This document shows, in pieces, positions 1-64,000 of a DNA stretch of 64,000 nucleotides. Both the position numbers and the translations under genes were made by a program. The DNA is from Toxorhynchites rutilus septentrionalis (Eukaryota; Arthropoda; Insecta; Diptera; Culicidae), in the NCBI RefSeq assembly GCF_029784135.1, contig NC_073746.1, positions 4,112,136-4,176,135 on the forward strand, read 5' to 3'. Position 1 is the first letter of the stretch; each line of letters starts with the position of its first letter. Below the pieces are notes generated by a model. That model was not told the DNA's origin. It did not search any database and saw nothing but the letters and a program-made list of their open reading frames with translations.

Positions 1-148
1 GTCTTGCTGAATCAACTGTGACATATGTTTGATTTGTAAACTCTAGCCCCTCTCAATTGCCACATGACTGTTTTATACTGAAACCGAATAAATCTTGTCG
101 CTGCTATAGTCTGGGTCATACATTGAGATTTTCTGCACAATTCTAGTA
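1..148. other. Left flank, no gene seen
   Basis: This is AT-rich sequence without a recognisable coding region. It ends with the TA dinucleotide at 147-148, which is the left half of the target duplication of the first ITmD37E element. Confidence 0.5.
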
Positions 149-1446
149 AAGGGTGTGTCACATCAAATTGCATCACGGAAAAAACGCTGTAGAAATTTAA
201 TTTTTAGGAATTATATCTTCAGCTTTCGCTTATAATCAGATAAGAGTGTATAGATTACGTTGGCCATGCTTCACTGTCAATTTTTCGTAAATTTGGAAAA
301 ATGTCGTCGAACGAAAAAGAGCGTCGTGAATTAATCCTGCACACTCATTTCGAGAATCCGGAGTTGTCACATCGGGACATCGGTAAGATGCTGGGAATCG
401 TCCAATCCACGGTCAGCAGAGTACTAAAACGATACTTCGAGATCCTAACCATCGACCGGAAGGTGAAGAACGGCAAAAATGGATGCTCCGTCAGTGAAAA
501 AGATCACAAGCGCGTAGTTAAGCAGTTTAGACGTGATCCGAGAAATTCGGTCCGGGATGTCACCAATAAGCTGAATTTGTCAAGTTCATTCGTCCAGCGG
601 ACCAAGCAGCGGGAGGGTCTGCGTACATACAAGGTTCAGAAGGCTCCTAACCGCGACGAAAGGCAAAACATGGTGGGGAAGACGCGAGCCCGGAAGCTGT
701 ACACCGAAATGCTGACGAAGCCGCATTGCCTGGTAATGGACGACGAAACCTACGTCAAAGCGGACTTTCGTCAGCTGCCGGGCCTGTTGTTCTTCTCCGC
801 AGAGAACAAATTCAGCGTTCCGGAGGAGATTCGCAAGCAGAAACTATCCAAGTTTGCCAAAAAGTACATGGTGTGGCAAGCGATCTGCTTTTGCGGAAAG
901 CGGAGCGCCCCCTTCGTGATGACCGGCACGGTAAACGGGCAGGTTTACCTTAAGGAGTGCCTACAGAAGCGCTTACTACCACTATTGAAGCAGCACGAGG
1001 GCCCGACCATCTTCTGGCCGGATCTCGCTTCGTGCCACTATTCAAAGGACGTGTTGGAGTGGTACGAAGCCAACGGGGTCACCTTCGTGCCAAAGGAAAT
1101 GAACCCGCCCAACGCGCCGGAGCTTCGCCCAATAGAGAATTATTGGGCGATTATGAAGCAGGCCCTCCGGAAGAACCCAAAAGTTGTCAAATCGGAGGCG
1201 GACTTCAAGAGAAAATGGATTTCTGTTCAAAAAAAACTACAACCTGACGTTGTACAGAACCTTATGGACGGGGTAAAGAGGAAGGTGCGAGCATACGGGC
1301 TTGGGCTCGAAGTATGAATAAAAAGAAAATGCTAAAAGTTGTTTAATAATTTTTAATTTACTGTCTAAAATTTTCAAAAGGATCGGTCTACTGGGCGAAT
1401 TTCTACAGCGTTTTTTCCGTGATGCAATTTGATGTGACACACCCTC
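149..1446 (+). mobile_element. ITmD37E (IS630-Tc1-mariner, DD37E) transposon, copy 1
   Basis: This 1298-bp cut-and-paste DNA transposon is flanked by TA on both sides (147-148 and 1447-1448). Its terminal inverted repeats are about 48 bp and nearly perfect. They begin AAGGGTGTGTCACATCAAAT and continue to about 197 on the left, with the reverse complement at about 1399-1446. The last base is C where the other copies have T. One transposase gene fills the interior. The same TIRs bound copies at 13101-14370 and 27491-28780 and a deletion derivative at 35801-36232. Element length, TIRs and the DD37E signature together make the family call firm. Confidence 0.93.
301..1317 (+). CDS. ITmD37E transposase, apparently intact
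   Basis: This gene encodes a 338-aa transposase that would act in the nucleus, binding the element's TIRs and moving it by cut and paste into TA sites. Residues about 5-110 form the N-terminal paired helix-turn-helix DNA-binding region (HRDIGKMLGIVQSTVSRVLK is the first recognition helix area). The catalytic triad is visible: D148 in VMDDETY, D241 in FWPDLASCHYS and E279 in RPIENYW. There are 37 residues between the last two, which defines DD37E. The ATG at 301 lies about 100 bp inside the left TIR and has AAAA before it. Compared with the copies at 13253 and 27690, this one has no frameshift or deletion, so it is the only candidate autonomous source here. Expression was not assessed. Confidence 0.93.
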   Translation: MSSNEKERRELILHTHFENPELSHRDIGKMLGIVQSTVSRVLKRYFEILTIDRKVKNGKNGCSVSEKDHKRVVKQFRRDPRNSVRDVTNKLNLSSSFVQRTKQREGLRTYKVQKAPNRDERQNMVGKTRARKLYTEMLTKPHCLVMDDETYVKADFRQLPGLLFFSAENKFSVPEEIRKQKLSKFAKKYMVWQAICFCGKRSAPFVMTGTVNGQVYLKECLQKRLLPLLKQHEGPTIFWPDLASCHYSKDVLEWYEANGVTFVPKEMNPPNAPELRPIENYWAIMKQALRKNPKVVKSEADFKRKWISVQKKLQPDVVQNLMDGVKRKVRAYGLGLEV

Positions 1447-1448
1447 TA

Positions 1449-1588
1449 ATGTAATATACAAAACTATAGATTTTCGAAACGATGGAATATTTTTAGACAA
1501 TCTATTTCTATATGATCTATCTGACATGAGATTATGACGAATAATGACATAAAATTTCAGAACTTTTCAATTCCCACTATTGTTTTGC
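1449..1588. other. Spacer, nothing recognised
   Basis: AT-rich sequence lies between the first transposon and a dispersed repeat. No coding or structural signal was seen. Confidence 0.4.
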
Positions 1589-2035
1589 ACGAATACTGGG
1601 AGAACACGCTCATCGGAGAAACGGTTTCTTTTCTTCGCTGGTCTTGCTCACCTCAGTGAATAGATTGATGGAATCTCTCATTCATACAAGCTGTTTCGCT
1701 GAGCTTTATAGTCTCTGAGAGAAACAGTTATGAGCATATTATACCTAGCAGACCATTTAACACCGTATGATTGGAAAAAATAGAATTCGGGCAAGGCGAA
1801 CCAGCCCAGGAGGCTGAAAGTCTCTCAAGTAAAGAATAAAAAAAAAAAGAATTCGGACACCTTACAAAATAAAGTTCGTAGCACTTATGTTATTCACTAT
1901 TTAAAATACAGAACGATTACAGATGACTGAGGGTTAACTAATCTACGTACTGACGTAGTTGTTACCTTAATATTCAAGAGCACGGCCAAGATAAATCCAT
2001 TCTCGCTTAGGGGGTGCATATTACACACTTCTCCT
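1589..2035 (+). repeat. Dispersed repeat, inverted partner at about 25108-25500
   Basis: This ~450-bp block matches the reverse complement of about 25108-25500. Both copies share a GCACGAATACTGGGAGAAC end, the CTCTGAGAGAAACAG-like segment, the GTTAACTAATCTACGTACTG segment and the ATTCTCGCTTAGGGGGTGC end. The left copy contains an extra 54-bp insert at 1794-1847 that the right copy lacks. The repeat carries no open frame of note. I do not recognise the family. It could be a MITE or an LTR fragment. Confidence 0.75.
1794..1847 (+). mobile_element. Ultra-short retroposon-like insert, copy a
   Basis: This is a 54-bp insert with an A-rich 3' end (about 10 A at 1838-1847). It is flanked by 12-bp direct repeats at 1782-1793 and 1848-1859 (AGAATTCGGGCA and AGAATTCGGACA). 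The inverted paralogue near 25,300 has a single AGAATTTGGGCG at the matching point and no insert, which is an empty site. The core can fold with an AGCC/GGCT inner stem. Related inserts lie at 19918, 20477, 22983 and 55090. Confidence 0.75.
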
Positions 2036-2379
2036 ATACCTATCTCTACGAACACGCGTCATTTAGATGCAACACACATATACAGCCTTTCCGTGCCAAA
2101 CCGAAAAATCAGTTTTTTCCTAATTTTTTCTAAAAAAAAACATTTTTTTCAAAAGTTCATGACTTTTGAATTACTGGACCGATTTAGGTGATCGACAAAT
2201 CAAATTAATTCCTATGCCACTAGACTAGATCTATGCGACTAGAATCTATTTTTTCCGCAAGTGTAGTATTTTTTCAAAGAAGCTCATTGACCTCAATCCA
2301 ATATATAGATATTCTGAATAGGTTTAGTAGTTCAAAAGTTATGATTTTTTGGAAAAGGGGGAAAATGATTTTCCGGAAC

Positions 2380-2745
2380 ATAACATCACATCTGTTCCGT
2401 CCCAACGAAAGAGAAAACCCCCCGTCGTATGCCACGCCAACAAATTACGAAATTACTCGAAATTACTCGGCACAGCAGAGAAAACCTAACCACAACGCAA
2501 TTCGCGCTCGCTATAAAAGCGAGGTGCGCTGCCCGAATATCATTATAAACCATTATAATATTGTAGAAGAAGAAAGATATATACGCATTGGAGTTTAAAG
2601 TTTTCCGCCATCTTTCTTCTCTGCAACCATTCCGAAAGAGTATTCAGCTTTTCTCAAGGCTTCTGATCCAACGAATCAACCTCCGTCCGACTACGTTCCC
2701 CGACAAGAGTTCCACCCGTTCAGCCTATTGGTTCCGAGCTCAGAT
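2380..2745 (+). promoter_or_regulatory. Possible orphan LTR end with TATA box and copia-like PBS
   Basis: A TATA-like CTATAAAAGCGAGG lies at about 2510-2523 in a locally GC-richer stretch. About 210 bp downstream, at about 2725, is TTGGTTCCGAGCTCAG. It resembles the primer-binding site of copia-type elements, which pair with part of the initiator-Met tRNA. No gag follows. I could not find a matching second LTR or a target duplication, so this may be a solo or truncated LTR or chance. Confidence 0.28.
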
Positions 2746-3559
2746 GTTCTCGAAAATATAGTCCACCGCAACCTAGTCTTTGTTCACAGACTGAACAACA
2801 TCTTTGATTTTCGGATATGTTATGTAAAGAATCCTCAAGAATCCTTTCATGAAAAAAAAAAAAAAAAATATAGCGCCCTTGGTCCCGAGCCCATATAAAC
2901 TATAAAAAATCAAATACAATCAATAATTACGAAAAATAAATTTTAATATTTTGAATTTTAAAGATTGGTATACTGATCGAATTGAATCTAAGATCTAAAG
3001 CAGCCCTTCCACGGAAATCCGTAGTGTCATTACCTGTAATGATATTCATTCGATTCAATTTAATTCGAGTATTCATATTGTTATCGTCTCTAATTTAACA
3101 GGTGTGCTTGAACTTTTCTATCGTTCGTCAAAATTATTCACACAAATCGAAATAGAAACCTTTGATGTATTTGCACACAATATTTTGCTGCTTATTTATA
3201 GTATACCAGGGTGACTGTATATGTACAATGATTCACGAAAAAGAAGCAGATTTTGGCAGCTCGCAGGAGTGCAGCAACTCTAGCACTCATATCCGTGGTA
3301 GAAATAATTACGTTTTTGAAATAAAGATTATAAATAAAAACCATCTTTCCTGTGACGAATAAATATTCCAATTGATAGTTTGAAAAGTTTTGTAAACAAT
3401 GAAACAATCCTGAACGAGAATTTTTTTTTTAATTTTAACTCAAAAAATTGTACTTATAATATTCTTCAGAACTGGAAAATAACTTGGAAAATAACTGATG
3501 TTCCTGTTACTGGGCCGCTATGCTGGATGGCAAGAAAGTGACAGAAAGGTGAAGAGGTA
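2746..3559. other. No gene seen; AT-rich spacer
   Basis: The stretch holds a poly(A) run at about 2850-2868 and no coding sequence that I can support. Short open frames around 3160-3400 look like chance. Confidence 0.45.
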
Positions 3560-4478
3560 CAGGGTGGGCCATTTAAAGTGGAAGGATTTGTTTTTGCAAT
3601 AGCAAAGTAAAGAAGTGGAATTTTAAATTTTTTTTTTTGAAATTCATTTATTTTGGTCCAAGGAGATTTTTTCTAACTACTTTTTGATTATGATATCTCG
3701 TAAATGACCGCCTCTGGCCTTAACCGCAAAATGTGCCCTTTTTTCGGCATTTTCCATCACTTTGCCCAATGTTTCGGCCGATATGGCAGCAATTTCTTGT
3801 CGGATATTGTCTTTCAGCGCAGCCAGGGTCCTTGGTTTATCAGTGTATATCTTGGATTTTAAATATCCCCATAAAAAAAAAGTCAGGAGGCGTCAAATCA
3901 GGTGATCTCGGTGGCCAGTCATAATCGCCGTTTTTCGATATTAATCTTCCGGGGAACATTTCGCGCAATAATTTGGTCGTGGCAGCCGCTGTATGGCATG
4001 TAGCGCCGTCCTGTTGGAACCAGTAATTGTCCAATTCATTTTCACGAACAAATGGCAATAAAAAGATGCCTAACTCTTGCGAACGATGGCGACCTGATGT
4101 CGATGGAGTCTCTGCAACACTGGCTCGAACGGCATCAATATTCTCGTCGAAACGTCTTGGTCGTTGTCTGGACAGATGACTGGCATTACCAACACTACCA
4201 GACGATATAAATTTGGCATATAATCGACGTATAGTGTTGTCTCCAGGCGATGTTTTAACTTTATTTTTATTTTTCCACGCACGTTTAGTTAACACAATTG
4301 AGAAGTTATTTTGAATGTACAGCTGAACAATTTCAGCTCGTTGTTTAGGTGTGTATTGTTCCATGGTTAAAATTGTACTGAAATGACGCTTCCAACGTGG
4401 TATGACATGTGTTAATCTGACATCTCTGTCAAAAGTTATGGGGTTGCCAGATGCTTCCACTTTAAATGGCCCACCCTG
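3560..4478 (-). mobile_element. DD41D (rosa-type) Tc1/mariner element, internally deleted
   Basis: This 919-bp element is flanked by TA (3558-3559 and 4479-4480). It has perfect 25-bp terminal inverted repeats that begin CAGGGTGGGCCATTTAAAGT. The transposase remnant reads on the minus strand. Full elements of this group are about 1.3 kb, like the one at 15149-16452, so roughly 400 bp is missing from the middle. The element lies across the start of a tandem duplication (3868-7443). Confidence 0.87.
3690..4364 (-). pseudogene. DD41D transposase pseudogene, deleted and frameshifted
   Basis: The start is the ATG at 4364-4362 (MEQYTPKQRAEIVQLY), a typical N-terminal helix-turn-helix start; upstream codons read through the TIR. 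After about 110 residues (SQELGI) the frame jumps to FLLPFVRENELDNYWFQQDG. The segment with the first catalytic Asp is therefore gone. The last two acidic residues remain, QQDGATCHTA and SPDLTPPDFF, with 41 residues between the two Asp (DD41D). A run of A at 3871-3880 then shifts the frame. The natural C-terminus (GYLKSK to GGHLRDIIIKK) can still be read from about 3850 down to 3690. It cannot make an active enzyme. Confidence 0.87.
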
Positions 4479-5723
4479 TAGAACTTGCGATATTGCAAGT
4501 ATTTCCATATTCCATGCACTATGTACCTTCTAAACAGAGCCCTTATTAGTGAGTTTCAAATGTAGTGTCGAAGCCCAATTTTTGCTTACCAATGCAATTG
4601 TGAAGTCAGTCGTAGCATAGCACCGTAATTAAAAAAAAAATAGGAAGTGTATTAATGTTAAGGGAACCTTTGTGTCGGAGCAGCCCCCTATGGATGATGC
4701 GCCACTGGCATGATGCGAATTATGGCAAATATATGTGTATTAGTGTTTGTAAATAGAGAAGGCGATAGGGTAATTGTCAGTGTAATATTTTTATTATCTA
4801 TAGAGTGATTGTTGTTTTTGAATTTCAAATGGTTGTGTAAATTAAATAGAAAGTATAGATTTAAAAGAAATAATAGGAAATAGACATAGATTTGAGAAAG
4901 GAAGTTAGCGAAAAATTGTAGAAAGTCTAGTTAGTCTCTGTCCAGTAGTCAATCCGTTCACATGTAAAAAAAAATGTACTTGCTGTTAGTAAATCCGTTA
5001 AGTTTATCAAGTACCAAGTGTTTTTTAATTGTTGGTTCGAAAGTGAAGTTGTGATAAATTCCCTGAGCTATCGTTGGTGGATCGGGTCGATCCAGACACT
5101 TTGTAATAAAAGATACATCCACTTTTGCGCAAATATAACACTTTTATTAGCTCATAAAAACATTCATTACATTTTCTTCGCTACGAAGTGTCTGTGAAAG
5201 AGGAAAACGATATACCTCGTTGTTTCATTTTGGAATAATATACAAATTAATAAACAAGCGAATTATTGTGTGTTTTTTTCGTGGTACTCGGTCATCAATC
5301 CAGTTGTATCTTGGACATTAATTTATTTTTATCTCTTTGTCCTCTTTTGCTACATTTGAATGTTTCAGTTGCCGTCAACAAACATTGTCTGTAATAACAT
5401 CACCTGTTTCCAGAAAACTAAAAACTAAGGTCACAACCTCTATTGAATAGGGTATTCGAGTGTAAAGGAACAAATTTTGGACGTTCTCTGAAAAAATAAA
5501 ATAAAAAAAATATTGTTACCATTCATTATTTTTTTTTCAAGTATCTGCAGGCCATTTGAGAAACAAAATTGCTTTTTACACGATGTTTATGACAGTTTTA
5601 TTTTTTTTAAGCAAAAATAAATTTTTCATTGATTTTCATGTGATACATATACATCTCTCTTTCGCATAAATCAATGAAAAGTGAGATACAAATAAAATAA
5701 GTAAAAAAAAGGTTTTTAAGTTC

Positions 5724-6218
5724 CCATAAAAAAAAGTTAGGAGGCGTCAAATCAGGTGATCTCGGTGGCCAGTCATAATCGCCGTTTTTCGATATTAATC
5801 TTCCGGGGAACATTTCGCGCAATAATTTGGTCGTGGCAGCCGCTGTATGGCATGTAGCGCCATCCTGTTGGAACCAGTAATTGTCCAATTCATTTTCACG
5901 AACAAATGGCAATAAAAAGATGCCTAACTCTTGCGAACGATGGCGACCTGATGTCGATGGAGTCTCTGCAACACTGGCTCGAACGGCATCAATATTCTCG
6001 TCGAAACGTCTTGGTCGTTGTCTGGACAGATGACTGGCATTACCAACACTACCAGACGATATAAATTTGGCATATAAACGACGTATAGTGTTGTCTCCAG
6101 GCGATGTTTTAACTTTATTTTTATTTTTCCACGCACGTTTAGTTAACACAATTGAGAAGTTATTTTGAATGTACAGCTGAACAATTTCAGCTCGCTGTTT
6201 AGGTGTGTATTGTTCCAT
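5724..6218 (-). pseudogene. DD41D transposase pseudogene, 3' truncated
   Basis: The start ATG at 6218-6216 gives the same MEQYTPKQRAEI N-terminus as the copy at 4364. It carries the same internal deletion (no first catalytic Asp), which shows the deletion came before the duplication. QQDGATCHTA and SPDLTPPNFF are present, and the final Asp of the triad is changed to Asn. The open frame runs on past 5724 into unrelated flank. Confidence 0.85.
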
Positions 6219-6332
6219 GGTTAAAATTGTACTGAAATGACGCTTCCAACGTGGTATGACATTTGTTAATCTGACATCTCTGTCAAAAGTTATGGGGTTG
6301 CCAGATGCTTCCACTTTAAATGGCCCACCCTG
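5724..6332 (-). mobile_element. Truncated DD41D element in second duplication unit
   Basis: This copy keeps the right TIR (6308-6332, followed by TA at 6333-6334) but loses its left end at the duplication breakpoint near 5724. It came from local duplication, not a separate insertion, because its right flank is also duplicated. Confidence 0.85.
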
Positions 6333-7440
6333 TAGAACTTGCGATATTGCAAGTTTTTCCATATTCCATGCACTATGTACCTTCTAAACAGAGCCCTTAT
6401 TAGTGAGTTTCAAATGTAGTGTCGAAGCCCAATTTTTGCTTACCAATGCAATTGTGAAGTCAGTCGTAGCATAGCACCGTAATTAAAAAAAAAAATAGGA
6501 AGTGTATTAATGTTAAGGGAACCTTTGTGTCGGAGCAGCCCCCTATGGATGATGCGCCACTGGCATGATGCGAATTATGGCAAATATATGTGTATTAGTG
6601 TTTGTAAATAGAGAATGCGATAGGGTAATTGTCAGTGTAATATTTTTATTATCTATAGAGTGATTGTTGTTTTTGAATTTCAAATGGTTGTGTAAATTAA
6701 ATAGAAAGTATAGATTTAAAAGAAATAATAGGAAATAGACATAGATTTGAGAAAGGAAGTTAGCGAAAAATTGTAGAAAGTCTAGTTAGTCTCTGTCCAG
6801 TAGTCAATCCGTTCACATGTAAAAAAAAAATGTACTTGCTGTTAGTAAATCTGTTAAGTTTATCAAGTACCAAGCGTTTTTTAATTGTTGGTTCGAAAGT
6901 GAAGTTGTGATAAATTCCCTGAGCTATCGTTGGTGGATCGGGTCGATCCAGACACTTTGTAATTATTGTGCGAAGCGAATTATTGTGTGTTTTTTTCGTG
7001 GTACTCGGTCATCAATCCAGTTGTGTCTTGGACATTAATTTATTTTTATCTCTTTGTCCTCTTTTGCTACATTTGAATGTTTCAGTTGCCGTCAACAAAC
7101 ATTGTCTGTAATAACATCACCTGTTTCCAGAAAACTAAAAACTAAGGTCACAACCTCTATTGAATGGGGTATTCGAGTGTAAAGGAACAAATTTTGGACG
7201 TTCTCTGAAAAAATAAAATAAAAAAAATATTGTTACCAATCATTTTTTTTTATTTTTTCAAGTATCTGCAGGCCATTTGAGAAACAAAATTGCTTTTTAC
7301 ACGATGTTTATGACAGTTTTATTTTTTTTAAGCAAAAATAAATTTTTCATTGATTTTCATTTCATACATATACATCTCTCTTTCGCATAAATCAATGAAA
7401 AGTGAGATACAAATAAAATAAGTAAAAAAAAGCTTTTTAA

Positions 7441-7760
7441 GTTAGACGGTTTAATTGTGATGAAACATAATTATGTGCTAAAAGCTAGAAAATAATTAGG
7501 CAAGTAACAGTTAGCAGTTTTCACACTTCTCATTCATTAGTCTAGGGCATTGATAAGACTAAAATAAAATCGTGGGGCACGTTGGATTTCCATTATCCAC
7601 AATTAGCGACTTCATCATATGTCCCACGATTTTATTTTAGTCTTATCAATGCCCTAGACTAATGAAGAAGAGGTGTGATAACGGCTAACTGCTACTTGCC
7701 TAATTATTTTCTAGCTTTTAGTACATTATTGTGTTTAATCACAATTAAACAGGTTAACTT
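7441..7760. repeat. Foldback palindrome (hairpin MITE-like)
   Basis: Arm 1 (about 7441-7579) and arm 2 (about 7620-7760) are reverse complements at roughly 90% by eye, around a ~40-bp centre. Shared blocks include GCTAGAAAATAATTAGGCAA against its complement in CTTGCCTAATTATTTTCTAG, and the segment around CATTGATAAGACTAAAATAA. The left arm starts where the tandem duplication ends. A fragment related to the centre lies at 8326-8384, so it is a dispersed family. No open frame is present. Confidence 0.8.
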
Positions 7761-8325
7761 AAAAAGTTTTGTAGCGGCCGCCATCTTGGATTTTCAAGAT
7801 CATGAAATACGCGGTTTTATAATGACTACAGAGATAAAAGTATGTTCCAAATTTCAGATCTATAGGACCGTTTAATAAGATTTATTCACAAACTTGAAAT
7901 AAATCGGTTCAGAAGAACTTGAGAAATCGTATACGTCAGTTTTAAAAACTATTTTTCAGAGAAACGCGTTTGAGGTCTTGTGTCAAGACCGTACTAGATT
8001 AGACACCGCTTCACTATAATGGGTACAACTCGGCAAATAATGGAATATCGGTTAGGAATCATCAGGAAATCGGTCAATTTTTCGCTATTTACCCTTATTT
8101 TTCCCTGAAAAAATAGATGTTTGTTATACTTTTTCTTATACGAAAGTATAATTGTGTCACGCATATTTTAAAAATGATTTTAAAATACTGAAAAACTTAG
8201 ACTTAGTGAACTGAAGTATTGAAGTGGGAAGGTACATTTCGTATAGAAAAACACCTCTCTTATAGGCAGTTAATTCGAACTTAAAATCTCAATAGAACAA
8301 TCGGTTATAAAGTCAATGGGACATA

Positions 8326-8384
8326 TGATGAAAACACTAACTGTGGATAATGGATATTCGAAGTGTCCCACGATTGAGGATTGA
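8326..8384 (-). repeat. Fragment related to the foldback centre
   Basis: GGGACATATGATGAA, CTGTGGATAATGG and GTGTCCCACGATT occur here in the same order as in the reverse complement of about 7566-7627. This second copy lacks the long arms. Confidence 0.6.
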
Positions 8385-8565
8385 GATATTCATCACATTT
8401 TTATTAAAATATTTATTTTAATTTAACATTCAATAACATTCAAAGATTTCGGAACTTGACATAAGGTACACCGGGGCAAATTGAAACAATTTTTTCGAAG
8501 TTCAACTTGAAAGTGATCTTAAAATATCACTAACTCACTAAATTGAAATCTGTTTGCAGCATATA

Positions 8566-8635
8566 CGAGGGTCGTCCTAACTTTATTTTTCCGTGATTTC
8601 TGAGGCACTGAAACTTATTTTTTGAACGACCCTCG
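8566..8635. mobile_element. 70-bp TA-flanked mini inverted-repeat element
   Basis: The sequence begins CGAGGGTCGTCC and ends GAACGACCCTCG. TA lies on both sides (8564-8565 and 8636-8637). The TIR resembles mariner-type ends. Only about 45 bp separates the TIRs, so it is a minimal non-autonomous derivative or a deletion remnant. Confidence 0.65.
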
Positions 8636-8637
8636 TA

Positions 8638-11600
8638 TAATCTGATCTAATTCTATATGGGATTCCGAAGCTTAATCTTCCTATTCTTCCCATTCTAGTG
8701 CTAGTCGAATAAATTTATTTTTATACAAAGGGAACTATGTGGAAATCCACGAGATTACCCAACTTTTAGTTAGATTTTAGATTACTCATCGATAGCCAAT
8801 TATGTGGGTAAAAATTAGAAGTAGAAATAAAAGAAACTAGAAACAAGCAAAACTATGATTGTTTCATGTTTGATAAAATTTGAAATTTGGCTGTGACGTT
8901 GTGTGTTTCTAATGTAACGGTTTGATGTTATCCTATAAGCAAGAAATGAGATTCCTGACAACACCGTCCTTTTCCCGTTCTCATCTTGGTGCAAAGCACT
9001 CGTAACGACTTGCCACCACCAGTATTCAGTTAGTGTCTTACATCTGATGATCCCCCCACCCACTGGGACAAAGGAAACAAATATAAAACAATGAAAACAC
9101 CACGTCTCAACCGAAGCACTGATTTTCATTTCCGTCCCGCCATGGGTTTATGATTGGCTGTAATCGGTTTCCTCCGTGGTTGCAAACGCAAACCACCCAC
9201 TCTCCTAACGAAGGAACAAAGGAATTTCGATTGTCCCATTTGCATGATTTCCTCGAAACAACAGACACATATCCGAATACCAATCGCACAGCCAATGACC
9301 GAATGACGCTGGTGTGTTTATGGACGTCTAGTATTAGCATAATAATCATGACAAAAAACGATATTGGCTGCGGAAGTATAGCGTGAAATTGTGATCCTCT
9401 TTCCTTACACAAGCGGAGAAAAAATTGGTTTTGTTCATCTGACCGACCGGTGGAAGGATAGTTTCACCGTTGTGTTTGCTTATTTCGAGCTCTTTTTTCC
9501 CACGAATGGAATCGGTTCGCTCTGGATGTATTTTTTCCCCTTTTTCCATTCTCTTTCTGTCAATTCGATAAACAACCCAATGAAGGCAATCAGTTTAACT
9601 TCGTTCCAACTATGTGCGGATTTGGAACCGGGGCCAGGGTGCAAACGTCGTGATTGAGGGTGTCGAATACATCGCCGGGAAATCTCGATGAAAAGCTGCT
9701 TAGCTTCGGCAGGACATTAATTTTGTGGTGAAAGCATTCCAAGGGAATCGAACGTTGGTGAACGGTTCTTCACCTGAAACCATTGCCGTTGGTCGGTGGT
9801 TGGTGTTGTGATCGGTTTGGTTATTGCTGGGGGGAAATATAAGCTCGAATCCTTATCTGCCAATCAAGAATTGAAACGAGACATATGAGTGGATTAACTA
9901 AAAATGTGAATGGTTGCACCAACATGGTTTCTGCACTGTAAACATTACTTTTAGGGAACGCAAGCCATTAAACAAATAATAGTTTATATAACTTGACATT
10001 TCAAATTGATCGTTATACCAATTGATTATTTTCTGTCCGAGTGGTAACGATTCGCAGCTTGTAATTTATAACCAGATCCAAGGGGCTATTCATTTAGCCT
10101 CGCCCGAATGATTCACAAAAGCGAAATGTTGATACGCGCTAAACGATATGTGGCATCCACGCTCTAATTAGAGTCCATCAAGAAGCTTCAACGCCAGACG
10201 AGTTCAGTAATAAGAGTCTCCACTCAGAGACACAATCGTGAGCGCGTTTGCCTGTTACGATATGACAACATGATAATCATTCACAATTGAATTCCTCGTT
10301 GTGTTCGCTAAATGACTGCCATTGTTTCTCCCCATGAAATAATGCTATCCACTCTCGCCTCTTGACCCGCTCCAACCCTCATTACCCGACACCCACGCGG
10401 GCAGGCATCCAGCTGAGTCGGCTAAATGATGGCAGTCGATTTCTATTGTTTGTTTTCGAATTGTTCCCGCGCGCTGCCACTTCCCTGCAGCGGAAATACT
10501 CCGCTGAGATGAAGCTGTATGATAATGAGGATCATTATTCCAGATGCCATTGTTGAAATGTGGTACAGGAATATGTGTATATGTGGTCGAACGTCGCGCG
10601 CTTCTCAATCTTCCAGCCCGAAGGGGAAACGCGGGCATCATCAAAATCCGTGCCGATCCTGCAGCCAGCGGCTCATCGCAAAAGGCTCGTTGTACGATGA
10701 GATGATTGCGAGAGAAAAATGAGATCTCGTCCATTTTGAAAGAATGGCAACGATTAGAAAGCAAGAATTCTCATTAGATTGGACATATTCAAGATAGTTG
10801 TACTCTACCCATCTTCAGTGTACAATAGTGTGGCTTTCATAACAAAAACGTGGACATTTAACGAAAAAAGATATGCTTCTTCTAATAGGAGTACCGGAAA
10901 GTTTCTTCGTTTTTGACGTAGAACTACGTCTTACATCAAAGGTGCCAAATCGGAAAACAGGTCACGTTTTTATGAAATAAAGTTAACGTTAATAACTATT
11001 TTTGCTGCGAACGGATTTTAACGATTTGCATACCTATCGAATCGCAAATTTTCTAAGATTTGTTTTATATGCTATACATTTCAATCCCATGTTCTGTATA
11101 TGATTTAAATTAGTGAAAATTGGAAGCATTCCCATTTCCCCATACATTTGTTCTGTCCGTTTGTGTGCTTTCTCGAACAGAGCTGTCAATAACGGGCAAC
11201 TTATGCAGCCGCTAGAATAGAAACGATGAAGGGAGATAAAGAAAAAATAATATTTGAGAAGTAAACTCCACCCTTGCATAGTAAGTAAACTGTCGCTAGC
11301 GTATAAGTATTGTGTCTCCTCTGAGGAAAATTCTCAGAATCTATCTGTGCCCAAAACAAGAAAGATCGCTTATTCTGCTCGTTTTGTAGTTTATGTTCCC
11401 CATCGAGCTGTGAACGCTACCGAATATTTCACTTGAAGTACATCTGGCATTGCAATTAACACAATCATCCGAGCCATGGCAAAGCAGGTGAAAAAAGAGA
11501 AGAATGCAAATGATTATAGGTCACTTCAAGCCACCAGTGGTTGGCTTTGTGTGTGTTGCTTGTTTTCGTTGTGCGAAACCTAGAACTTTTGCATTCCCTG

Positions 11601-11984
11601 TACATGTGAAAAGCGCACCTTCGATACTTTTAGTTGCCATTCGTATTTGCTCTCGTGCGCATCGGGTCTTTTCTGATGCAACAAGCTCCTAGCTTTATTG
11701 ACGGTTTTGGCCGAGAGTCGAGAAACGATTTTTCATAAACGGTCATTCTCGCGATGTTTCATTTTTATCGTTGCAGCTGCAGCTGTGTGCATCTGGTAGA
11801 CGCGCGTTTGATGCTTGTTGAATGGCGATGCACGGAAGATGCCTCTCGTTAAATACTCAGTGCAATGCGTACATTGATATAAATAAACAAATTGCGACAT
11901 ATGACCAATTAGTGTATTGTATTCGCAAATAATACCCGAAATGATAAACCAACAAATTAAAAAAAAAAAGATTTTAATATTTAA
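8638..11984. other. 3.3 kb without recognised genes
   Basis: This is the least transposon-like stretch of the left half, with more balanced base composition around 9060-9660 and 10100-10760. Open frames here (the longest about 139 codons, minus strand, 10345-10764) show no family motif, and overlapping frames of similar length exist on the other strand. I take it as host intergenic or intronic DNA. A single MITE-like end (GTACACCGGGGCAAATTGAAAC-type) lies just before it at about 8466. Confidence 0.45.
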
Positions 11985-12550
11985 AAAAAAATTATATTCA
12001 AAGTATTGCCCATCGCTAGTCACAACTTTTTCTTATCTTTCTGGCAATTCACGGATTCCTTTTCGGAAATAATCGGCCGGTTTGTCGGCTAACCACGAAT
12101 CGATCCAATTTTTGACAAATTGGAGAAGTGCTGGTCAACCAGGCCTTGTGCATCAATCGAAAAAGGTAGTAATCGGACGGAGCAATGTCTGGAGAAAACG
12201 ACGGGTAGTGTAGGAGCTCCCATTTCAGCGTTTCCAAGTATGTTTTTTACCGGTTTCGCGACATGCGGCCGAGCATTGTCGAGCTGCAAAATAACTTTAT
12301 CGTGTCTTTGCTCGTATTGTGACGGTTTTTTCTTCAGTGCACGGCTCAAACGCATCAATTGTCGACGGCAGATGTCCCCCGTAATGGTTTCATTCGGTTT
12401 TAGTAGCTCATAGTACACCACACCCAGCTGGTCCCCCCACATAGACAACATAACCTTCTGGCCGTTAATATTCAGCGCGGCCGTCGATGTTGATGCATGG
12501 CCGTGGTATCCATATGTTGCTCGACGTTTAGGAATATCGTAATGAACCCA
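11985..12550 (-). pseudogene. mariner (DD34D) transposase fragment
   Basis: Read on the minus strand from 12550, the frame gives WVHYDIPKRR, GQKVMLSMWGDQLGVVYYEL and LDNARPHVAKP. These are hallmark mariner blocks that include the second catalytic Asp. A frameshift near 12237 moves the sequence into another frame, which carries YPSFSPDIAPSDYYLFR with the third Asp. Counted across the shift, 34 residues separate the two, as in classical mariner. A further shift leads to the conserved VTSDGQYFE end at about 11995. The N-terminal DNA-binding half is absent and I see no TIRs, so this is an old fossil. Confidence 0.9.
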
Positions 12551-12761
12551 CTTTCAGTTTAAGTATGGTCACCTTAAACTTCCACCAAAATGCGATGAAT
12601 TTCCGCATCTTTTTTCTTTATATTGAAGTAATGAAGTAACACTCCCCGCAAAAACACTCTGGTTGGTACGAAATTCGACATATAAAAACTATGTTGTTTA
12701 CGCTTCAACTTATTGACATATACTGAAAAAGCCGCACAATCATATAAAATGAATAAAATAT

Positions 12762-12920
12762 TTTTTTTTTTTTTTATCTGTATTATAGTGATTTTCAACT
12801 CATTTGGCTGGTTCGTCACTTTTACTTCCATTTTTGGAAGAATGTCGGGAGTGAGAATTGAACTCGTGACCTTCAGCGTGAGAGGCATGGATGTTACCAC
12901 TACGCCAGATCGCCTCCACG
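12762..12920 (-). mobile_element. tRNA-derived SINE, copy 1
   Basis: On the minus strand it begins GGAGGCGATCTGGCGTAGTGG (A-box region) and has a B-box-like GAGTTCAATTCTC about 45 bp on. It ends in a poly(A) seen as poly(T) at 12762-12776. The flanks carry a 12-bp direct repeat, TGAATAAAATAT, at 12750-12761 and 12921-12932. It matches the copies at 21052 and 27221. SINEs of this kind are transcribed by RNA polymerase III and use a LINE's reverse transcriptase. Confidence 0.88.
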
Positions 12921-13100
12921 TGAATAAAATATAAAATATATGTGTATAATATAAAAATTAGCGGTAAACGTTAAACATAAGCTTTGACTCAATATAACTC
13001 AACAGAAACATTAGTCAATCACTATACCACAGATTTATTCTGGACTAGCTGAACCGGCAAACTTCGTCCCGCCCAAAACTTGTTTTTTTTGTTATCAATA

Positions 13101-14370
13101 AAGGGTGTGTCACATCAAATTGCATCACGGAAAAAACGCTGTAGAAATTTAATTTTTAGGAATTATATCTTCAGCTTTCGCTTATAATCAGATAAGAGTG
13201 TATAAATCACGTTGACCATGCTTCACTGTCAATTTTTCGAAAATTTGGAAAAATGTCGTCGAACGAAAAAGAGCGTCGTGAATTAATCCTGTGCACTCAT
13301 TTCGAGAATCCTGAGTTGTCACATCGGGACATCGGTAAGATGCTGGGAATCGTCCAATCCACGGTCAGGAGAGTACTTAAACGATACTTCGAGAACCTAA
13401 CCATCGACCGGAAGGTGAAGAACGGCAAAAATGGATGCTCCGTCAGTGAAAAAGATCACAGGCGCGTAGTTAAGCAGTTTAGACGTGATCCGAGAAGTTC
13501 GGTCCGGGATGTCGCCAATAAGCTGAATTTGTCAAGTTCATTCGTCCAGCGGACCAAGCAGCGGGAGGGCCTGCGTACATACAAGGTTCAGAAGGCTCCT
13601 AACCGCGACGAAAGGCAAAACATGGTGGGGAAGACGCGAGCCCGGAAGCTGTACACCGAAATGCTGACGAAGCCGCATTGCCTGGTAATGGACGACGAAA
13701 CGTACGTCAAAGCGGACTTTCGTCAGCTGCCGGGCCTGTTGTTCTTCTCCGCAGAGGACAAATTCAGCGTTCCGGAGGAGATTCGCAAGCAGAAACTATC
13801 CAAGTTTGCCAAAAAGTATATGGTGCGACAAGCGATCTGCTCTTGCGGAAAGCGGAGCGCCCCCTTCGTGATGACCGGCACGGTAAACGGGCAGGTTTAC
13901 CTTAAGGAGTGCCTACAGAAGCGCTTACTACCACTATTGAAGCAGCACGAGGGCCCGACCATCTTCTGGCCGGATCTCGTTTCGTGCCACTATTCAAAGG
14001 ACGTGTTGGAGTGGTACGAAGCCAACGGGGTCACCTTCGTGCCAAAGGAAATGAACCCGCCCAACGCGCCGGAGCTTCGCCCAATAGAGAAATATTGGGC
14101 GATTATGAAGCAGGCCCTCCGGAAGAACCCAAAAGTTGTCAAATCGGAGGCGGACTTCAAGAGAAAATGGATTTCTGTTGTACAGAACCTTATGGACGGG
14201 GTAAAGAGGAAGGTGCGTACGGGCTTGGGCTCGAAGTATGAATAAAAAGAAAATACCAAAAGTTGTTTAATAGTTTTTATTTTACTGTCTAAAATTTTCA
14301 AAAGGATCGGTCTACTGGGCGAATTTCTACAGCGTTTTTTCCGTGATGCAATTTGATGTGACACACCCTT
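13101..14370 (+). mobile_element. ITmD37E transposon, copy 2
   Basis: This 1270-bp element is flanked by TA (13099-13100 and 14371-14372) and has the same ~48-bp TIRs as copy 1. It is 28 bp shorter. The difference is explained by a 24-bp in-frame deletion and a 4-bp deletion near the 3' end of the transposase gene. Confidence 0.93.
13253..14245 (+). CDS. ITmD37E transposase, small deletion and altered C-terminus
   Basis: This 330-aa frame is very close to the 338-aa protein at 301. All three catalytic acids are kept (VMDDETY, FWPDLVSCHYS, RPIEKYW; 37-residue spacing). Relative to copy 1 it lacks eight residues after KWISV, and a 4-bp loss changes the last few residues to GLGSKYE. The helix-turn-helix region carries S to R and other single changes. 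It might still fold, but the missing C-terminal segment makes activity doubtful. Confidence 0.85.
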   Translation: MSSNEKERRELILCTHFENPELSHRDIGKMLGIVQSTVRRVLKRYFENLTIDRKVKNGKNGCSVSEKDHRRVVKQFRRDPRSSVRDVANKLNLSSSFVQRTKQREGLRTYKVQKAPNRDERQNMVGKTRARKLYTEMLTKPHCLVMDDETYVKADFRQLPGLLFFSAEDKFSVPEEIRKQKLSKFAKKYMVRQAICSCGKRSAPFVMTGTVNGQVYLKECLQKRLLPLLKQHEGPTIFWPDLVSCHYSKDVLEWYEANGVTFVPKEMNPPNAPELRPIEKYWAIMKQALRKNPKVVKSEADFKRKWISVVQNLMDGVKRKVRTGLGSKYE

Positions 14371-14372
14371 TA

Positions 14373-14879
14373 CCTTCAAACATTCACGTTTTTACTAAGC
14401 ACAAGTTCATGGGTCAAATCGCAGGACTGTTCATTGATTGATCTTCCCTGACCCCGTTGAATTTACCTATTACTATAAAATTCCTAGTACTTCTACCAAA
14501 ACTTATCATTATAATATCAGATTATTTTCTGACACAATTCTCGTTCAAGATTTTTGAACCACTTGCAAATAACATGTTTATCCGTTACATGGAATAAATG
14601 TTTGATACAGAAAATATGATAGAATAAAGACAGCCCTAAATCGGACAATTCCTTCCTCGAGTTTTGCTCTTATCACCATATTCGGCAATCCATTTTTATT
14701 GGTATAGATAGAAGAAGGTAAAGATATTTCGTTAGCGCAAACATCAAATGGACTAACAACGCTTGTCACAATGTAATTGGAGAACGTAAGGGAATTTAAT
14801 TCTCCGAATTTTCCCTTTTCCCTTCAGACTTTTCCGAAAATTTTCAATTGTCATGTTTGATTGGAATATTTTTGGTTGA
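14373..14879. other. Spacer, nothing recognised
   Basis: AT-rich sequence between elements, with no supported gene. Confidence 0.4.
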
Positions 14880-15148
14880 AATATGTGTAACATTTTTATG
14901 GGACCCCCTCTTCATATGCTTAATTTGGTTTCATTTGCTTGATTAATTCTCGAGAAATGCAGAAATTTGTGTTTCATTTGTATGGCAGCCCCCCCCCCCT
15001 CAGAGAGGGGGGAGGGATCTCAAACTATCACGAAAACCTTCCTCGGCCCCAAAAACCCCTACATACCAATTTTCATGTCGATCGGTTCAGTAGTTTTCGA
15101 GTCCATAAGAATCAGACAGACAGACAAAAATCCATTCATATATATATA
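14880..15148 (+). repeat. Dispersed-repeat tail with FLANKING (TA)n
   Basis: The stretch has a poly(C)/poly(G) hairpin at about 14990-15015. It then has ACCAATTTTCATGTCGATCG, a GGTTCAGTAGTTTTCGAGT block, CAGACAGACAGAC and a TATATATA end. This order is common in 3' tails of arthropod RTE-type retroposons and their derived SINEs. The 5' part is missing. A DD41D element inserted into the final TA. Confidence 0.5.
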
Positions 15149-16452
15149 CAGGGTTTTCCAACTTTAAATTCCGAAAGTAAATTGAAATAAAACACACTTA
15201 GAATTCGAATTTCGATGAAACTTTTATTTCAAATTAAATTTTGGTTTATGCCATTATGTATGAAATACAACATCATTCAAATGTCCACCTAGGGCTTCCT
15301 CGCACACCTTGATCCGGAACAGGTAATTTTCGATGACTTTTCGGCAAATATGGGGCGGTATCTCAGTCATAACTTCACGAATGTTGTCTTTCAAATGTTC
15401 AAGAGTTTGCGGAGAGTTGGCATAGACACGGTCTTTCGCATAACCCCACGAAAAAAAGTCTAGCGGGTTCAAATCGCATGATCTGGACGGCCAATCGGCA
15501 TCACCAAAACGCGATATTATGCGTCCCTCAAATTTCGTTCGCAATATGGCCATGTTCGGTCGTGTTGTGTGGCACGTGGCGCCGTCCTGCTGAAACCACA
15601 TGTCATCCGTATTCATACCTTCAATTTATGGCAAAAAAAAATCGGTTAACATGCGGCCATAGCGCTCACCATTCACAGTTACCATCTCGCCGTCCTCATT
15701 TTCAAAGAAATACGGCCCGATGACTCCACCAGACCATAATGCGCACCAAACAGTGACTTTTGGCGGATGCAATGGCCTCTCAACAATCCCGTGTGGATTT
15801 TCTGAGCCCCATATACGGAAATTTTGGGTGTTCACATAGCCACCGAGCTCGAAAAGTGCCTCATCGCTGAAGAAAATTTGATGCGAAAATTCAGCATTTT
15901 GCTGCTGTTGTTCGTTCACCCAATCGACGTATGCCCGACGCATTCCATGGTCACCACGCTCTAATTTTTGTACCAGTTGGACTTTATATGGATGTTGGTG
16001 CAAGTCCAAATGCAAAATTCGCCACAATGATGTGTTTGACAAGCCCAATTGCTGACCACGCCGTGGAATCGAAACATTCGGGTCATCCTCCACACTGGCA
16101 GCAACAGCAGCAATATTTTCGGCCGAACGCACATTACGATGATGCACAGGTTTCACAATATCCGCTACGGATCCAGTTTGTTCGAATTTACGCACTACAT
16201 TAGCGATTGTGTGCTCTGTAGGCCGTCCATGACGACCAAAATCCGTCCGTAATGCTCGAAAAACATTTGCCGGTTTTTCATCATTTTTATAGTATAATTT
16301 AACAAAATTAACACGTTGTGCGATGTTAAAACGATCCATATTGTAAAATGGCAGACATTCAACTAACGATATGACGCTTTGGTTGACAGCTATGTCAACC
16401 GGGTGTCAGCGCAGGGCTGTATACTTTCGGAAGCCCGAAATGGAAAACCCTG
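15149..16452 (-). mobile_element. Full-length DD41D (rosa-type) transposon
   Basis: This 1304-bp element is flanked by TA (15147-15148 and 16453-16454). Its imperfect TIRs begin CAGGGTTTTCCA on both ends and continue with a shared GGAAAG/CTTTCGG segment. It is a different subfamily from the element at 3560, whose TIR begins CAGGGTGGGCC. One transposase gene lies on the minus strand and is complete except for a single stop codon. Confidence 0.9.
15254..16339 (-). pseudogene. DD41D transposase with one in-frame stop
   Basis: The start is the ATG at 16339 (MDRFNIAQRVNFVKLYY). The frame stays open for 237 codons, meets TAA at 15628-15626, and then continues in the same frame to the natural end GGHLNDVVFHT at 15254. 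That makes 360 amino acids plus one nonsense codon. Residues 1-120 hold the two helix-turn-helix units. The triad is D159 (FFSDEALF), D252 (QQDGATCHTT) and D294 (NPLDFFSWG), with 41 residues between the last two. No frameshift or deletion is evident. I infer very recent loss of function, possible readthrough, or an assembly error. Confidence 0.9.
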
Positions 16453-16454
16453 TA

Positions 16455-17779
16455 GATTGAAAATGTCAGTTTCAGCGAATGTAACGCAATATCCAATAGA
16501 GCCATTCGCATATAACTACACCAAAGTTTGATGTCCCGAAGCATAGATTTTTCGTTCCGCGGCTAAGGAAGTCCTGTGCAAACAATCTTTTTTTTCCATT
16601 TTCACACTTCAATTTTTTCAAACAATAATCGTCAGTATCGGCATCCGCGGATGGATGATTTGGAAAGCTAGGCCTGACCCACATACCACAACCACTCGCG
16701 ATTAACAACCGTCAGCCACAAACAACCACCGCGAACGACGTGCGAACTACATGCTACATGTACCTAGGTATACTCTACGATGGGAACATCATCGCCATCA
16801 CTACCAAACCGAAGGGAATTGAAAATTCCAATTTCGCATACAAATTGCTCTCGGCTCCAGACGCGAGGAGCACTGGCATCCATAACTTCCCAGCCATTGA
16901 TGAGTGGGAGCTGGTCGGCCTATTTCTTCCCGCCAGTAGCATATAAACAATCTAATTTGTTTTCAAAACATACAACCGACATTGCGAAGGATCAAAACCG
17001 TCTATTGTTTTGGGTGATGTATGCGTGTGTGGGTGTGTGTGTGTGTGTGTGGGTGTGTGTGTTTGCGTAAATGGGTGAAAAGTGGGTGTTTTTCCGTGGC
17101 AGCGAAAATTGGCTCGAAACAGCCTTCGGGTCGCGATCAAATCAACCGGAAAACCGTTCATCATTTTCAGCTTTGCCAAACTCATATCAATATTTGATGG
17201 GTTTTCTCTGGTAGGATTTCTGTCTTTGACACGAGGCTTGAGACGGCTTCGGTGATTTAACCCTCGGCATAAATATAGTATAAAAGTTATAACCACCATC
17301 TGACAGGGTACAGGGTGGGATACTTGTCTGCAGCGCTCGGCGGATGAAAAAAGGTCAAATTGTATCGAACAAGCCAGGGCAAGATTTTGATGCCGATCGC
17401 AAAGGGTACACATAAAAATTGGCGTTTTGTAGGTTGCGGTGTTAAAATGTCTGCCCCCAGTGGAATTCCTCGCTTTCGTTATATCCAGATTCATTGCATG
17501 TTCCTTAAAGAATCTTGAATTCCAGCAAACTCATTCGTAGCTGTTTGTATTTCTGACCGTTCATTCTCAACTTTACACTATAAACATGGACTTTGTATGC
17601 TTTCAACAATGAGAACACAATTCAATTTTTTTTTTTTGCGAATACAACTTTCGATTAATTGAAAGTTGTGATAAAGAAAGTATGAGCTTCAACACGAAGA
17701 GTGTAAAAATTATCAAAAAAAAAACAATCCTTTTTTTTTTCATTTACTTTTTTTAAGATTATTTCATGTAAATTTAGTC
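16455..17779. other. No gene recognised; host-like spacer
   Basis: This 1.3 kb holds a GT microsatellite and several short chance frames, the longest about 180 codons (minus strand, 16952-17494), which runs through the microsatellite and has no family motif. It contains poly(T) runs near 17625 and 17732. Confidence 0.4.
17026..17066 (+). repeat. (GT)n microsatellite, interrupted
   Basis: About 40 bp of GT repeats broken by GGGTGT steps. Confidence 0.9.
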
Positions 17780-18350
17780 GGCTATCCATGTGTGAAGTTC
17801 AGTTTTGAGTTACTTTTTCGAGCATATCGACTGACATCTCGATAAAATCCCGGAAACACGTGTGACGTCTTCCCACACAAAAAATTGCGCAACGACCTCA
17901 AATCACATGATCTAAGCGTCCAATTCACTGGTTTAAAACGAAAGATGAATTGCTCAAAAATTCATTGCGCCATATGTCCATCGTTTCGTGTGCTGTGTGG
18001 CATGCGGTTCCGTCTTGTTGAATCCACATATCAACCAGATTTAGCTCGTGTATTTTGTGCAATAAAAAATCACCATTGACAGTAAACCGGTTGTTAACCG
18101 TTGTTCTCATATTCATATTTAAGGAATGATTCCAATGAATCCTCCGGACCACGAACCGCTGAAAACAGTACATTTTTTGGGATACACTTGCAACTCTTGT
18201 ATTACATGTAGTTGCTCATCGGACCAAATATGGCTATTTGCTTATTAACGTATTTGTTTCATTAAACAAAAAAAAACACATTTTCAACAGAACATTGATT
18301 TTGATTATAAAATTCAATGATTTGTAAGCGTTGTTCGTTCGTAACAACCT
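17780..18350 (-). pseudogene. Fossil DD-D transposase of the QQDG group
   Basis: On the minus strand the N-terminal VTNEQRLQIIEFYNQNQ can be read near 18345. MWIQQDGTACHTAHETM with the second catalytic Asp lies near 18030-18070. A C-terminal tail, NWTLRSCDL to YRDVSRYARKS, continues down to about 17785. The frame is broken several times and the middle is short, so an internal deletion is likely. The QQDGxxCHTA block is like that of the DD41D elements at 3560 and 15149, but spacing cannot be counted reliably. Confidence 0.75.
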
Positions 18351-18469
18351 CTCTAACGGAATGGTAATGGAAGCTACACAACTTTAATTTTGACACATGG
18401 CACGAATAGTCAAAAACAATGCGCTGAAAATCTGAACAACAATTATCAAAAATTACTACCGTAATTTTA

Positions 18470-18704
18470 TAGAATTGTTTGTTAACTATTAGTCTTTCAA
18501 GTTATTAACAAGTTTTGCCATTGAAACCAACATTTTTCATTGCATTTCCATCATATTTAGCTGGATTCAATTCATAGAACTTAAACCAAACATTTTATTT
18601 CAATGGCATGCAAAATAAAAATAGAAAACAAGTATAAAAGCCCGAGTTCTAGAAATAACAAATAACACAATAAGAGCAAAAAAGTTGGCGACCGTGACAG
18701 GACT
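18470..18704 (+). promoter_or_regulatory. Orphan gypsy-type LTR end, TATA box and tRNA-Arg PBS
   Basis: TGGCGACCGTGACAGGACT at 18686-18704 is complementary to the 3' end of insect tRNA-Arg(UCG) including CCA. That tRNA is the primer used by mdg1/412-type Ty3/gypsy elements. AGTATAAAAGCCCGAG at about 18631 fits the LTR TATA box upstream. The LTR should end at 18685. Its start is uncertain, perhaps TGTTAACT near 18479. No gag, pol or second LTR follows, so only the left edge of an element remains. Confidence 0.65.
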
Positions 18705-19102
18705 AGTGGCGGACAAAAAGGCATCGGTTTGCCACGCGAGGATTGTCATCAGGAATTAGACATTCCGTGTCTATGTTCAGAACTCAACTGAGTAACTGTT
18801 TATCAAAATCACAAAGTTTTATCAATTCTTGTGGTTTAAATTGTCAGTTCCTTATCCTATGTTAGTAAAGGAAATAAACATAAACATAACATAGACGTTT
18901 AGTTTGTTTGACGCGCGCTGTTGTGTTTATTCGAGTATACGGGCACGGTCATAAAGTGGGTCAGTTTATTATGCTGCGCGCTGCGCTGCAATTATGCGTC
19001 AGATTTAAAATGATGATTGAAAATAATCAACATGACTCACAGTCATTGTTTCGCGTTAATCAGTGTGCCGATTGAAGCAGAAAAATGTTAGTAAGAACAT
19101 GT
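18705..19102. other. Probable leftover of gypsy leader plus spacer
   Basis: The stretch has no coding sequence. The first part follows the PBS directly and may be untranslated leader. Confidence 0.35.
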
Positions 19103-19639
19103 CTAGGAAACGAACTGATTTCGTTGTATGGTGGTTAGGTTTCGTACAGAAATTGTATGAGCGTTAAAAGTCCAATAAAGTCTAATGATAGTCGGATGAC
19201 TTATGCGTATGCTACACAGGTTCTTAATCGGGTTGAGATCAGGACTTTCTGGTGGCCATTCAAGGAGTTTCATTTTGCGTGAACGGAAATAGGCCTTGGT
19301 TGTCTTAGCAGTATGCTTCGGGTCGTTGTTCTGTTGGAAAACGAAACTGTTTCGTAGTTCAGTTTTTCGAAACGATTCCTTCAGGTTGTCTTTAAGGATG
19401 TCAATATAGACACCTGTTCTCAAGACTCCGTGAATATGCACCAGATCTTCAACATAAGCCTACACCCAAACTAGCGTTGGCAGAAAACAAAACAAAACAG
19501 CGCTAGAGAGTCAAATGCGCAAATAATGAGCTATTTTAAAAGCTTAAAAATTGTTTGTATGTATGCGAGCAGATATCTCTTTCTGTTTTCTTTTCTCATT
19601 TCATTTGGGATTGTGCCAAAAGAAAAAAAAATGAGTGGG

Positions 19640-19700
19640 TTATATCTATGATATAACCGCAAGGTTGACGTGAAACTACCTTAGCTTAGCAATCATTCGT
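19640..19700 (+). repeat. Short dispersed repeat shared with about 26600-26660
   Basis: GTGGGTTATATCTATGATAT followed by AACCGCAAGGTTGACGT and CTTAGCAAT appears here and, diverged, at about 26601-26662. I do not recognise the family. Confidence 0.5.
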
Positions 19701-19917
19701 TTGTATTGATTAAATTCTTGATTGAATGAAACAGTTTCCAAATTCAATTGAGTTCAATATATTTGCTCTGTGAGTGAAAAAAATGAACAAATGCCGTGTA
19801 AAGTCAATTCATTTATTTTGATTGATTGTTCTTCGTTACAAGTAAATTTAATGACGGACCTTTTACGTTTGGTATGATGACTAGAACAAAATATATGTAC
19901 GGAAGAATTATCAAACG

Positions 19918-19964
19918 TTTGATGAACCAGCCTAAGGCTGAAAATCTTTCCAATAGACAAAAAA
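19918..19964 (+). mobile_element. Ultra-short retroposon-like insert, copy b
   Basis: This 47-bp insert has a GATGAACCAGCCTAAGGCTG core and an A-rich 3' end. It lies between 12-bp direct repeats AATTATCAAACG (19906-19917 and 19965-19976). The AGCC/GGCT inner stem matches copy a. Confidence 0.72.
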
Positions 19965-20089
19965 AATTATCAAACGATTATTTTATTTTACATTTCCCTC
20001 TGAAGTTTACATCCTAAAAGTGTACATACTTCTCGAATCTCGAATTTGCTTGAAACTGGGAAGTTCATTCGCTTCTAGTGTCTGTACGA

Positions 20090-20695
20090 TTTTCCCAGGT
20101 TCCTAAGTTTAGAAGATCATGTTAGGACAGTCATATTCCACTCTGCACAAAGGCAAGCGAGGACAAAAGTACTCGCAGTTTGCATTTATTTGCAGAGCCG
20201 ATTTCCCCAGAAACCTCGGTTTTGAAGTCTGTGTTAGGGAAACACATTTCAATCGGAACAAAAATACCCCCGATTTGTATAAATTCGCAATGCCGATTTC
20301 CCCACGCTCCATGAATTTGAAGAAGTCTGTGTTAGGGAAACACATTCCAGTCGGAACAAAAATACCCCCGACTTGCATGAATTTGAAATACCGCTTTCTC
20401 CAGGCACCTTGGTTTAGAAATCTCTATTAGGGAACACATTTCGGTGGGAAAAAAGCTCCCCCTACTTTCGTGTGTTCTTCTTCTTCTTTTTGGCTTTAAG
20501 AGGGTTTAAACTTTTCAGTTCACTCGCCTCTAGGCTCTTTCGTGTGTTTGCAATGCCGATTTCGCTGCTTGGTTTTAAAGTCTGTGTTAGGGAACATTTT
20601 TCGATGAGAACAAAAGTCCCCCTACTTTCATGTATTTGCAATGCCGATTTCCCCAAGGCTGCTTGGTTTTGATGGCTGTGTTAGGGATACCGTAA
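20090..20695 (+). repeat. Minisatellite, ~95-115 bp period, about 6 units
   Basis: Units carry ATGCCGATTTCCCC, a CTTGGTTTTGAAG stretch, TCTGTGTTAGGGAA and ACAAAARTACCCCC. The TCTGTGTTAGGGA mark recurs near 20113 (diverged), 20228, 20325, 20421, 20581 and 20675. One unit is longer because a 60-bp insert lies at 20477-20536. The array sits inside the TA-flanked element. Confidence 0.85.
20477..20536 (-). mobile_element. Ultra-short retroposon-like insert, copy c
   Basis: This 60-bp insert interrupts a minisatellite unit between 12-bp direct repeats CTTTCGTGTGTT (20465-20476 and 20537-20548). On the minus strand it reads TAGAGGCGAGTGAACTGAAA and then an AGTTT return arm, and it ends in an A/G-rich tail. 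The minisatellite gives an independent empty-site comparison. Confidence 0.77.
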
Positions 20696-21051
20696 ATCGG
20701 GCCAATCAAAACGATGCAGTTAGGGCGTTTAGATAACGCCTAATATTTTACAGTTATTCAAAGGCCGGCTGGAGTGCAAAGCTATTTTACACGACCACGC
20801 TATCCACATGGCTAATGATGCTCTGGCAGTTGTTCAGCAACTACGTGATAATATTGCACCTGATTATATAATGAAGTTGGAAAGTGTTTTCTAATGGCGG
20901 GTTTACATTAGGGAGATCTATAGCTATAGATGGATTTATTCACGTGAAAATAGGTGTAAACGGGTGAGAATAAATATGAGCTTGAGCTTGAGCTTGGGTA
21001 AACTGTACAATTCGTAGTTGCTCTCCGTGATTGACCTGAACCAACCAAATT

Positions 21052-21211
21052 AGGAGGCGATCTGGCGTAGTGGTAACATCCATGCCTCTCACGCTAAAGG
21101 TCACGAGTTCAATTCTCACTCCCGACATTCTTCCAAAAATGGAAGTAAAAGTGACGAACCAGCCAAATGAGTTGAAAGTCACTATAATACAGTAAAAAAA
21201 AAAAAAAAAAA
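21052..21211 (+). mobile_element. tRNA-derived SINE, copy 2
   Basis: It begins GGAGGCGATCTGGCGTAGTGG at 21053, with the A box at about 21062-21072 and the B-box-like GAGTTCAATTC at 21105-21115. An 18-A tail ends at about 21211. The target duplication AACCAACCAAATT (13 bp) lies at 21039-21051 and 21212-21224. It is the cleanest of the three copies. Confidence 0.93.
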
Positions 21212-21519
21212 AACCAACCAAATTGCACAAAGAACACACAGAATGACGCTTGGGACTAGCAAATCATTCTCGTTGTGCAATTTTCGGTGATTTGAGCTTT
21301 CAATGATCAATAACGACGCCGGCCACGTCCTTACAGTCACCAGGGGAAGGGTAGGAATGTTAGTATGATATTCGCCGCCCGAAGGCCGGAAGGGTCGCCT
21401 CTATAGCGTGGTTCCCTAGCGTTTATCATGGAAGGGATAGTTTGTTAGTGGGAAGGGGTAATAATCAGGATTCACTGTGGTAAGTGATGTGATTATGCTA
21501 ACGCAAACTAGAGATCACT

Positions 21520-21790
21520 TGACGAAACGAAAACTTGAAAACCAAATGCATTTCGTAGCCGTGAAGATATTAAAGGGTGACCTGAAAAGGTCTCTGCAAA
21601 AGGATCATAACTATGGTAAGTGAATTAATTTTGTAAGCGTGGACCCAATTACTCGTTGAAACGAAAACTCGAACATCAAATGCATTTCGTAGCAGCTGAA
21701 CGGTAACCTGAAAAGTCTCCTCTGTTCAACGGAGCAAAAACTCGAAAATCAAATGCATTTGAAGATTGAATATATTGAAGGGTCACCTGA
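21520..21790 (+). repeat. Diverged triple repeat inside the retroposon
   Basis: Three blocks share ACGAAAACTCGAAAATCAAA, a TGCATTT core and a following GGTGACCTGAAAAGGTCT-like segment. They lie near 21527, 21660 and 21728. Confidence 0.6.
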
Positions 21791-22833
21791 TAAGGTCTTA
21801 TCAGACTCGGATCGGACTTAATACTTGTGCCTTGTAAACGGGTGAGAATAAATATGATGCACTTATTCGAGGTATATATAACTTGAATAAATTCAGCATA
21901 TGTAAACGCTTGTGAATTTCTCACTGGTGAGAAATCACTAAAGTTGGATGCAGTTCTACTTCAGGTGAATAAATTCACCTAAGATATTAATATATTCATT
22001 ATAGAAGTTCACGCTAGTGTAAACGGTTGATGCGATTTCTATAAATCTCATCATATTTCTTCACATGAATATATCACTAGTCTAAACCCACCCTAAGAGT
22101 AAAAAAGGAGCGCATGAAGGAGAATAATATCTATCTCGGTCTGGGCCGTGTATGTGGCAAGGTATGCGGAAAGCTTATTTGTCTTTTGTTCCGCTCGCTC
22201 GTATTAATCTTATATTGCTGTACCATGTATATTATACAAATGCTTACCAGTATTTGTGAGTCATGACATTTTCTGTTATGTTATGTCTCATTTAATGTCA
22301 TAAATCGGGATGACAAAACATGAGCTAAAATCAATTTTGGGTGTAGGAGAAGCATCCCCACACCATTACATTACCTCCTCCGTGCTTGACTGTAGTCTGA
22401 AAATAGCGTTCCTGCAATCCTTCATAATCCTTATGCCACACTCTTTCGCGCCGCTTTCTGTTGAAATGCTCATATTTCGATTCGTCAGTCCAAAGTACTT
22501 ATTCTCTGAAGTATTTGGGTTTGTTAACATGTTTCAGGGAAAATTCATCCGTTTTAGTTTATTTTCCTTGCTGGTAAACGGACGTTTTTTGTGAATCTGC
22601 TCTTGAGTAAATTCTCAGCTAGTCAACGAGAGGTTTTCTGGAATGACTTTGACTAATACTTTTGAAGATTTCTTCAATATTTTGGATGATTCGTTGATCC
22701 GTCCGGCTATAGGCCTTCCGACGACGCCCTCTTCCGGATCTGTCAGAATGCGAACCGTAAGCTTTGTACTTGTGCACAATTTCACAGACTGCTCCCCGGT
22801 AATCTGCTTCAAATGATCCTGGAGAACAAGATT

Positions 22834-23406
22834 CCCAGGATTTTTAGGGGAGTCTCCGTAGCCACAATGGTTGCACGTTCGCTTAGTAAGCGATCGATCG
22901 TGAGTTCAAAACTCAGGGCCCTTCTTGACCATCTTTGTGTTGTTACAGAATAACTACGTCCACGCAACAATCATCAGCGATGATTGATTGATTCTTTGTT
23001 TTTAAGAGGCTTCGAACTTTTCAGTTCATTCGCCTCTAATCAGCGATGGAGATCGATCAACGGTCGAAATAAGATCGATTCATCCATACAACTGCTCTGC
23101 TCTGCAAGACATATCGGGCTACTGTTATATAAATAACTCAACAATGATCAATCAACTGTCTCCGCTGTCCGGTGGTCTATTTGGATAATGGAAGAACAGA
23201 AGGAATACTCTTACGCCTAAATGGAGACTGTGTAATTGTACTACATACAATGGTATAGAAGGAATACTCTAACGCCGAAAAACTGTGCAACTGTGTAATG
23301 TGCTAATTATAGATATGTTAAACATGTGGCATGTACACGATTAAAATTTCGGCTCTGTTACAGTTAATATGCTAATGAGCCTAAAATAAACAAAAGGGAT
23401 GAAAAA
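22834..23406 (+). mobile_element. Second, longer tRNA-related SINE inserted in Tc1
   Basis: A tRNA-like head has TAGCCACAATGGTTGC (A-box-like, about 22859-22874) and GAGTTCAAAACTC (B-box-like, 22902-22914). It is followed by a body with a GAAGGAATACTC repeat (23199 and 23258) and an A-rich end near 23390-23406. The direct repeat AACAAGATT flanks it (22825-22833 and 23407-23415). Removing it restores the Tc1 frame MEVRNLVLQD. The body also contains the 56-bp insert at 22983-23038. The family differs from the short SINE at 21052. Confidence 0.72.
22983..23038 (-). mobile_element. Ultra-short retroposon-like insert, copy d
   Basis: This 56-bp insert sits inside the SINE between 10-bp direct repeats ATCAGCGATG (22973-22982 and 23039-23048). 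On the minus strand it reads TAGAGGCGAATGAACTGAAA with AGTTCGAAGCCTCT returning. That gives an AGAGGC/GCCTCT outer stem and a GAACT/AGTTC inner stem. Confidence 0.77.
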
Positions 23407-23480
23407 AACAAGATTTCGGACTTCCATGATGATTTTTCCTCCACCCATTCTGGTTTTGTTGAAACAATCGATTTTAATGT

Positions 23481-25107
23481 GCCAACGTAAACAACACATT
23501 GTTTATATCGCGTCAACTGAATCACTGAAAGGTTGACACATTATTTTTTGAGGAAGGCTATTACTTTTGTCATCGCATGATCGCCCACAGTCAAGACCTT
23601 ATGTAAGAAAGTGAACAAAATCTAACAAAAAACTTGTTAATTACTTGAAAAAGTTATAGTTAATATACAAATCTATGAAATTTCGGTAGAAGTTTTTGAT
23701 AAAATAGTCCATAAATTGTAATTTCTCTATATTAGTCAAATCAAAAAGCATGCGTTGCTCATTGAGGTAAGAAAAATAAGCTTTTCTTTCCATATTTCGT
23801 CGGTTTCAACCGTTTGGAGTTTTCAAGTGAGGGAAAAGTGAGCATTATACCTTTTCTATTAGGCAAAATGACCCTATGGAACTTCACGGGAAATAGTAAT
23901 CAGTAGATGATACATTCTCAATGTGCAAGATTCGCATTTGCATCATGTTTAAAAAAAAATTGATGAGGGCGCTGGCCCTTTGGGACGCCAAAATCCAAGG
24001 ATTTTCAATTTTTTGCCGCGTATTATATTTCATCTACCCTAATACACTTTTAATTTTTTGTTACGTATGCCTAGGTGCCCATCCATGCTATACGTTGTTT
24101 TATAGTTATTGCTTAAGGGTGGGTCCCTTTCTGGAAGGTCAACAAATAATTTTTAATTAAATTTGAAACATCAAGGAAAAAAACTGAAAACACTAAATAC
24201 GATCGTTATGCAGATTTCTTTGTTTCCCAATGAGTTCGACAGAAGATTTGAAGATATTTTAAAAATAATATAATTAATGTCATTCCCATTCAATGAAGGA
24301 ATCAACATAGAAGAAATGTCAATGAAATTAAAACGCATTGATTGAAAATGAAATCTTCAATTTTCATGGCGATATATTTTTAAAATCAAGAGAGATGATG
24401 GTCTTGATTGCAAAAGTATTTCAATTTCAAAAATACATTTACTGTACTTTTTGGAATTTCCTCTGCGAGGAGATGTGTTGTTGATAACTTTTTTCGGATA
24501 TACCCGAAAACAATATTTTCTACTATGAATACAATCGAAACAAAACATCGCTCTCCTTCGAGGGATTACGATTTGGCAGCCTGTTTGTAAATAAATTTGA
24601 ATGCGTTTGAACAAAAATATGAATAACATGTCGAACATATACAACCTATTGTTATCAGCGCTTTATCAGATACAAAACAAACATTTAGGTTAAAATACGT
24701 TTAAATTAAAATTGTTCGCAATAAAAATAAAACCATGAAAAATAAAAGAGCCTATTCTTATTATAACTAACTAGTTTTTTATTATAGTCTAACTAGTTTC
24801 GATATTTCTAGCCTTCAAAATATCACAATTTCAAATCTAGTGAAAAAATCGAAAAAAGTGGTACTTTTTGGGACGCCATTTCCATCGTTTACGGGGGGGG
24901 GGGTCTACCCTCACTACGCCGCTGAAGAGAAGACAAAGAGTCATCACGTATCATTGTTAAACACAAGTCTAAATAGTTAAGATCTACATAAATATAAGCC
25001 TAAGTCAAATAAATCTATGACTATAGAAATATATTATTGATAAAAATAACATTTTCTCCATCGTCGCCACGAAGTCCGGAACATTGTTTGTAATAACTTT
25101 AAAGCCC
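23481..25107. other. 1.6 kb AT-rich stretch, no gene recognised
   Basis: Short frames here show no family motifs. A poly(G) run followed by TCTACCCTCACTACGCCGC near 24893-24925 looks like a repeat junction. Confidence 0.4.
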
Positions 25108-25500
25108 GGTGATGTATAGGAGAAGTGTGTAATACGCACCCCCTAAGCGAGAATGGACTTATGTTGACCGTGCTCTTAAAATTTAAGGTAACAACTATGT
25201 CAGTACGTAGATTAGTTAACCCTCAGTCGTCTGTAATCATTATGTATTTTAGATACTGAATAACAAAAGTGTTACGAATATTATTTTGTAAGGCGCCCAA
25301 ATTCTAAATTTCCAATCATACGGTGTTAAATGGCCCAGCAGAAGTATAATATGCCCATGAATTGTTTCTCTCAGAGACTATGAAGCTCAGAGAAACAGCT
25401 TGTATGAATGAGAGATTCCATCAATCTATTCTCTTCATGCCTACCAGCGAAGAAACCGTTTCTCCGGTGAGCATGTTCTCCCAGTATTCGTGCGTTAATT
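25108..25500 (-). repeat. Dispersed repeat, inverted partner of 1589-2035
   Basis: This is the reverse complement of the left block at about 80-90% by eye. It lacks the 54-bp insert and so preserves an empty target site near 25300. Confidence 0.75.
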
Positions 25501-25548
25501 CTCCAGTTCGCGCTCTTGTTTTCCTGCATTCTCTGAGCACATAATATA

Positions 25549-25766
25549 GATGCCAGATGTGAAGACATGTTTTCGTTTTGAAGACATTTAATTTTGTGAA
25601 AACATACTGAGGTCGTTTCAAAGTATGTGAAAACAATTGTTTGTCTGATTCATCGAACATGATTTAGAAATATCGTGATGGTTTGCTCATTTTTGTTCAT
25701 TATGATTATGTTTCAAGACATTTTTTTCGTGTCATGCACAGATATTTGAAAAAATCATCTGGCATC
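25549..25766. mobile_element. Candidate MITE, 11-bp perfect inverted ends
   Basis: GATGCCAGATG at 25549-25559 and CATCTGGCATC at 25756-25766 bracket 196 bp of AT-rich sequence rich in GAAGACAT/GAAAACAT repeats. I could not define a target duplication. Confidence 0.5.
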
Positions 25767-27205
25767 CCTCACACACAAGCCTTTTCTCTCGTAAGAATGT
25801 TTACGGTCGAAAGCGAGCAAATTGCCCCGATCGAGGGTATGCCATACTGCCGATGGTAAGCTGATGCGGAAAATATCAAATTGAAAAGGGAATGAATCCT
25901 TTCTTACCATTTTCTTCATCTGAGATATTCACTGGGAACACGACTCAATAAATATGACCCACAGTTATCGCCTCTGAATCGGTTTCAAGCAACTAAAACC
26001 TTATAGAAATGATGTAGAGAATTACATCGAAAATTGCTTCCGAAGAAAATTATTTTTCTTATTTTTTTAAAGCATATTACTTGCATGGTAGGATTCTATC
26101 ATTGACTAGCACGATTGCTTATATCTATTGCATTTCTATTCTTGCTGGTTTACGAGAAAATCAGGCGGGTCAAACTGACCGGCAGGCGCGTTTTAGACAC
26201 ATCTCCTCTATAATGAGTATTCTATGGCCATTAGTGCTCTTAGTGAAGCGAGTTTCTTAGGAAGACATATATGGGGAGCATAAAATTAACATCGTGACTA
26301 CTCAAGCTAGCATAATCTGCTATGAGTGAGCATACCCTTTCAATCTTCTAAATCAGGTAGCAATATCTACCCGATAGAAACGTGAATTGAACACAAATTA
26401 ATGGGCAACATACAATACAATAACTGATAAATGCCTGTTATCGGTAAATGGAGAATAGTTCATTATCAAAAACACGCATCAACTCACATTGTGAGCTAAC
26501 TCCCGAATGTACGCAAATATATCGAGCTGAAGAAATGGGAAGACCGGGAAGTGACGGCCAACTGGGTGGCTGTACAACTTAACCAGTAAAAACTAGAAGT
26601 GGGTTACATCGTTAATATAACCGCAAGGTGGACGTAGGACTAACGTTGACTTAGCAATAAATAAGTAACAAGCATATAAGTCTTAGACATTTCATCTTTC
26701 GAATAAAGTGATTTTCATACCACTTCGTTTAGCCGGAAAAGAATTATTAATGCTTAAAGAGGGGAATCGATTCCTCCTCGAATATACCCAGCGCAAATAG
26801 TACCCACTCCCCATGCTCCGACACTTGGAATCATCGTTAATCCGGGGCAGGATAATTAACACTTGAGAAGGAATGGATTGCGGAGCTCTATCAAGACGCA
26901 AACTTCAACACCTTGATGAGGCTATTCTGGTGCCCTAGGAAATTTGGTCTGTTTCGCCGATCAGGATTGTAAATTTCATCAGACAGATTATTTCTGATTG
27001 GCACTTATCTCGCTGTAGCCTTCAGTTTACTTCTTCATCAATAAGCGGTAGATAAGCTTGAAGTGTTGTAGAAAAAATGGGGCATATCACAACAGTTCAA
27101 AATAATGGACGCAGTGGTTCACACCCAACATGGGAAAAAAGAGTGTTTCTACACTAGAATACCTCCTCAAGCATTTGGGGGATAAAATTTATAATAACGT
27201 CTTAA
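25767..27205. other. No gene seen; scattered repeat fragments
   Basis: Short frames have no recognisable motifs. Fragments at 26213-26345 and 26600-26660 recur elsewhere in the window (63215-63330 and 19640-19700). A GGTATTCTAGTGTAGAAACA end, in reverse, lies near 27147-27170. Confidence 0.4.
26213..26345 (-). repeat. Repeat fragment, inverted partner at 63215-63330
   Basis: Shared blocks include GAAGACATATATGGGGAGCA, GACTACTCAAGCTAGCATAA and GAGTGAGCATACCCTTT, matched in reverse at about 63215-63315. In the partner the block directly follows an I-clade LINE C-terminal remnant, so it may be LINE 3' untranslated sequence. Confidence 0.6.
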
Positions 27206-27220
27206 AACCACTAACTTTTA

Positions 27221-27367
27221 TATTTTTTTTGCCTATTATAGTGACCTTCTACACATTTTGGTTCGTCATTTTACTTCCATTTTGGGAAAAATGTCGGGAG
27301 TGAGAATTGAACTCTCGATCTTTGTGTGAGAGGCATGGATGTTACCACTACGCCAGATCGCCTCCAA
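27221..27367 (-). mobile_element. tRNA-derived SINE, copy 3
   Basis: It matches copies 1 and 2, with the start (reverse) at CGCCTCC 27361-27367 and the tail as poly(T) at about 27222-27230. The target duplication AACCACTAACTTTTA (15 bp) lies at 27206-27220 and 27368-27382. The body has a few small deletions relative to copy 2. Confidence 0.92.
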
Positions 27368-27490
27368 CCACTAACTTTTAAATTTTGAATTCCGAAATGT
27401 TATTTTAATGAACTAATTCAGACGTATCATACTGTATTTTTTTCAAATAGAAGTAAGAGATGTGTTCTACGTAGCGTACTGTGAGACGTA

Positions 27491-28780
27491 AAGGGTGTGT
27501 CACATCAAATTGCATCACGGAAAAAACGCTGTAGAAATTCGCCCAGTAGACCGATCCTTTTGAAAATTTTAGACAGTAAAATAAAAACTATTAAACAACT
27601 TTTGGCATTTTCTTTTTATTCATACTTCGAGCCCAAGCCCGTATGCTCGTACCTTCCTCTCTACCCCGTCCATAAGGTTCTGTACAACGTCAGGTTGTAG
27701 TTTTTTTTTGAACAGAAATCCATTTTCTCTTGAAGTCCGCCTCCGATTTGACAACTTTTGGATTCTTCCGGAGGGCCTGCTTCATAATCGCCCAATATTT
27801 CTCTATTGGGCGAAGCTCCGGCGCGTTGGGCGGGTTCATTTCCTTTGGCACGAAGGTGACCCCGTTGGCTTCGTACCACTCCAACACGTCCTTTGAATAG
27901 TGGCACGAAGCGAGATCCGGCCAGAAGATGGTCGGGCCCTCGTGCTGCTTCAATAGTGGTAGTAAGCGCTTCTGTAGGCACTCCTTAAGGTAAACCTGCC
28001 CGTTTACCGTGCCGGTCATCACGAAGGGGGCGCTCCGCTTTCCGCAAGAGCAGATCGCTTGCCACACCATGTTCTTTTTGGCAAACTTGGATAGTTTCTG
28101 CTTGCGAATCTCCTCCGGAACGCTGAATTTGTCCTCTGCGGAGAAGAACAACAGGCCCGGCAGCTGACGAAAGTCCGCTTTGACGTAGGTTTCGTCGTCC
28201 ATTACCAGGCAATGCGGCTTCGTCAGCATTTCGGTGTACAGCTTCCGGGCTCGCGTCTTCCTCACCATGTTTTGCTTTTCGTCGCGGTTAGGAGCCTTGT
28301 ATGTACGCAGGCCCTCCCGCTGCTTGGTCCGCTGGACGAATGAACTTGACAAATTCAGCTTATTGGCGACATCCCGGACCGAACTTCTCGGATCACGTCT
28401 AAACTGCTTAACTACGCGCTTGTGATCTTTTTCACTGACGGAGCATCCATTTTTGCCGTTCTTCACCTTCCGGTCGATGGTTAGGTTCTCGAAGTATCGT
28501 TTTAGTACTCTGCTGACCGTGGATTGGACGATTCCCAGCATCTTACCGATGTCCCGATGTGACAACTCCGGATTCTCGAAATGAGTGCACAGGATTGATT
28601 CACGACGCTCTTTTTCGTTCGACGACATTTTTCCAAATTTACGAAAAATTGACAGTAAAGCATGGCCAACGTGATCTATACACTCTTATCTGATTATAAG
28701 CGAAAGCTGAAGATATAATTCCTAAAAATTAAACTTCTACAGCTTTTTTTCCGTGATGCAAGTTGATGTGACACACCCTT
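27491..28780 (-). mobile_element. ITmD37E transposon, copy 3
   Basis: This 1290-bp element is flanked by TA (27489-27490 and 28781-28782). Its length equals copy 1 minus 9 bp (three codons) plus 1 bp (a homopolymer insertion). One TIR has a few substitutions (near 28735-28765). Confidence 0.93.
27690..28628 (-). pseudogene. ITmD37E transposase, C-terminal frameshift
   Basis: The frame starts at ATG 28628 and gives 312 aa. It lacks the residues VQK after LRTYK. The catalytic D, D and E are all present (VMDDETY, FWPDLASCHYS, RPIEKYW). A run of nine A, where copy 1 has eight, after KWISV shifts the frame, so the protein ends in KKTTT and loses the last ~25 residues. The original C-terminus (VVQNLMDG to VRA..LGLEV) is still readable in another frame down to about 27630. 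Confidence 0.87.
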
Positions 28781-28782
28781 TA

Positions 28783-28969
28783 GAACCATGGAAAAGGTCA
28801 CCATAATAAAAACTAAAAAAAAATGGGTCTAATGTTTTGTGATAAGAAACAAAATTGTCACTTTTCTCGAAAATCTGAGAATCACTATATCGATTTGGCA
28901 TGGAATGGTTGCATATGTGCATAAAAAAATTAAATACATTTTTTTTCGATTCGATTTTATACTGACGCT
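28783..28969. other. Spacer before the LINE
   Basis: AT-rich, with no feature. The 5' edge of the LINE could lie in here, but it is not marked by any signal I can see. Confidence 0.35.
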
Positions 28970-29096
28970 TTCAGTAAACGCTTTCAGTAAACATCCTCGC
29001 CATTCTTCTGGGTCATGCTCTGAATCCACAAGTTGCTCGTCTGGAGCAACGGGGCATTTAGTGGAGTGTACGCCATCTCCAGATGAAGATACTTGA
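28970..29096 (+). pseudogene. Possible C-terminal end of LINE ORF1
   Basis: A frame reading SVNAFSKHPRHSSGSCSEST and ending VECTPSPDEDT stops at 29096, 27 bp before the ORF2 start. The position fits the tail of an ORF1 (nucleic-acid-binding protein) in a 5'-truncated LINE. No zinc knuckle is seen, so the call rests on position only. Confidence 0.35.
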
Positions 29097-29123
29097 TCAC
29101 CGAGACGCACGTGTCATGGCAAT

Positions 29124-32117
29124 ATGGCTGCGCCTATCCCGTCAAATTTAGGCGAGCCCTACAGTCAGCATCAGCAAAGCCATCCAGGTCCTGCTCTTCA
29201 GTCTACAAGAGGAGTCTCTCAACATGTGACAAGTGACTCAAACCGGCTACTGATTTATTATCAGAACGTTCGGGGACTGCGCACAAAAATCGACGATTTC
29301 TTCGTTGCTGTCGCGGAGTCATATTACGATATCATCGTTCTCACGGAGACCTGGCTAGACGATCGTATTTTCTCTTCACAACTTTTTGGAAACACATTTA
29401 CCGTTTACCGTAACGATCGCAATCCCCGCAATAGCTCCAAATCACGTGGTGGTGGTGTTTTGATAGCTGTCGCATCTAGGTTGGGCGGTTTTATCGATCT
29501 CACTCCGGTGTGTGACACTCTAGAACAGCTTTGGGTTAAAATCCGGATGAAAGGTTTAGTCGTTAGTATCGGCGTAATCTATTTACCACCCGATAAGAGA
29601 GCTGATCTCAACTGTGTCGAGAAACACATTGATTCCGCTGGAGCCGTCATTTATCAGCTTGAAGCACAGGAGGTTGCATTCGCGTTCGGCGACTACAACC
29701 AGTCTGGTTTAGTGTGGAACATCTCGTCGAACGCCCCACCTTCCATCGACTACTTACGATCACGTTTTTCAGCTGCTTCCTCGGCCTTACTCGTTGGATT
29801 CTGTTTTCTTGGACTTACGCAGATCAATCCAGTGTTGAACAGGAATGGCCGCTTACTCAATCTAGTGCTAGCAAATGATGCTGCATTATCAAGGTGCTCG
29901 ATTGCCGAGGCCACTGATCCAGTTATCCCGCTCGACATCGATCATCCAGCACTAGAGGTTGACATCAATCTACCGTCGTCAATTGAATTCGAAGTTGTAC
30001 CAGATCTGAGCTGCCTCAACTTCCAGAAAGCTGGTTTCGCTGCATTAAATCAAGCAATATCTCAAGTCGACTGGGAATTTCTGGAAACAATGGGAATCGA
30101 GGACATGGACGCTGCCGTTTCCAGGTTTACCGATATTATTACTCGTATCATCGCTGATTGCGTACCAGCGCGGAGGGCTGCACAGAAACCAGTTTGGGGT
30201 AATAGAAGGTTGAGAGAACTGAGGAGGTTGAGATCCTCTGCTCTCCGGCGTTTTTGTAGGCTGCGCTGTCCACTTGTTAAACAAGAGCTGAACCGGAGGA
30301 GCAATGAGTACCGCTTGTATAATCGTTTCCTATATAAGCAGTATACGAGGCGGATGCAGAGAAATCTCCGTAGAAATCCAAAGCTGTTCTGGTCTTTCGT
30401 CAACAGCAAGAGAATGGAAGAAGGATTGCCCATAAACATGTTTTTGGTAAACCGCTCGGCTAACACTGCAATCGAGAAATGCAGTCTTTTCGCTGCCCAC
30501 TTCAAGCGAGCATTCAATGACAGTACGTCCTCCGAAATGCAAGTTGCTACTGCCGTTAGAGACACTCGACTCAACGCATTGAATTTCGACATCTTCCGAG
30601 TTAGCAGTGAGGTTGTGGAGGCAGCGATCCGTAAATTAAAGTATTCTACGACCCCCGGGCCGGACGGTATTCCTTCTTGTGTGCTGAAAAAATGCGCTTC
30701 GTGCCTTGCGTACCCTTTATCGGTCCTCTTCGACACCTCTCTACAAAAGAGCACGTTTCCCTCGGTATGGAAGCAGTCAATAATGTTCCCAGTGCACAAG
30801 AAAGGAGATAAACGGAACATAGAAAACTACCGAGGAATCACATCACTTTGCGTCTGCTCGAAAGTTTTCGAAATCATCGCCAATGATGCTGTGTTTTCCT
30901 GTTGCAAGAACTATCTATCACAAGATCAGCATGGATTCTTCCCAAAAAGGTCAGTCGCTACCAATTTGGTCGACTTTGTTTCTTTCTGTCTGCGCAGCAT
31001 GGAGCAAGGTACTCAGGTGGACGCAGTGTACACAGACCTTAAGGCTGCTTTCGACCGTGTCGATCACAAAATCCTGATAGCAAGGCTGAACAAACTAGGC
31101 ATTTCCTCGAGATTCACGATATGGTTGAACTCTTATCTAACAGATCGGTGGATGTGTGTCAAAATTGGATCTGCGCAATCTGCGAGTTTCTCCAATCTTT
31201 CGGGAGTGCCTCAAGGAAGCAACCTAGGCCCACTGTTGTTCTCATTGTTCATCAATGAAGTGTCCTTACTACTTCCATCGGGCTGCCGCTTATTTTACGC
31301 CGATGATGTGAAAATATATATGGTTATCAGGAACGCTCTTGATTGCTTTAGACTTCAGAACATGGTCGACTGTTTTGAAGAATGGTGCTCAAGAAATATA
31401 ATGTCGCTCAGCATCACGAAATGCAGTACCATTTCGTTCCATCGTAAGCTAAAGCCAATTGTGTTTGGCTACTCCATCTGTGGCCAAGTTCTGTCGCGAG
31501 TAAGCCATATCCGAGACCTTGGAGTGACACTCGATAATGCACTCAGCTTTCGACTACACTTCAGTGAAATAATCGCTAAAGCCAACCGGCAGTTAGGATT
31601 CATCCTTAAAATTACAAGGGAATTCCGTGATCCACACTGTCTCCGATCTCTCTACTGCTCCCTAGTTCGATCCATACTGGAGTTTAGCGCAGTTGTATGG
31701 TGCCCATTTCAAGCAAATTGGATTTCAAGGATTGAGTCTGTTCAACGGAAATTCGTACGACATGCTCTCTGGAACCTTCCGTGGCGGGATCCTCTAAACT
31801 TGCCACCATACGAGGCGCGTTGTCAACTTTTGGGACTGGAGACGCTGGAAAGAAGACGTTTCAACGCTCAAGCTATGTTTGTCGCTAAACTTTTGACCGG
31901 AGGAATCGACTGCCCTGCACTGTTGACACAAATCAATATTTATGCGCCTGAACGTACTCTTCGTGTCAGAAACTTCCTGTATCTCGAAGGACGCAGTATG
32001 AACTATGCGTTGCATAATCCTGTCCGTTTCATGTCAGTCCGTTTCAACGAAGTTTTCGACTTATTTGACTTCAATATCTCATCGGACACCTTTTATAGAC
32101 GACTCATTCATAGATGA
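29124..32117 (+). CDS. LINE ORF2: AP endonuclease and reverse transcriptase, intact
   Basis: This 997-aa protein nicks target DNA and reverse-transcribes its own mRNA there. The endonuclease covers about residues 45-275: YYQNVRGLRTK (the QWNCR-like start), LTETWLDD with the catalytic Glu, GDYNQSG (usual GDFN) and DIDHPALE (usual SDH). Reverse transcriptase covers about 500-770: TPGPDGIPSCVLK, VHKKGDKRNIENYRGITSL, YTDLKAAFDRVDH, SGVPQGSNLGPLLF and the active site FYADDVKIY at about 724. No RNase H or terminal CCHC motif is seen. The ATG at 29124 gives MAAPIPSNL; another ATG just upstream is out of frame. The length is normal and there are no stops, so it may be active or recently so. Confidence 0.9.
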   Translation: MAAPIPSNLGEPYSQHQQSHPGPALQSTRGVSQHVTSDSNRLLIYYQNVRGLRTKIDDFFVAVAESYYDIIVLTETWLDDRIFSSQLFGNTFTVYRNDRNPRNSSKSRGGGVLIAVASRLGGFIDLTPVCDTLEQLWVKIRMKGLVVSIGVIYLPPDKRADLNCVEKHIDSAGAVIYQLEAQEVAFAFGDYNQSGLVWNISSNAPPSIDYLRSRFSAASSALLVGFCFLGLTQINPVLNRNGRLLNLVLANDAALSRCSIAEATDPVIPLDIDHPALEVDINLPSSIEFEVVPDLSCLNFQKAGFAALNQAISQVDWEFLETMGIEDMDAAVSRFTDIITRIIADCVPARRAAQKPVWGNRRLRELRRLRSSALRRFCRLRCPLVKQELNRRSNEYRLYNRFLYKQYTRRMQRNLRRNPKLFWSFVNSKRMEEGLPINMFLVNRSANTAIEKCSLFAAHFKRAFNDSTSSEMQVATAVRDTRLNALNFDIFRVSSEVVEAAIRKLKYSTTPGPDGIPSCVLKKCASCLAYPLSVLFDTSLQKSTFPSVWKQSIMFPVHKKGDKRNIENYRGITSLCVCSKVFEIIANDAVFSCCKNYLSQDQHGFFPKRSVATNLVDFVSFCLRSMEQGTQVDAVYTDLKAAFDRVDHKILIARLNKLGISSRFTIWLNSYLTDRWMCVKIGSAQSASFSNLSGVPQGSNLGPLLFSLFINEVSLLLPSGCRLFYADDVKIYMVIRNALDCFRLQNMVDCFEEWCSRNIMSLSITKCSTISFHRKLKPIVFGYSICGQVLSRVSHIRDLGVTLDNALSFRLHFSEIIAKANRQLGFILKITREFRDPHCLRSLYCSLVRSILEFSAVVWCPFQANWISRIESVQRKFVRHALWNLPWRDPLNLPPYEARCQLLGLETLERRRFNAQAMFVAKLLTGGIDCPALLTQINIYAPERTLRVRNFLYLEGRSMNYALHNPVRFMSVRFNEVFDLFDFNISSDTFYRRLIHR

Positions 32118-32224
32118 CTTATTGTGTATTTTGAATCGTTTTTATTTCGTATGACCAAAGCTTTGATGTAGTTGTGACGTTTAGTTTTAAATAATCATTT
32201 AGACCAAATGTGAGTCAGATGAGT

Positions 32225-32258
32225 CAAATAAATAAATAAATAAATAAATAAATAAATA
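32225..32258 (+). repeat. (AAAT)n tail of the LINE
   Basis: About eight AAAT units form the 3' terminus of the LINE, just after GAGTC. Confidence 0.9.
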
Positions 32259-35200
32259 CGGGGAAAACATTTGGAGACTGTATCTAATCGATTTCGCCCT
32301 GTATACAAATCCAATTACAAAGACGTGACATTACTAAAATGCATAATGTAAAATTTATCTCATTGTCAGGAAATGAATAGAATCATCAATATGTTAATCG
32401 TAAAGCAATAACACAGTATTTATACTCCTTTGATCAGCCATAATAAATGCACATACGCTCTTTTTCCGTCATTCGAATGAATGTTGCACACATTTACAAA
32501 CACCCACAAAACAAAACCATACGCTACTGGCTCATACTTCCATTCACATCGTGGAATTGTCGTTTATGCGCATAATTACACCTCCACAAAGAGAAAAATT
32601 ACTTCCGGCCTGGTGAGCCAATCCTGTATTGAATCAAATGAATCCCCATGTGAAGAGAGTGCTTCAAATCGAGACAACCCAACATGACGGGTTGAAAGGC
32701 CGGTCCAGTTTCAGCTGTACTTCGACCTCGTGTCCGTCGTGGAACGTTATCCGGTTTGTGAAATGCTATATGGTCGAGGGGAAAAGTCAGCGCCCGAAAA
32801 CAGCTTTGAACAAGTGCGGGAATTTGTATAGGATTCATCGGGCAGATTCTTCCGAAGGAACAAAACAATGGCTCTTCTGCGACACTTTCGATCCTGCGCC
32901 CCACTTCTCACGCTACGGTTCCAGCAGTTTCAGTTGCACGATAGCGGTACTTGGGCACTCCAGAATGCCGAGGCACTTTCACTACTTGCTGCACTCTTGG
33001 GGATTGCTGTTGTGTGAAATAATAATCCTGTTCTGTCATTTCTGCTATTGTTTGCCTTCATAATACCACGAACGTATTTATGCAGTGTAACTGTTCTAAT
33101 CCGACAAGCATTTTTTCCACCCTTCCGCCCACCGCCAACCATTTTTCCTGCGCCCAGAATCTCAACCAATGCCAAAGTTGTACTACTTGGTGTGGCACAC
33201 AAGAATGGTGGAGTGCATCATCGCCATCACCACTTCTAGTGCGTCTTCATCATTCCCATCATGTGTTTTCTTCTGGGGCACTGTTTCGACACCGAGACGA
33301 CCTTCTGACTGAATGCTATACGCGATGATGTTGATGATGATGTACGGCACGGTAAGGCCGCACCGCTTCGCATTGTTTCCGTGGGATGAACGAAATTTGA
33401 AATATGTTGCAAAAGCTTCACAACCGGGACGTGTTCTCATTACCACAATTCAGTACGTGAGAGTGTGCGGATACGGTTTGAAATGTTTTGCAGGTGAAGA
33501 GAAATTTCATAACCCGAAAGCACACTTTCCTGGAGCGTCATTATCTGAAAGCACCGCGCGACACACAGGCAAGAGTGGCTTCAAGCTTACACTCAGGGCG
33601 CCCCATTCAAACGTTGAGATGTCAATGTTCGGGTTGAATGAAAGTTACTCGAGTTGAAATAAAAAATATTTGAATTTTCACGATTCATGAGCAGTTTTTT
33701 TTTTTGCTTTTTATTAAGCATTTTCAAATATTATAATGGGGTCAAGAACGATAGTTGCAACAATTCCAACGGCAAGACCAGGCATCCAAAGTGTCCCGCA
33801 ACCGAAACAATATCTCTGCCCGATACAGCTGGAAAGAAAGGAAACTTTCCTTATCAGTCCTTCTATTCATCGTTGGGAAATGTAAAAGTTACAGAGAATC
33901 ACTTCTTTTTGTTGACATCTGACTCAGTATCCTCCCATTTCTCATCCCGAGCAAAAGACAAAGTTGCATTTTTCACACTTGCCTGAGCACATTGCCTCAG
34001 TACTGGGGGGAACCGGAAATTAAAGAAAAACACTTATCGCACTGCTCGCCGTCGCCATTGTTGCTGGCACTAAGTTCCACTTGCCCGCGATGGGTGAGCT
34101 TTTTATGCAAATCAAATTAAGTGTTTATGATCCTGACTTTGGTCGACCGCTGTCGCCCCTCCCGGACAAGAAATATTAAGCACTTTCCTCGTCAAGTCCC
34201 GAAGATTACGCCCGGCCAGCAGAGGTCCCTCCATCGGTGTACAGCGTCTTCATCTCCTGCAGGAATCCGATAGGGCAGCCACCCAAACACGGATGTGAAA
34301 CTTTTAATTTTTTCTTACTCTGTTGATGGGTTTTCTTCTTATCTGGTCGTATAAATTTATCACTCCGCTCGCTTCCTCCTCACCCACTTCGGCATCGTCA
34401 AAGAAATTCATTGCTATAACAGGTGCGTTCCCGTTTCGAGTTCGGAAAATATTCGCATATACAGTGGGAGAATCGGTAATCGATAGATGGCTATTGCTTC
34501 TCGGCACCACCTGGATCTCTCTGGCTTGAGATGATAATGGGAATGATGAGTGGATATTTATCACGGAAAACAAGATCATTTACGAGTTTCCCAGCTATCG
34601 TGTGCAATGCCTGGATGTGAAACTACCGGGTGAGTGATAGAAGAAGATGTTGTGCTCATTCCGATAATGGTTTGACCTCACTCACTTTCAATTATATTCA
34701 TATCTTGCGGTAAGAGCGGTATGCTGCTGGTATGAGGTTTCAATTATAGGGCAGCACGAGAAACAGTTGAGCTTTGTGCTTCGAGTTTGTATTTTAATTG
34801 GAAATCTACTTGTTTACTCGCGCGTACAAAATAAAAATTATTTAAATGGTAATATTACATTTTTCAGATTTACCCGAAAAATATTCATCCGAATGAAAAA
34901 AGAAAGATATCTGTCGAACACTTGATATTGTACACATTTTTATACAAGAAATATCAATTAAAATACTACGTAATGAATTAAAGGATGAAACAAAAAGAAC
35001 CGCCATTGTTGCATTCATAGTGATTAGTGTAGACATATTAGTATATGCTCAATCCTTTCTGTTACGTGCCACTCTTCAAGACTAATAAATCATTCATGTA
35101 ATGATGAGTATCCATGAGAAAAGTTTCATCATACAAAACTATTTATATACATAATTTTTCTTATACCACTTTCGGAACATCCTTCCAGAAACTCATCCGA

Positions 35201-35300
35201 ATCGCCCTGGGCGACGAACTTTTTAAGGGTGTATTCTAGTTCAGAAATTCTAAAAAATCGAAATTGTTTCTTATCTTCTTGTTTCTGAAATCTATACAGT
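32259..35300. other. 3 kb without recognised genes, host-like
   Basis: The stretch 32480-34700 has fairly balanced base composition and few repeats. Overlapping short frames occur on both strands with no family motif. A TGATGATGATG-rich patch lies near 33325-33345. Near 35226, GGGTGTATTCTAGTTCAGA resembles the end of the repeat family at 55-59 kb. I infer intergenic or intron DNA. Confidence 0.4.
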
Positions 35301-35799
35301 TAATGCTTGCCTGTACAATGTAATACTGGCCACTGAAACCAGTTGGAATGACACAATGAAAAGTGAAGAATTATTTGGTAGCAATTTTAACGTGTTTAGG
35401 TGTGATCGAGATTTGTCATTGTGTGATAAAAAATCAGGGGGTGGTGAACTCATTGCTGTCAATACCCTGTTAAACGCAGTTCGTATTCGTAGTGAACAAC
35501 ATAAAGAATTTGATGATGTGTGGGTGAAAGTATGTATTAATGGCCAAACACATGTTTTTGTATCTATCTATTTCCTCCTAGTTTTACCTAAACACATTCT
35601 TATGAGAAATTTTTAAATATCGCAGGGTCATTTATTGAAAAACTTGACCCTAAAATTAAAATCCATATTTACGGGAACTTCAATAAAAATACAATTGATT
35701 TCATTGTAGACGAGGAAAACGAATCAATCTTACTCCCGATTGCAGGCGCAACTTATTTTCGATAAAACAAGCCAACTAGGTCTATGTCAAATCAATCCT
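35301..35799 (+). pseudogene. LINE endonuclease fragment
   Basis: The reading frame LNACLYNVILATETSWNDTM, ELFGSNFNVFRCDRD and KKSGGGELIAV matches the N-terminal endonuclease of CR1/Jockey-like LINEs, parallel to residues 70-120 of the 29124 protein. After a shift near 35572 it continues with KIKIHIYGNFNKNTID (GDFN region) and, after another shift, QLGLCQINP. It stops at 35799 because an ITmD37E derivative inserted there. RT sequence is not present on the other side. Confidence 0.8.
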
Positions 35800-35800
35800 A

Positions 35801-36232
35801 AAGGGTGTGTTACATCAAATTGCATCACGGAAAAAACTCTGTAGAAATTCGCCCAGTAGACTGCTTAACTACGCGCTTGTGATCTTTTTCACTGACGGAG
35901 CATCCATTTTTGCCGTTCTTCACCTTCCGGTCGATGGTTAGGTTCTCGAAATATCGTTTTAGTACTCTGCTGACCGTGGACAATTCCCAGCATCTTACCG
36001 ATGTCCCGATGTGACAACTCCGGATTCTCGAAATGAGTGCACAGGATTAATTCACGACGCTCTTTTTCGTTCGACGATATTTTTCCAAATTTACGAAAAA
36101 TTGACAGTGAAGCATGGCCAACGTGATCTATACACTCTTATCTGATTATAAGCGAAAGCTGAAGATATAATTCCTAAAAATTAAATTTCTACAGCGTTTT
36201 TTCCGTGATGCAATTTGATGTGACACACCCTT
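35801..36232 (-). mobile_element. 432-bp ITmD37E deletion derivative (MITE)
   Basis: Both ~48-bp ITmD37E TIRs are present and TA flanks them (35799-35800 and 36233-36234). About 860 bp of the interior is missing. The 3' end through GCCCAGTAGA is joined directly to CTGCTTAACTACGCGC, with AC shared at the junction. The N-terminal ~75 transposase codons remain as a minus-strand fragment (36090-35860) with a small deletion. It keeps what a transposase needs for binding, so it could be moved in trans. Confidence 0.92.
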
Positions 36233-36235
36233 TAT

Positions 36236-36425
36236 ATCCCAATCCAAGTGCCACCATTGTCGAAGAAACGTGTTCTCAATTGTGTGGATAACCAGAGCCA
36301 AATACCACCATTGCCTTTTATCGCAAACAGAGTTTTCCTTTGTGTCGCAGACCCAAGCCAAGTGCCGCCATTGTGTAACGTGTTCGCAATTGTGTGGGGA
36401 ATCTAAGTATAGTTCCGCCATTTTA
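36236..36425 (+). repeat. Leader repeats, ~60 bp period
   Basis: Three diverged units repeat AAGTGCCACCATTGT, CGTGTTCTCAATTGTGTGG and similar blocks (starts near 36243, 36297 and 36357), with a partial fourth ending GTTCCGCCATT. Confidence 0.7.
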
Positions 36426-36597
36426 TTTTTCCATCGCGTCATACAAAACGCGTTCATATGTTTGTAGTTGTGTTGTGATGCGAAATAGCTACGTTATTCA
36501 CACCAGTGCCCAAAACAAAATCGGAAACGTTCCGACAAATCATATCGAAAAGGATTGTGAAAAATAACGTCGCGTGTGCAAATTTAAACCTTCAAAA

Positions 36598-39500
36598 ATG
36601 GCCACCAAAAAGAAGCTTAAAGAAAGGTTGATATTGCGAAAGTCATTAGAGTCTTCTCTAGACACTATAGAAGCTTTCACCGATCAGTGCGATGAGGAAA
36701 CTGATCCCAATCAAATCCTCGTGCGGTTGGACATGATCGATAACATTTTTCGTGAGTATAATAAAACCCAAAGTGAAATTGAAAAATTAGATTGTGGAGA
36801 AGCGCCCCTTGCCAAGCACCTGATAGAACGGCAGAAATTTGAAACACGATATTGTACCCTGAAAGGTTGGTTGATGTCCAGGAAACCAGCAGAAACAATT
36901 CCACCAGTAAGCACTTCTGTAATTACTCAGCAAATTCCACCGTCATCAGTTTCACCATCATTCCATCTGCGATTGCCGAAAATCGACCTTCCGAAATTTG
37001 ACGGATATTTTTCACGATGGCTAGGTTTCCGTGATACATTTAAGTCGATGGTGCACGATGTTCTAGAAATTCCTCCAGTCGCGAAGCTGCAGTTCTTATT
37101 ACAATCACTAGAAGATGAGGCGCGCAAGCCTTACGAGACGGTGGATATCGAAGCAGCCAACTATCACCTAACCTGGGAAGCTCTCCTCAAACGATATGAC
37201 AATACGCGTTTCCTGAAAAAACAGTTGTTTAGAGCTCTGCATGATCTCAGCCCGATTCGCAGAGAAAACCTCCAAGATCTCCGAATGTTAGTAGATGATT
37301 TCCAACGTCACGTAAGAGCTCTGGCGAAGTTAGGTGAGAACATATATAAATGGGATACTCCGCTCGTTTGTATGATGTGTTACAAATTGGATCCCATGAC
37401 GCTCCGAGCATGGGAAGAATATGCCACAACTAATGATCAAGATGATTACGTACACTGCATCGAATTCCTGTACCAGCGATTGCGTATTCTCCAGACGGTC
37501 TCCTCAGAAATCCAGCATCGTTCACAGGTGACCACGGTTAAGCCTACCGAGTTTAGTCAATTTCCGAGAAGATACCCTCCCCCGAAAGCGATTGCAAACG
37601 TAGCCGCTCCAAATACGAATACGAATATAAATTTTCCTACTTGTATAGCATGTCCAGAAAGCCATTATCTATATCAGTGTCCGACGTTTCAAACCATTCC
37701 CGTAAGTCAACGAATAGAGCTCGTTAGCAAGAAAGGTCTGTGCTGGAACTGTTTTAAAACTTCTCATGTTGCACGCAGTTATGATTCCAAATATAGTTGC
37801 CGCCATTGTCATGAGCGCCATCATACGCTACTTCACCAATCCGCTAATCCAGTACAACCATCCAAGATGTTGTCCTCTACAGTCCTATCCACACAAGCAT
37901 TACCAGCTGCTAATATGGCAGACCCAAATAGAACAACCCATCCGAATAATGAAGTTAGCGTACCAGTTCAGCACCACTCATCCAACACAGTATTTCTATC
38001 GACGATTATTTTTTATATAACCGACAAATTTGGAAACGAGCATCAAGCAAGAGCGTTAATTGACTCGGGGTCCCAGTCAAATTTAATTTCGAAGAAGTTA
38101 GCCAACCAGCTGTGCCTGAAACCAGAACAAGTCAACATTCCAATTTCCGGAATTGGTGAAATGACTGTCACCGTTACCAAGTCAATTCTAGCCGATATTC
38201 GTTCTAGAGTAGAATATTATCGATCCAAACTCGAATTTTTAGTTCTTCCAAAACCAACTGTGAAAATCCCAGCAAATGACGTTAACGTTTCCTCGTGGAA
38301 CATTCCTGAAACAGTCAAATTAGCGGACCCCTTTTTCAATATATCGAGTCGTATTGATATAATATTAGGTGCCGAAAATCTTCATGAATACCTGCGGGCT
38401 GGTAGGGTTCATCTCAACGAAAATTGTCCTGTTCTAGTCGAAACAGTTTTTGGCTGGGTTGTGACAGGTCGCTGGAACCACACGTTGCCATACCCTTCTT
38501 CTGTGTGTCATACCGCATTGACGTACCGCAAATTAGAGTCAGTATTAGAGAGATTTTGGGAATTGGAATCCATTCAACCTCGGCGACTTTATTCCAATGA
38601 CGAGACATCTTGTGAGGAGCTTTATGCAGCAACTACCAAACGAAATGAGAACGGAAGATATATCGTGTGTTTGCCGAAAACCCAAGACACCACAGTCAGA
38701 CTTGGTGAATCCCGATCCATCGCAGAAAAACGCCTTTTTAGTTTGGAGCGCCGGCTTGAGAGAGACGAAACAGTGAAAAATGCATACCATCAGTTTATGG
38801 ATGAGTATTTCCAGCTCGGTCACATGCATCGTATTGATGAACCCGTTGACGATTTCATTCCACACTGCTATCTGCCACACCATGCCGTTTTTGAGGCTAC
38901 AAGCAAAACAACAAAAACAAGGGTAGTATTTGATGCTTCCTGCCGTACGTCTTCCGGCTTCTCATTAAACAACTTACTCCCTGTCGGTCCAGTGGTACAG
39001 GAAGACCTCCTAGCAATTGTGATGCGCTTCCGAATAAGACCGGTTGCGATAGTGGCGGACATCGAGAAGATGTACCGTCAGATTGAAGTACATGAAAATG
39101 ATCAACCCCTCACTCGCATACTGTGGCGAAAACGTCTTTCTGATCCAATATCCACATTTGAACTAAGAACCGTAACCTACGGTACCTCAGCTGCACCATT
39201 TCTCGCCACCCGCACACTCGTTCAACTCGCTAAAGATGAAGGTGACCGTTTTCCGTTGGCAAAGCAGATTGTCCTCGAGGATTTTTATGTCGACGACCTT
39301 ATAAGCGGAGCGAATGATCTTCAGACTGCAATTCATCTCCGTCGACAACTAACTGCAATGTTAGAAACCGCAGAACTCAAATTAAGGAAGTGGGCCTCGA
39401 ATGCTCTAGAAATATTAGCCGAAATTCCTGAGACAGATCGTGGCGTTCAGCCATGCTTCGAACTTTCCGATGAACAAGCAGTAACAACACTTGACTTGGT

Positions 39501-41851
39501 CTGGGAGCCAAAGACAGACACACTACGATTCCGAATCAATTTACCACTTCCTGCGACAATCCTCACGAAGAGAAATGTTCTCTCGTACATTGTACAAGTA
39601 TACGACCCACTTGGCCTGGTAGGCCCCGTTATATCCACTGCGAAACAATTCATGCAACGTCTTTGGGCATTAACGACCGATGAGGGAAAGGTCTTTTCGT
39701 GGGATGAACCGCTCCCATCGAAACTCCAACGTGAATGGAAGGAATTCCATACTCAACTGAAGCTACTGAGTGAAATACGAGTTCCTCGCTTCGTTTCAGC
39801 ACCATTTACGGAACATTTCCAGCTTTCGGATGCTTCCGAAAAATCGTATGGCACATGTGTATATGTATGTACGGAAGATAAACAACACAACGTAAAAATC
39901 CAACTCCTATCTGCGAAGTCCCGCGTTGCTCCATTGAAGACACATCAATCCATCCACTCGTTTAGAGCTCTGTGCAGCATTACTCTCCACAGAATTGTAC
40001 AGTAAAGTAACAGCTGCAATAAAGGAACAGGCTACAGTTTTCTTCTGGGTATCCATCCATGACAGTATTGCACTGGTTGAAAGCGTCACCATCACATTGG
40101 AAAACATTTGTCGGCAATCGTGTGTCGAAAATTCAGGAAGCCACCGTTGGATGCTCCTGGCATTATGTACCCGGAAGTGATAACCCCGCAGATGAAATTT
40201 CCCGTGGTCTTAGTCCTGACGAATTATTGCACAACCGAAGATGGTGGACTGGCCCTACGTGGCTTTCCCAAACAGTGGAATATTGGCCAGAGCAACCGCT
40301 GAATATCATCCAGCCCCCCGATGAATTAGCTGAGAAGCGCAAAATTTGCAATATTTCAAATATTCCATCACGTCACCCGACGTTTAGTGACTGGTTATTC
40401 AGTCGTTACTCCAGTTATATCAAACTTCGAAGAATTACAGCACAAATTTTACGTTACATCCGTGCGTTGCACAAAACCGCAGCAGAAAATCATCCAACTG
40501 TGGCATGTGCAGCTTTATGCAAACCAACAGGATCATTCTCATATTTTTCATATGAACACATGCAAACAGCCGAAGATTCCTTGTGTCGTCTCGCACAGCG
40601 TGACTCCTTTTCCGCTGAATTTGAAACTCTTCAGAGAGATCATCTGGTAGATTGTACGAAATGACATCATCAGAATTGGTGGACGAATTAGTCGATCAGC
40701 GATTCCCGAAAATGCCAAACACCCAATCGTATTGAGTGGAAAGCACCGACTCACTATACTTTTAGCCGAATATTATCACCGAAATCTGATGCAAGCAGGA
40801 CCGCAATTAATGATGAACACCATTCGACAAAAATTTTGGATTCTTGGCGGTCGCAATCTTCTACGCCAGGTTTATCACAGATGTATTACCTGCTTCCGAC
40901 AAAAACCTAAACTTATCCAGCAAATGACTGCTGATCTTCCTGCATCTCGTGTCAATCCCTCACGACCTTTCTCAGTGACCGGACTGGATTATTGCGGGCC
41001 AGTACTTCATTTGCTTTTCTACACGCGCAATCCACCTGGAGCTGGTCGGTGATCTCAGTACTGCGGCATTCATCGCGGCTTTACGGCGATTCTTCTCATT
41101 GCACTCAGACAACGCCACCAACTTTAAAGGTACCGCAAACGAGCTCCAGCAGCTATACAAAATGTTAAAGGTGAATGATGCCGATCGCCAACTGATATTC
41201 AATTGGTGTGCCAATTCCGAAATCAACTGGAAATTTATACCCCCGCGCGCACCCCATTTCGGTGGGCTATGGGAAGCGACAGTGAAATCTACCAAAACTC
41301 ATTTACCCAAGCAAATGGGAAATACCGTCGTTACACAGGAAGAGATGTTAACGCTTCTTGCACAAATAGAGATGTGTTTGAACTCTCGTCCTCTCACCGA
41401 GATGTCAAACGATCCAGGGGACTTAGAGGCCCTTACTCCAGGTCATTTTTTGGTAGGATCGAATCTACAGGCAATTCCAGAGTCCGACTTAAAACAAATA
41501 CCGGACAATCGATTAAATCGTTGGCAGCTCGTCCAGAAGCGTATACAGCAAATATGGCGTAGATGGTATCCAGAATACATACAGCATCTACAACGTCGCT
41601 CTACCAAAGGATGCAAGCTATCGACTGAAATTCATATCGGTCAACTAGTGCTCATCAAAGATGACAATCTCCCTCCAGCCCAATGGTCCATTGGACGAAT
41701 AGTGAAGACTCATCCGGGACGAGATGGAATCGTCAGGGTTGTAACCTTGAAAACCCCAGTAGCCGATAATGTAATGCGACCTGTGGCAAAGATCGCTCTT
41801 TTGCCTGGACCAACGAACGTGGAATGTGAATCCGAAGACGAACCAAAATAA
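36598..41851 (+). pseudogene. BEL/Pao gag-pol polyprotein, decayed in the pol 3' half
   Basis: The start is ATG 36598 (MATKKKLKERL) in a good AAAATGG context; an earlier in-frame GTG is unlikely. The first ~1135 codons are open. Gag has the LPKIDLPKFDG block near residue 130, and CCHC zinc knuckles lie at about 348-415 (CWNCFKTSHVARSY). The aspartic protease is ALIDSGSQSNLIS near 486. RT carries TRVVFDASCR near 773 and the YVDDLISG active site near 897. RNase H starts LSDASEKSYG near 1076. A frameshift near 39960, a second near 40055 and a third near 40660 follow. The integrase keeps HHCC (40740-40910), GLDYCGPV, HSDNATNF and GGLWEATVKS but has lost segments near 41015 and 41095. It ends CESEDEPK. 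No env is present. It cannot make a full pol. Confidence 0.9.
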
Positions 41852-41927
41852 TTGACAGAGAGAAACCAAGAAAAAGCAGTGAAATTTAAATATTAAAATA
41901 GACTAGGCTATTTTAAGGCGGCCAGGA

Positions 41928-42640
41928 TGTTCGAGCCATAATCAAAATTTGAATTTACATTTGAATTTGAATTTACTTCAACCTGGCTATAGTACTGTAA
42001 ATCAGAATTTCGTTGTTTTCTATATGAAAACTACACTAGATTGAATCAATAGAAATACTTTACTACATTCATTGAATCAATTGTAAAACTACGCTAAATT
42101 AGATTTCAAGATCAATTTATGAAACCTAAATTACACAATTTACCCTATTGCCAATGTACACACGCACACCATGACAACAGAATTGTATCAGACACCATAT
42201 TCGCTTGTTTTTATATCGCAGAGATAGTCCAATAAAAAACGTTGAAGAGAACAGTCGAGTTTCTCTTCCTATCCGAAACCGGAAAGTTTTGAGCGATCCC
42301 AATTCCGTCATTTTGTTCAAGTTGGTTACACGGTGCTTAGTGTTCGCGAAATTCTGGCTGAGGCACAGCCGTCGAGAAATCCCTTCGCGTGCGGAAATAA
42401 AATCGCGCAGTGAACCGCGTATACATATATGTTTGCTGCGTTGCATTTCGTAATTCATTATTAATACAAAATACATGATACATCTTATAATTGATTTTCA
42501 TAAATATAGCTATAAAATATTAATTAAGTATATTGTAATTTCAATATAATGTATGTAATTGTGGTATATTATAGTTTGACGAAATAAAGAAATTACACCT
42601 AAAGAATATTCCCTCGGTTGTATTTTTATAAATTCTCTAA
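41928..42640 (+). repeat. 3' LTR of the BEL/Pao element
   Basis: The start TGTTCGAGCC follows the purine-rich GGCGGCCAGGA. A CGAAATAAAG polyadenylation-like signal lies at about 42579. The right limit is approximate because no second LTR is available for comparison. Confidence 0.6.
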
Positions 42641-42795
42641 TCTAGTGCGTCCTTGATCCAAATGAGATGAGATGAGGGGAAACTAAATGCGACTTATATT
42701 CATCGTAAAATCGATCCATTTTACTCTCATGTAGTGATAAGAAAAAATTAAAATGGTCGCATTTCTACTTCATACAAACAAAAAATCTCCAATTA
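42641..42795. other. Short spacer
   Basis: No feature was recognised. It ends at the TA before the next element. Confidence 0.4.
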
Positions 42796-43879
42796 AGACG
42801 TTGCAAAATTGAATGCACAGTTCAAGTTTATCTTTAAACGAAAATTGAAATCAGTTCAGAAATATCAATACATAACAAAAATCAATCCCCTAGTATTTGG
42901 TATGGCCGCCCTCTGATGCCAGCACTTCCTGCAAGCACCAAGGCGAGATTTTTTGACACTGTAGACGGAAGTACCTCCCAGATCTGCGTAATCGTCGTTA
43001 TGAGTTCCGCTTCGTTCCCTGGAGGGGGTCGAGTTTCGTTACTTTCTGTTTATTAGAGATAGGAAATTACGTTACGTAGGGGGGAGGGGGTCCAAAATCT
43101 GGATTTTTAGCGTTACGTAATTTGTGCACGACACCTTAAAAAACTGTAGCCGTTTTTTTCATATTCATACGGCCAACACGACCTCTCAGATTGTTCCTGT
43201 ATGCTGCTCTCCAGACAGTGTCTGCGCAGACAGGTCTCCCAATGATGCCGGCCACTTCGGTAGTCAATTTAGGAATGTTTCTTTCAGGGTTCTTTCGCAA
43301 TGTTCGAACAATTACTCGTTCATCATCAGAAGATAGGGTCCGTTTGTGTTCGCTACCGGGAGATTTTCCATGGTTCCTTCGTATTTTCACTTGTTTATGA
43401 TTTTCCTCACTGTAGAGGGAGTTCTTCCGACAGCAGCTGCTATTTCCTGCAATGTCTTTTCACGACAATTCATACGTATTATCATTGTACGTGTAACAAT
43501 ATCTATTTCTTTCCTCTGATTTTCTAAAAAATGAAACACGAGTAAAAAAAATCAACGCTGCCCAAACAATGGTTAACTGTTGACACCAATCACTGATGAA
43601 AACCGCTTATTCGCAAAGAAACTTACTTACAAGACTAATTTTTTTGGAGAAATTTATGGTGTACACACAATTTTGCGATGCCTAGAATAGAGATTATTTT
43701 CAATTTTTAGGAATAAACAATTAGCAGAAAGTTTTTTCTCTGAATTTTATTGCACGTACAGCTAGGCAAGTGTGTGTGTAATAAATATGCATCAAAAGAA
43801 TCAATGTATTCAAAAAATGTTATACCAAATAAATGGAAAGTATCGTAAAGTAGAATTTGTACACTCAATTTTGCGATAG
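42796..43879 (-). mobile_element. Tc1-like element with IR/DR ends, deleted
   Basis: The right end has GTACACTCAATTTTGCGATAG (43855-43875) followed by TA at 43880-43881. A second copy in the same orientation lies about 200 bp inside (GTACACACAATTTTGCGATG at 43662). A degenerate inverted match, AGACGTTGCAAAATTGAATG, lies at 42796. Double sites of this kind are the IR/DR arrangement of Tc1-like elements. Confidence 0.7.
42880..43535 (-). pseudogene. Tc1-like transposase, N-terminal half plus C-terminal scrap
   Basis: The minus strand reads REKTLQEIAAAVGRTPSTVR (first helix-turn-helix) near 43480. After a stop comes SDDERVIVRTLRKNPERNIP, DTVWRAAYRNNLRGRVGRMN near 43170, the second helix-turn-helix and linker. 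A tail, IWEVLPSTVSKNL to IRGRPYQILGD, is readable at about 42985-42885. The whole catalytic domain is missing. At the deletion point (43040-43135) sits a GTTACGTAGGGGGGAGGGGG-type block seen in other insect repeats. Confidence 0.78.
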
Positions 43880-43881
43880 AC

Positions 43882-46389
43882 TGTATGTGACATTTGGATT
43901 GTTTTCTAATATTTCCTATTCTATCTAAGAGATTGATGAAGGATCGAGATTTGAGACATAATATCAGTATATAATGCATTAATTGCGGTGACTTTTTTTC
44001 TCAAAGCAACGCAACATGTTGACATCGATCGAAAAAAATAATCATTCACTGTATTCCTGTTAATTATTTCGCTTCCCTGCATTGCTCTCAAGTTAACATT
44101 TTCCCTTTTAAAATATTTGTACATACGCAATGTATATGAAACACATCCCACCCACGCAATCACCAATTGATCCCATGTTTGTCGCAATTTTATCGACAGG
44201 TGCGAACTGAGCCGCGGGTTATTGTAGTGCTGATTTTGAATCCATACAACAGCAACACTCCGTTAATTAACTCACAGAGCAGAGCCGTCTGTTCGCCTTC
44301 GGGATAATTTGGAAAACAACAAGTTGCCATGACGAGTGTTATGAAAAGCTATGTGTGTCAGCATCACGGTCTGCTGCCCGCCGGTAAAATTTCGGAGGGA
44401 TTAGTCTGTTGCAGTTGGAGTTAATTTTATTCGGGTTTTGGCTCGCAAGCGGGAGTTAAGTTCATCATCGGTTTAATTGAGACGATCATAATTTAACGAT
44501 TTTAGGTGCTGCAGGATTGATGCCGCAATGGAGCTTAATCTTGTGCAGTTTTCTGAAAATTCACCTTAGGTATAAGTTGAAGAGAGAGAATAATTATGCG
44601 ATTGTTCTTATCTGATTTCAATGTGATGACATCATACTCAGGATTCTTATAATTTGACATACTCCATCTCATTCTCGAACTTGTTATTTTGATTCAACAA
44701 TCCACAGCGCCCCCATCACGATTGGACACATTCGAATTAGAGCACATGGTAACAGTAAATTAAGCTGCTGAGTAGAAGTAGTGGTTGAGAAATACACCCT
44801 GTCACTGCTATTGAAAGACCAAAAAAGACATTGAAAGACCAAAAAAGACAAAGCCGAAGTATATTTCGATTGATCCCTCGAATAAACAAAACCGAAAAAC
44901 CCTTTCAGATGGAACCGTCCCAGTCAGTATCGTACCAAGAGTTGTATGAGTTGGTAAAATCCTGCAGCTAAATTATTATTTATTCCTCGCTTTCTATCAG
45001 AAGAAAAAAAAACACAGAAATCAAAATCAGTGCGGTCTGCACTTTGAGTTTCCTCCAGTCCTATTTGAAATTCTGTTTGCCACCGCTAAGAGGAAAGCAA
45101 AACAGTTCACTGCGCGGATTCGTCGTCGCCCAAACTGCAAATTTCATATCGCCATTTCTATTCCACCCCCGATTGAGAGCAAGTTAGCACAACGGATATC
45201 GCAAGAAACAAAGAAAAAAGCTTTTTCCAATATTGGCTCGTTCAACTCTTCCGGTAAGACAGAGCCAGCTTATGTGCGGCACATCGTGAGTAACTCGGCG
45301 GGGGAGGATGCAGGAGGTGATCCTGGAACTTGATCGCCGAGCACACGTTCGGAAAGGGGGAAGCAAAGACTTAAAATAAACACGAAAAAGCTCTTAGAGG
45401 AAAATATATTGACAGAATTTATAAATGGGTGTTTTATCACGTGTGCAATTTATTGTCTAGCGACTTTATCCGCAGCAGCGGACGATTGTTCGTTATAAAA
45501 GCACTCCGATGACTCATGGAACCGTCACCGGCATTGTGAAAGAGATTTCTAAAGCTGGTGACGGTAAATACCTCCTCCATTTGGGGAATGTTGACATACC
45601 AGGATGAAGTCCTTTTTGGTGCGGTTCCAGGATTAACGTGACCCGGAGGCATGGGTGTCACACTTAAGCTATTATCTGTTAGTGGTGGACTCTCGTTTGC
45701 AGTGGCCAAATATACCAAAAATAACTATAATTTTCCATTTCTTCACTATTTTTGAATATTTGAAGCAAAATGTTGCCTTTTGATCAGCCATTAGCAATCA
45801 ATCATTCAACCGTTGCCATTGATGGAAATCGGTGGGTGTCTTTCCGTGTGAATTTCCGTCGTTCGTGTTGCCAAACAGCGTAACCAAAATCATCCTCCAT
45901 CAAAAGTGTGATTTATAAATATTTATTCAATCAGCGCTCGGAAGAGGACAACTGTTGGGTCCTGTGACGACAATTTGGGCTATTGAGTTGGATGAATGAT
46001 TGAATAACCATCGCGGCTGGAAGAAACGAAACTTCTCTCCTAAAAAGGAAAGTTTACCGTCCGCCATTCGACGTAACGAAAGCGGAAAAGTATGGACTAA
46101 ACATGAAAGAAAAACAACTCCTGGAAGGCGGAAAAAATAACGCGAAAAAAAAGTGGCTCGATCAAATTACGACATAACGACGAGAAAGTTGTCTGCGTAA
46201 TGACGAAATTAATTTAATCAACACCATTTCTGAAATTTGATGACGGGCTCTTTATGCCTTCCACACCAACCCCCACTTTTGACGCTCCCGTGATTCGAAA
46301 GTGGCGAGTTGGTGCGTAAACGAGAAAGTTTGCGGATGTGGTAATTAAATGCGCCCATAATGAAACGGTGGCAAATGCAAATGGGAATA
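43882..46389. other. 2.5 kb with no recognised gene, host-like
   Basis: The composition is more balanced than in the transposon blocks. A short direct repeat of ATTGAAAGACCAAAAAAGAC lies at 44812-44852. Minus-strand frames of 60-93 codons (45184-45718) show no family motif. Confidence 0.4.
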
Positions 46390-48260
46390 GGGTAACAGGG
46401 GGTAAAATGCCCACCTTAAACAAATAAGGCTCAAAAATGTATTTTTACTGCATTATTAATTGTTTTTTCACATCACAAACGTAGCCACGTCTGTTTTCTT
46501 TGTAATTATGTATATTAAAAAGATTACGAATATGGAAAACAATTAAAAATGATGAAAATTCTACAAGATGATATTGTATGCATTTCTAAAACAGACGGGG
46601 TAAGATGATCTATATGGTGTCCAAAACGCACCACAACAACGGGTCGAAATGTCAAACGACTTTGAAGCATATCTTTTGAATAAATCTAGATTCGCTGTAT
46701 ATGGCCAGCTTCGGATAAGTTTCTCGCCTGCTAGGAACGTCAGATGATCTCGTATTTTCGAGCCTTTTTTTGTTGTCGAACCAGAGATTCCGAGGAATTT
46801 GCATTTCAATATTTTATGTTTACATATGTATTAATATGTGCCGCTGTTCACAAAAATATCTTTACGTGCCGCTGTACATGAAAGTGCTGGCAGACTTTCG
46901 GTCTTTAAAGTATGAGTTTTTATTGTAATTCTAAGGTTTAGGTTTTTGGATGGATTTTAGTAGTGCGAAACATTGTAACAATTTTGTTCGTTCCAGTTTT
47001 CACTACATGATACAAGAACAAGCATGAGAAAACGAATATATGCACACAAGAATTGGAAAAAAAAAATCTGTGCTATTTGGTAACACTGACAGTGAACTAG
47101 CTCTTCGTAGTGGGGCGATTTGCCTCATCATAACTTGATTGAGAAAATCACATTGAAAATATGAATTGAATTTTCAACATTTATTGATTGAAACTCATTC
47201 GATAGCTTTAGTAATATTTGAGAATGTTATGAAGTTTCCATTTTTTTAAATAAGTCTTATAATGCTTCAAAAGTCTTATGGCAGAAGCGGCTAAAGTTGC
47301 ATTAAATCAGGTAGTTTTTCATGCATTGCTATACTGCCGTTCTACGCATAGTTGTCCCATGTTCCAAAATCAGCAACTGAGAAAAACGCACTCAAAGTTT
47401 TCGAGCATATTTGTCTACCAGAAGCTTTAAGCATTCCGGTTTAGCGATACAGTGGGTTTTTTATAAGCAGAGAACTATTGTTTAATGAACATTGAAAGGA
47501 TCCTCTCATTTGAATCGATCAATCTTGGTTACAGGCTTAAAAATTCATGATGGGACAGTTATGCCTAGAATATCAACATGGGACAATTGAAGTTGATGTT
47601 GTTTTTTGAAATACTGAGAACAAACAAAAAGTTTTTTTGTGTTTTCCCAAAGATTATGCATGAAAACATCGTTTTTTGAAGAAAGGAGTGATCTGCAATA
47701 CTTTGCAGAATATAAATCTCGTTGTTATTAGGTATTCGCTTAGAAGGTGTACACGTGTTATGTTAAACTTTCTTTTATTTGTTTGAGAATCAGTTCGTTT
47801 TTCCAAACCAAAATTACATTAAAAAGTACATTAGCCCGGCTGAAAGCGTGACATAAAATTCTTGTATTCAAACCGATTTATATGATATGGATCTACAAAA
47901 AATAAATGGTGGGACAGTTATGAATAGAATATCAACATGGGACAATTGAGCTTGATGTTGTTTTTTTAAAAGCTGGGAACAAACTATAACTTTTTTGTGT
48001 TTTTTCGTAAGACTAGGCATAAAAACATAGTTTTCTGGAGAAAAGTGAAAGTTGTCAAAAAGTAACATGGGACAAATATGCGTAGAACGGCAGTATATTT
48101 GAAAGCAAGATGAGGTTTTATGTGCTAGTAAATATTTAGTAGTATTTACGATAAGAAATGAAGTTATGAGCATCGAAAAATCGTGCCAATTATTTCATTT
48201 TCCATGATATTTCAAGGGGGTGCGTTTTACCTCGACGGCGCGTTTTATACCCAGTTCCCC
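46390..48260. mobile_element. Candidate TA-flanked non-autonomous element with a nested insert
   Basis: The left end, GGGTAACAGGGGGTAAAATG after TA (46388-46389), and the inverted right end, GGGGAACTGGGTATAAAACG before TA (48261-48262), align as imperfect TIRs. No transposase is seen. A second element (47334-48093) lies inside. The right TIR match is weak, so limits are tentative. Confidence 0.42.
47334..48093. mobile_element. 760-bp TA-flanked MITE with 30-bp TIRs and internal repeats
   Basis: The ends are CTGCCGTTCTACGCATAGTT and its inverse, extending 30 bp with one mismatch. TA lies on both sides (47332-47333 and 48094-48095). Two internal direct repeats, near 47548-47612 and 47908-47970, each carry TGGGACAGTTATG and ATCAACATGGGACAATTGA, which resemble the TIR itself. 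No open frame is present. Confidence 0.85.
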
Positions 48261-48262
48261 TA

Positions 48263-49450
48263 CCGATGTTGAGTGTGGAGTTCCCTGCATAAGATACGTT
48301 CTATGCATTTCACGCTGGGTACCCATTAAGATCTTGAAACATTGTAGATTTTCTGTGTAAGAATGAAGAAAAACATTTGGATAGTGATAAGAACTAAAGT
48401 TGTTCAATCGCAAAAATGGAGTATCTGCTTACAGAATTAGCTACACGCAAATTTCGTATAAGAGAAGCGCTAGTTTTTGAATCCGTTCAGCTTCTTTTTC
48501 TGACGAACTTGATTCTTGATAAATTGGCATTGAACGATTTTAATAAAAAGTGTTTAGTAGGAAGGACAATATTAGTGTCAAGTAATGTATGAAACTACAA
48601 ATACTTTACATCAAATAAAATAAGTATAAAATCACTCCTTATCAATTCCCGACAATCTACCAGAGAATATTTTCCTTTCGGTTATCTGAAGCAATATGAA
48701 GAGTAATATAAATTTATGCATTGTGCAACAAATTTATAAGTTTCTTCAACTAACATACCTAACATATCTACAGATGGTGTCTTCAATTAAATATTTATCT
48801 TTTCCACAATATGAATTTACTATTTGCTTTTTTCTCTATTATTTAATGCCATTCATTATCTCGATTTTATTCAATTTGTTTTTTTTTTATTTCATTTGCA
48901 TTGAAATAATACTTCCTTATCGAGAAATCTTTCATTTTATTTTATTTTTTCAAAATTGTTGATGTTGGTTCTTCAATATATGATATTTATGTATGAAGTC
49001 GTATGAAGTAGTTTTTTGTGTTGTTTTTCTCCAATTTCTTTTTTTACCATTACCAATTACCATTATTTCCTCCAGCTGAAAAACATATATGATCATAATC
49101 ATATAACCCTTCTTCTCAGCGTCTTCATTCAAAGAGGATTATCTTTTAAACAGTGCAACGTTCTGGGTGTAAAGACATTGCACAATGATCCAGGAAGGGT
49201 ATTTGAATGGAAATTAGCATCTACAGATTGACAGTGATTCTTTGGACAAAACCGTCTTGGGCAAAGTAGTTACATATGATAGAGCTCTCATTATTATGGT
49301 GTCAAAAATAGAGTGGCCAAAATTTTCGATGAAATACGGAATCTAACCTTCTTATCTATACAGATAGATGTACACATAGTTCGATAGTATTAGAGTCCCA
49401 GTTATTCCAATCAAATTTGTAGAACAATTATTTTTTTCTATCTCTTAAAA
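48263..49450. other. AT-rich stretch, no gene recognised
   Basis: Low-complexity poly(T)-rich sequence lies at 48690-49080. Short frames are chance runs in AT-rich DNA. Confidence 0.4.
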
Positions 49451-49464
49451 TAAATACACCCAGG

Positions 49465-49590
49465 GGTTTCTACACGGTTTTTTTTGCGCGGGTTTTTTAC
49501 GAGTTTTTTACGCAGATTTTCAATTAACGCGGTTTTTTTACGCGGATTTTCCAATTAACGCGGTTTTTTTACGCGTAAAAACGACCAATG
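49465..49590 (+). repeat. ACGCGGTTTTTT tandem repeats, ~30 bp period
   Basis: About four units of TTTTTTACGCGGATTTTCCA plus ATTAACGCGG follow one another and end at ACGCGTAAAAAC. Confidence 0.85.
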
Positions 49591-49904
49591 CAATATCTCA
49601 TCCCTCCCTCAGTTCACATTTATAACGGTAACTCATATTACGGTAATTAGTGCTTGTAACGGAGCCTAGCGCCTATGAAGGAATTATGAGAATTTTCTAG
49701 CAACTGCAGAAGGCCTCATTCGTGAGGAAATCCGAACTATGGCTACCATAGACGAACGAAATTGTAGGGAAAAAACTACGGGTTTTCGGAAGCGAGCAGC
49801 ACTGAACTTTTTACCTCCGTTCTATGTTGTGTATTGAAACAATTTAATAATGGGTGTGACAAAAAAAAACAATACAGAGGACGTGAATAATAGAATTCCA
49901 TCTA

Positions 49905-50245
49905 AATGTAACTTGTGCTTAGGGTCATTGTCTTGGTAAAACTTGAATCCTCGATCCGATCTCATTTTTATCACACTTTGCTACATGTTTATCTTTAGGA
50001 CGTTCAAGTAAACATTTTGACCCAATACACCATCAATGAAAGCCAAATTGCCCATACATGCACCCTTCCACCACCACCATGTTTATACGTTGCCTTCAGA
50101 TTTTCACGTTCAATTCATCATTTGGCTTACTCAATACGAAGCGACAACTATCGGAGTCAAAGATATTAAATTTCGACTCATCTACGGGAATAACATCTTC
50201 CCAGTAAGACATTGATGTGTTTTATGCTGTTCGGAAAAACTTAAA
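49905..50245 (-). pseudogene. Tc1 transposase fragment, catalytic core
   Basis: The minus strand reads PVDESKFNIFDSDSCRFV (first Asp) near 50190. It then reads KHGGGGRVHVWA in a second frame and GNLAFIDGVLGQNVYLNVLK in a third. GFKFYQDNDPKHK, with the second Asp, lies near 49930. The N-terminal DNA-binding region and the final Glu block are missing. Confidence 0.85.
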
Positions 50246-50671
50246 TTGAAATTTCAACCAGAGTACGATTATGGGTTTGAGTCAATATTCATACATTCGC
50301 ACATACATTCGCAATTCTTAGAGAAATAAAAACCATTATTCTGAAAACAGATAGCAAACCTTTTAACTATGATATGTCACTATGACTTCATCTAAATAGA
50401 ATGCTCCGAAACCCTGTTTTCGACTTCCAAAAGAAGGGAAAAGAGATCTGCATGGTGGAGTACGACTACGAGTTTGTATCACTGTATGTTGAAATTTGAG
50501 ATTGCAAGATGGGTACTGTTGGTTAAAGAATAAAAAAGAGAAAATTATTATGTTTGCATTGAAAAATATCAAAACAATAAAAAAAACAATGAAATTTAAA
50601 TCCTTTTTTCTCGAAAATATGTTTATTTTTTATTCTAAATGAATTATACATAAATAGCCCATACAATAATC
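50246..50671. other. Spacer before I-clade LINE
   Basis: AT-rich sequence with no supported gene. The 5' truncation point of the LINE is somewhere near 50600-50680. Confidence 0.35.
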
Positions 50672-50897
50672 AACAAGTCGTCCGTACAGAGAAAGAGTTT
50701 TCCTAGCAACAACTTTTTCATCCCAATCGGGATTTATAAAGTTGTCTGACCTTTTGGATCAAATCTTCAAGTGTTTTAATGTTTCCGACTCCATCAGAAC
50801 CCTTGTCATCTCAATGCTTCCAGTATTAAAGACAATTTTACAGCAATTGATGCAAACATGGCCCCTCCTTGCAATGATTATCTCTCTTGATGTCTAA
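50672..50897 (+). pseudogene. LINE ORF1, C-terminal fragment
   Basis: An open frame without its own ATG reads LSDLLDQIFKCFNVSDSIRT and ends WPLLAMIISLDV at the stop 50895-50897. I-element ORF1 proteins end in a similar hydrophobic WPLLAxxISFDG-type tail. The zinc knuckles that should lie upstream are cut off. The stop overlaps the ORF2 start by a few bases. Confidence 0.65.
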
Positions 50898-53800
50898 TTT
50901 AGATAGAGAGGTCGGAGATATCACTGTTTTTCAGTGGAATTGTCGTAGTCTTATCCCTAAATTGGATACATTCAAATTTTTAATTCATAACTTCAATTGT
51001 GATGTTTTTGCTCTGTCCGAAACGTGGCTTTCTTCGCGAGATGATATCTCTTTCCACGATTTTAATATTATACGCTTGGACCGTGATGATAGATACGGAG
51101 GGGTGTTATTGGGGATCAATAAGTGCCACTCATTTTTTCGAATTGACCACCTATTGGAGGGATCGAAGCTGTTGCTTGTCATGCAAACATCAGAGGCAAA
51201 GACCTCTGTATTGTCAGCTTGTATTGGCCTCCGAGAGCTGCGGTTAGCCGCAAACAACTTGATGACATGTGCTCACTCCTTCCTGAGCCACGATTGATCT
51301 TGGGAGACTTCAACTCTCATGGAACTGCCTGGGGGGAACAGTATGACGACAATCGTTCATTGTTGATATATGACCTTTGTAACAACTTCAATATGACCGT
51401 TTTGAACACTGGGGAAACAACACGTGTGCCTAAACCTCCTGCTAACCCAAGTGCTCTTGACCTCTCGCTTTGCTCGAATTCACTATCGTTAGATTGCAAG
51501 TGGAATGTAATCCAGGACCCCAACGGTAGTGATCACTTGCCAATCAAAATTTCCATCACCATTGGGTCGAATTCTTCTGAATCTATAAACATGGCATATG
51601 ACCTCACAAGACACATTGACTGGAAAAAATATGCGGACGCGATTGCTCTAGCCATCAATTCCAGAGATGGTTTACCTCCATTGGAGGAGTATAACTTCCT
51701 TTCTCGTTTGATCTATGACAGCGCGGTTCGCGCTCAAACGAAACCCATCCCAGGTTCCACTATTCGTCGAAGGCCTCCCAATCTATGGTGGGATAGCCAA
51801 TGTTCCAAGCTTTATGTAGAAAAATCGAATGCATTTAAAGCTTTTCGGAAACGTGGAACCCCTGAAAATTTTCAGACGTATTTGGACCTTGAAAATCAAT
51901 TTAAAAACTTGATCAAAGGGAAAAAACGTGCTTATTGGCGAAATTTCGTGGGTGGTTTGTCACGAGAAACGTCAATGAAAAAATTATGGAAAGTGGCTCA
52001 AACATGAGAAATCGCTCTTCAACGAATGAAAGCGCAGAATATTCACATCGATGGATTTTGAATTTTGCACGGAAGGTTTGTCCTGATTCCGCTCCTGTGC
52101 AAAAAATTGTTCGAGATATACCACAAGATAGGTGCGATCTTGATTCCGAGTTTTCGATGGTAGAATTCTCTCTTGCTCTCCTTTCATGTAACAATTCTGC
52201 TCCGGGATCGGATAGAATTAAGTTCAACTTGCTGAAAAATCTCCCTGATGTGGCGAAACATCGCTTGTTGAACTTATTCAATCGGTTTCTGGAGCATAAT
52301 ATTGTTCCAGATGATTGGAGACAAGTACGAGTTATAGCTATTCAAAAACCCGGAAAACCCGCGTCCGACTTCAATTCGTACCGCCCAATAGCAATGCTGT
52401 CTTGTATACGGAAATTGTTGGAGAAAATGATCTTGTTTCGCCTTGATCGATGGGTTGAAACGAATGGCCTACTCTCAGATACACAATATGGGTTCCGCAG
52501 GGGCAAGGGGACGAATGATTGTCTTGCGTTGCTTTCTTCAGAAATTCAAATGGCTTACGCCGGAAAAAAACAAATGGCTTCAGTATTCTTGGACATAAAG
52601 GGGGCCTTTGATTCAGTTTCAATAGAGGTTTTGTCAGACAAATTACACTCTCGGGGTTTGCCGCCTCTATTGAATAATATGTTATATAACTTGCTTTGTG
52701 AGAAACATTTGAACTTTTCTCACGGAGATTCGGCAGTAAGTCGGGTCTCTTACATGGGCCTCCCCCAGGGCTCATGTTTAAGCCCCCTTTTGTACAACTT
52801 CTATGTAAGCGACATCGCCAATTGCCTTACACAAAATTGCAGCCTAAGACAACTTGCAGATGATGGAGTGGTGTCTGTCGTAGGATCAAACGAATCGGAC
52901 CTGCAAGGACCCTTACAAGATACTTTGAACAATTTTTCAACCTGGGCCATTGGGCTAGGGATCGAATTCTCCACGGAGAAAACAGAGATGGTGGTTTTTT
53001 CTAGGAAGCATAGACCAGCAAAACCAAAGCTTCAACTTTTGGGTAAACCCATCACTCATGCTATGTCATTCAAGTATCTTGGGGTCTGGTTCGACTCCAA
53101 ATGTACTTGGGGGGCCCATATTAGGTATCTGAGTAAAAAATGTCAACAAAGAATAAACTTTCTCCGTACAATTACCGGCACCTGGTGGGGAGCCCATCCC
53201 GAAGATCTTATTATGTTGTATCGAACAACTATTCTCTCAGTGATGGAGTATGGCAGTTTCTGTTTTCAATCAGCTGCCAAAACACACCTCATTAAACTCG
53301 AGCGAATTCAGTATCTTTGTCTCCGTATTGCGTTGGAAGGTATGCCCTCAACGCATACCATGAGTCTCGAGGTTTTGGCAGGCGTAATCCCACTAAAAGA
53401 TCGCTTCAATTTATTATCTCTTCGGTTCCTCATCCGGTGTAAGGTTATGAATCCATTGGTGATCGGAAATTTTGAGCAATTGATCGAGCTAAATTTTCAT
53501 TCTGGATTCATGAATTCATATCATGAATTCACCTCTATGCAGGTTGTTCCTTCTTCGTATATTCCCAACCGTGTTTGTTTTCCTGGCTACATCAATTCCT
53601 CTGTACATTTCGATCTGTTCATGAAGGAGAAAATCCATGAAAATCCAGATTATCTTAGATTGGGGTTCGTTCCTACAATCTTCAATGCAAAGTATGGGCG
53701 TATCAATTGTGATAATATATACTTTACTGATGGGTCCTCTATGAATGAGTCCACAGGATTTGGAGTGTTCAACGTATTTTTTAGCACCTCACACAGTCTT

Positions 53801-54457
53801 CAGAATCCTTGCTCGGTATATATTGCTGAATTGGCAGCGATATACTGGGCGCTGGACAGCGTCGCCTCACGACCTGTTGAACACTATTACATTGTAACGG
53901 ATAGTCTTAGCTCTGTCGAAGCTATCCGTTCAGTGAGGCCGGAAAAGCACTCGCCGTACTTCCTTGAGAGAATACGAAAAATTTTGAGTGCTTTATCCAG
54001 ACGCTGTTATGTCATTACCTTTGTCTGGGTCCCTTCACATTGCTCAATTCCGGGTAATGAGAGGGCTGACTCTCATGAAGATGAATTGGGCCGGTGGTTT
54101 CACTCGATTATCCCTACGGTTAGCCTCAAACCGTGGTTCAAAAGTCTAGACTTGAGTCGGGACTTCATCCGCACCTTCTCCCGACTCATGTCCAATCACT
54201 GTTCGTTAGATGCACTACTCTTTCGTTTCAATCTTGCCAGCAGCAATCTCTGCGTTTGTGGCCAAGGTTATCACGACATCGAGCACATTGTTTGGTCGTG
54301 CGAGGTGTATCTGGTCGCCAGATCGAATTTAGAAAACTCCCTTCGGGCCCGAGGAAGACAGCCCAATGTGCCGGTGAGAGATGTGTTGGCTCGGTTAGAC
54401 CTTGATTACATGTCCCATATATATGTTTTCCTTAAAGCTATAGATCTTCGTGTGTGA
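50890..54457 (+). pseudogene. I-clade LINE ORF2 with two frameshifts
   Basis: The ATG at 50890 (MSNLDREVGDITVFQWNCRS) starts the endonuclease. QWNCRS, LSETWLSS and LGDFNSHGTAWG are visible. A frameshift near 51150 and another near 52000 split the protein into three frames; the rest is open to 54457. RT has KPGKPASDFNSYRPIAMLSC, LDIKGAFDSVS, GLPQGSCLSPLLYNFY and the active site LADDGVV (usually FADD). RNase H has YFTDGSSMNES, AELAAIYWAL, IVTDSLSSVEAI and VPSHCSIPGNERAD. The C-terminus has CVCGQGYHDIEHIVWSCEVY. With only two lesions it decayed recently. Confidence 0.9.
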
Positions 54458-54879
54458 TTGTCCCTACATCCTAATACCCTCCTTTCCTTCCTTTGCGGGT
54501 TATTCGTCCCCTTGCTATAAATAGTAGAATAAGTTGAAATGTAAATAAACTATAGATATACGAATAGATTTAAGAATTGAGTGCTCATCAACATTGTTAC
54601 AATTTCCTTATATCCCATCCTTCTCCTAAAAATATGTCACCCTTCTAAACTCGAGTACACCGCGAGTAATCGGTTCTCCACCTTACTAACCATAGATGTA
54701 AGAAAATTGTTTCTATATATATATAGTTTTAAAAATATATTTAAGAATTCGGCTCCTTTAAACTTAAGTAACTGAGCCTGTAAAAATAAACGAATTAAAA
54801 AAAAATAAAAAAAAAAAACTTATACTTCAACTTCATATCCTCTTCGAAAAATTACTATTAATGTGTAACTCGTAACATT

Positions 54880-56010
54880 TTAGTGTGCAAATTTCTCGCG
54901 ATTGACATGTTCCGCAAACTTTCTCCTATTTCGAAACATTTGATATATGTCAAACGCGAAAATTTACTCACTATAATGTTCCGAGTGAAATTTTTTTTTC
55001 AGTGGTGTCCATACAAAAATGACATATATTCCAGAAACTATAAATGACAGAAAGTTGACGTCTTCGACAAATGTTCATATTTTATTAAGGAAGAAAGGAA
55101 GGTATTGAATTAGAGAGACTTTAAACTCTGAGAGTTCATTCGTCTCTATTTTATTAAGATATACAACTTTGTCAAATACACTCTAGTTTTAGAAAAATGT
55201 GGTTTTTGGTAAATTTGGTAAATCTGAACAATTTCCTACATTTCATTATTTGAGTAACATTTTATAGGTATTATAGTTTTTGCGTTATTCCTATTTGTAA
55301 AAAAAATAATAAAAAAAAATAGCCGTTTAATATTTCAAAGTAAGTAAAGTTCTTAATTGGCCAATGGATTCACACTAACAACGTTTCACTGTAATCTGAG
55401 CTATTGCTGCCAATTTTACTGAAATTCATCTAATGCTTAAAGCAGTTGTCTAGTCTAGAAATTTGAAAAAAAAACAAAATCTAGAAACTAGTTTATTCAA
55501 CTGGCGTACACCATATCTCAATTTCTACGGAACCGATTCATGCCGAATTTGTATGGATATAATCTGCAGACAACTCGCTATCGCATGAATCTCATAAACA
55601 TGATATTCTTTTAGGTTTCACTATTTTTAAAAAATCGGGAAACGTAATCAAAAACGATTTAAACCGCATTTTGCTTTTCAAACGGTCGCCATTTTGTCAA
55701 AAAAGGTGTTTTTGACATGTCCGAGGTTCATGCGATAGCAGCATCTTTACTGATTCAGAATCTGTTCGATTTGTTTGTTTCAGATAACCAGAAGGGCTGC
55801 AATCGTGTACACCATGGCGCAACTTTTTTCTGAACCCTCTCACTTCATCAGCTCTTAACTATTCTAGTTATGAACTATTCTAGTAAAACTAGAATAATTT
55901 ATTCTAGAAAACTATAATGAAATAACTAAGAAACTAGAATAAATTAATTATTGCTCTGGAGCTCGAAAAAAAACATCCGAAATGCGTGTCTCTACACTAG
56001 AATACCCCCT
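54880..56010 (-). repeat. Long AT-rich repeat, copy 1
   Basis: Blocks CCATACAAAAATGACA, CTGGCGTACACCATATCTCA, the AAACCGCATTTTG...GCCATTTTG segment, CGAGGTTCATGCGATAGC, CAGATAACCAGAAGGGCTGC and a final CTACACTAGAATACCCCCTT recur in order at 58440-59655. Read on the minus strand it starts GGGGTATTCTAGTGTAGAGA. It is non-coding. A 57-bp insert lies at 55090-55146. Confidence 0.75.
55090..55146 (-). mobile_element. Ultra-short retroposon-like insert, copy e
   Basis: This 57-bp insert lies between 12-bp direct repeats TATTTTATTAAG (55078-55089 and 55147-55158). The minus strand reads GAGACGAATGAACTCTCAGA, and the return arm gives AACTCT/AGAGTT and AGAGAC/GTCTCT stems. A related block near 56210-56230 has a single TATTTTAATAAA with no insert. 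Confidence 0.75.
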
Positions 56011-56790
56011 TAAATCCAGAATTTTGCTAGACAAATCGCTTACTTCTATATCTGCTATCTTTTTGTATTAAAAATCATGTAAAGAATCACGCGAAAAATT
56101 ACCTACAAAAATGTTACGAGTAAAACATTATTTTTTTCAGGAGTCTCCATACAAAAATGACAAGTATTCCAGAAACGATAACAGATAGAGAGTTGAAATC
56201 TTCGAAAAAAAAATCATATTTTAATAAAATCTAAAACTTGTTGGAGTTGCTATCATAACTTTAAACAAAATAAGAATTAGCAAGAATTTTTTCAAAGAAA
56301 ATGTGAAAAAGTTGTTGCTAGAAAAAAAAAAATTCCTGTAGAAGTGTCCATCCTCCGAAGTATATGTGACTTGCTATAAATTGTAAAGGCTATTCACATA
56401 TTTTTTTGGGAATTTGAGAAAAAATAAGTTAATGAGAAAAATGAAATTCGATTTTTAAATTTAATTTTTTTTAATGCAATTTCTCTTTAAAATTGATATT
56501 TTTTTTAATGAAAATTTAAATAATTTCCTAGTTATACTTTGACTAGAATTCTGTAGTCTTATTTTTTTCGAAGACTTCAAATATGCAAAGTTTTTTCGAA
56601 AAAAACGACCAATGTCTTTACACCCACAACGTTTCACTGCAATCTGAGATGATACTGCCAATGGTCAGTCAAGTTGGTATGAAATTCGTTAAAAGCTATA
56701 GATTTAGATGCTAAAACCACAATTTTTCCCCAACTCCATACTTGCGAATAGAATTTATCAGTTCAAAGTTCAAGATAATAATAAGTAGGG
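56011..56790 (-). repeat. Long AT-rich repeat, partial copy 2
   Basis: It repeats CCATACAAAAATGACA, ATTCCAGAAACGATAACAGA and CAACGTTTCACTGCAATCTGA, which are also in the flanking copies, but lacks the central GGCGTACACC block. Confidence 0.6.
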
Positions 56791-58439
56791 AACGATATGT
56801 TGTCTCCCGATCTGTTCCGTCATCTGAAAAATGCTGAATGCACTGTTAAAAAACAATGAATAACATTCTTACTGCCGCTTACTACGTGCTGCGAATGGCA
56901 TACATTGCTCAACACCCTCATTCATCATGCCGATTTAATAATATTAGACCATCACCTCGGAAGCGTCACGTGCTTTGTCCATTTTTTGTTGTTGTTTCTT
57001 CTCTTTTGGTTGGACAGTATTTGAGAAGAAATGTCCAACAGTAGCAACGGAAAAAAAATCACTGTCAATGTCAGCAACACCTGCTACAAGAATAAATTTT
57101 CTGTATTCGTAACAGAAGATTTATTACAAAATTCTATGAGATGTCCTTCCTTCGCTCTCCTGCTATTCAAGCGAAACGTATTTGGTTAGATTCACGTATT
57201 GCTTACCAACAGCTCATATGTATTCGCCAGCCTGTATGTGTGTGTGTGTGCATACATGAGTCGTCCCTCTTATGCTTATGCTTTTTCCGTTCGTCGGTTG
57301 AGAATTTTTACTTCTGCAGAACGACTTGAGTCCAGGAATGGAATCGGCATGGAGATAGCCAAAAAATGCTACGTGATCCCACAGGACATCTGCTTTTTCA
57401 TGGTTCAACCGTTCCATGCTTCCTTCTCTGTTTTGTCCCTCTCTGCTAAATTATGCAACAGTGTTATGGATTTCAGTCGCCGTCAGCTCTAAAATGGGAT
57501 TTGTAATCGTTGGTCAGTTTCTATTTTGGACTTGAAAGATTTGTCCGTTCGGATCAAAGAATATTGAATTAATCAGAGGGCATTTAATGAAGGAGGTCAA
57601 ATCTTGCAGGATGGCTTTGATACATTTTATATTAATCTCCATCAAACGTATCCTCCCTGAAGGAAAACGTTTGCCCCATACAATCAAATTTAGCTTCTCT
57701 ATTCAGCCATTTACGTTGTTTATCTTCGATATGCGGCCTAAAGATTAACATTCAATTTCTACGACTATGGCTCGATGTTTTACAGCATTCTGTTACATCT
57801 GCTGCTGCTTCTGCTATACCAGTTCGAGCTGACACCCATTGTACCAGCATTGACACGCACACGCACCAATGTGTCCCGTGATTGGAGTAGCTCGGAACCG
57901 TTGACCGTTTTTCCATTCATGGATGGGACGTGACGTTCAGTCTGAATTGGTTGGAAGATTGCCGGGCTATCGCAACGTGACTGCAAAACGCCAAACGTTA
58001 TGGCTTCTTTTCGAGGGACGTTGATTCGATAGCTGGTCAACACGGCGGCTGTTTTCAATGGATTGCAGAGGGTGTCCCCATCCAAGCATTATGATTACGA
58101 GTCTCGCAAATAAACAACATGTCAAAGAGGGAGATCAGCCACCGGTGTGTAGCGGGAAATTTCCAAGCATTGCCAAGAAATGAACATCTCTATGCTTTTT
58201 TCTGTGAGCAGATATTCCGTTCGCTCCGTTTTGTAGCGAACAATCACGTATGCATTAAAATAAACCAAATTTGGCCTATTTTGGGATAGCGATATGAAAA
58301 AGAAGATTCAACAAATTTTCCTTAAATCCTACGTTTATTGAGCCTACTACAAAACTGTTCCGATGCCCCATCGGGCAGCTTTTAGCTTTCAGTTTTCAGA
58401 ACCTTAGACATAACCGATGAAAGGATGGCCATTGTAAGA
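56791..58439. other. 1.6 kb, no gene recognised, host-like
   Basis: Mixed composition with a short GTGTGT run at 57237-57252. Frames of 97 codons (plus, 57199) and 101 codons (minus, 57780-58085) show no known motif. Confidence 0.4.
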
Positions 58440-59655
58440 GTTATTCATATATTTTTTTTGAGAAATAAAAAAAATAGTTTTTGATAAAAATTTAATTTCA
58501 ATTTTTAAAATATTTTTTTTCACATTTCACTCTTTGACTAACATTTTGTAGGTACATATTAGTTTTTGAGTTATAAATTTCTGTAAAAAAAATTAGAAGA
58601 AACTTTTTTCCTTTTTCAAAAAGTAGTCTAATTCTTCTTGAATATTTCAAGTATGACGGATTTTGCGCTAATGGCCCACTTAGAACCTAATAAAACTTTC
58701 TGGGCGTAAAGACCTTACCTAATTAAAGTAATATTCTAGTCTAGGAATTTGAAAAAATCAAAAAATGTTTGCTTTATATTTCTGTAGTTTAGGCATTCAA
58801 GGATATACCCTAGAAAGGACTTATCGAAAATCCTATTATTTACCGAGTTAGAGCCATTTTAGTGATGCGGTATCTAACCTGTTACGGCCATAACAATGAA
58901 CTTCAAATGCGTTTTTCTCGAAACTAGGTTTTTCTAACTGGCGTACAAGATAACTCAAGTTCTACTGAACCGATTAGTATCGACATTATATGGATACAAT
59001 CTGCGTTAAGAAATTACCATCGTCAGAGCACATGGCGCGCAAGCCATGTGCAGCAATAGGAATGTGCTAGACAAGCACAAATAGCCTTTTGAAGGAGCCA
59101 CGACAACGTGGCTCGGTTTCTTTTTCCTTTGTATCGCGTAGTGCTAAGTTTGTGTCCTAATAAATTAATCTTTTTAAAAAGCGTCATTCTCTAAATACGA
59201 GCGTAACTCTGAAAACATCTCTCTATCGCATAAACCTCTAAAAAATAATATTTTTTTTAATATTACTATTTTAAAAAAATCGGGAAACGTAAGAAAAAAC
59301 GTTTCAAACCGCATTTTGTTTTTAAAACGGCCGCCATTTTGCATGTTTTTGACTTGTCCGAGGTTCATACGATAGCGGAATCTTTACTGATTCAGAATCT
59401 GTTCGATTTGTTTGTTTCAGATAACCAGAAGGGCTAGAATCGTGTACGCCATGGCACAACTTTTTTTTTAACCCTCTCACTTAATCAGCTCTTAACTATT
59501 CTAGTTATGAATATTGTTTCTCCGTTCAATTTTTGTTTGATTGTTAAAAGATGGATGAAATAATGATATAACGGATAGTAAAAATATTCTTTGTTTTATT
59601 TTTACGGAGCTCGAAGAAACGTCCAAAATTCGTATCTCTACACTAGAATACCCCA
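58440..59655 (-). repeat. Long AT-rich repeat, copy 3, with an insert
   Basis: It matches 54880-56010 block for block, but about 200 bp of extra sequence (about 59000-59210) interrupts it after GGATACAATCTGCG. The extra piece holds three stem-loops. Confidence 0.72.
59028..59114 (+). other. Cluster of three perfect stem-loops
   Basis: GCACATGGC/GCCATGTGC (59028-59036 with 59043-59051), TGTGCT/AGCACA (59063-59068 with 59074-59079) and GAGCCACG/CGTGGCTC (59095-59102 with 59107-59114) follow one another. GGTTTCTTTTT comes directly after the last. The arrangement suggests a structured RNA with a T-rich end, from an unknown retroposon or small RNA gene. I do not recognise it. Confidence 0.5.
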
Positions 59656-60050
59656 TTAAGCAACTTGGCATACTTAGTTTTCCAAAAATTTATCTAGACT
59701 AACATATGGAAAGGGCCAAATATTTTTGACCATCATTTTTTTATATTTTTTTACTCAAAAATGATCCTAAAAAAGGGAACTATCAACTCTTTGAAAAACT
59801 TATTGAATTTTCAGAAAAAAATACTAAAAAGTATACTTTTTGAAATACTACAATGAAAAAAATGGTCTCAAAATGGTCATCTCAGATTTTCATGAAATGA
59901 TAGATAAATGGTAGATAAATATGTGCCTTACAACTCCTCCATACATCGCAACTTGTAAATATGTAAGGCTAAGATATGATAAAAAGAAATGGATTGTATA
60001 GATACCTGAAGGATGAATAAAATGGATCTGCAGTTGTTTGAAAACTACCA
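59656..60050. other. AT-rich spacer
   Basis: No feature was recognised. It ends with the 8-bp target site of the hAT-like element. Confidence 0.4.
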
Positions 60051-60058
60051 GTCGTGAC

Positions 60059-61875
60059 TAGGGATTGCATTACCGTGCCAAAATTTCAATAACCGGTTAT
60101 TCGGTAATGAAAATTTCATTACCGGTAAAACCGGTAAATTACCGGTAAAACAATACTTTGAAACAAAACCATTTCCTTGAAGAAACAGCTTTTATTGATA
60201 ATGATTTGTTTACAAGAAAACATTCAACTTAGTTTGTTGTTAAAATTAATACTAAAGGACACAAATAATGTTAATTTTGTCGTCTAAATCTAAATCGGAT
60301 CATTAGGGGAAATCAGGGTAAAATCGACACCCTAAGGATTTCCATATATTTCCAAGACCTCCCATGTTCCTCCGACTTTAAATCGTTACGGAACCTCTCT
60401 TCAACTATTCATGAACTATTCTACAGTATCTGTTGATTATTTTTTGAGTAGAACTCGAATTCGAGTAGAAAAGCTGATGTTTTTAGGTGAAATGAATGAG
60501 AGTGCGGGTGAAATCGACACCCTGTCGGGTTAAAACCATTAGAGAAAAGATTTCCTACTCCTGGTCCGGAGTAAACACGAGAGTTTTGATTCCAGCTTGG
60601 GTGAGCGACCACAGGGGTCGTGCCGATGAGCGTTGAAGCTCTTCCAAGCTTTTTTTGTTGAAAAGTCCAGTTCAACGTTGGTTTTGGCTGTTTCATCAAT
60701 CCAGTGCTGTCGTTTTGTCTTCCAAATATAAACACAAGACATCTACAAAAGCAAGTACACATTTTTTCCTGTCAATGGAACACAAACCAGGTATCGGTTT
60801 TACCCTGACTGAAGGTGTCGGTGTTACCCCAAATGGGCTCGAAATTTCAAAACAACGTTTTCCATTATCGATAATCAACAAAACAACCTATCGTCTCACA
60901 GAATACACTGAACAATGATCTAAGATAAATTGAGCTCATAGAAATATTAAATTCTCCAAAATTTTCCAACTAAAACATTTAAATTCCACTAGCGAAATTT
61001 TACACGGACTCCTGTTTTTTAACCAGTCGTGTTGTGTTGTATGTTTTGACAGTAAAGCGACTCCTGCAGCTGTATGGTGAATCGGAACGTAAAAAATGAC
61101 AAATGTGTACAGGGGACATCGGAAAATTTGCAAAATATGTCTTCTAATTGGAAAAATCACGAGGTGTCGGGTTTACCCTGATTTCCCTTTACCGAAATTT
61201 CCAGAAGAGGAAAACGGACGTTTAGAGTCCAATGATGTTGGGCGTACAGTACGAAGAGCATCGAATACCATTGCCATGTATTTGCCTCTGTGCGAAAACA
61301 TGTCTGAAGATTTTCAATTCAATCGTCAAGTTTTTCCTTGATGCTCAACAGATTCTGCATCTTCCAGTGGGTGTTTTCCCTCCTGTTATGCAGCTACTGA
61401 ACCAATACCATAATCGTCAAATTTAATCAAATCACGAACGATTTAAAATGCCTGCTTGTTCAATGCAGTCCGTGAAGTTTGATAGAAGACGCCGAAATCA
61501 CAGATAGATAGTAGATAGCTGTTCTAGCATAAATTGCAATCCGACGTCAATTTCATAAAGGGTGCAGTTCTTCCGACATAGCAGTTCAACAGCGACCAGA
61601 ACTGGTTCGAGGGCATCGAGATCGAGTAGCTATTTTTGAACAGAAGGTCGAAGGTCGTAGAATCGCGCAACACTGCCAGTTGGATTTTTCGATCTTATTT
61701 AGATTCTAGAGTAATATTTCAAAACGGCATAAAGGCGAATATTATTTATGGTGTAAAAATTAAAATTACCGAAAATACCGGTTATCGATTGTAAAATTAC
61801 CGGTAATTCGGTAATGGAAAATGACCCGGTATTAGCTATAAAACCGGTAACGGTAAAACCGGTTAACAATCCCTA
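60059..61875. mobile_element. hAT-like transposon, non-autonomous, 8-bp target duplication
   Basis: The ends TAGGGATTG and CAATCCCTA are flanked by GTCGTGAC on both sides (60051-60058 and 61876-61883). An 8-bp duplication and a YAGGGRTTG-type end are hAT hallmarks. Both subterminal zones are full of TTACCGGTAAAACCGGT-type repeats (60085-60160 and 61765-61865), as seen in many hATs. No transposase domain is readable. A MITE lies inside at 60306-61189. Confidence 0.87.
60306..61189. mobile_element. TA-flanked MITE nested in the hAT element
   Basis: The left end, GGGGAAATCAGGGTAAAATC after TA (60304-60305), and the inverted right end, AAGGGAAATCAGGGTAAACC before TA (61190-61191), match over about 26 bp with three mismatches. 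GACACC follows inside each. Further CGACACCCTG- or GGTGTCGG-type motifs lie near 60515 and 60805. No transposase frame is present. Confidence 0.8.
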
Positions 61876-61981
61876 GTCGTGACCGGCAGCAAATGTAAAG
61901 TGGCGGAAAATAAATAGCATTATCTTGTTTCTGCGTAATCATCAGAAATCAACAAAGAAAAGTGTGACATTGTTTAGCAAC

Positions 61982-62176
61982 ATGAGTCAAGCCGTGATAT
62001 CCAGGATTCGCAAGGACTACAAATGCAGTGCTAGTATCAACAACCCCAAGCGTGACCGTAATAAACCACGTCGGTTAACTTCAACAGTAATAGAGAAAAT
62101 ACGTTTACTGGGATATGGCCATCCGTTGGATGATACAATGCGAATTTGTGAATCTTGTTGTGATTTGGCACAATAG
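61982..62176 (+). CDS. Small hypothetical ORF, unrecognised
   Basis: From ATG 61982 the frame encodes 64 aa beginning MSQAVISRIRKDYKC. It is basic in the middle (NNPKRDRNKPRRLTS) and ends GYGHPLDDTMRICESCCDLA. The frame is open upstream to about 61925 without an ATG. It lies just outside the hAT element, and a 56-bp hairpin follows 25 bp after the stop. The protein-like composition, with a clustered CxxCC, is unlike the AT-rich chance frames nearby. It could be an exon or transposon fragment. No family is recognised. Confidence 0.3.
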   Translation: MSQAVISRIRKDYKCSASINNPKRDRNKPRRLTSTVIEKIRLLGYGHPLDDTMRICESCCDLAQ

Positions 62177-62200
62177 TGTTCCAAAGAAAAACGACGTATT

Positions 62201-62256
62201 TTCAATATTTTGGTTAGTTTTATCCTCATTTAGATAAAATTAACCAAAATATTGAA
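62201..62256. repeat. Near-perfect 56-bp hairpin
   Basis: TTCAATATTTTGGTTAGTTT plus TATC pairs with GATAAAATTAACCAAAATAT plus TGAA across an 8-nt loop, with one mismatch. It may be a foldback remnant or a transcript structure. Confidence 0.85.
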
Positions 62257-62998
62257 GATTCACAAGCTCCATTCAATGGTCTGGAGTGCGATAATGCAGA
62301 AGGTACGTAAATGAGTAGAGTACGTGTAGTAGAGCTGGTAATAGTTAGTAAATGCTTCAGTTTTGGCGGAGTAGAAATGGAGTAGTGCCAAAACTGATAC
62401 CATTGTACTTATGAGAATACTGATGCACTCGCCAATACTTCCGCACCTATCCTATATTAATTTTACTTTCTAACAGTAGCCGTACAACTCAATATAACTT
62501 ACTTATCACTCAATGTTATATTTCAGAAGTGGTATTGTCCAAGCAAAGTCTTCAAAATTCTCAACCATCGACAAGTTTATTGGAAATAGTGTTAGGTAAG
62601 AAAATTTGAAATGAGATTTCACGAACTGTACACTTTTTGTTTATCTTCTTACAGAAAAAATTATTTTTTTTGCTTTTTAACATAAGACTATGTCTTTGAT
62701 TTCTATATAGGGGGGTCACTCTCATTACTCAAAATCATTATTGCGACATATGTTGTGTTATATACCATTAGACAGGAAATTAGTCCAGCAATTTTCTGCT
62801 TGAAATACGAACAAGAAATATAGTAAAAAAAATGAACTATTTAACGATTGAAATGGGTATGTTTTTTCGATTGCACTAACCACTCGCTTTCCTCCCCGAC
62901 TCAACGAGCTATCTTTTTGTCTGCATTATTGGTGTTAGCTCACTATGTGAAACGATGCGTATCAGGAGTTTTTCTCCAGTTTCGGACAAACAGGCATT
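62257..62998. other. No gene seen
   Basis: AT-rich spacer. It contains short imperfect repeats of GGAGTAG near 62315-62385. Confidence 0.4.
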
Positions 62999-63183
62999 AT
63001 AAGTTGGAAGAATCAATGGAGAGATGATCTTAGTTTTTCTCTATTGTCCCCAAAGTTCAATCAATTCGGGCTCAATTCACGTCTTTATCGTGTAGGTCTT
63101 GTTACTAATAATTTATGTAGTTGTGGTCCAGGATGTCGTAATATCGAGTATATGGTTTGGTTATGTACAAATGAAAATTATTG
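62999..63183 (+). pseudogene. I-clade LINE ORF2 C-terminal remnant
   Basis: The frame SWKNQWRDDLSFSLL, FGLNSRLYRVGLV and LCSCGPGCRNIEYMVWLC aligns with the C-terminal end of the I-clade ORF2 at 50890 (FRFNLASSNLCVCGQGYHDI, EHIVWSC). The C2HC-type motif has one His replaced by Tyr. It stops after NENY, and RNase H and everything upstream are missing. Confidence 0.75.
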
Positions 63184-63214
63184 AATTTCACTGGCTGTTG
63201 ATTTAGAAATTCGG

Positions 63215-63330
63215 AAGGGTATACTCACGCAAATCAGATTATGATAGCTTGAGTAGTCGCGATCTTAGTATTATGTTCCCCATATGTGTCTTCCTTAGAA
63301 GCCCGCTTCACTTCCTCGAATGCACATGAG
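63215..63330 (+). repeat. Repeat fragment, inverted partner of 26213-26345
   Basis: It directly follows the LINE remnant and may be that LINE's 3' untranslated region. The match to the 26.2 kb block includes AGCTTGAGTAGTC and CCCCATATGTGTCTTCCTTA. Confidence 0.6.
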
Positions 63331-64000
63331 TTACAAATTTCTTTCCTGATTAAGGGAAAAATATATTTTAGGAGCTATGCTCCTCTTTTATTTCGAGATC
63401 ACTTAAGACTAAATACAAGTTCGTTCTTATGCTAAGATGAAACCTCGCTCGCTGGGTGGTTGATGTTTATAAACCGCTATCTTCGCTGAGTGCGCATTCT
63501 CGGGATCGGATGGTATTTATGCTGACCGATCGTCCGCTAGCAAAATCGTTGTTTATATCGACTCGCATAATTTTATCGCTACGTCTGGTGCTAACTCATG
63601 CCCTTTCTCCTTTCTCTTTCCTATACATAATCAGAATTTAGCACTCAATGTGATCAGTTCACTACAGGAGCCACACGAACTTCCCAAGAGAGCATTCATG
63701 ATCATAGAATACTCAATATTGATCACCTGTCTATGAAGTCTTTACAACCCCCTGGAAAAAATCTTCCGGACAACGTGGCAACGAAGGAGAACATGCTGTT
63801 TATATCTATGACATATTTCTGTAGTCATAGATTTATTTGACTTATGCTTATATTTATGCAGATATTAACTATTTAGACATATGTTTAAAAATGATAAATA
63901 ATGACTCCTTGTCTCCTTCTGCATAATTGAATAAACAGAAACAAATGGTAGTAATTGCTTTAATGGTATTTTTGTGTACATTTTTGAACAGAATGTGGTT
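63331..64000. other. Right edge, no gene recognised
   Basis: Mixed-composition sequence. A short plus-strand frame (63456-63641) has no motif. Nothing further is supported. Confidence 0.4.

What the first reader, a model, noticed from the sequence alone, without database searches (positions are those of the whole stretch)
1794..55146. Five copies of a 47-60 bp structured retroposon-like family
Inserts at 1794-1847, 19918-19964, 20477-20536, 22983-23038 and 55090-55146 are each bracketed by 10-12 bp direct repeats. Each folds into an outer stem and an inner stem. The stem sequences differ but stay complementary. Inner stems are AGCC/GGCT (copies a, b), GAACT/AGTTC (c, d) and AACTCT/AGAGTT (e). 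Outer stems are AGAGGC/GCCTCT (d) and AGAGAC/GTCTCT (e). The 3' end is A-rich in copies a-d and ends in mixed tails. Covarying stems with target duplications in units this small point to a very short RNA-mediated element. No pol III boxes are visible, so the transcription and priming mode would be new to me.
Basis: partly seen in the sequence, partly recalled or inferred. Interest (0 to 1): 0.87.

Follow-up and report, generated by a model that had tools for sequence, protein, structure and literature searches.

The report
Fifty-base hairpin retroposons in a mosquito
A mosquito genome holds thousands of copies of a roughly 50-base hairpin that also forms the tail end of much longer jumping genes; in a sample, about half had been inserted on their own and cut at the same point, which would make them unusually short mobile DNA.

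Summary
In detail: all five inserts are real, each between 10-12 bp target duplications, and oriented alike they are one structured family. A whole-window covariance search finds eight such modules: these five and the 3' ends of three SINE-like elements with pol III box strings. One core pattern occurs 12,650 times in it and the a/b core 3,140 times; reversed-pattern controls give 0 and 1. Copy e has the letters of the 3' terminus of a 6.4-kb EN-RT-RNase H LINE with target duplications. They do not look like ordinary truncations: of 98 copies read, 53 have a target duplication within 70 nt upstream (4 in a permuted control), and 47 of the 53 end within -6..+5 of the hairpin base. LINE-type modules number 1684; with 16 nt more upstream, 280. 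A second subtype (4,725 copies) showed no recognisable longer parent in 40 copies read (28 with a duplication at the stem, 12 less clear). No parent is known for a and b. Best reading: RNA trimmed to the tail hairpin is reverse-transcribed by a LINE. New variant of a known kind.

The parts
1794..1847 (+). copy a: hairpin-only insert (CCAGCC/GGCTG inner stem, A tail); TSD 1782-1793 and 1848-1859
   Evidence: paralogue without it at 25114-25479 (-)
19918..19964 (+). copy b: hairpin-only insert; TSD 19906-19917 and 19965-19976
20477..20536 (-). copy c: hairpin-only insert with (GAA)n tail; TSD 20465-20476 and 20537-20548
   Evidence: neighbouring repeat unit lacks it
22983..23038 (-). copy d: hairpin-only insert, AGAGGC/GCCTCT (G-type) stem; TSD 22973-22982 and 23039-23048
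55090..55146 (-). copy e: hairpin-only insert with the letters of the LINE-type (C-type) module; TSD 55078-55089 and 55147-55158
   Evidence: LINE 3' ends
21052..21211 (+). full-length SINE S1 with A-box string TGGCGTAGTGG and B-box string GTTCAATTC; ends in the same module (21149-21204); TSD 21039-21051 and 21212-21224
12762..12920 (-). full-length SINE S2, module at 12766-12821, TSD ATATTTTATTCA
27221..27365 (-). full-length SINE S3, decayed inner stem, TSD TAAAAGTTAGTGGTT

Best explanation
The inserts are hairpin-only copies of the 3' recognition tail of a LINE system, placed by LINE machinery through target-primed reverse transcription. The LINE protein recognises a two-stem hairpin plus short tail at the 3' end of its own RNA and of dependent SINE RNAs. 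Such RNA is also present as fragments degraded from the 5' side down to the base of that hairpin (a nuclease-resistant or protein-protected footprint of about 45 nt plus tail). The protein primes on such fragments, runs off their 5' end, adds a few untemplated nucleotides and completes a normal insertion with a TSD of mostly 10-13 bp. SHOWN: for C-type copies, identity of the module with LINE 3' ends; TSDs; 5' ends concentrated at the hairpin base; extra nucleotides that mostly do not match the LINE; copy numbers. INFERRED: binding by the LINE protein (by analogy with zebrafish stringent LINEs), the trimming nuclease, run-off, and that G-type and a/b copies have such parents too.
For: The C-type module is the end of full-length LINE copies: L053 has TSD TGGATTTCTCAT, L052 has TGTTCTGGCTGA; endonuclease, RT and RNase H domains found. 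14 of 16 LINE 3' ends fetched carry it (6 of 6 from one lineage, 8 of 10 from another whose RNase H region is ~65% identical). Of 98 copies read (98 of the 100 places listed), 53 have a TSD at score >=9 within 70 nt upstream against 4 with permuted flanks; 47 of 53 end at -6..+5 of the outer stem. LINE-type module 1684 copies, with 16 nt more upstream 280. 44 of 47 hairpin-only copies keep the 5' arm AGAGR intact; extra 5' nucleotides are T-rich (51 of 87) and do not match the LINE in 8 of the 9 C-type copies that have them. No A/B box pair. Need of the 3' stem-loop and its binding by the region between endonuclease and RT: PMC4176376 (passages).
Against: No RNA data, so no such fragment has been seen; the nuclease step is untested. 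Extra nucleotides at 5' junctions can also arise when an RT stops early on a longer template (established knowledge). The base just before the stem is T in 38 of 40 G-type copies, more constant than random addition would give, so it may be templated. No LINE with a G-type or a/b module was found. The partner LINE was not placed in a clade by a tree. 51 of the 98 copies are not classed as hairpin-only: 38 share at least 40 nt of upstream sequence with other sampled copies, 13 are unresolved. Four of the 47 have a TSD that reaches into the stem, so their exact 5' end is ambiguous. The 98 copies all come from the first ~9.3 Mb of one contig. In the permuted control 3 of the 4 chance TSDs also fall near the stem.
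Confidence: 0.55

Rival explanations
1. The abundant G-type copies (AGAGGC..GCCTCT) are a free-standing micro-retroposon: a dedicated ~50-nt RNA made from its own gene(s) by an external promoter, borrowing the LINE tail structure. The LINE only supplies the enzyme.
For: 4,725 copies within 3 mismatches of one 44-nt sequence. Of 40 G-type hits read, 28 have a TSD at the stem; in the other 12 (7 unresolved, 5 sharing upstream sequence that looks like other repeats) no LINE or 200-bp element was recognised. Base -1 is T in 38 of 40. A pattern allowing CAAGG 0-8 nt upstream gave 13 places, all with different letters in between.
Against: The module, tail and TSDs match those of C-type copies that do have a parent. 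Only 40 copies were read, and shared upstream sequence was judged only among the 98 sampled, so a rare G-type LINE or SINE would be missed; no promoter or gene was sought.
Confidence: 0.25
2. The copies are 5' truncations made when the reverse transcriptase, working on full-length LINE or SINE RNA, stops at the base of the hairpin.
For: 5' truncation is a common fate of LINE copies (established knowledge). Copy e and the exact C-type matches have the LINE's own letters.
Against: The stop lies after the hairpin has been copied, where its fold is no longer in the way (inference). Modules without the 16 nt upstream outnumber those with it about 5 to 1 (1684 versus 280; the patterns cover partly different letters and ends 1-15 nt upstream count with the former, so the ratio is approximate). 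Extra bases mostly do not match the LINE.
Confidence: 0.15
3. Plain chance hairpins, or DNA-mediated miniature inverted-repeat elements.
For: Short hairpins and short direct repeats do occur by chance; the stems form a small inverted repeat.
Against: 12,650 and 3,140 exact genome matches against 0 and 1 for the reversed patterns. TSD length varies, 9 to 15 with one of 17 that runs into a neighbouring copy; a tail lies beyond the 3' arm, so the inverted repeat is not terminal.
Confidence: 0.02

Closest known systems
Stringent-type LINE/SINE 3' tails (UnaL2, ZfL2-1, ZfL2-2; PMC4176376, passages seen)
   Same: 3'-terminal stem-loop shared by a LINE and its SINEs; in ZfL2-1 the stem can be exchanged at about half activity
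   Different: There the stem-loop is part of LINE or SINE copies; here the tail alone is found inserted. Two stacked stems with a GAAY/AAA internal loop
Gecko SINE and MosquI / I-74_AAe LINEs of Aedes aegypti (table row and reference titles seen in PMC3747384; the Gecko paper is not held)
   Same: Mosquito tRNA-type SINE paired with an I-type LINE through a shared 3' end; changing 3' tails by title
   Different: Sequences could not be compared; nothing about a tail-only form in the passages I saw
SINEs with pol III boxes (S1-S3 of this window)
   Same: Same 3' module, TSDs, A tail
   Different: They carry a head with A- and B-box strings; the five inserts have no such pair
5'-truncated LINE copies
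   Same: Retain only the 3' end and have TSDs
   Different: 5' ends gather at one structural point instead of being spread

Membership tests
SINE (tRNA-derived, pol III) | Internal A and B boxes in a tRNA-like head | tested here: not met
   No A/B box pair in a-e (a lone B-like string in d); S1-S3 have both strings. For S1-S3 themselves a tRNA origin rests on the strings only: no Rfam tRNA match in S1, no ARAGORN gene in the window
SINE (tRNA-derived, pol III) | 3' end shared with a LINE, TSDs | tested here: met
   TSDs; C-type module shared with LINE ends. For a, b, d only the module family is shared, not a known parent
LINE-mobilised retroposon with stringent tail | 3' hairpin shared by an autonomous LINE | tested here: met
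   Full-length LINE with EN, RT, RNase H and TSD ends in the C-type module; 14 of 16 LINE 3' ends
LINE-mobilised retroposon with stringent tail | LINE protein binds the hairpin and needs it | not testable with these tools
   Only by analogy with PMC4176376
Ordinary 5'-truncated LINE copy | 5' ends spread along the element | tested here: not met
   47 of 53 TSD-supported ends at -6..+5 of the stem, within a 70-nt search; 1684 versus 280
I-superfamily LINE (partner) | Endonuclease, RT, RNase H, CCHC ORF1 | tested here: met
   Pfam PF14529, PF00078, PF00075; CX2CX4HX4C seen in ORF1, although ORF1 has no Pfam hit
I-superfamily LINE (partner) | Clade by tree with named references | not tested
   No named reference set at hand; relatives mostly unnamed
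MITE / DNA transposon | Terminal inverted repeats and fixed-length TSD | tested here: not met
   Tail beyond 3' arm; TSD length varies
Gecko SINE | Sequence identity to Gecko | not testable with these tools
   Paper not held; no mosquito repeat library

The most novel reading that the evidence does not exclude
A self-sustaining retroposon lineage of about 45 nt plus tail, the G-type, has spread to thousands of copies with a precise 5' end and no internal promoter or longer parent. It would be a mobile element reduced to nothing but the enzyme's recognition hairpin, and among the smallest retroposons known (from recall; no survey made).
Probability: 0.28. Interest if true: 0.88.

Novelty: new variant of a known kind. 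Interest (0 to 1): 0.7.

Why it matters
It suggests a minimum for what a LINE needs in order to insert RNA: one hairpin and a tail. It supplies a large natural set of insertions whose 5' ends may record where LINE RNA is trimmed or protected in germ cells. It gives a clear genomic case for asking whether degraded RNA is a major template of target-primed reverse transcription, and it warns that genome annotation may miss or misname elements this short.

Tried and rejected
Rejected: an unrelated novel element (the module ends the window's SINEs and the genome's LINEs); a MITE (no terminal repeats); the I-11-like LINE inside the window (51219-54457) as the partner (no module at its 3' end: no hit there among the 24 listed). 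Led nowhere: scans of viral contigs and GTDB contigs gave no mosquito DNA that I recognised; L001-L003 look like chance matches in bacterial-type sequence. Rfam: no gathering match in the window; weak unrelated hits at lax thresholds. A weak ninth CM hit (28767-28823, E 0.4) lies partly in a mariner-like end; the site without the transposon did not fold as a module. A G-type parent was sought by sampling, by looking at shared upstream sequence and by one pattern: none found, but only 40 copies were read. Paper searches (held PMC library only; three of them returned nothing) listed nothing that I recognised as a tail-only retroposon; I saw their listings and starts of abstracts, and passages of PMC3747384 and PMC4176376 only.
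Full report
WHAT IS THERE. The five inserts exist at the stated coordinates, each between target duplications of 10-12 bp. Copies a and b read on the plus strand, c, d and e on the minus strand. Brought into one orientation they align as one family: an outer stem of up to 6 bp, GAAY, a 5-bp inner stem, a short loop, AAA, the outer stem's 3' arm, and a tail. The repeat around a has a paralogue without the insert at 25114-25479 (84%), and c has a neighbouring repeat unit without it.

IS IT MORE THAN CHANCE. A covariance model of the eight window modules finds those eight (by construction) at E <= 8.5e-10 and nothing else below E 0.4. A model of a-e alone finds the tails of two full-length SINEs in the window (1.4e-7, 1.6e-5; the third 0.4), which is an independent test. 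Pair counts on eight rows: 89% of cells paired, 13 double changes against 5.7 in shuffles, covariation score 0.43 against at most 0.09 when slid. On 20 rows (8 window, 12 genomic rows chosen by me, 10 of them from the 45 distinct cores): 92.5% paired, 23 double changes against 7.3, score 0.37 against 0.19 in shuffles and at most 0.10 slid. Two of five measures in each count do not exceed shuffles. The structure was taken from these sequences, and 10 genomic rows were found with a pattern that fixes most of the inner stem, so they test mainly the outer stem.

SURROUNDINGS. Three SINE-like elements of 145-160 bp with TSDs lie in the same window and end in the same module. They have A-box and B-box strings; the five inserts have no such pair. 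Their tRNA origin rests on those strings: Rfam and ARAGORN gave no tRNA. The I-11-like LINE at 51219-54457 does not end in the module.

THE GENOME. The window lies in a 902.6-Mb assembly. Its contigs C1 and C3 have the lengths given for Toxorhynchites rutilus septentrionalis proteins (206,424,179 and 333,097,027); the species identification rests on that. One core pattern of c-e type occurs 12,650 times exactly (reversed pattern 0) and the a/b core 3,140 times (reversed 1). These counts include modules inside longer elements; if the sample below were representative, about half of the 12,650 would be hairpin-only (extrapolation).

THE PARENTS. L053 holds a LINE of about 6.4 kb between copies of TGGATTTCTCAT; L052 holds a second between copies of TGTTCTGGCTGA, at 97-99.7% identity over the aligned pieces. 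Domains: endonuclease, RT and RNase H. In L053 reading is interrupted between RT and RNase H; many matches lie in longer open frames, up to 1,261 aa. Both end in ...CCCTCAAGGGCA-AGAGACGAATGAACTCTCAGAGTTTAAAGTCTCTCTAATTCAATA(CCTTC)n (C-type). Fourteen of 16 LINE 3' ends fetched carry it: 6 of 6 of this lineage and 8 of 10 of a lineage whose RNase H region is ~65% identical (L101 and L110 lack it within the stretch fetched). An element of about 180-205 bp (L-type, e.g. L014, L037, L039; lengths from TSDs) also ends in it and shows no similarity to the LINE beyond the last ~25 nt except two chance-length words. A different LINE in L052 has a module (E 2.2e-6) about 43 nt after its stop codon. For the G-type and a/b modules I know no parent.

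5' ENDS. I read 98 of the 100 places listed (all in the first ~9.3 Mb of C1). With a score of at least 9 and a search of 70 nt upstream, 53 have a TSD; with downstream flanks permuted, 4. Of the 53, 47 end between -6 and +5 of the first base of the outer stem; the other 6 lie at -15 to -47, at least four of them inside repeats or arrays. By class: C-type 15 hairpin-only, 3 with LINE upstream, 3 unresolved; G-type 28 hairpin-only, 5 sharing upstream sequence, 7 unresolved; others 4 hairpin-only, 30 sharing upstream sequence (mostly L-type by eye), 3 unresolved. A wider search (1,400 nt) on the first 55 copies put the TSD of L-type copies about 90-155 nt upstream of the stem, so the two kinds are clearly apart. 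The five G-type sharers: three appear to be one insertion inside another repeat; the other two share dispersed repeat sequence by eye; none showed the LINE or L-type. Sharing was judged only among the 98. Genome-wide, the C-type module occurs 1,684 times within 3 mismatches, the same core with 16 nt of LINE upstream 280 times. G-type: 4,725. Inserts with a TSD at the stem measure 49-64 bp, median 56.

JUNCTIONS. Of the 47 hairpin-only copies, 44 keep AGAGG or AGAGA intact; in 4 of the 47 the TSD reaches 1-5 nt into the stem. Between TSD and stem lie 0-6 extra nucleotides, 51 of 87 being T. In the 9 C-type copies with extras, 8 do not match the LINE's own upstream letters. In G-type the base at -1 is T in 38 of 40, so the shared RNA may begin with that U, and only bases further out are copy-specific. 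This fits an RNA whose 5' end is the hairpin base and an enzyme that runs off it; it does not prove it.

MECHANISM. In zebrafish stringent LINEs the 3' stem-loop is needed for retrotransposition and is bound by the region between endonuclease and RT; a stem exchange kept about half of the activity of ZfL2-1, a loop exchange did not (PMC4176376, passages). The present family looks like such a tail: variable stems, nearly constant internal loop. The simplest account is that RNAs shortened to this hairpin remain good templates. Which nuclease trims them, or whether the LINE protein itself protects them, is inference. For G-type an independent small RNA gene remains open.

KNOWN OR NEW. The principle (LINE and SINE sharing a structured tail) is known, also for a mosquito pair, Gecko with I-74_AAe/MosquI (table row in PMC3747384). 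Insertion of the tail alone, many times with a fixed 5' end, I did not find in the searches named under Tried and rejected. That library lacks most subscription papers, including the Gecko paper, so this is not a claim of first sight.

Noticed in passing
L039 (G000:C1:5052280-5054740), L084, and G000:C1:84791108-84791427: Serial insertions at one site: TSD-unit-TSD-unit-TSD (TTTCACTTCT four times around a hairpin-only copy and two L-type elements in L039); five C-type hairpins spaced 67-71 bp at 84791108. Suggests repeated use of the same target.
   Followed up: partly
L014, L022, L037, L039 and others: A non-autonomous element of about 180-205 bp starting CATTCTTTGTGTGGACACCGACTGGAC and ending in the module; no pol III search was made on it; the start resembles a TATA-less pol II initiator (from recall).
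   Followed up: partly
L052:7013-7602: A second, different LINE whose module follows about 43 nt after the stop codon and is followed by an A-rich tail.
   Followed up: no
window 147-1448, 13099-14372, 27489-28787: Three mariner/Tc1-like transposon copies, 97-99% alike over long stretches.
   Followed up: no
window 22849-22975: Another tRNA-like repeat with a B-box-like string, into which copy d is inserted; no Rfam tRNA match.
   Followed up: partly
window 51219-54819: I-11-like LINE (85% to a Toxorhynchites protein over 55% of the query) with its own, different 3' sequence and an A-rich end.
   Followed up: partly
window 28788-28823: A GTCACCATAATAAAAACTAn stretch like a SINE tail, directly beside a mariner-like end; too weak to call.
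   Followed up: partly
window 36574-41851: Pao-type LTR element remains (DUF1759, Peptidase_A17 in the ORF at 36574-40005).
   Followed up: no
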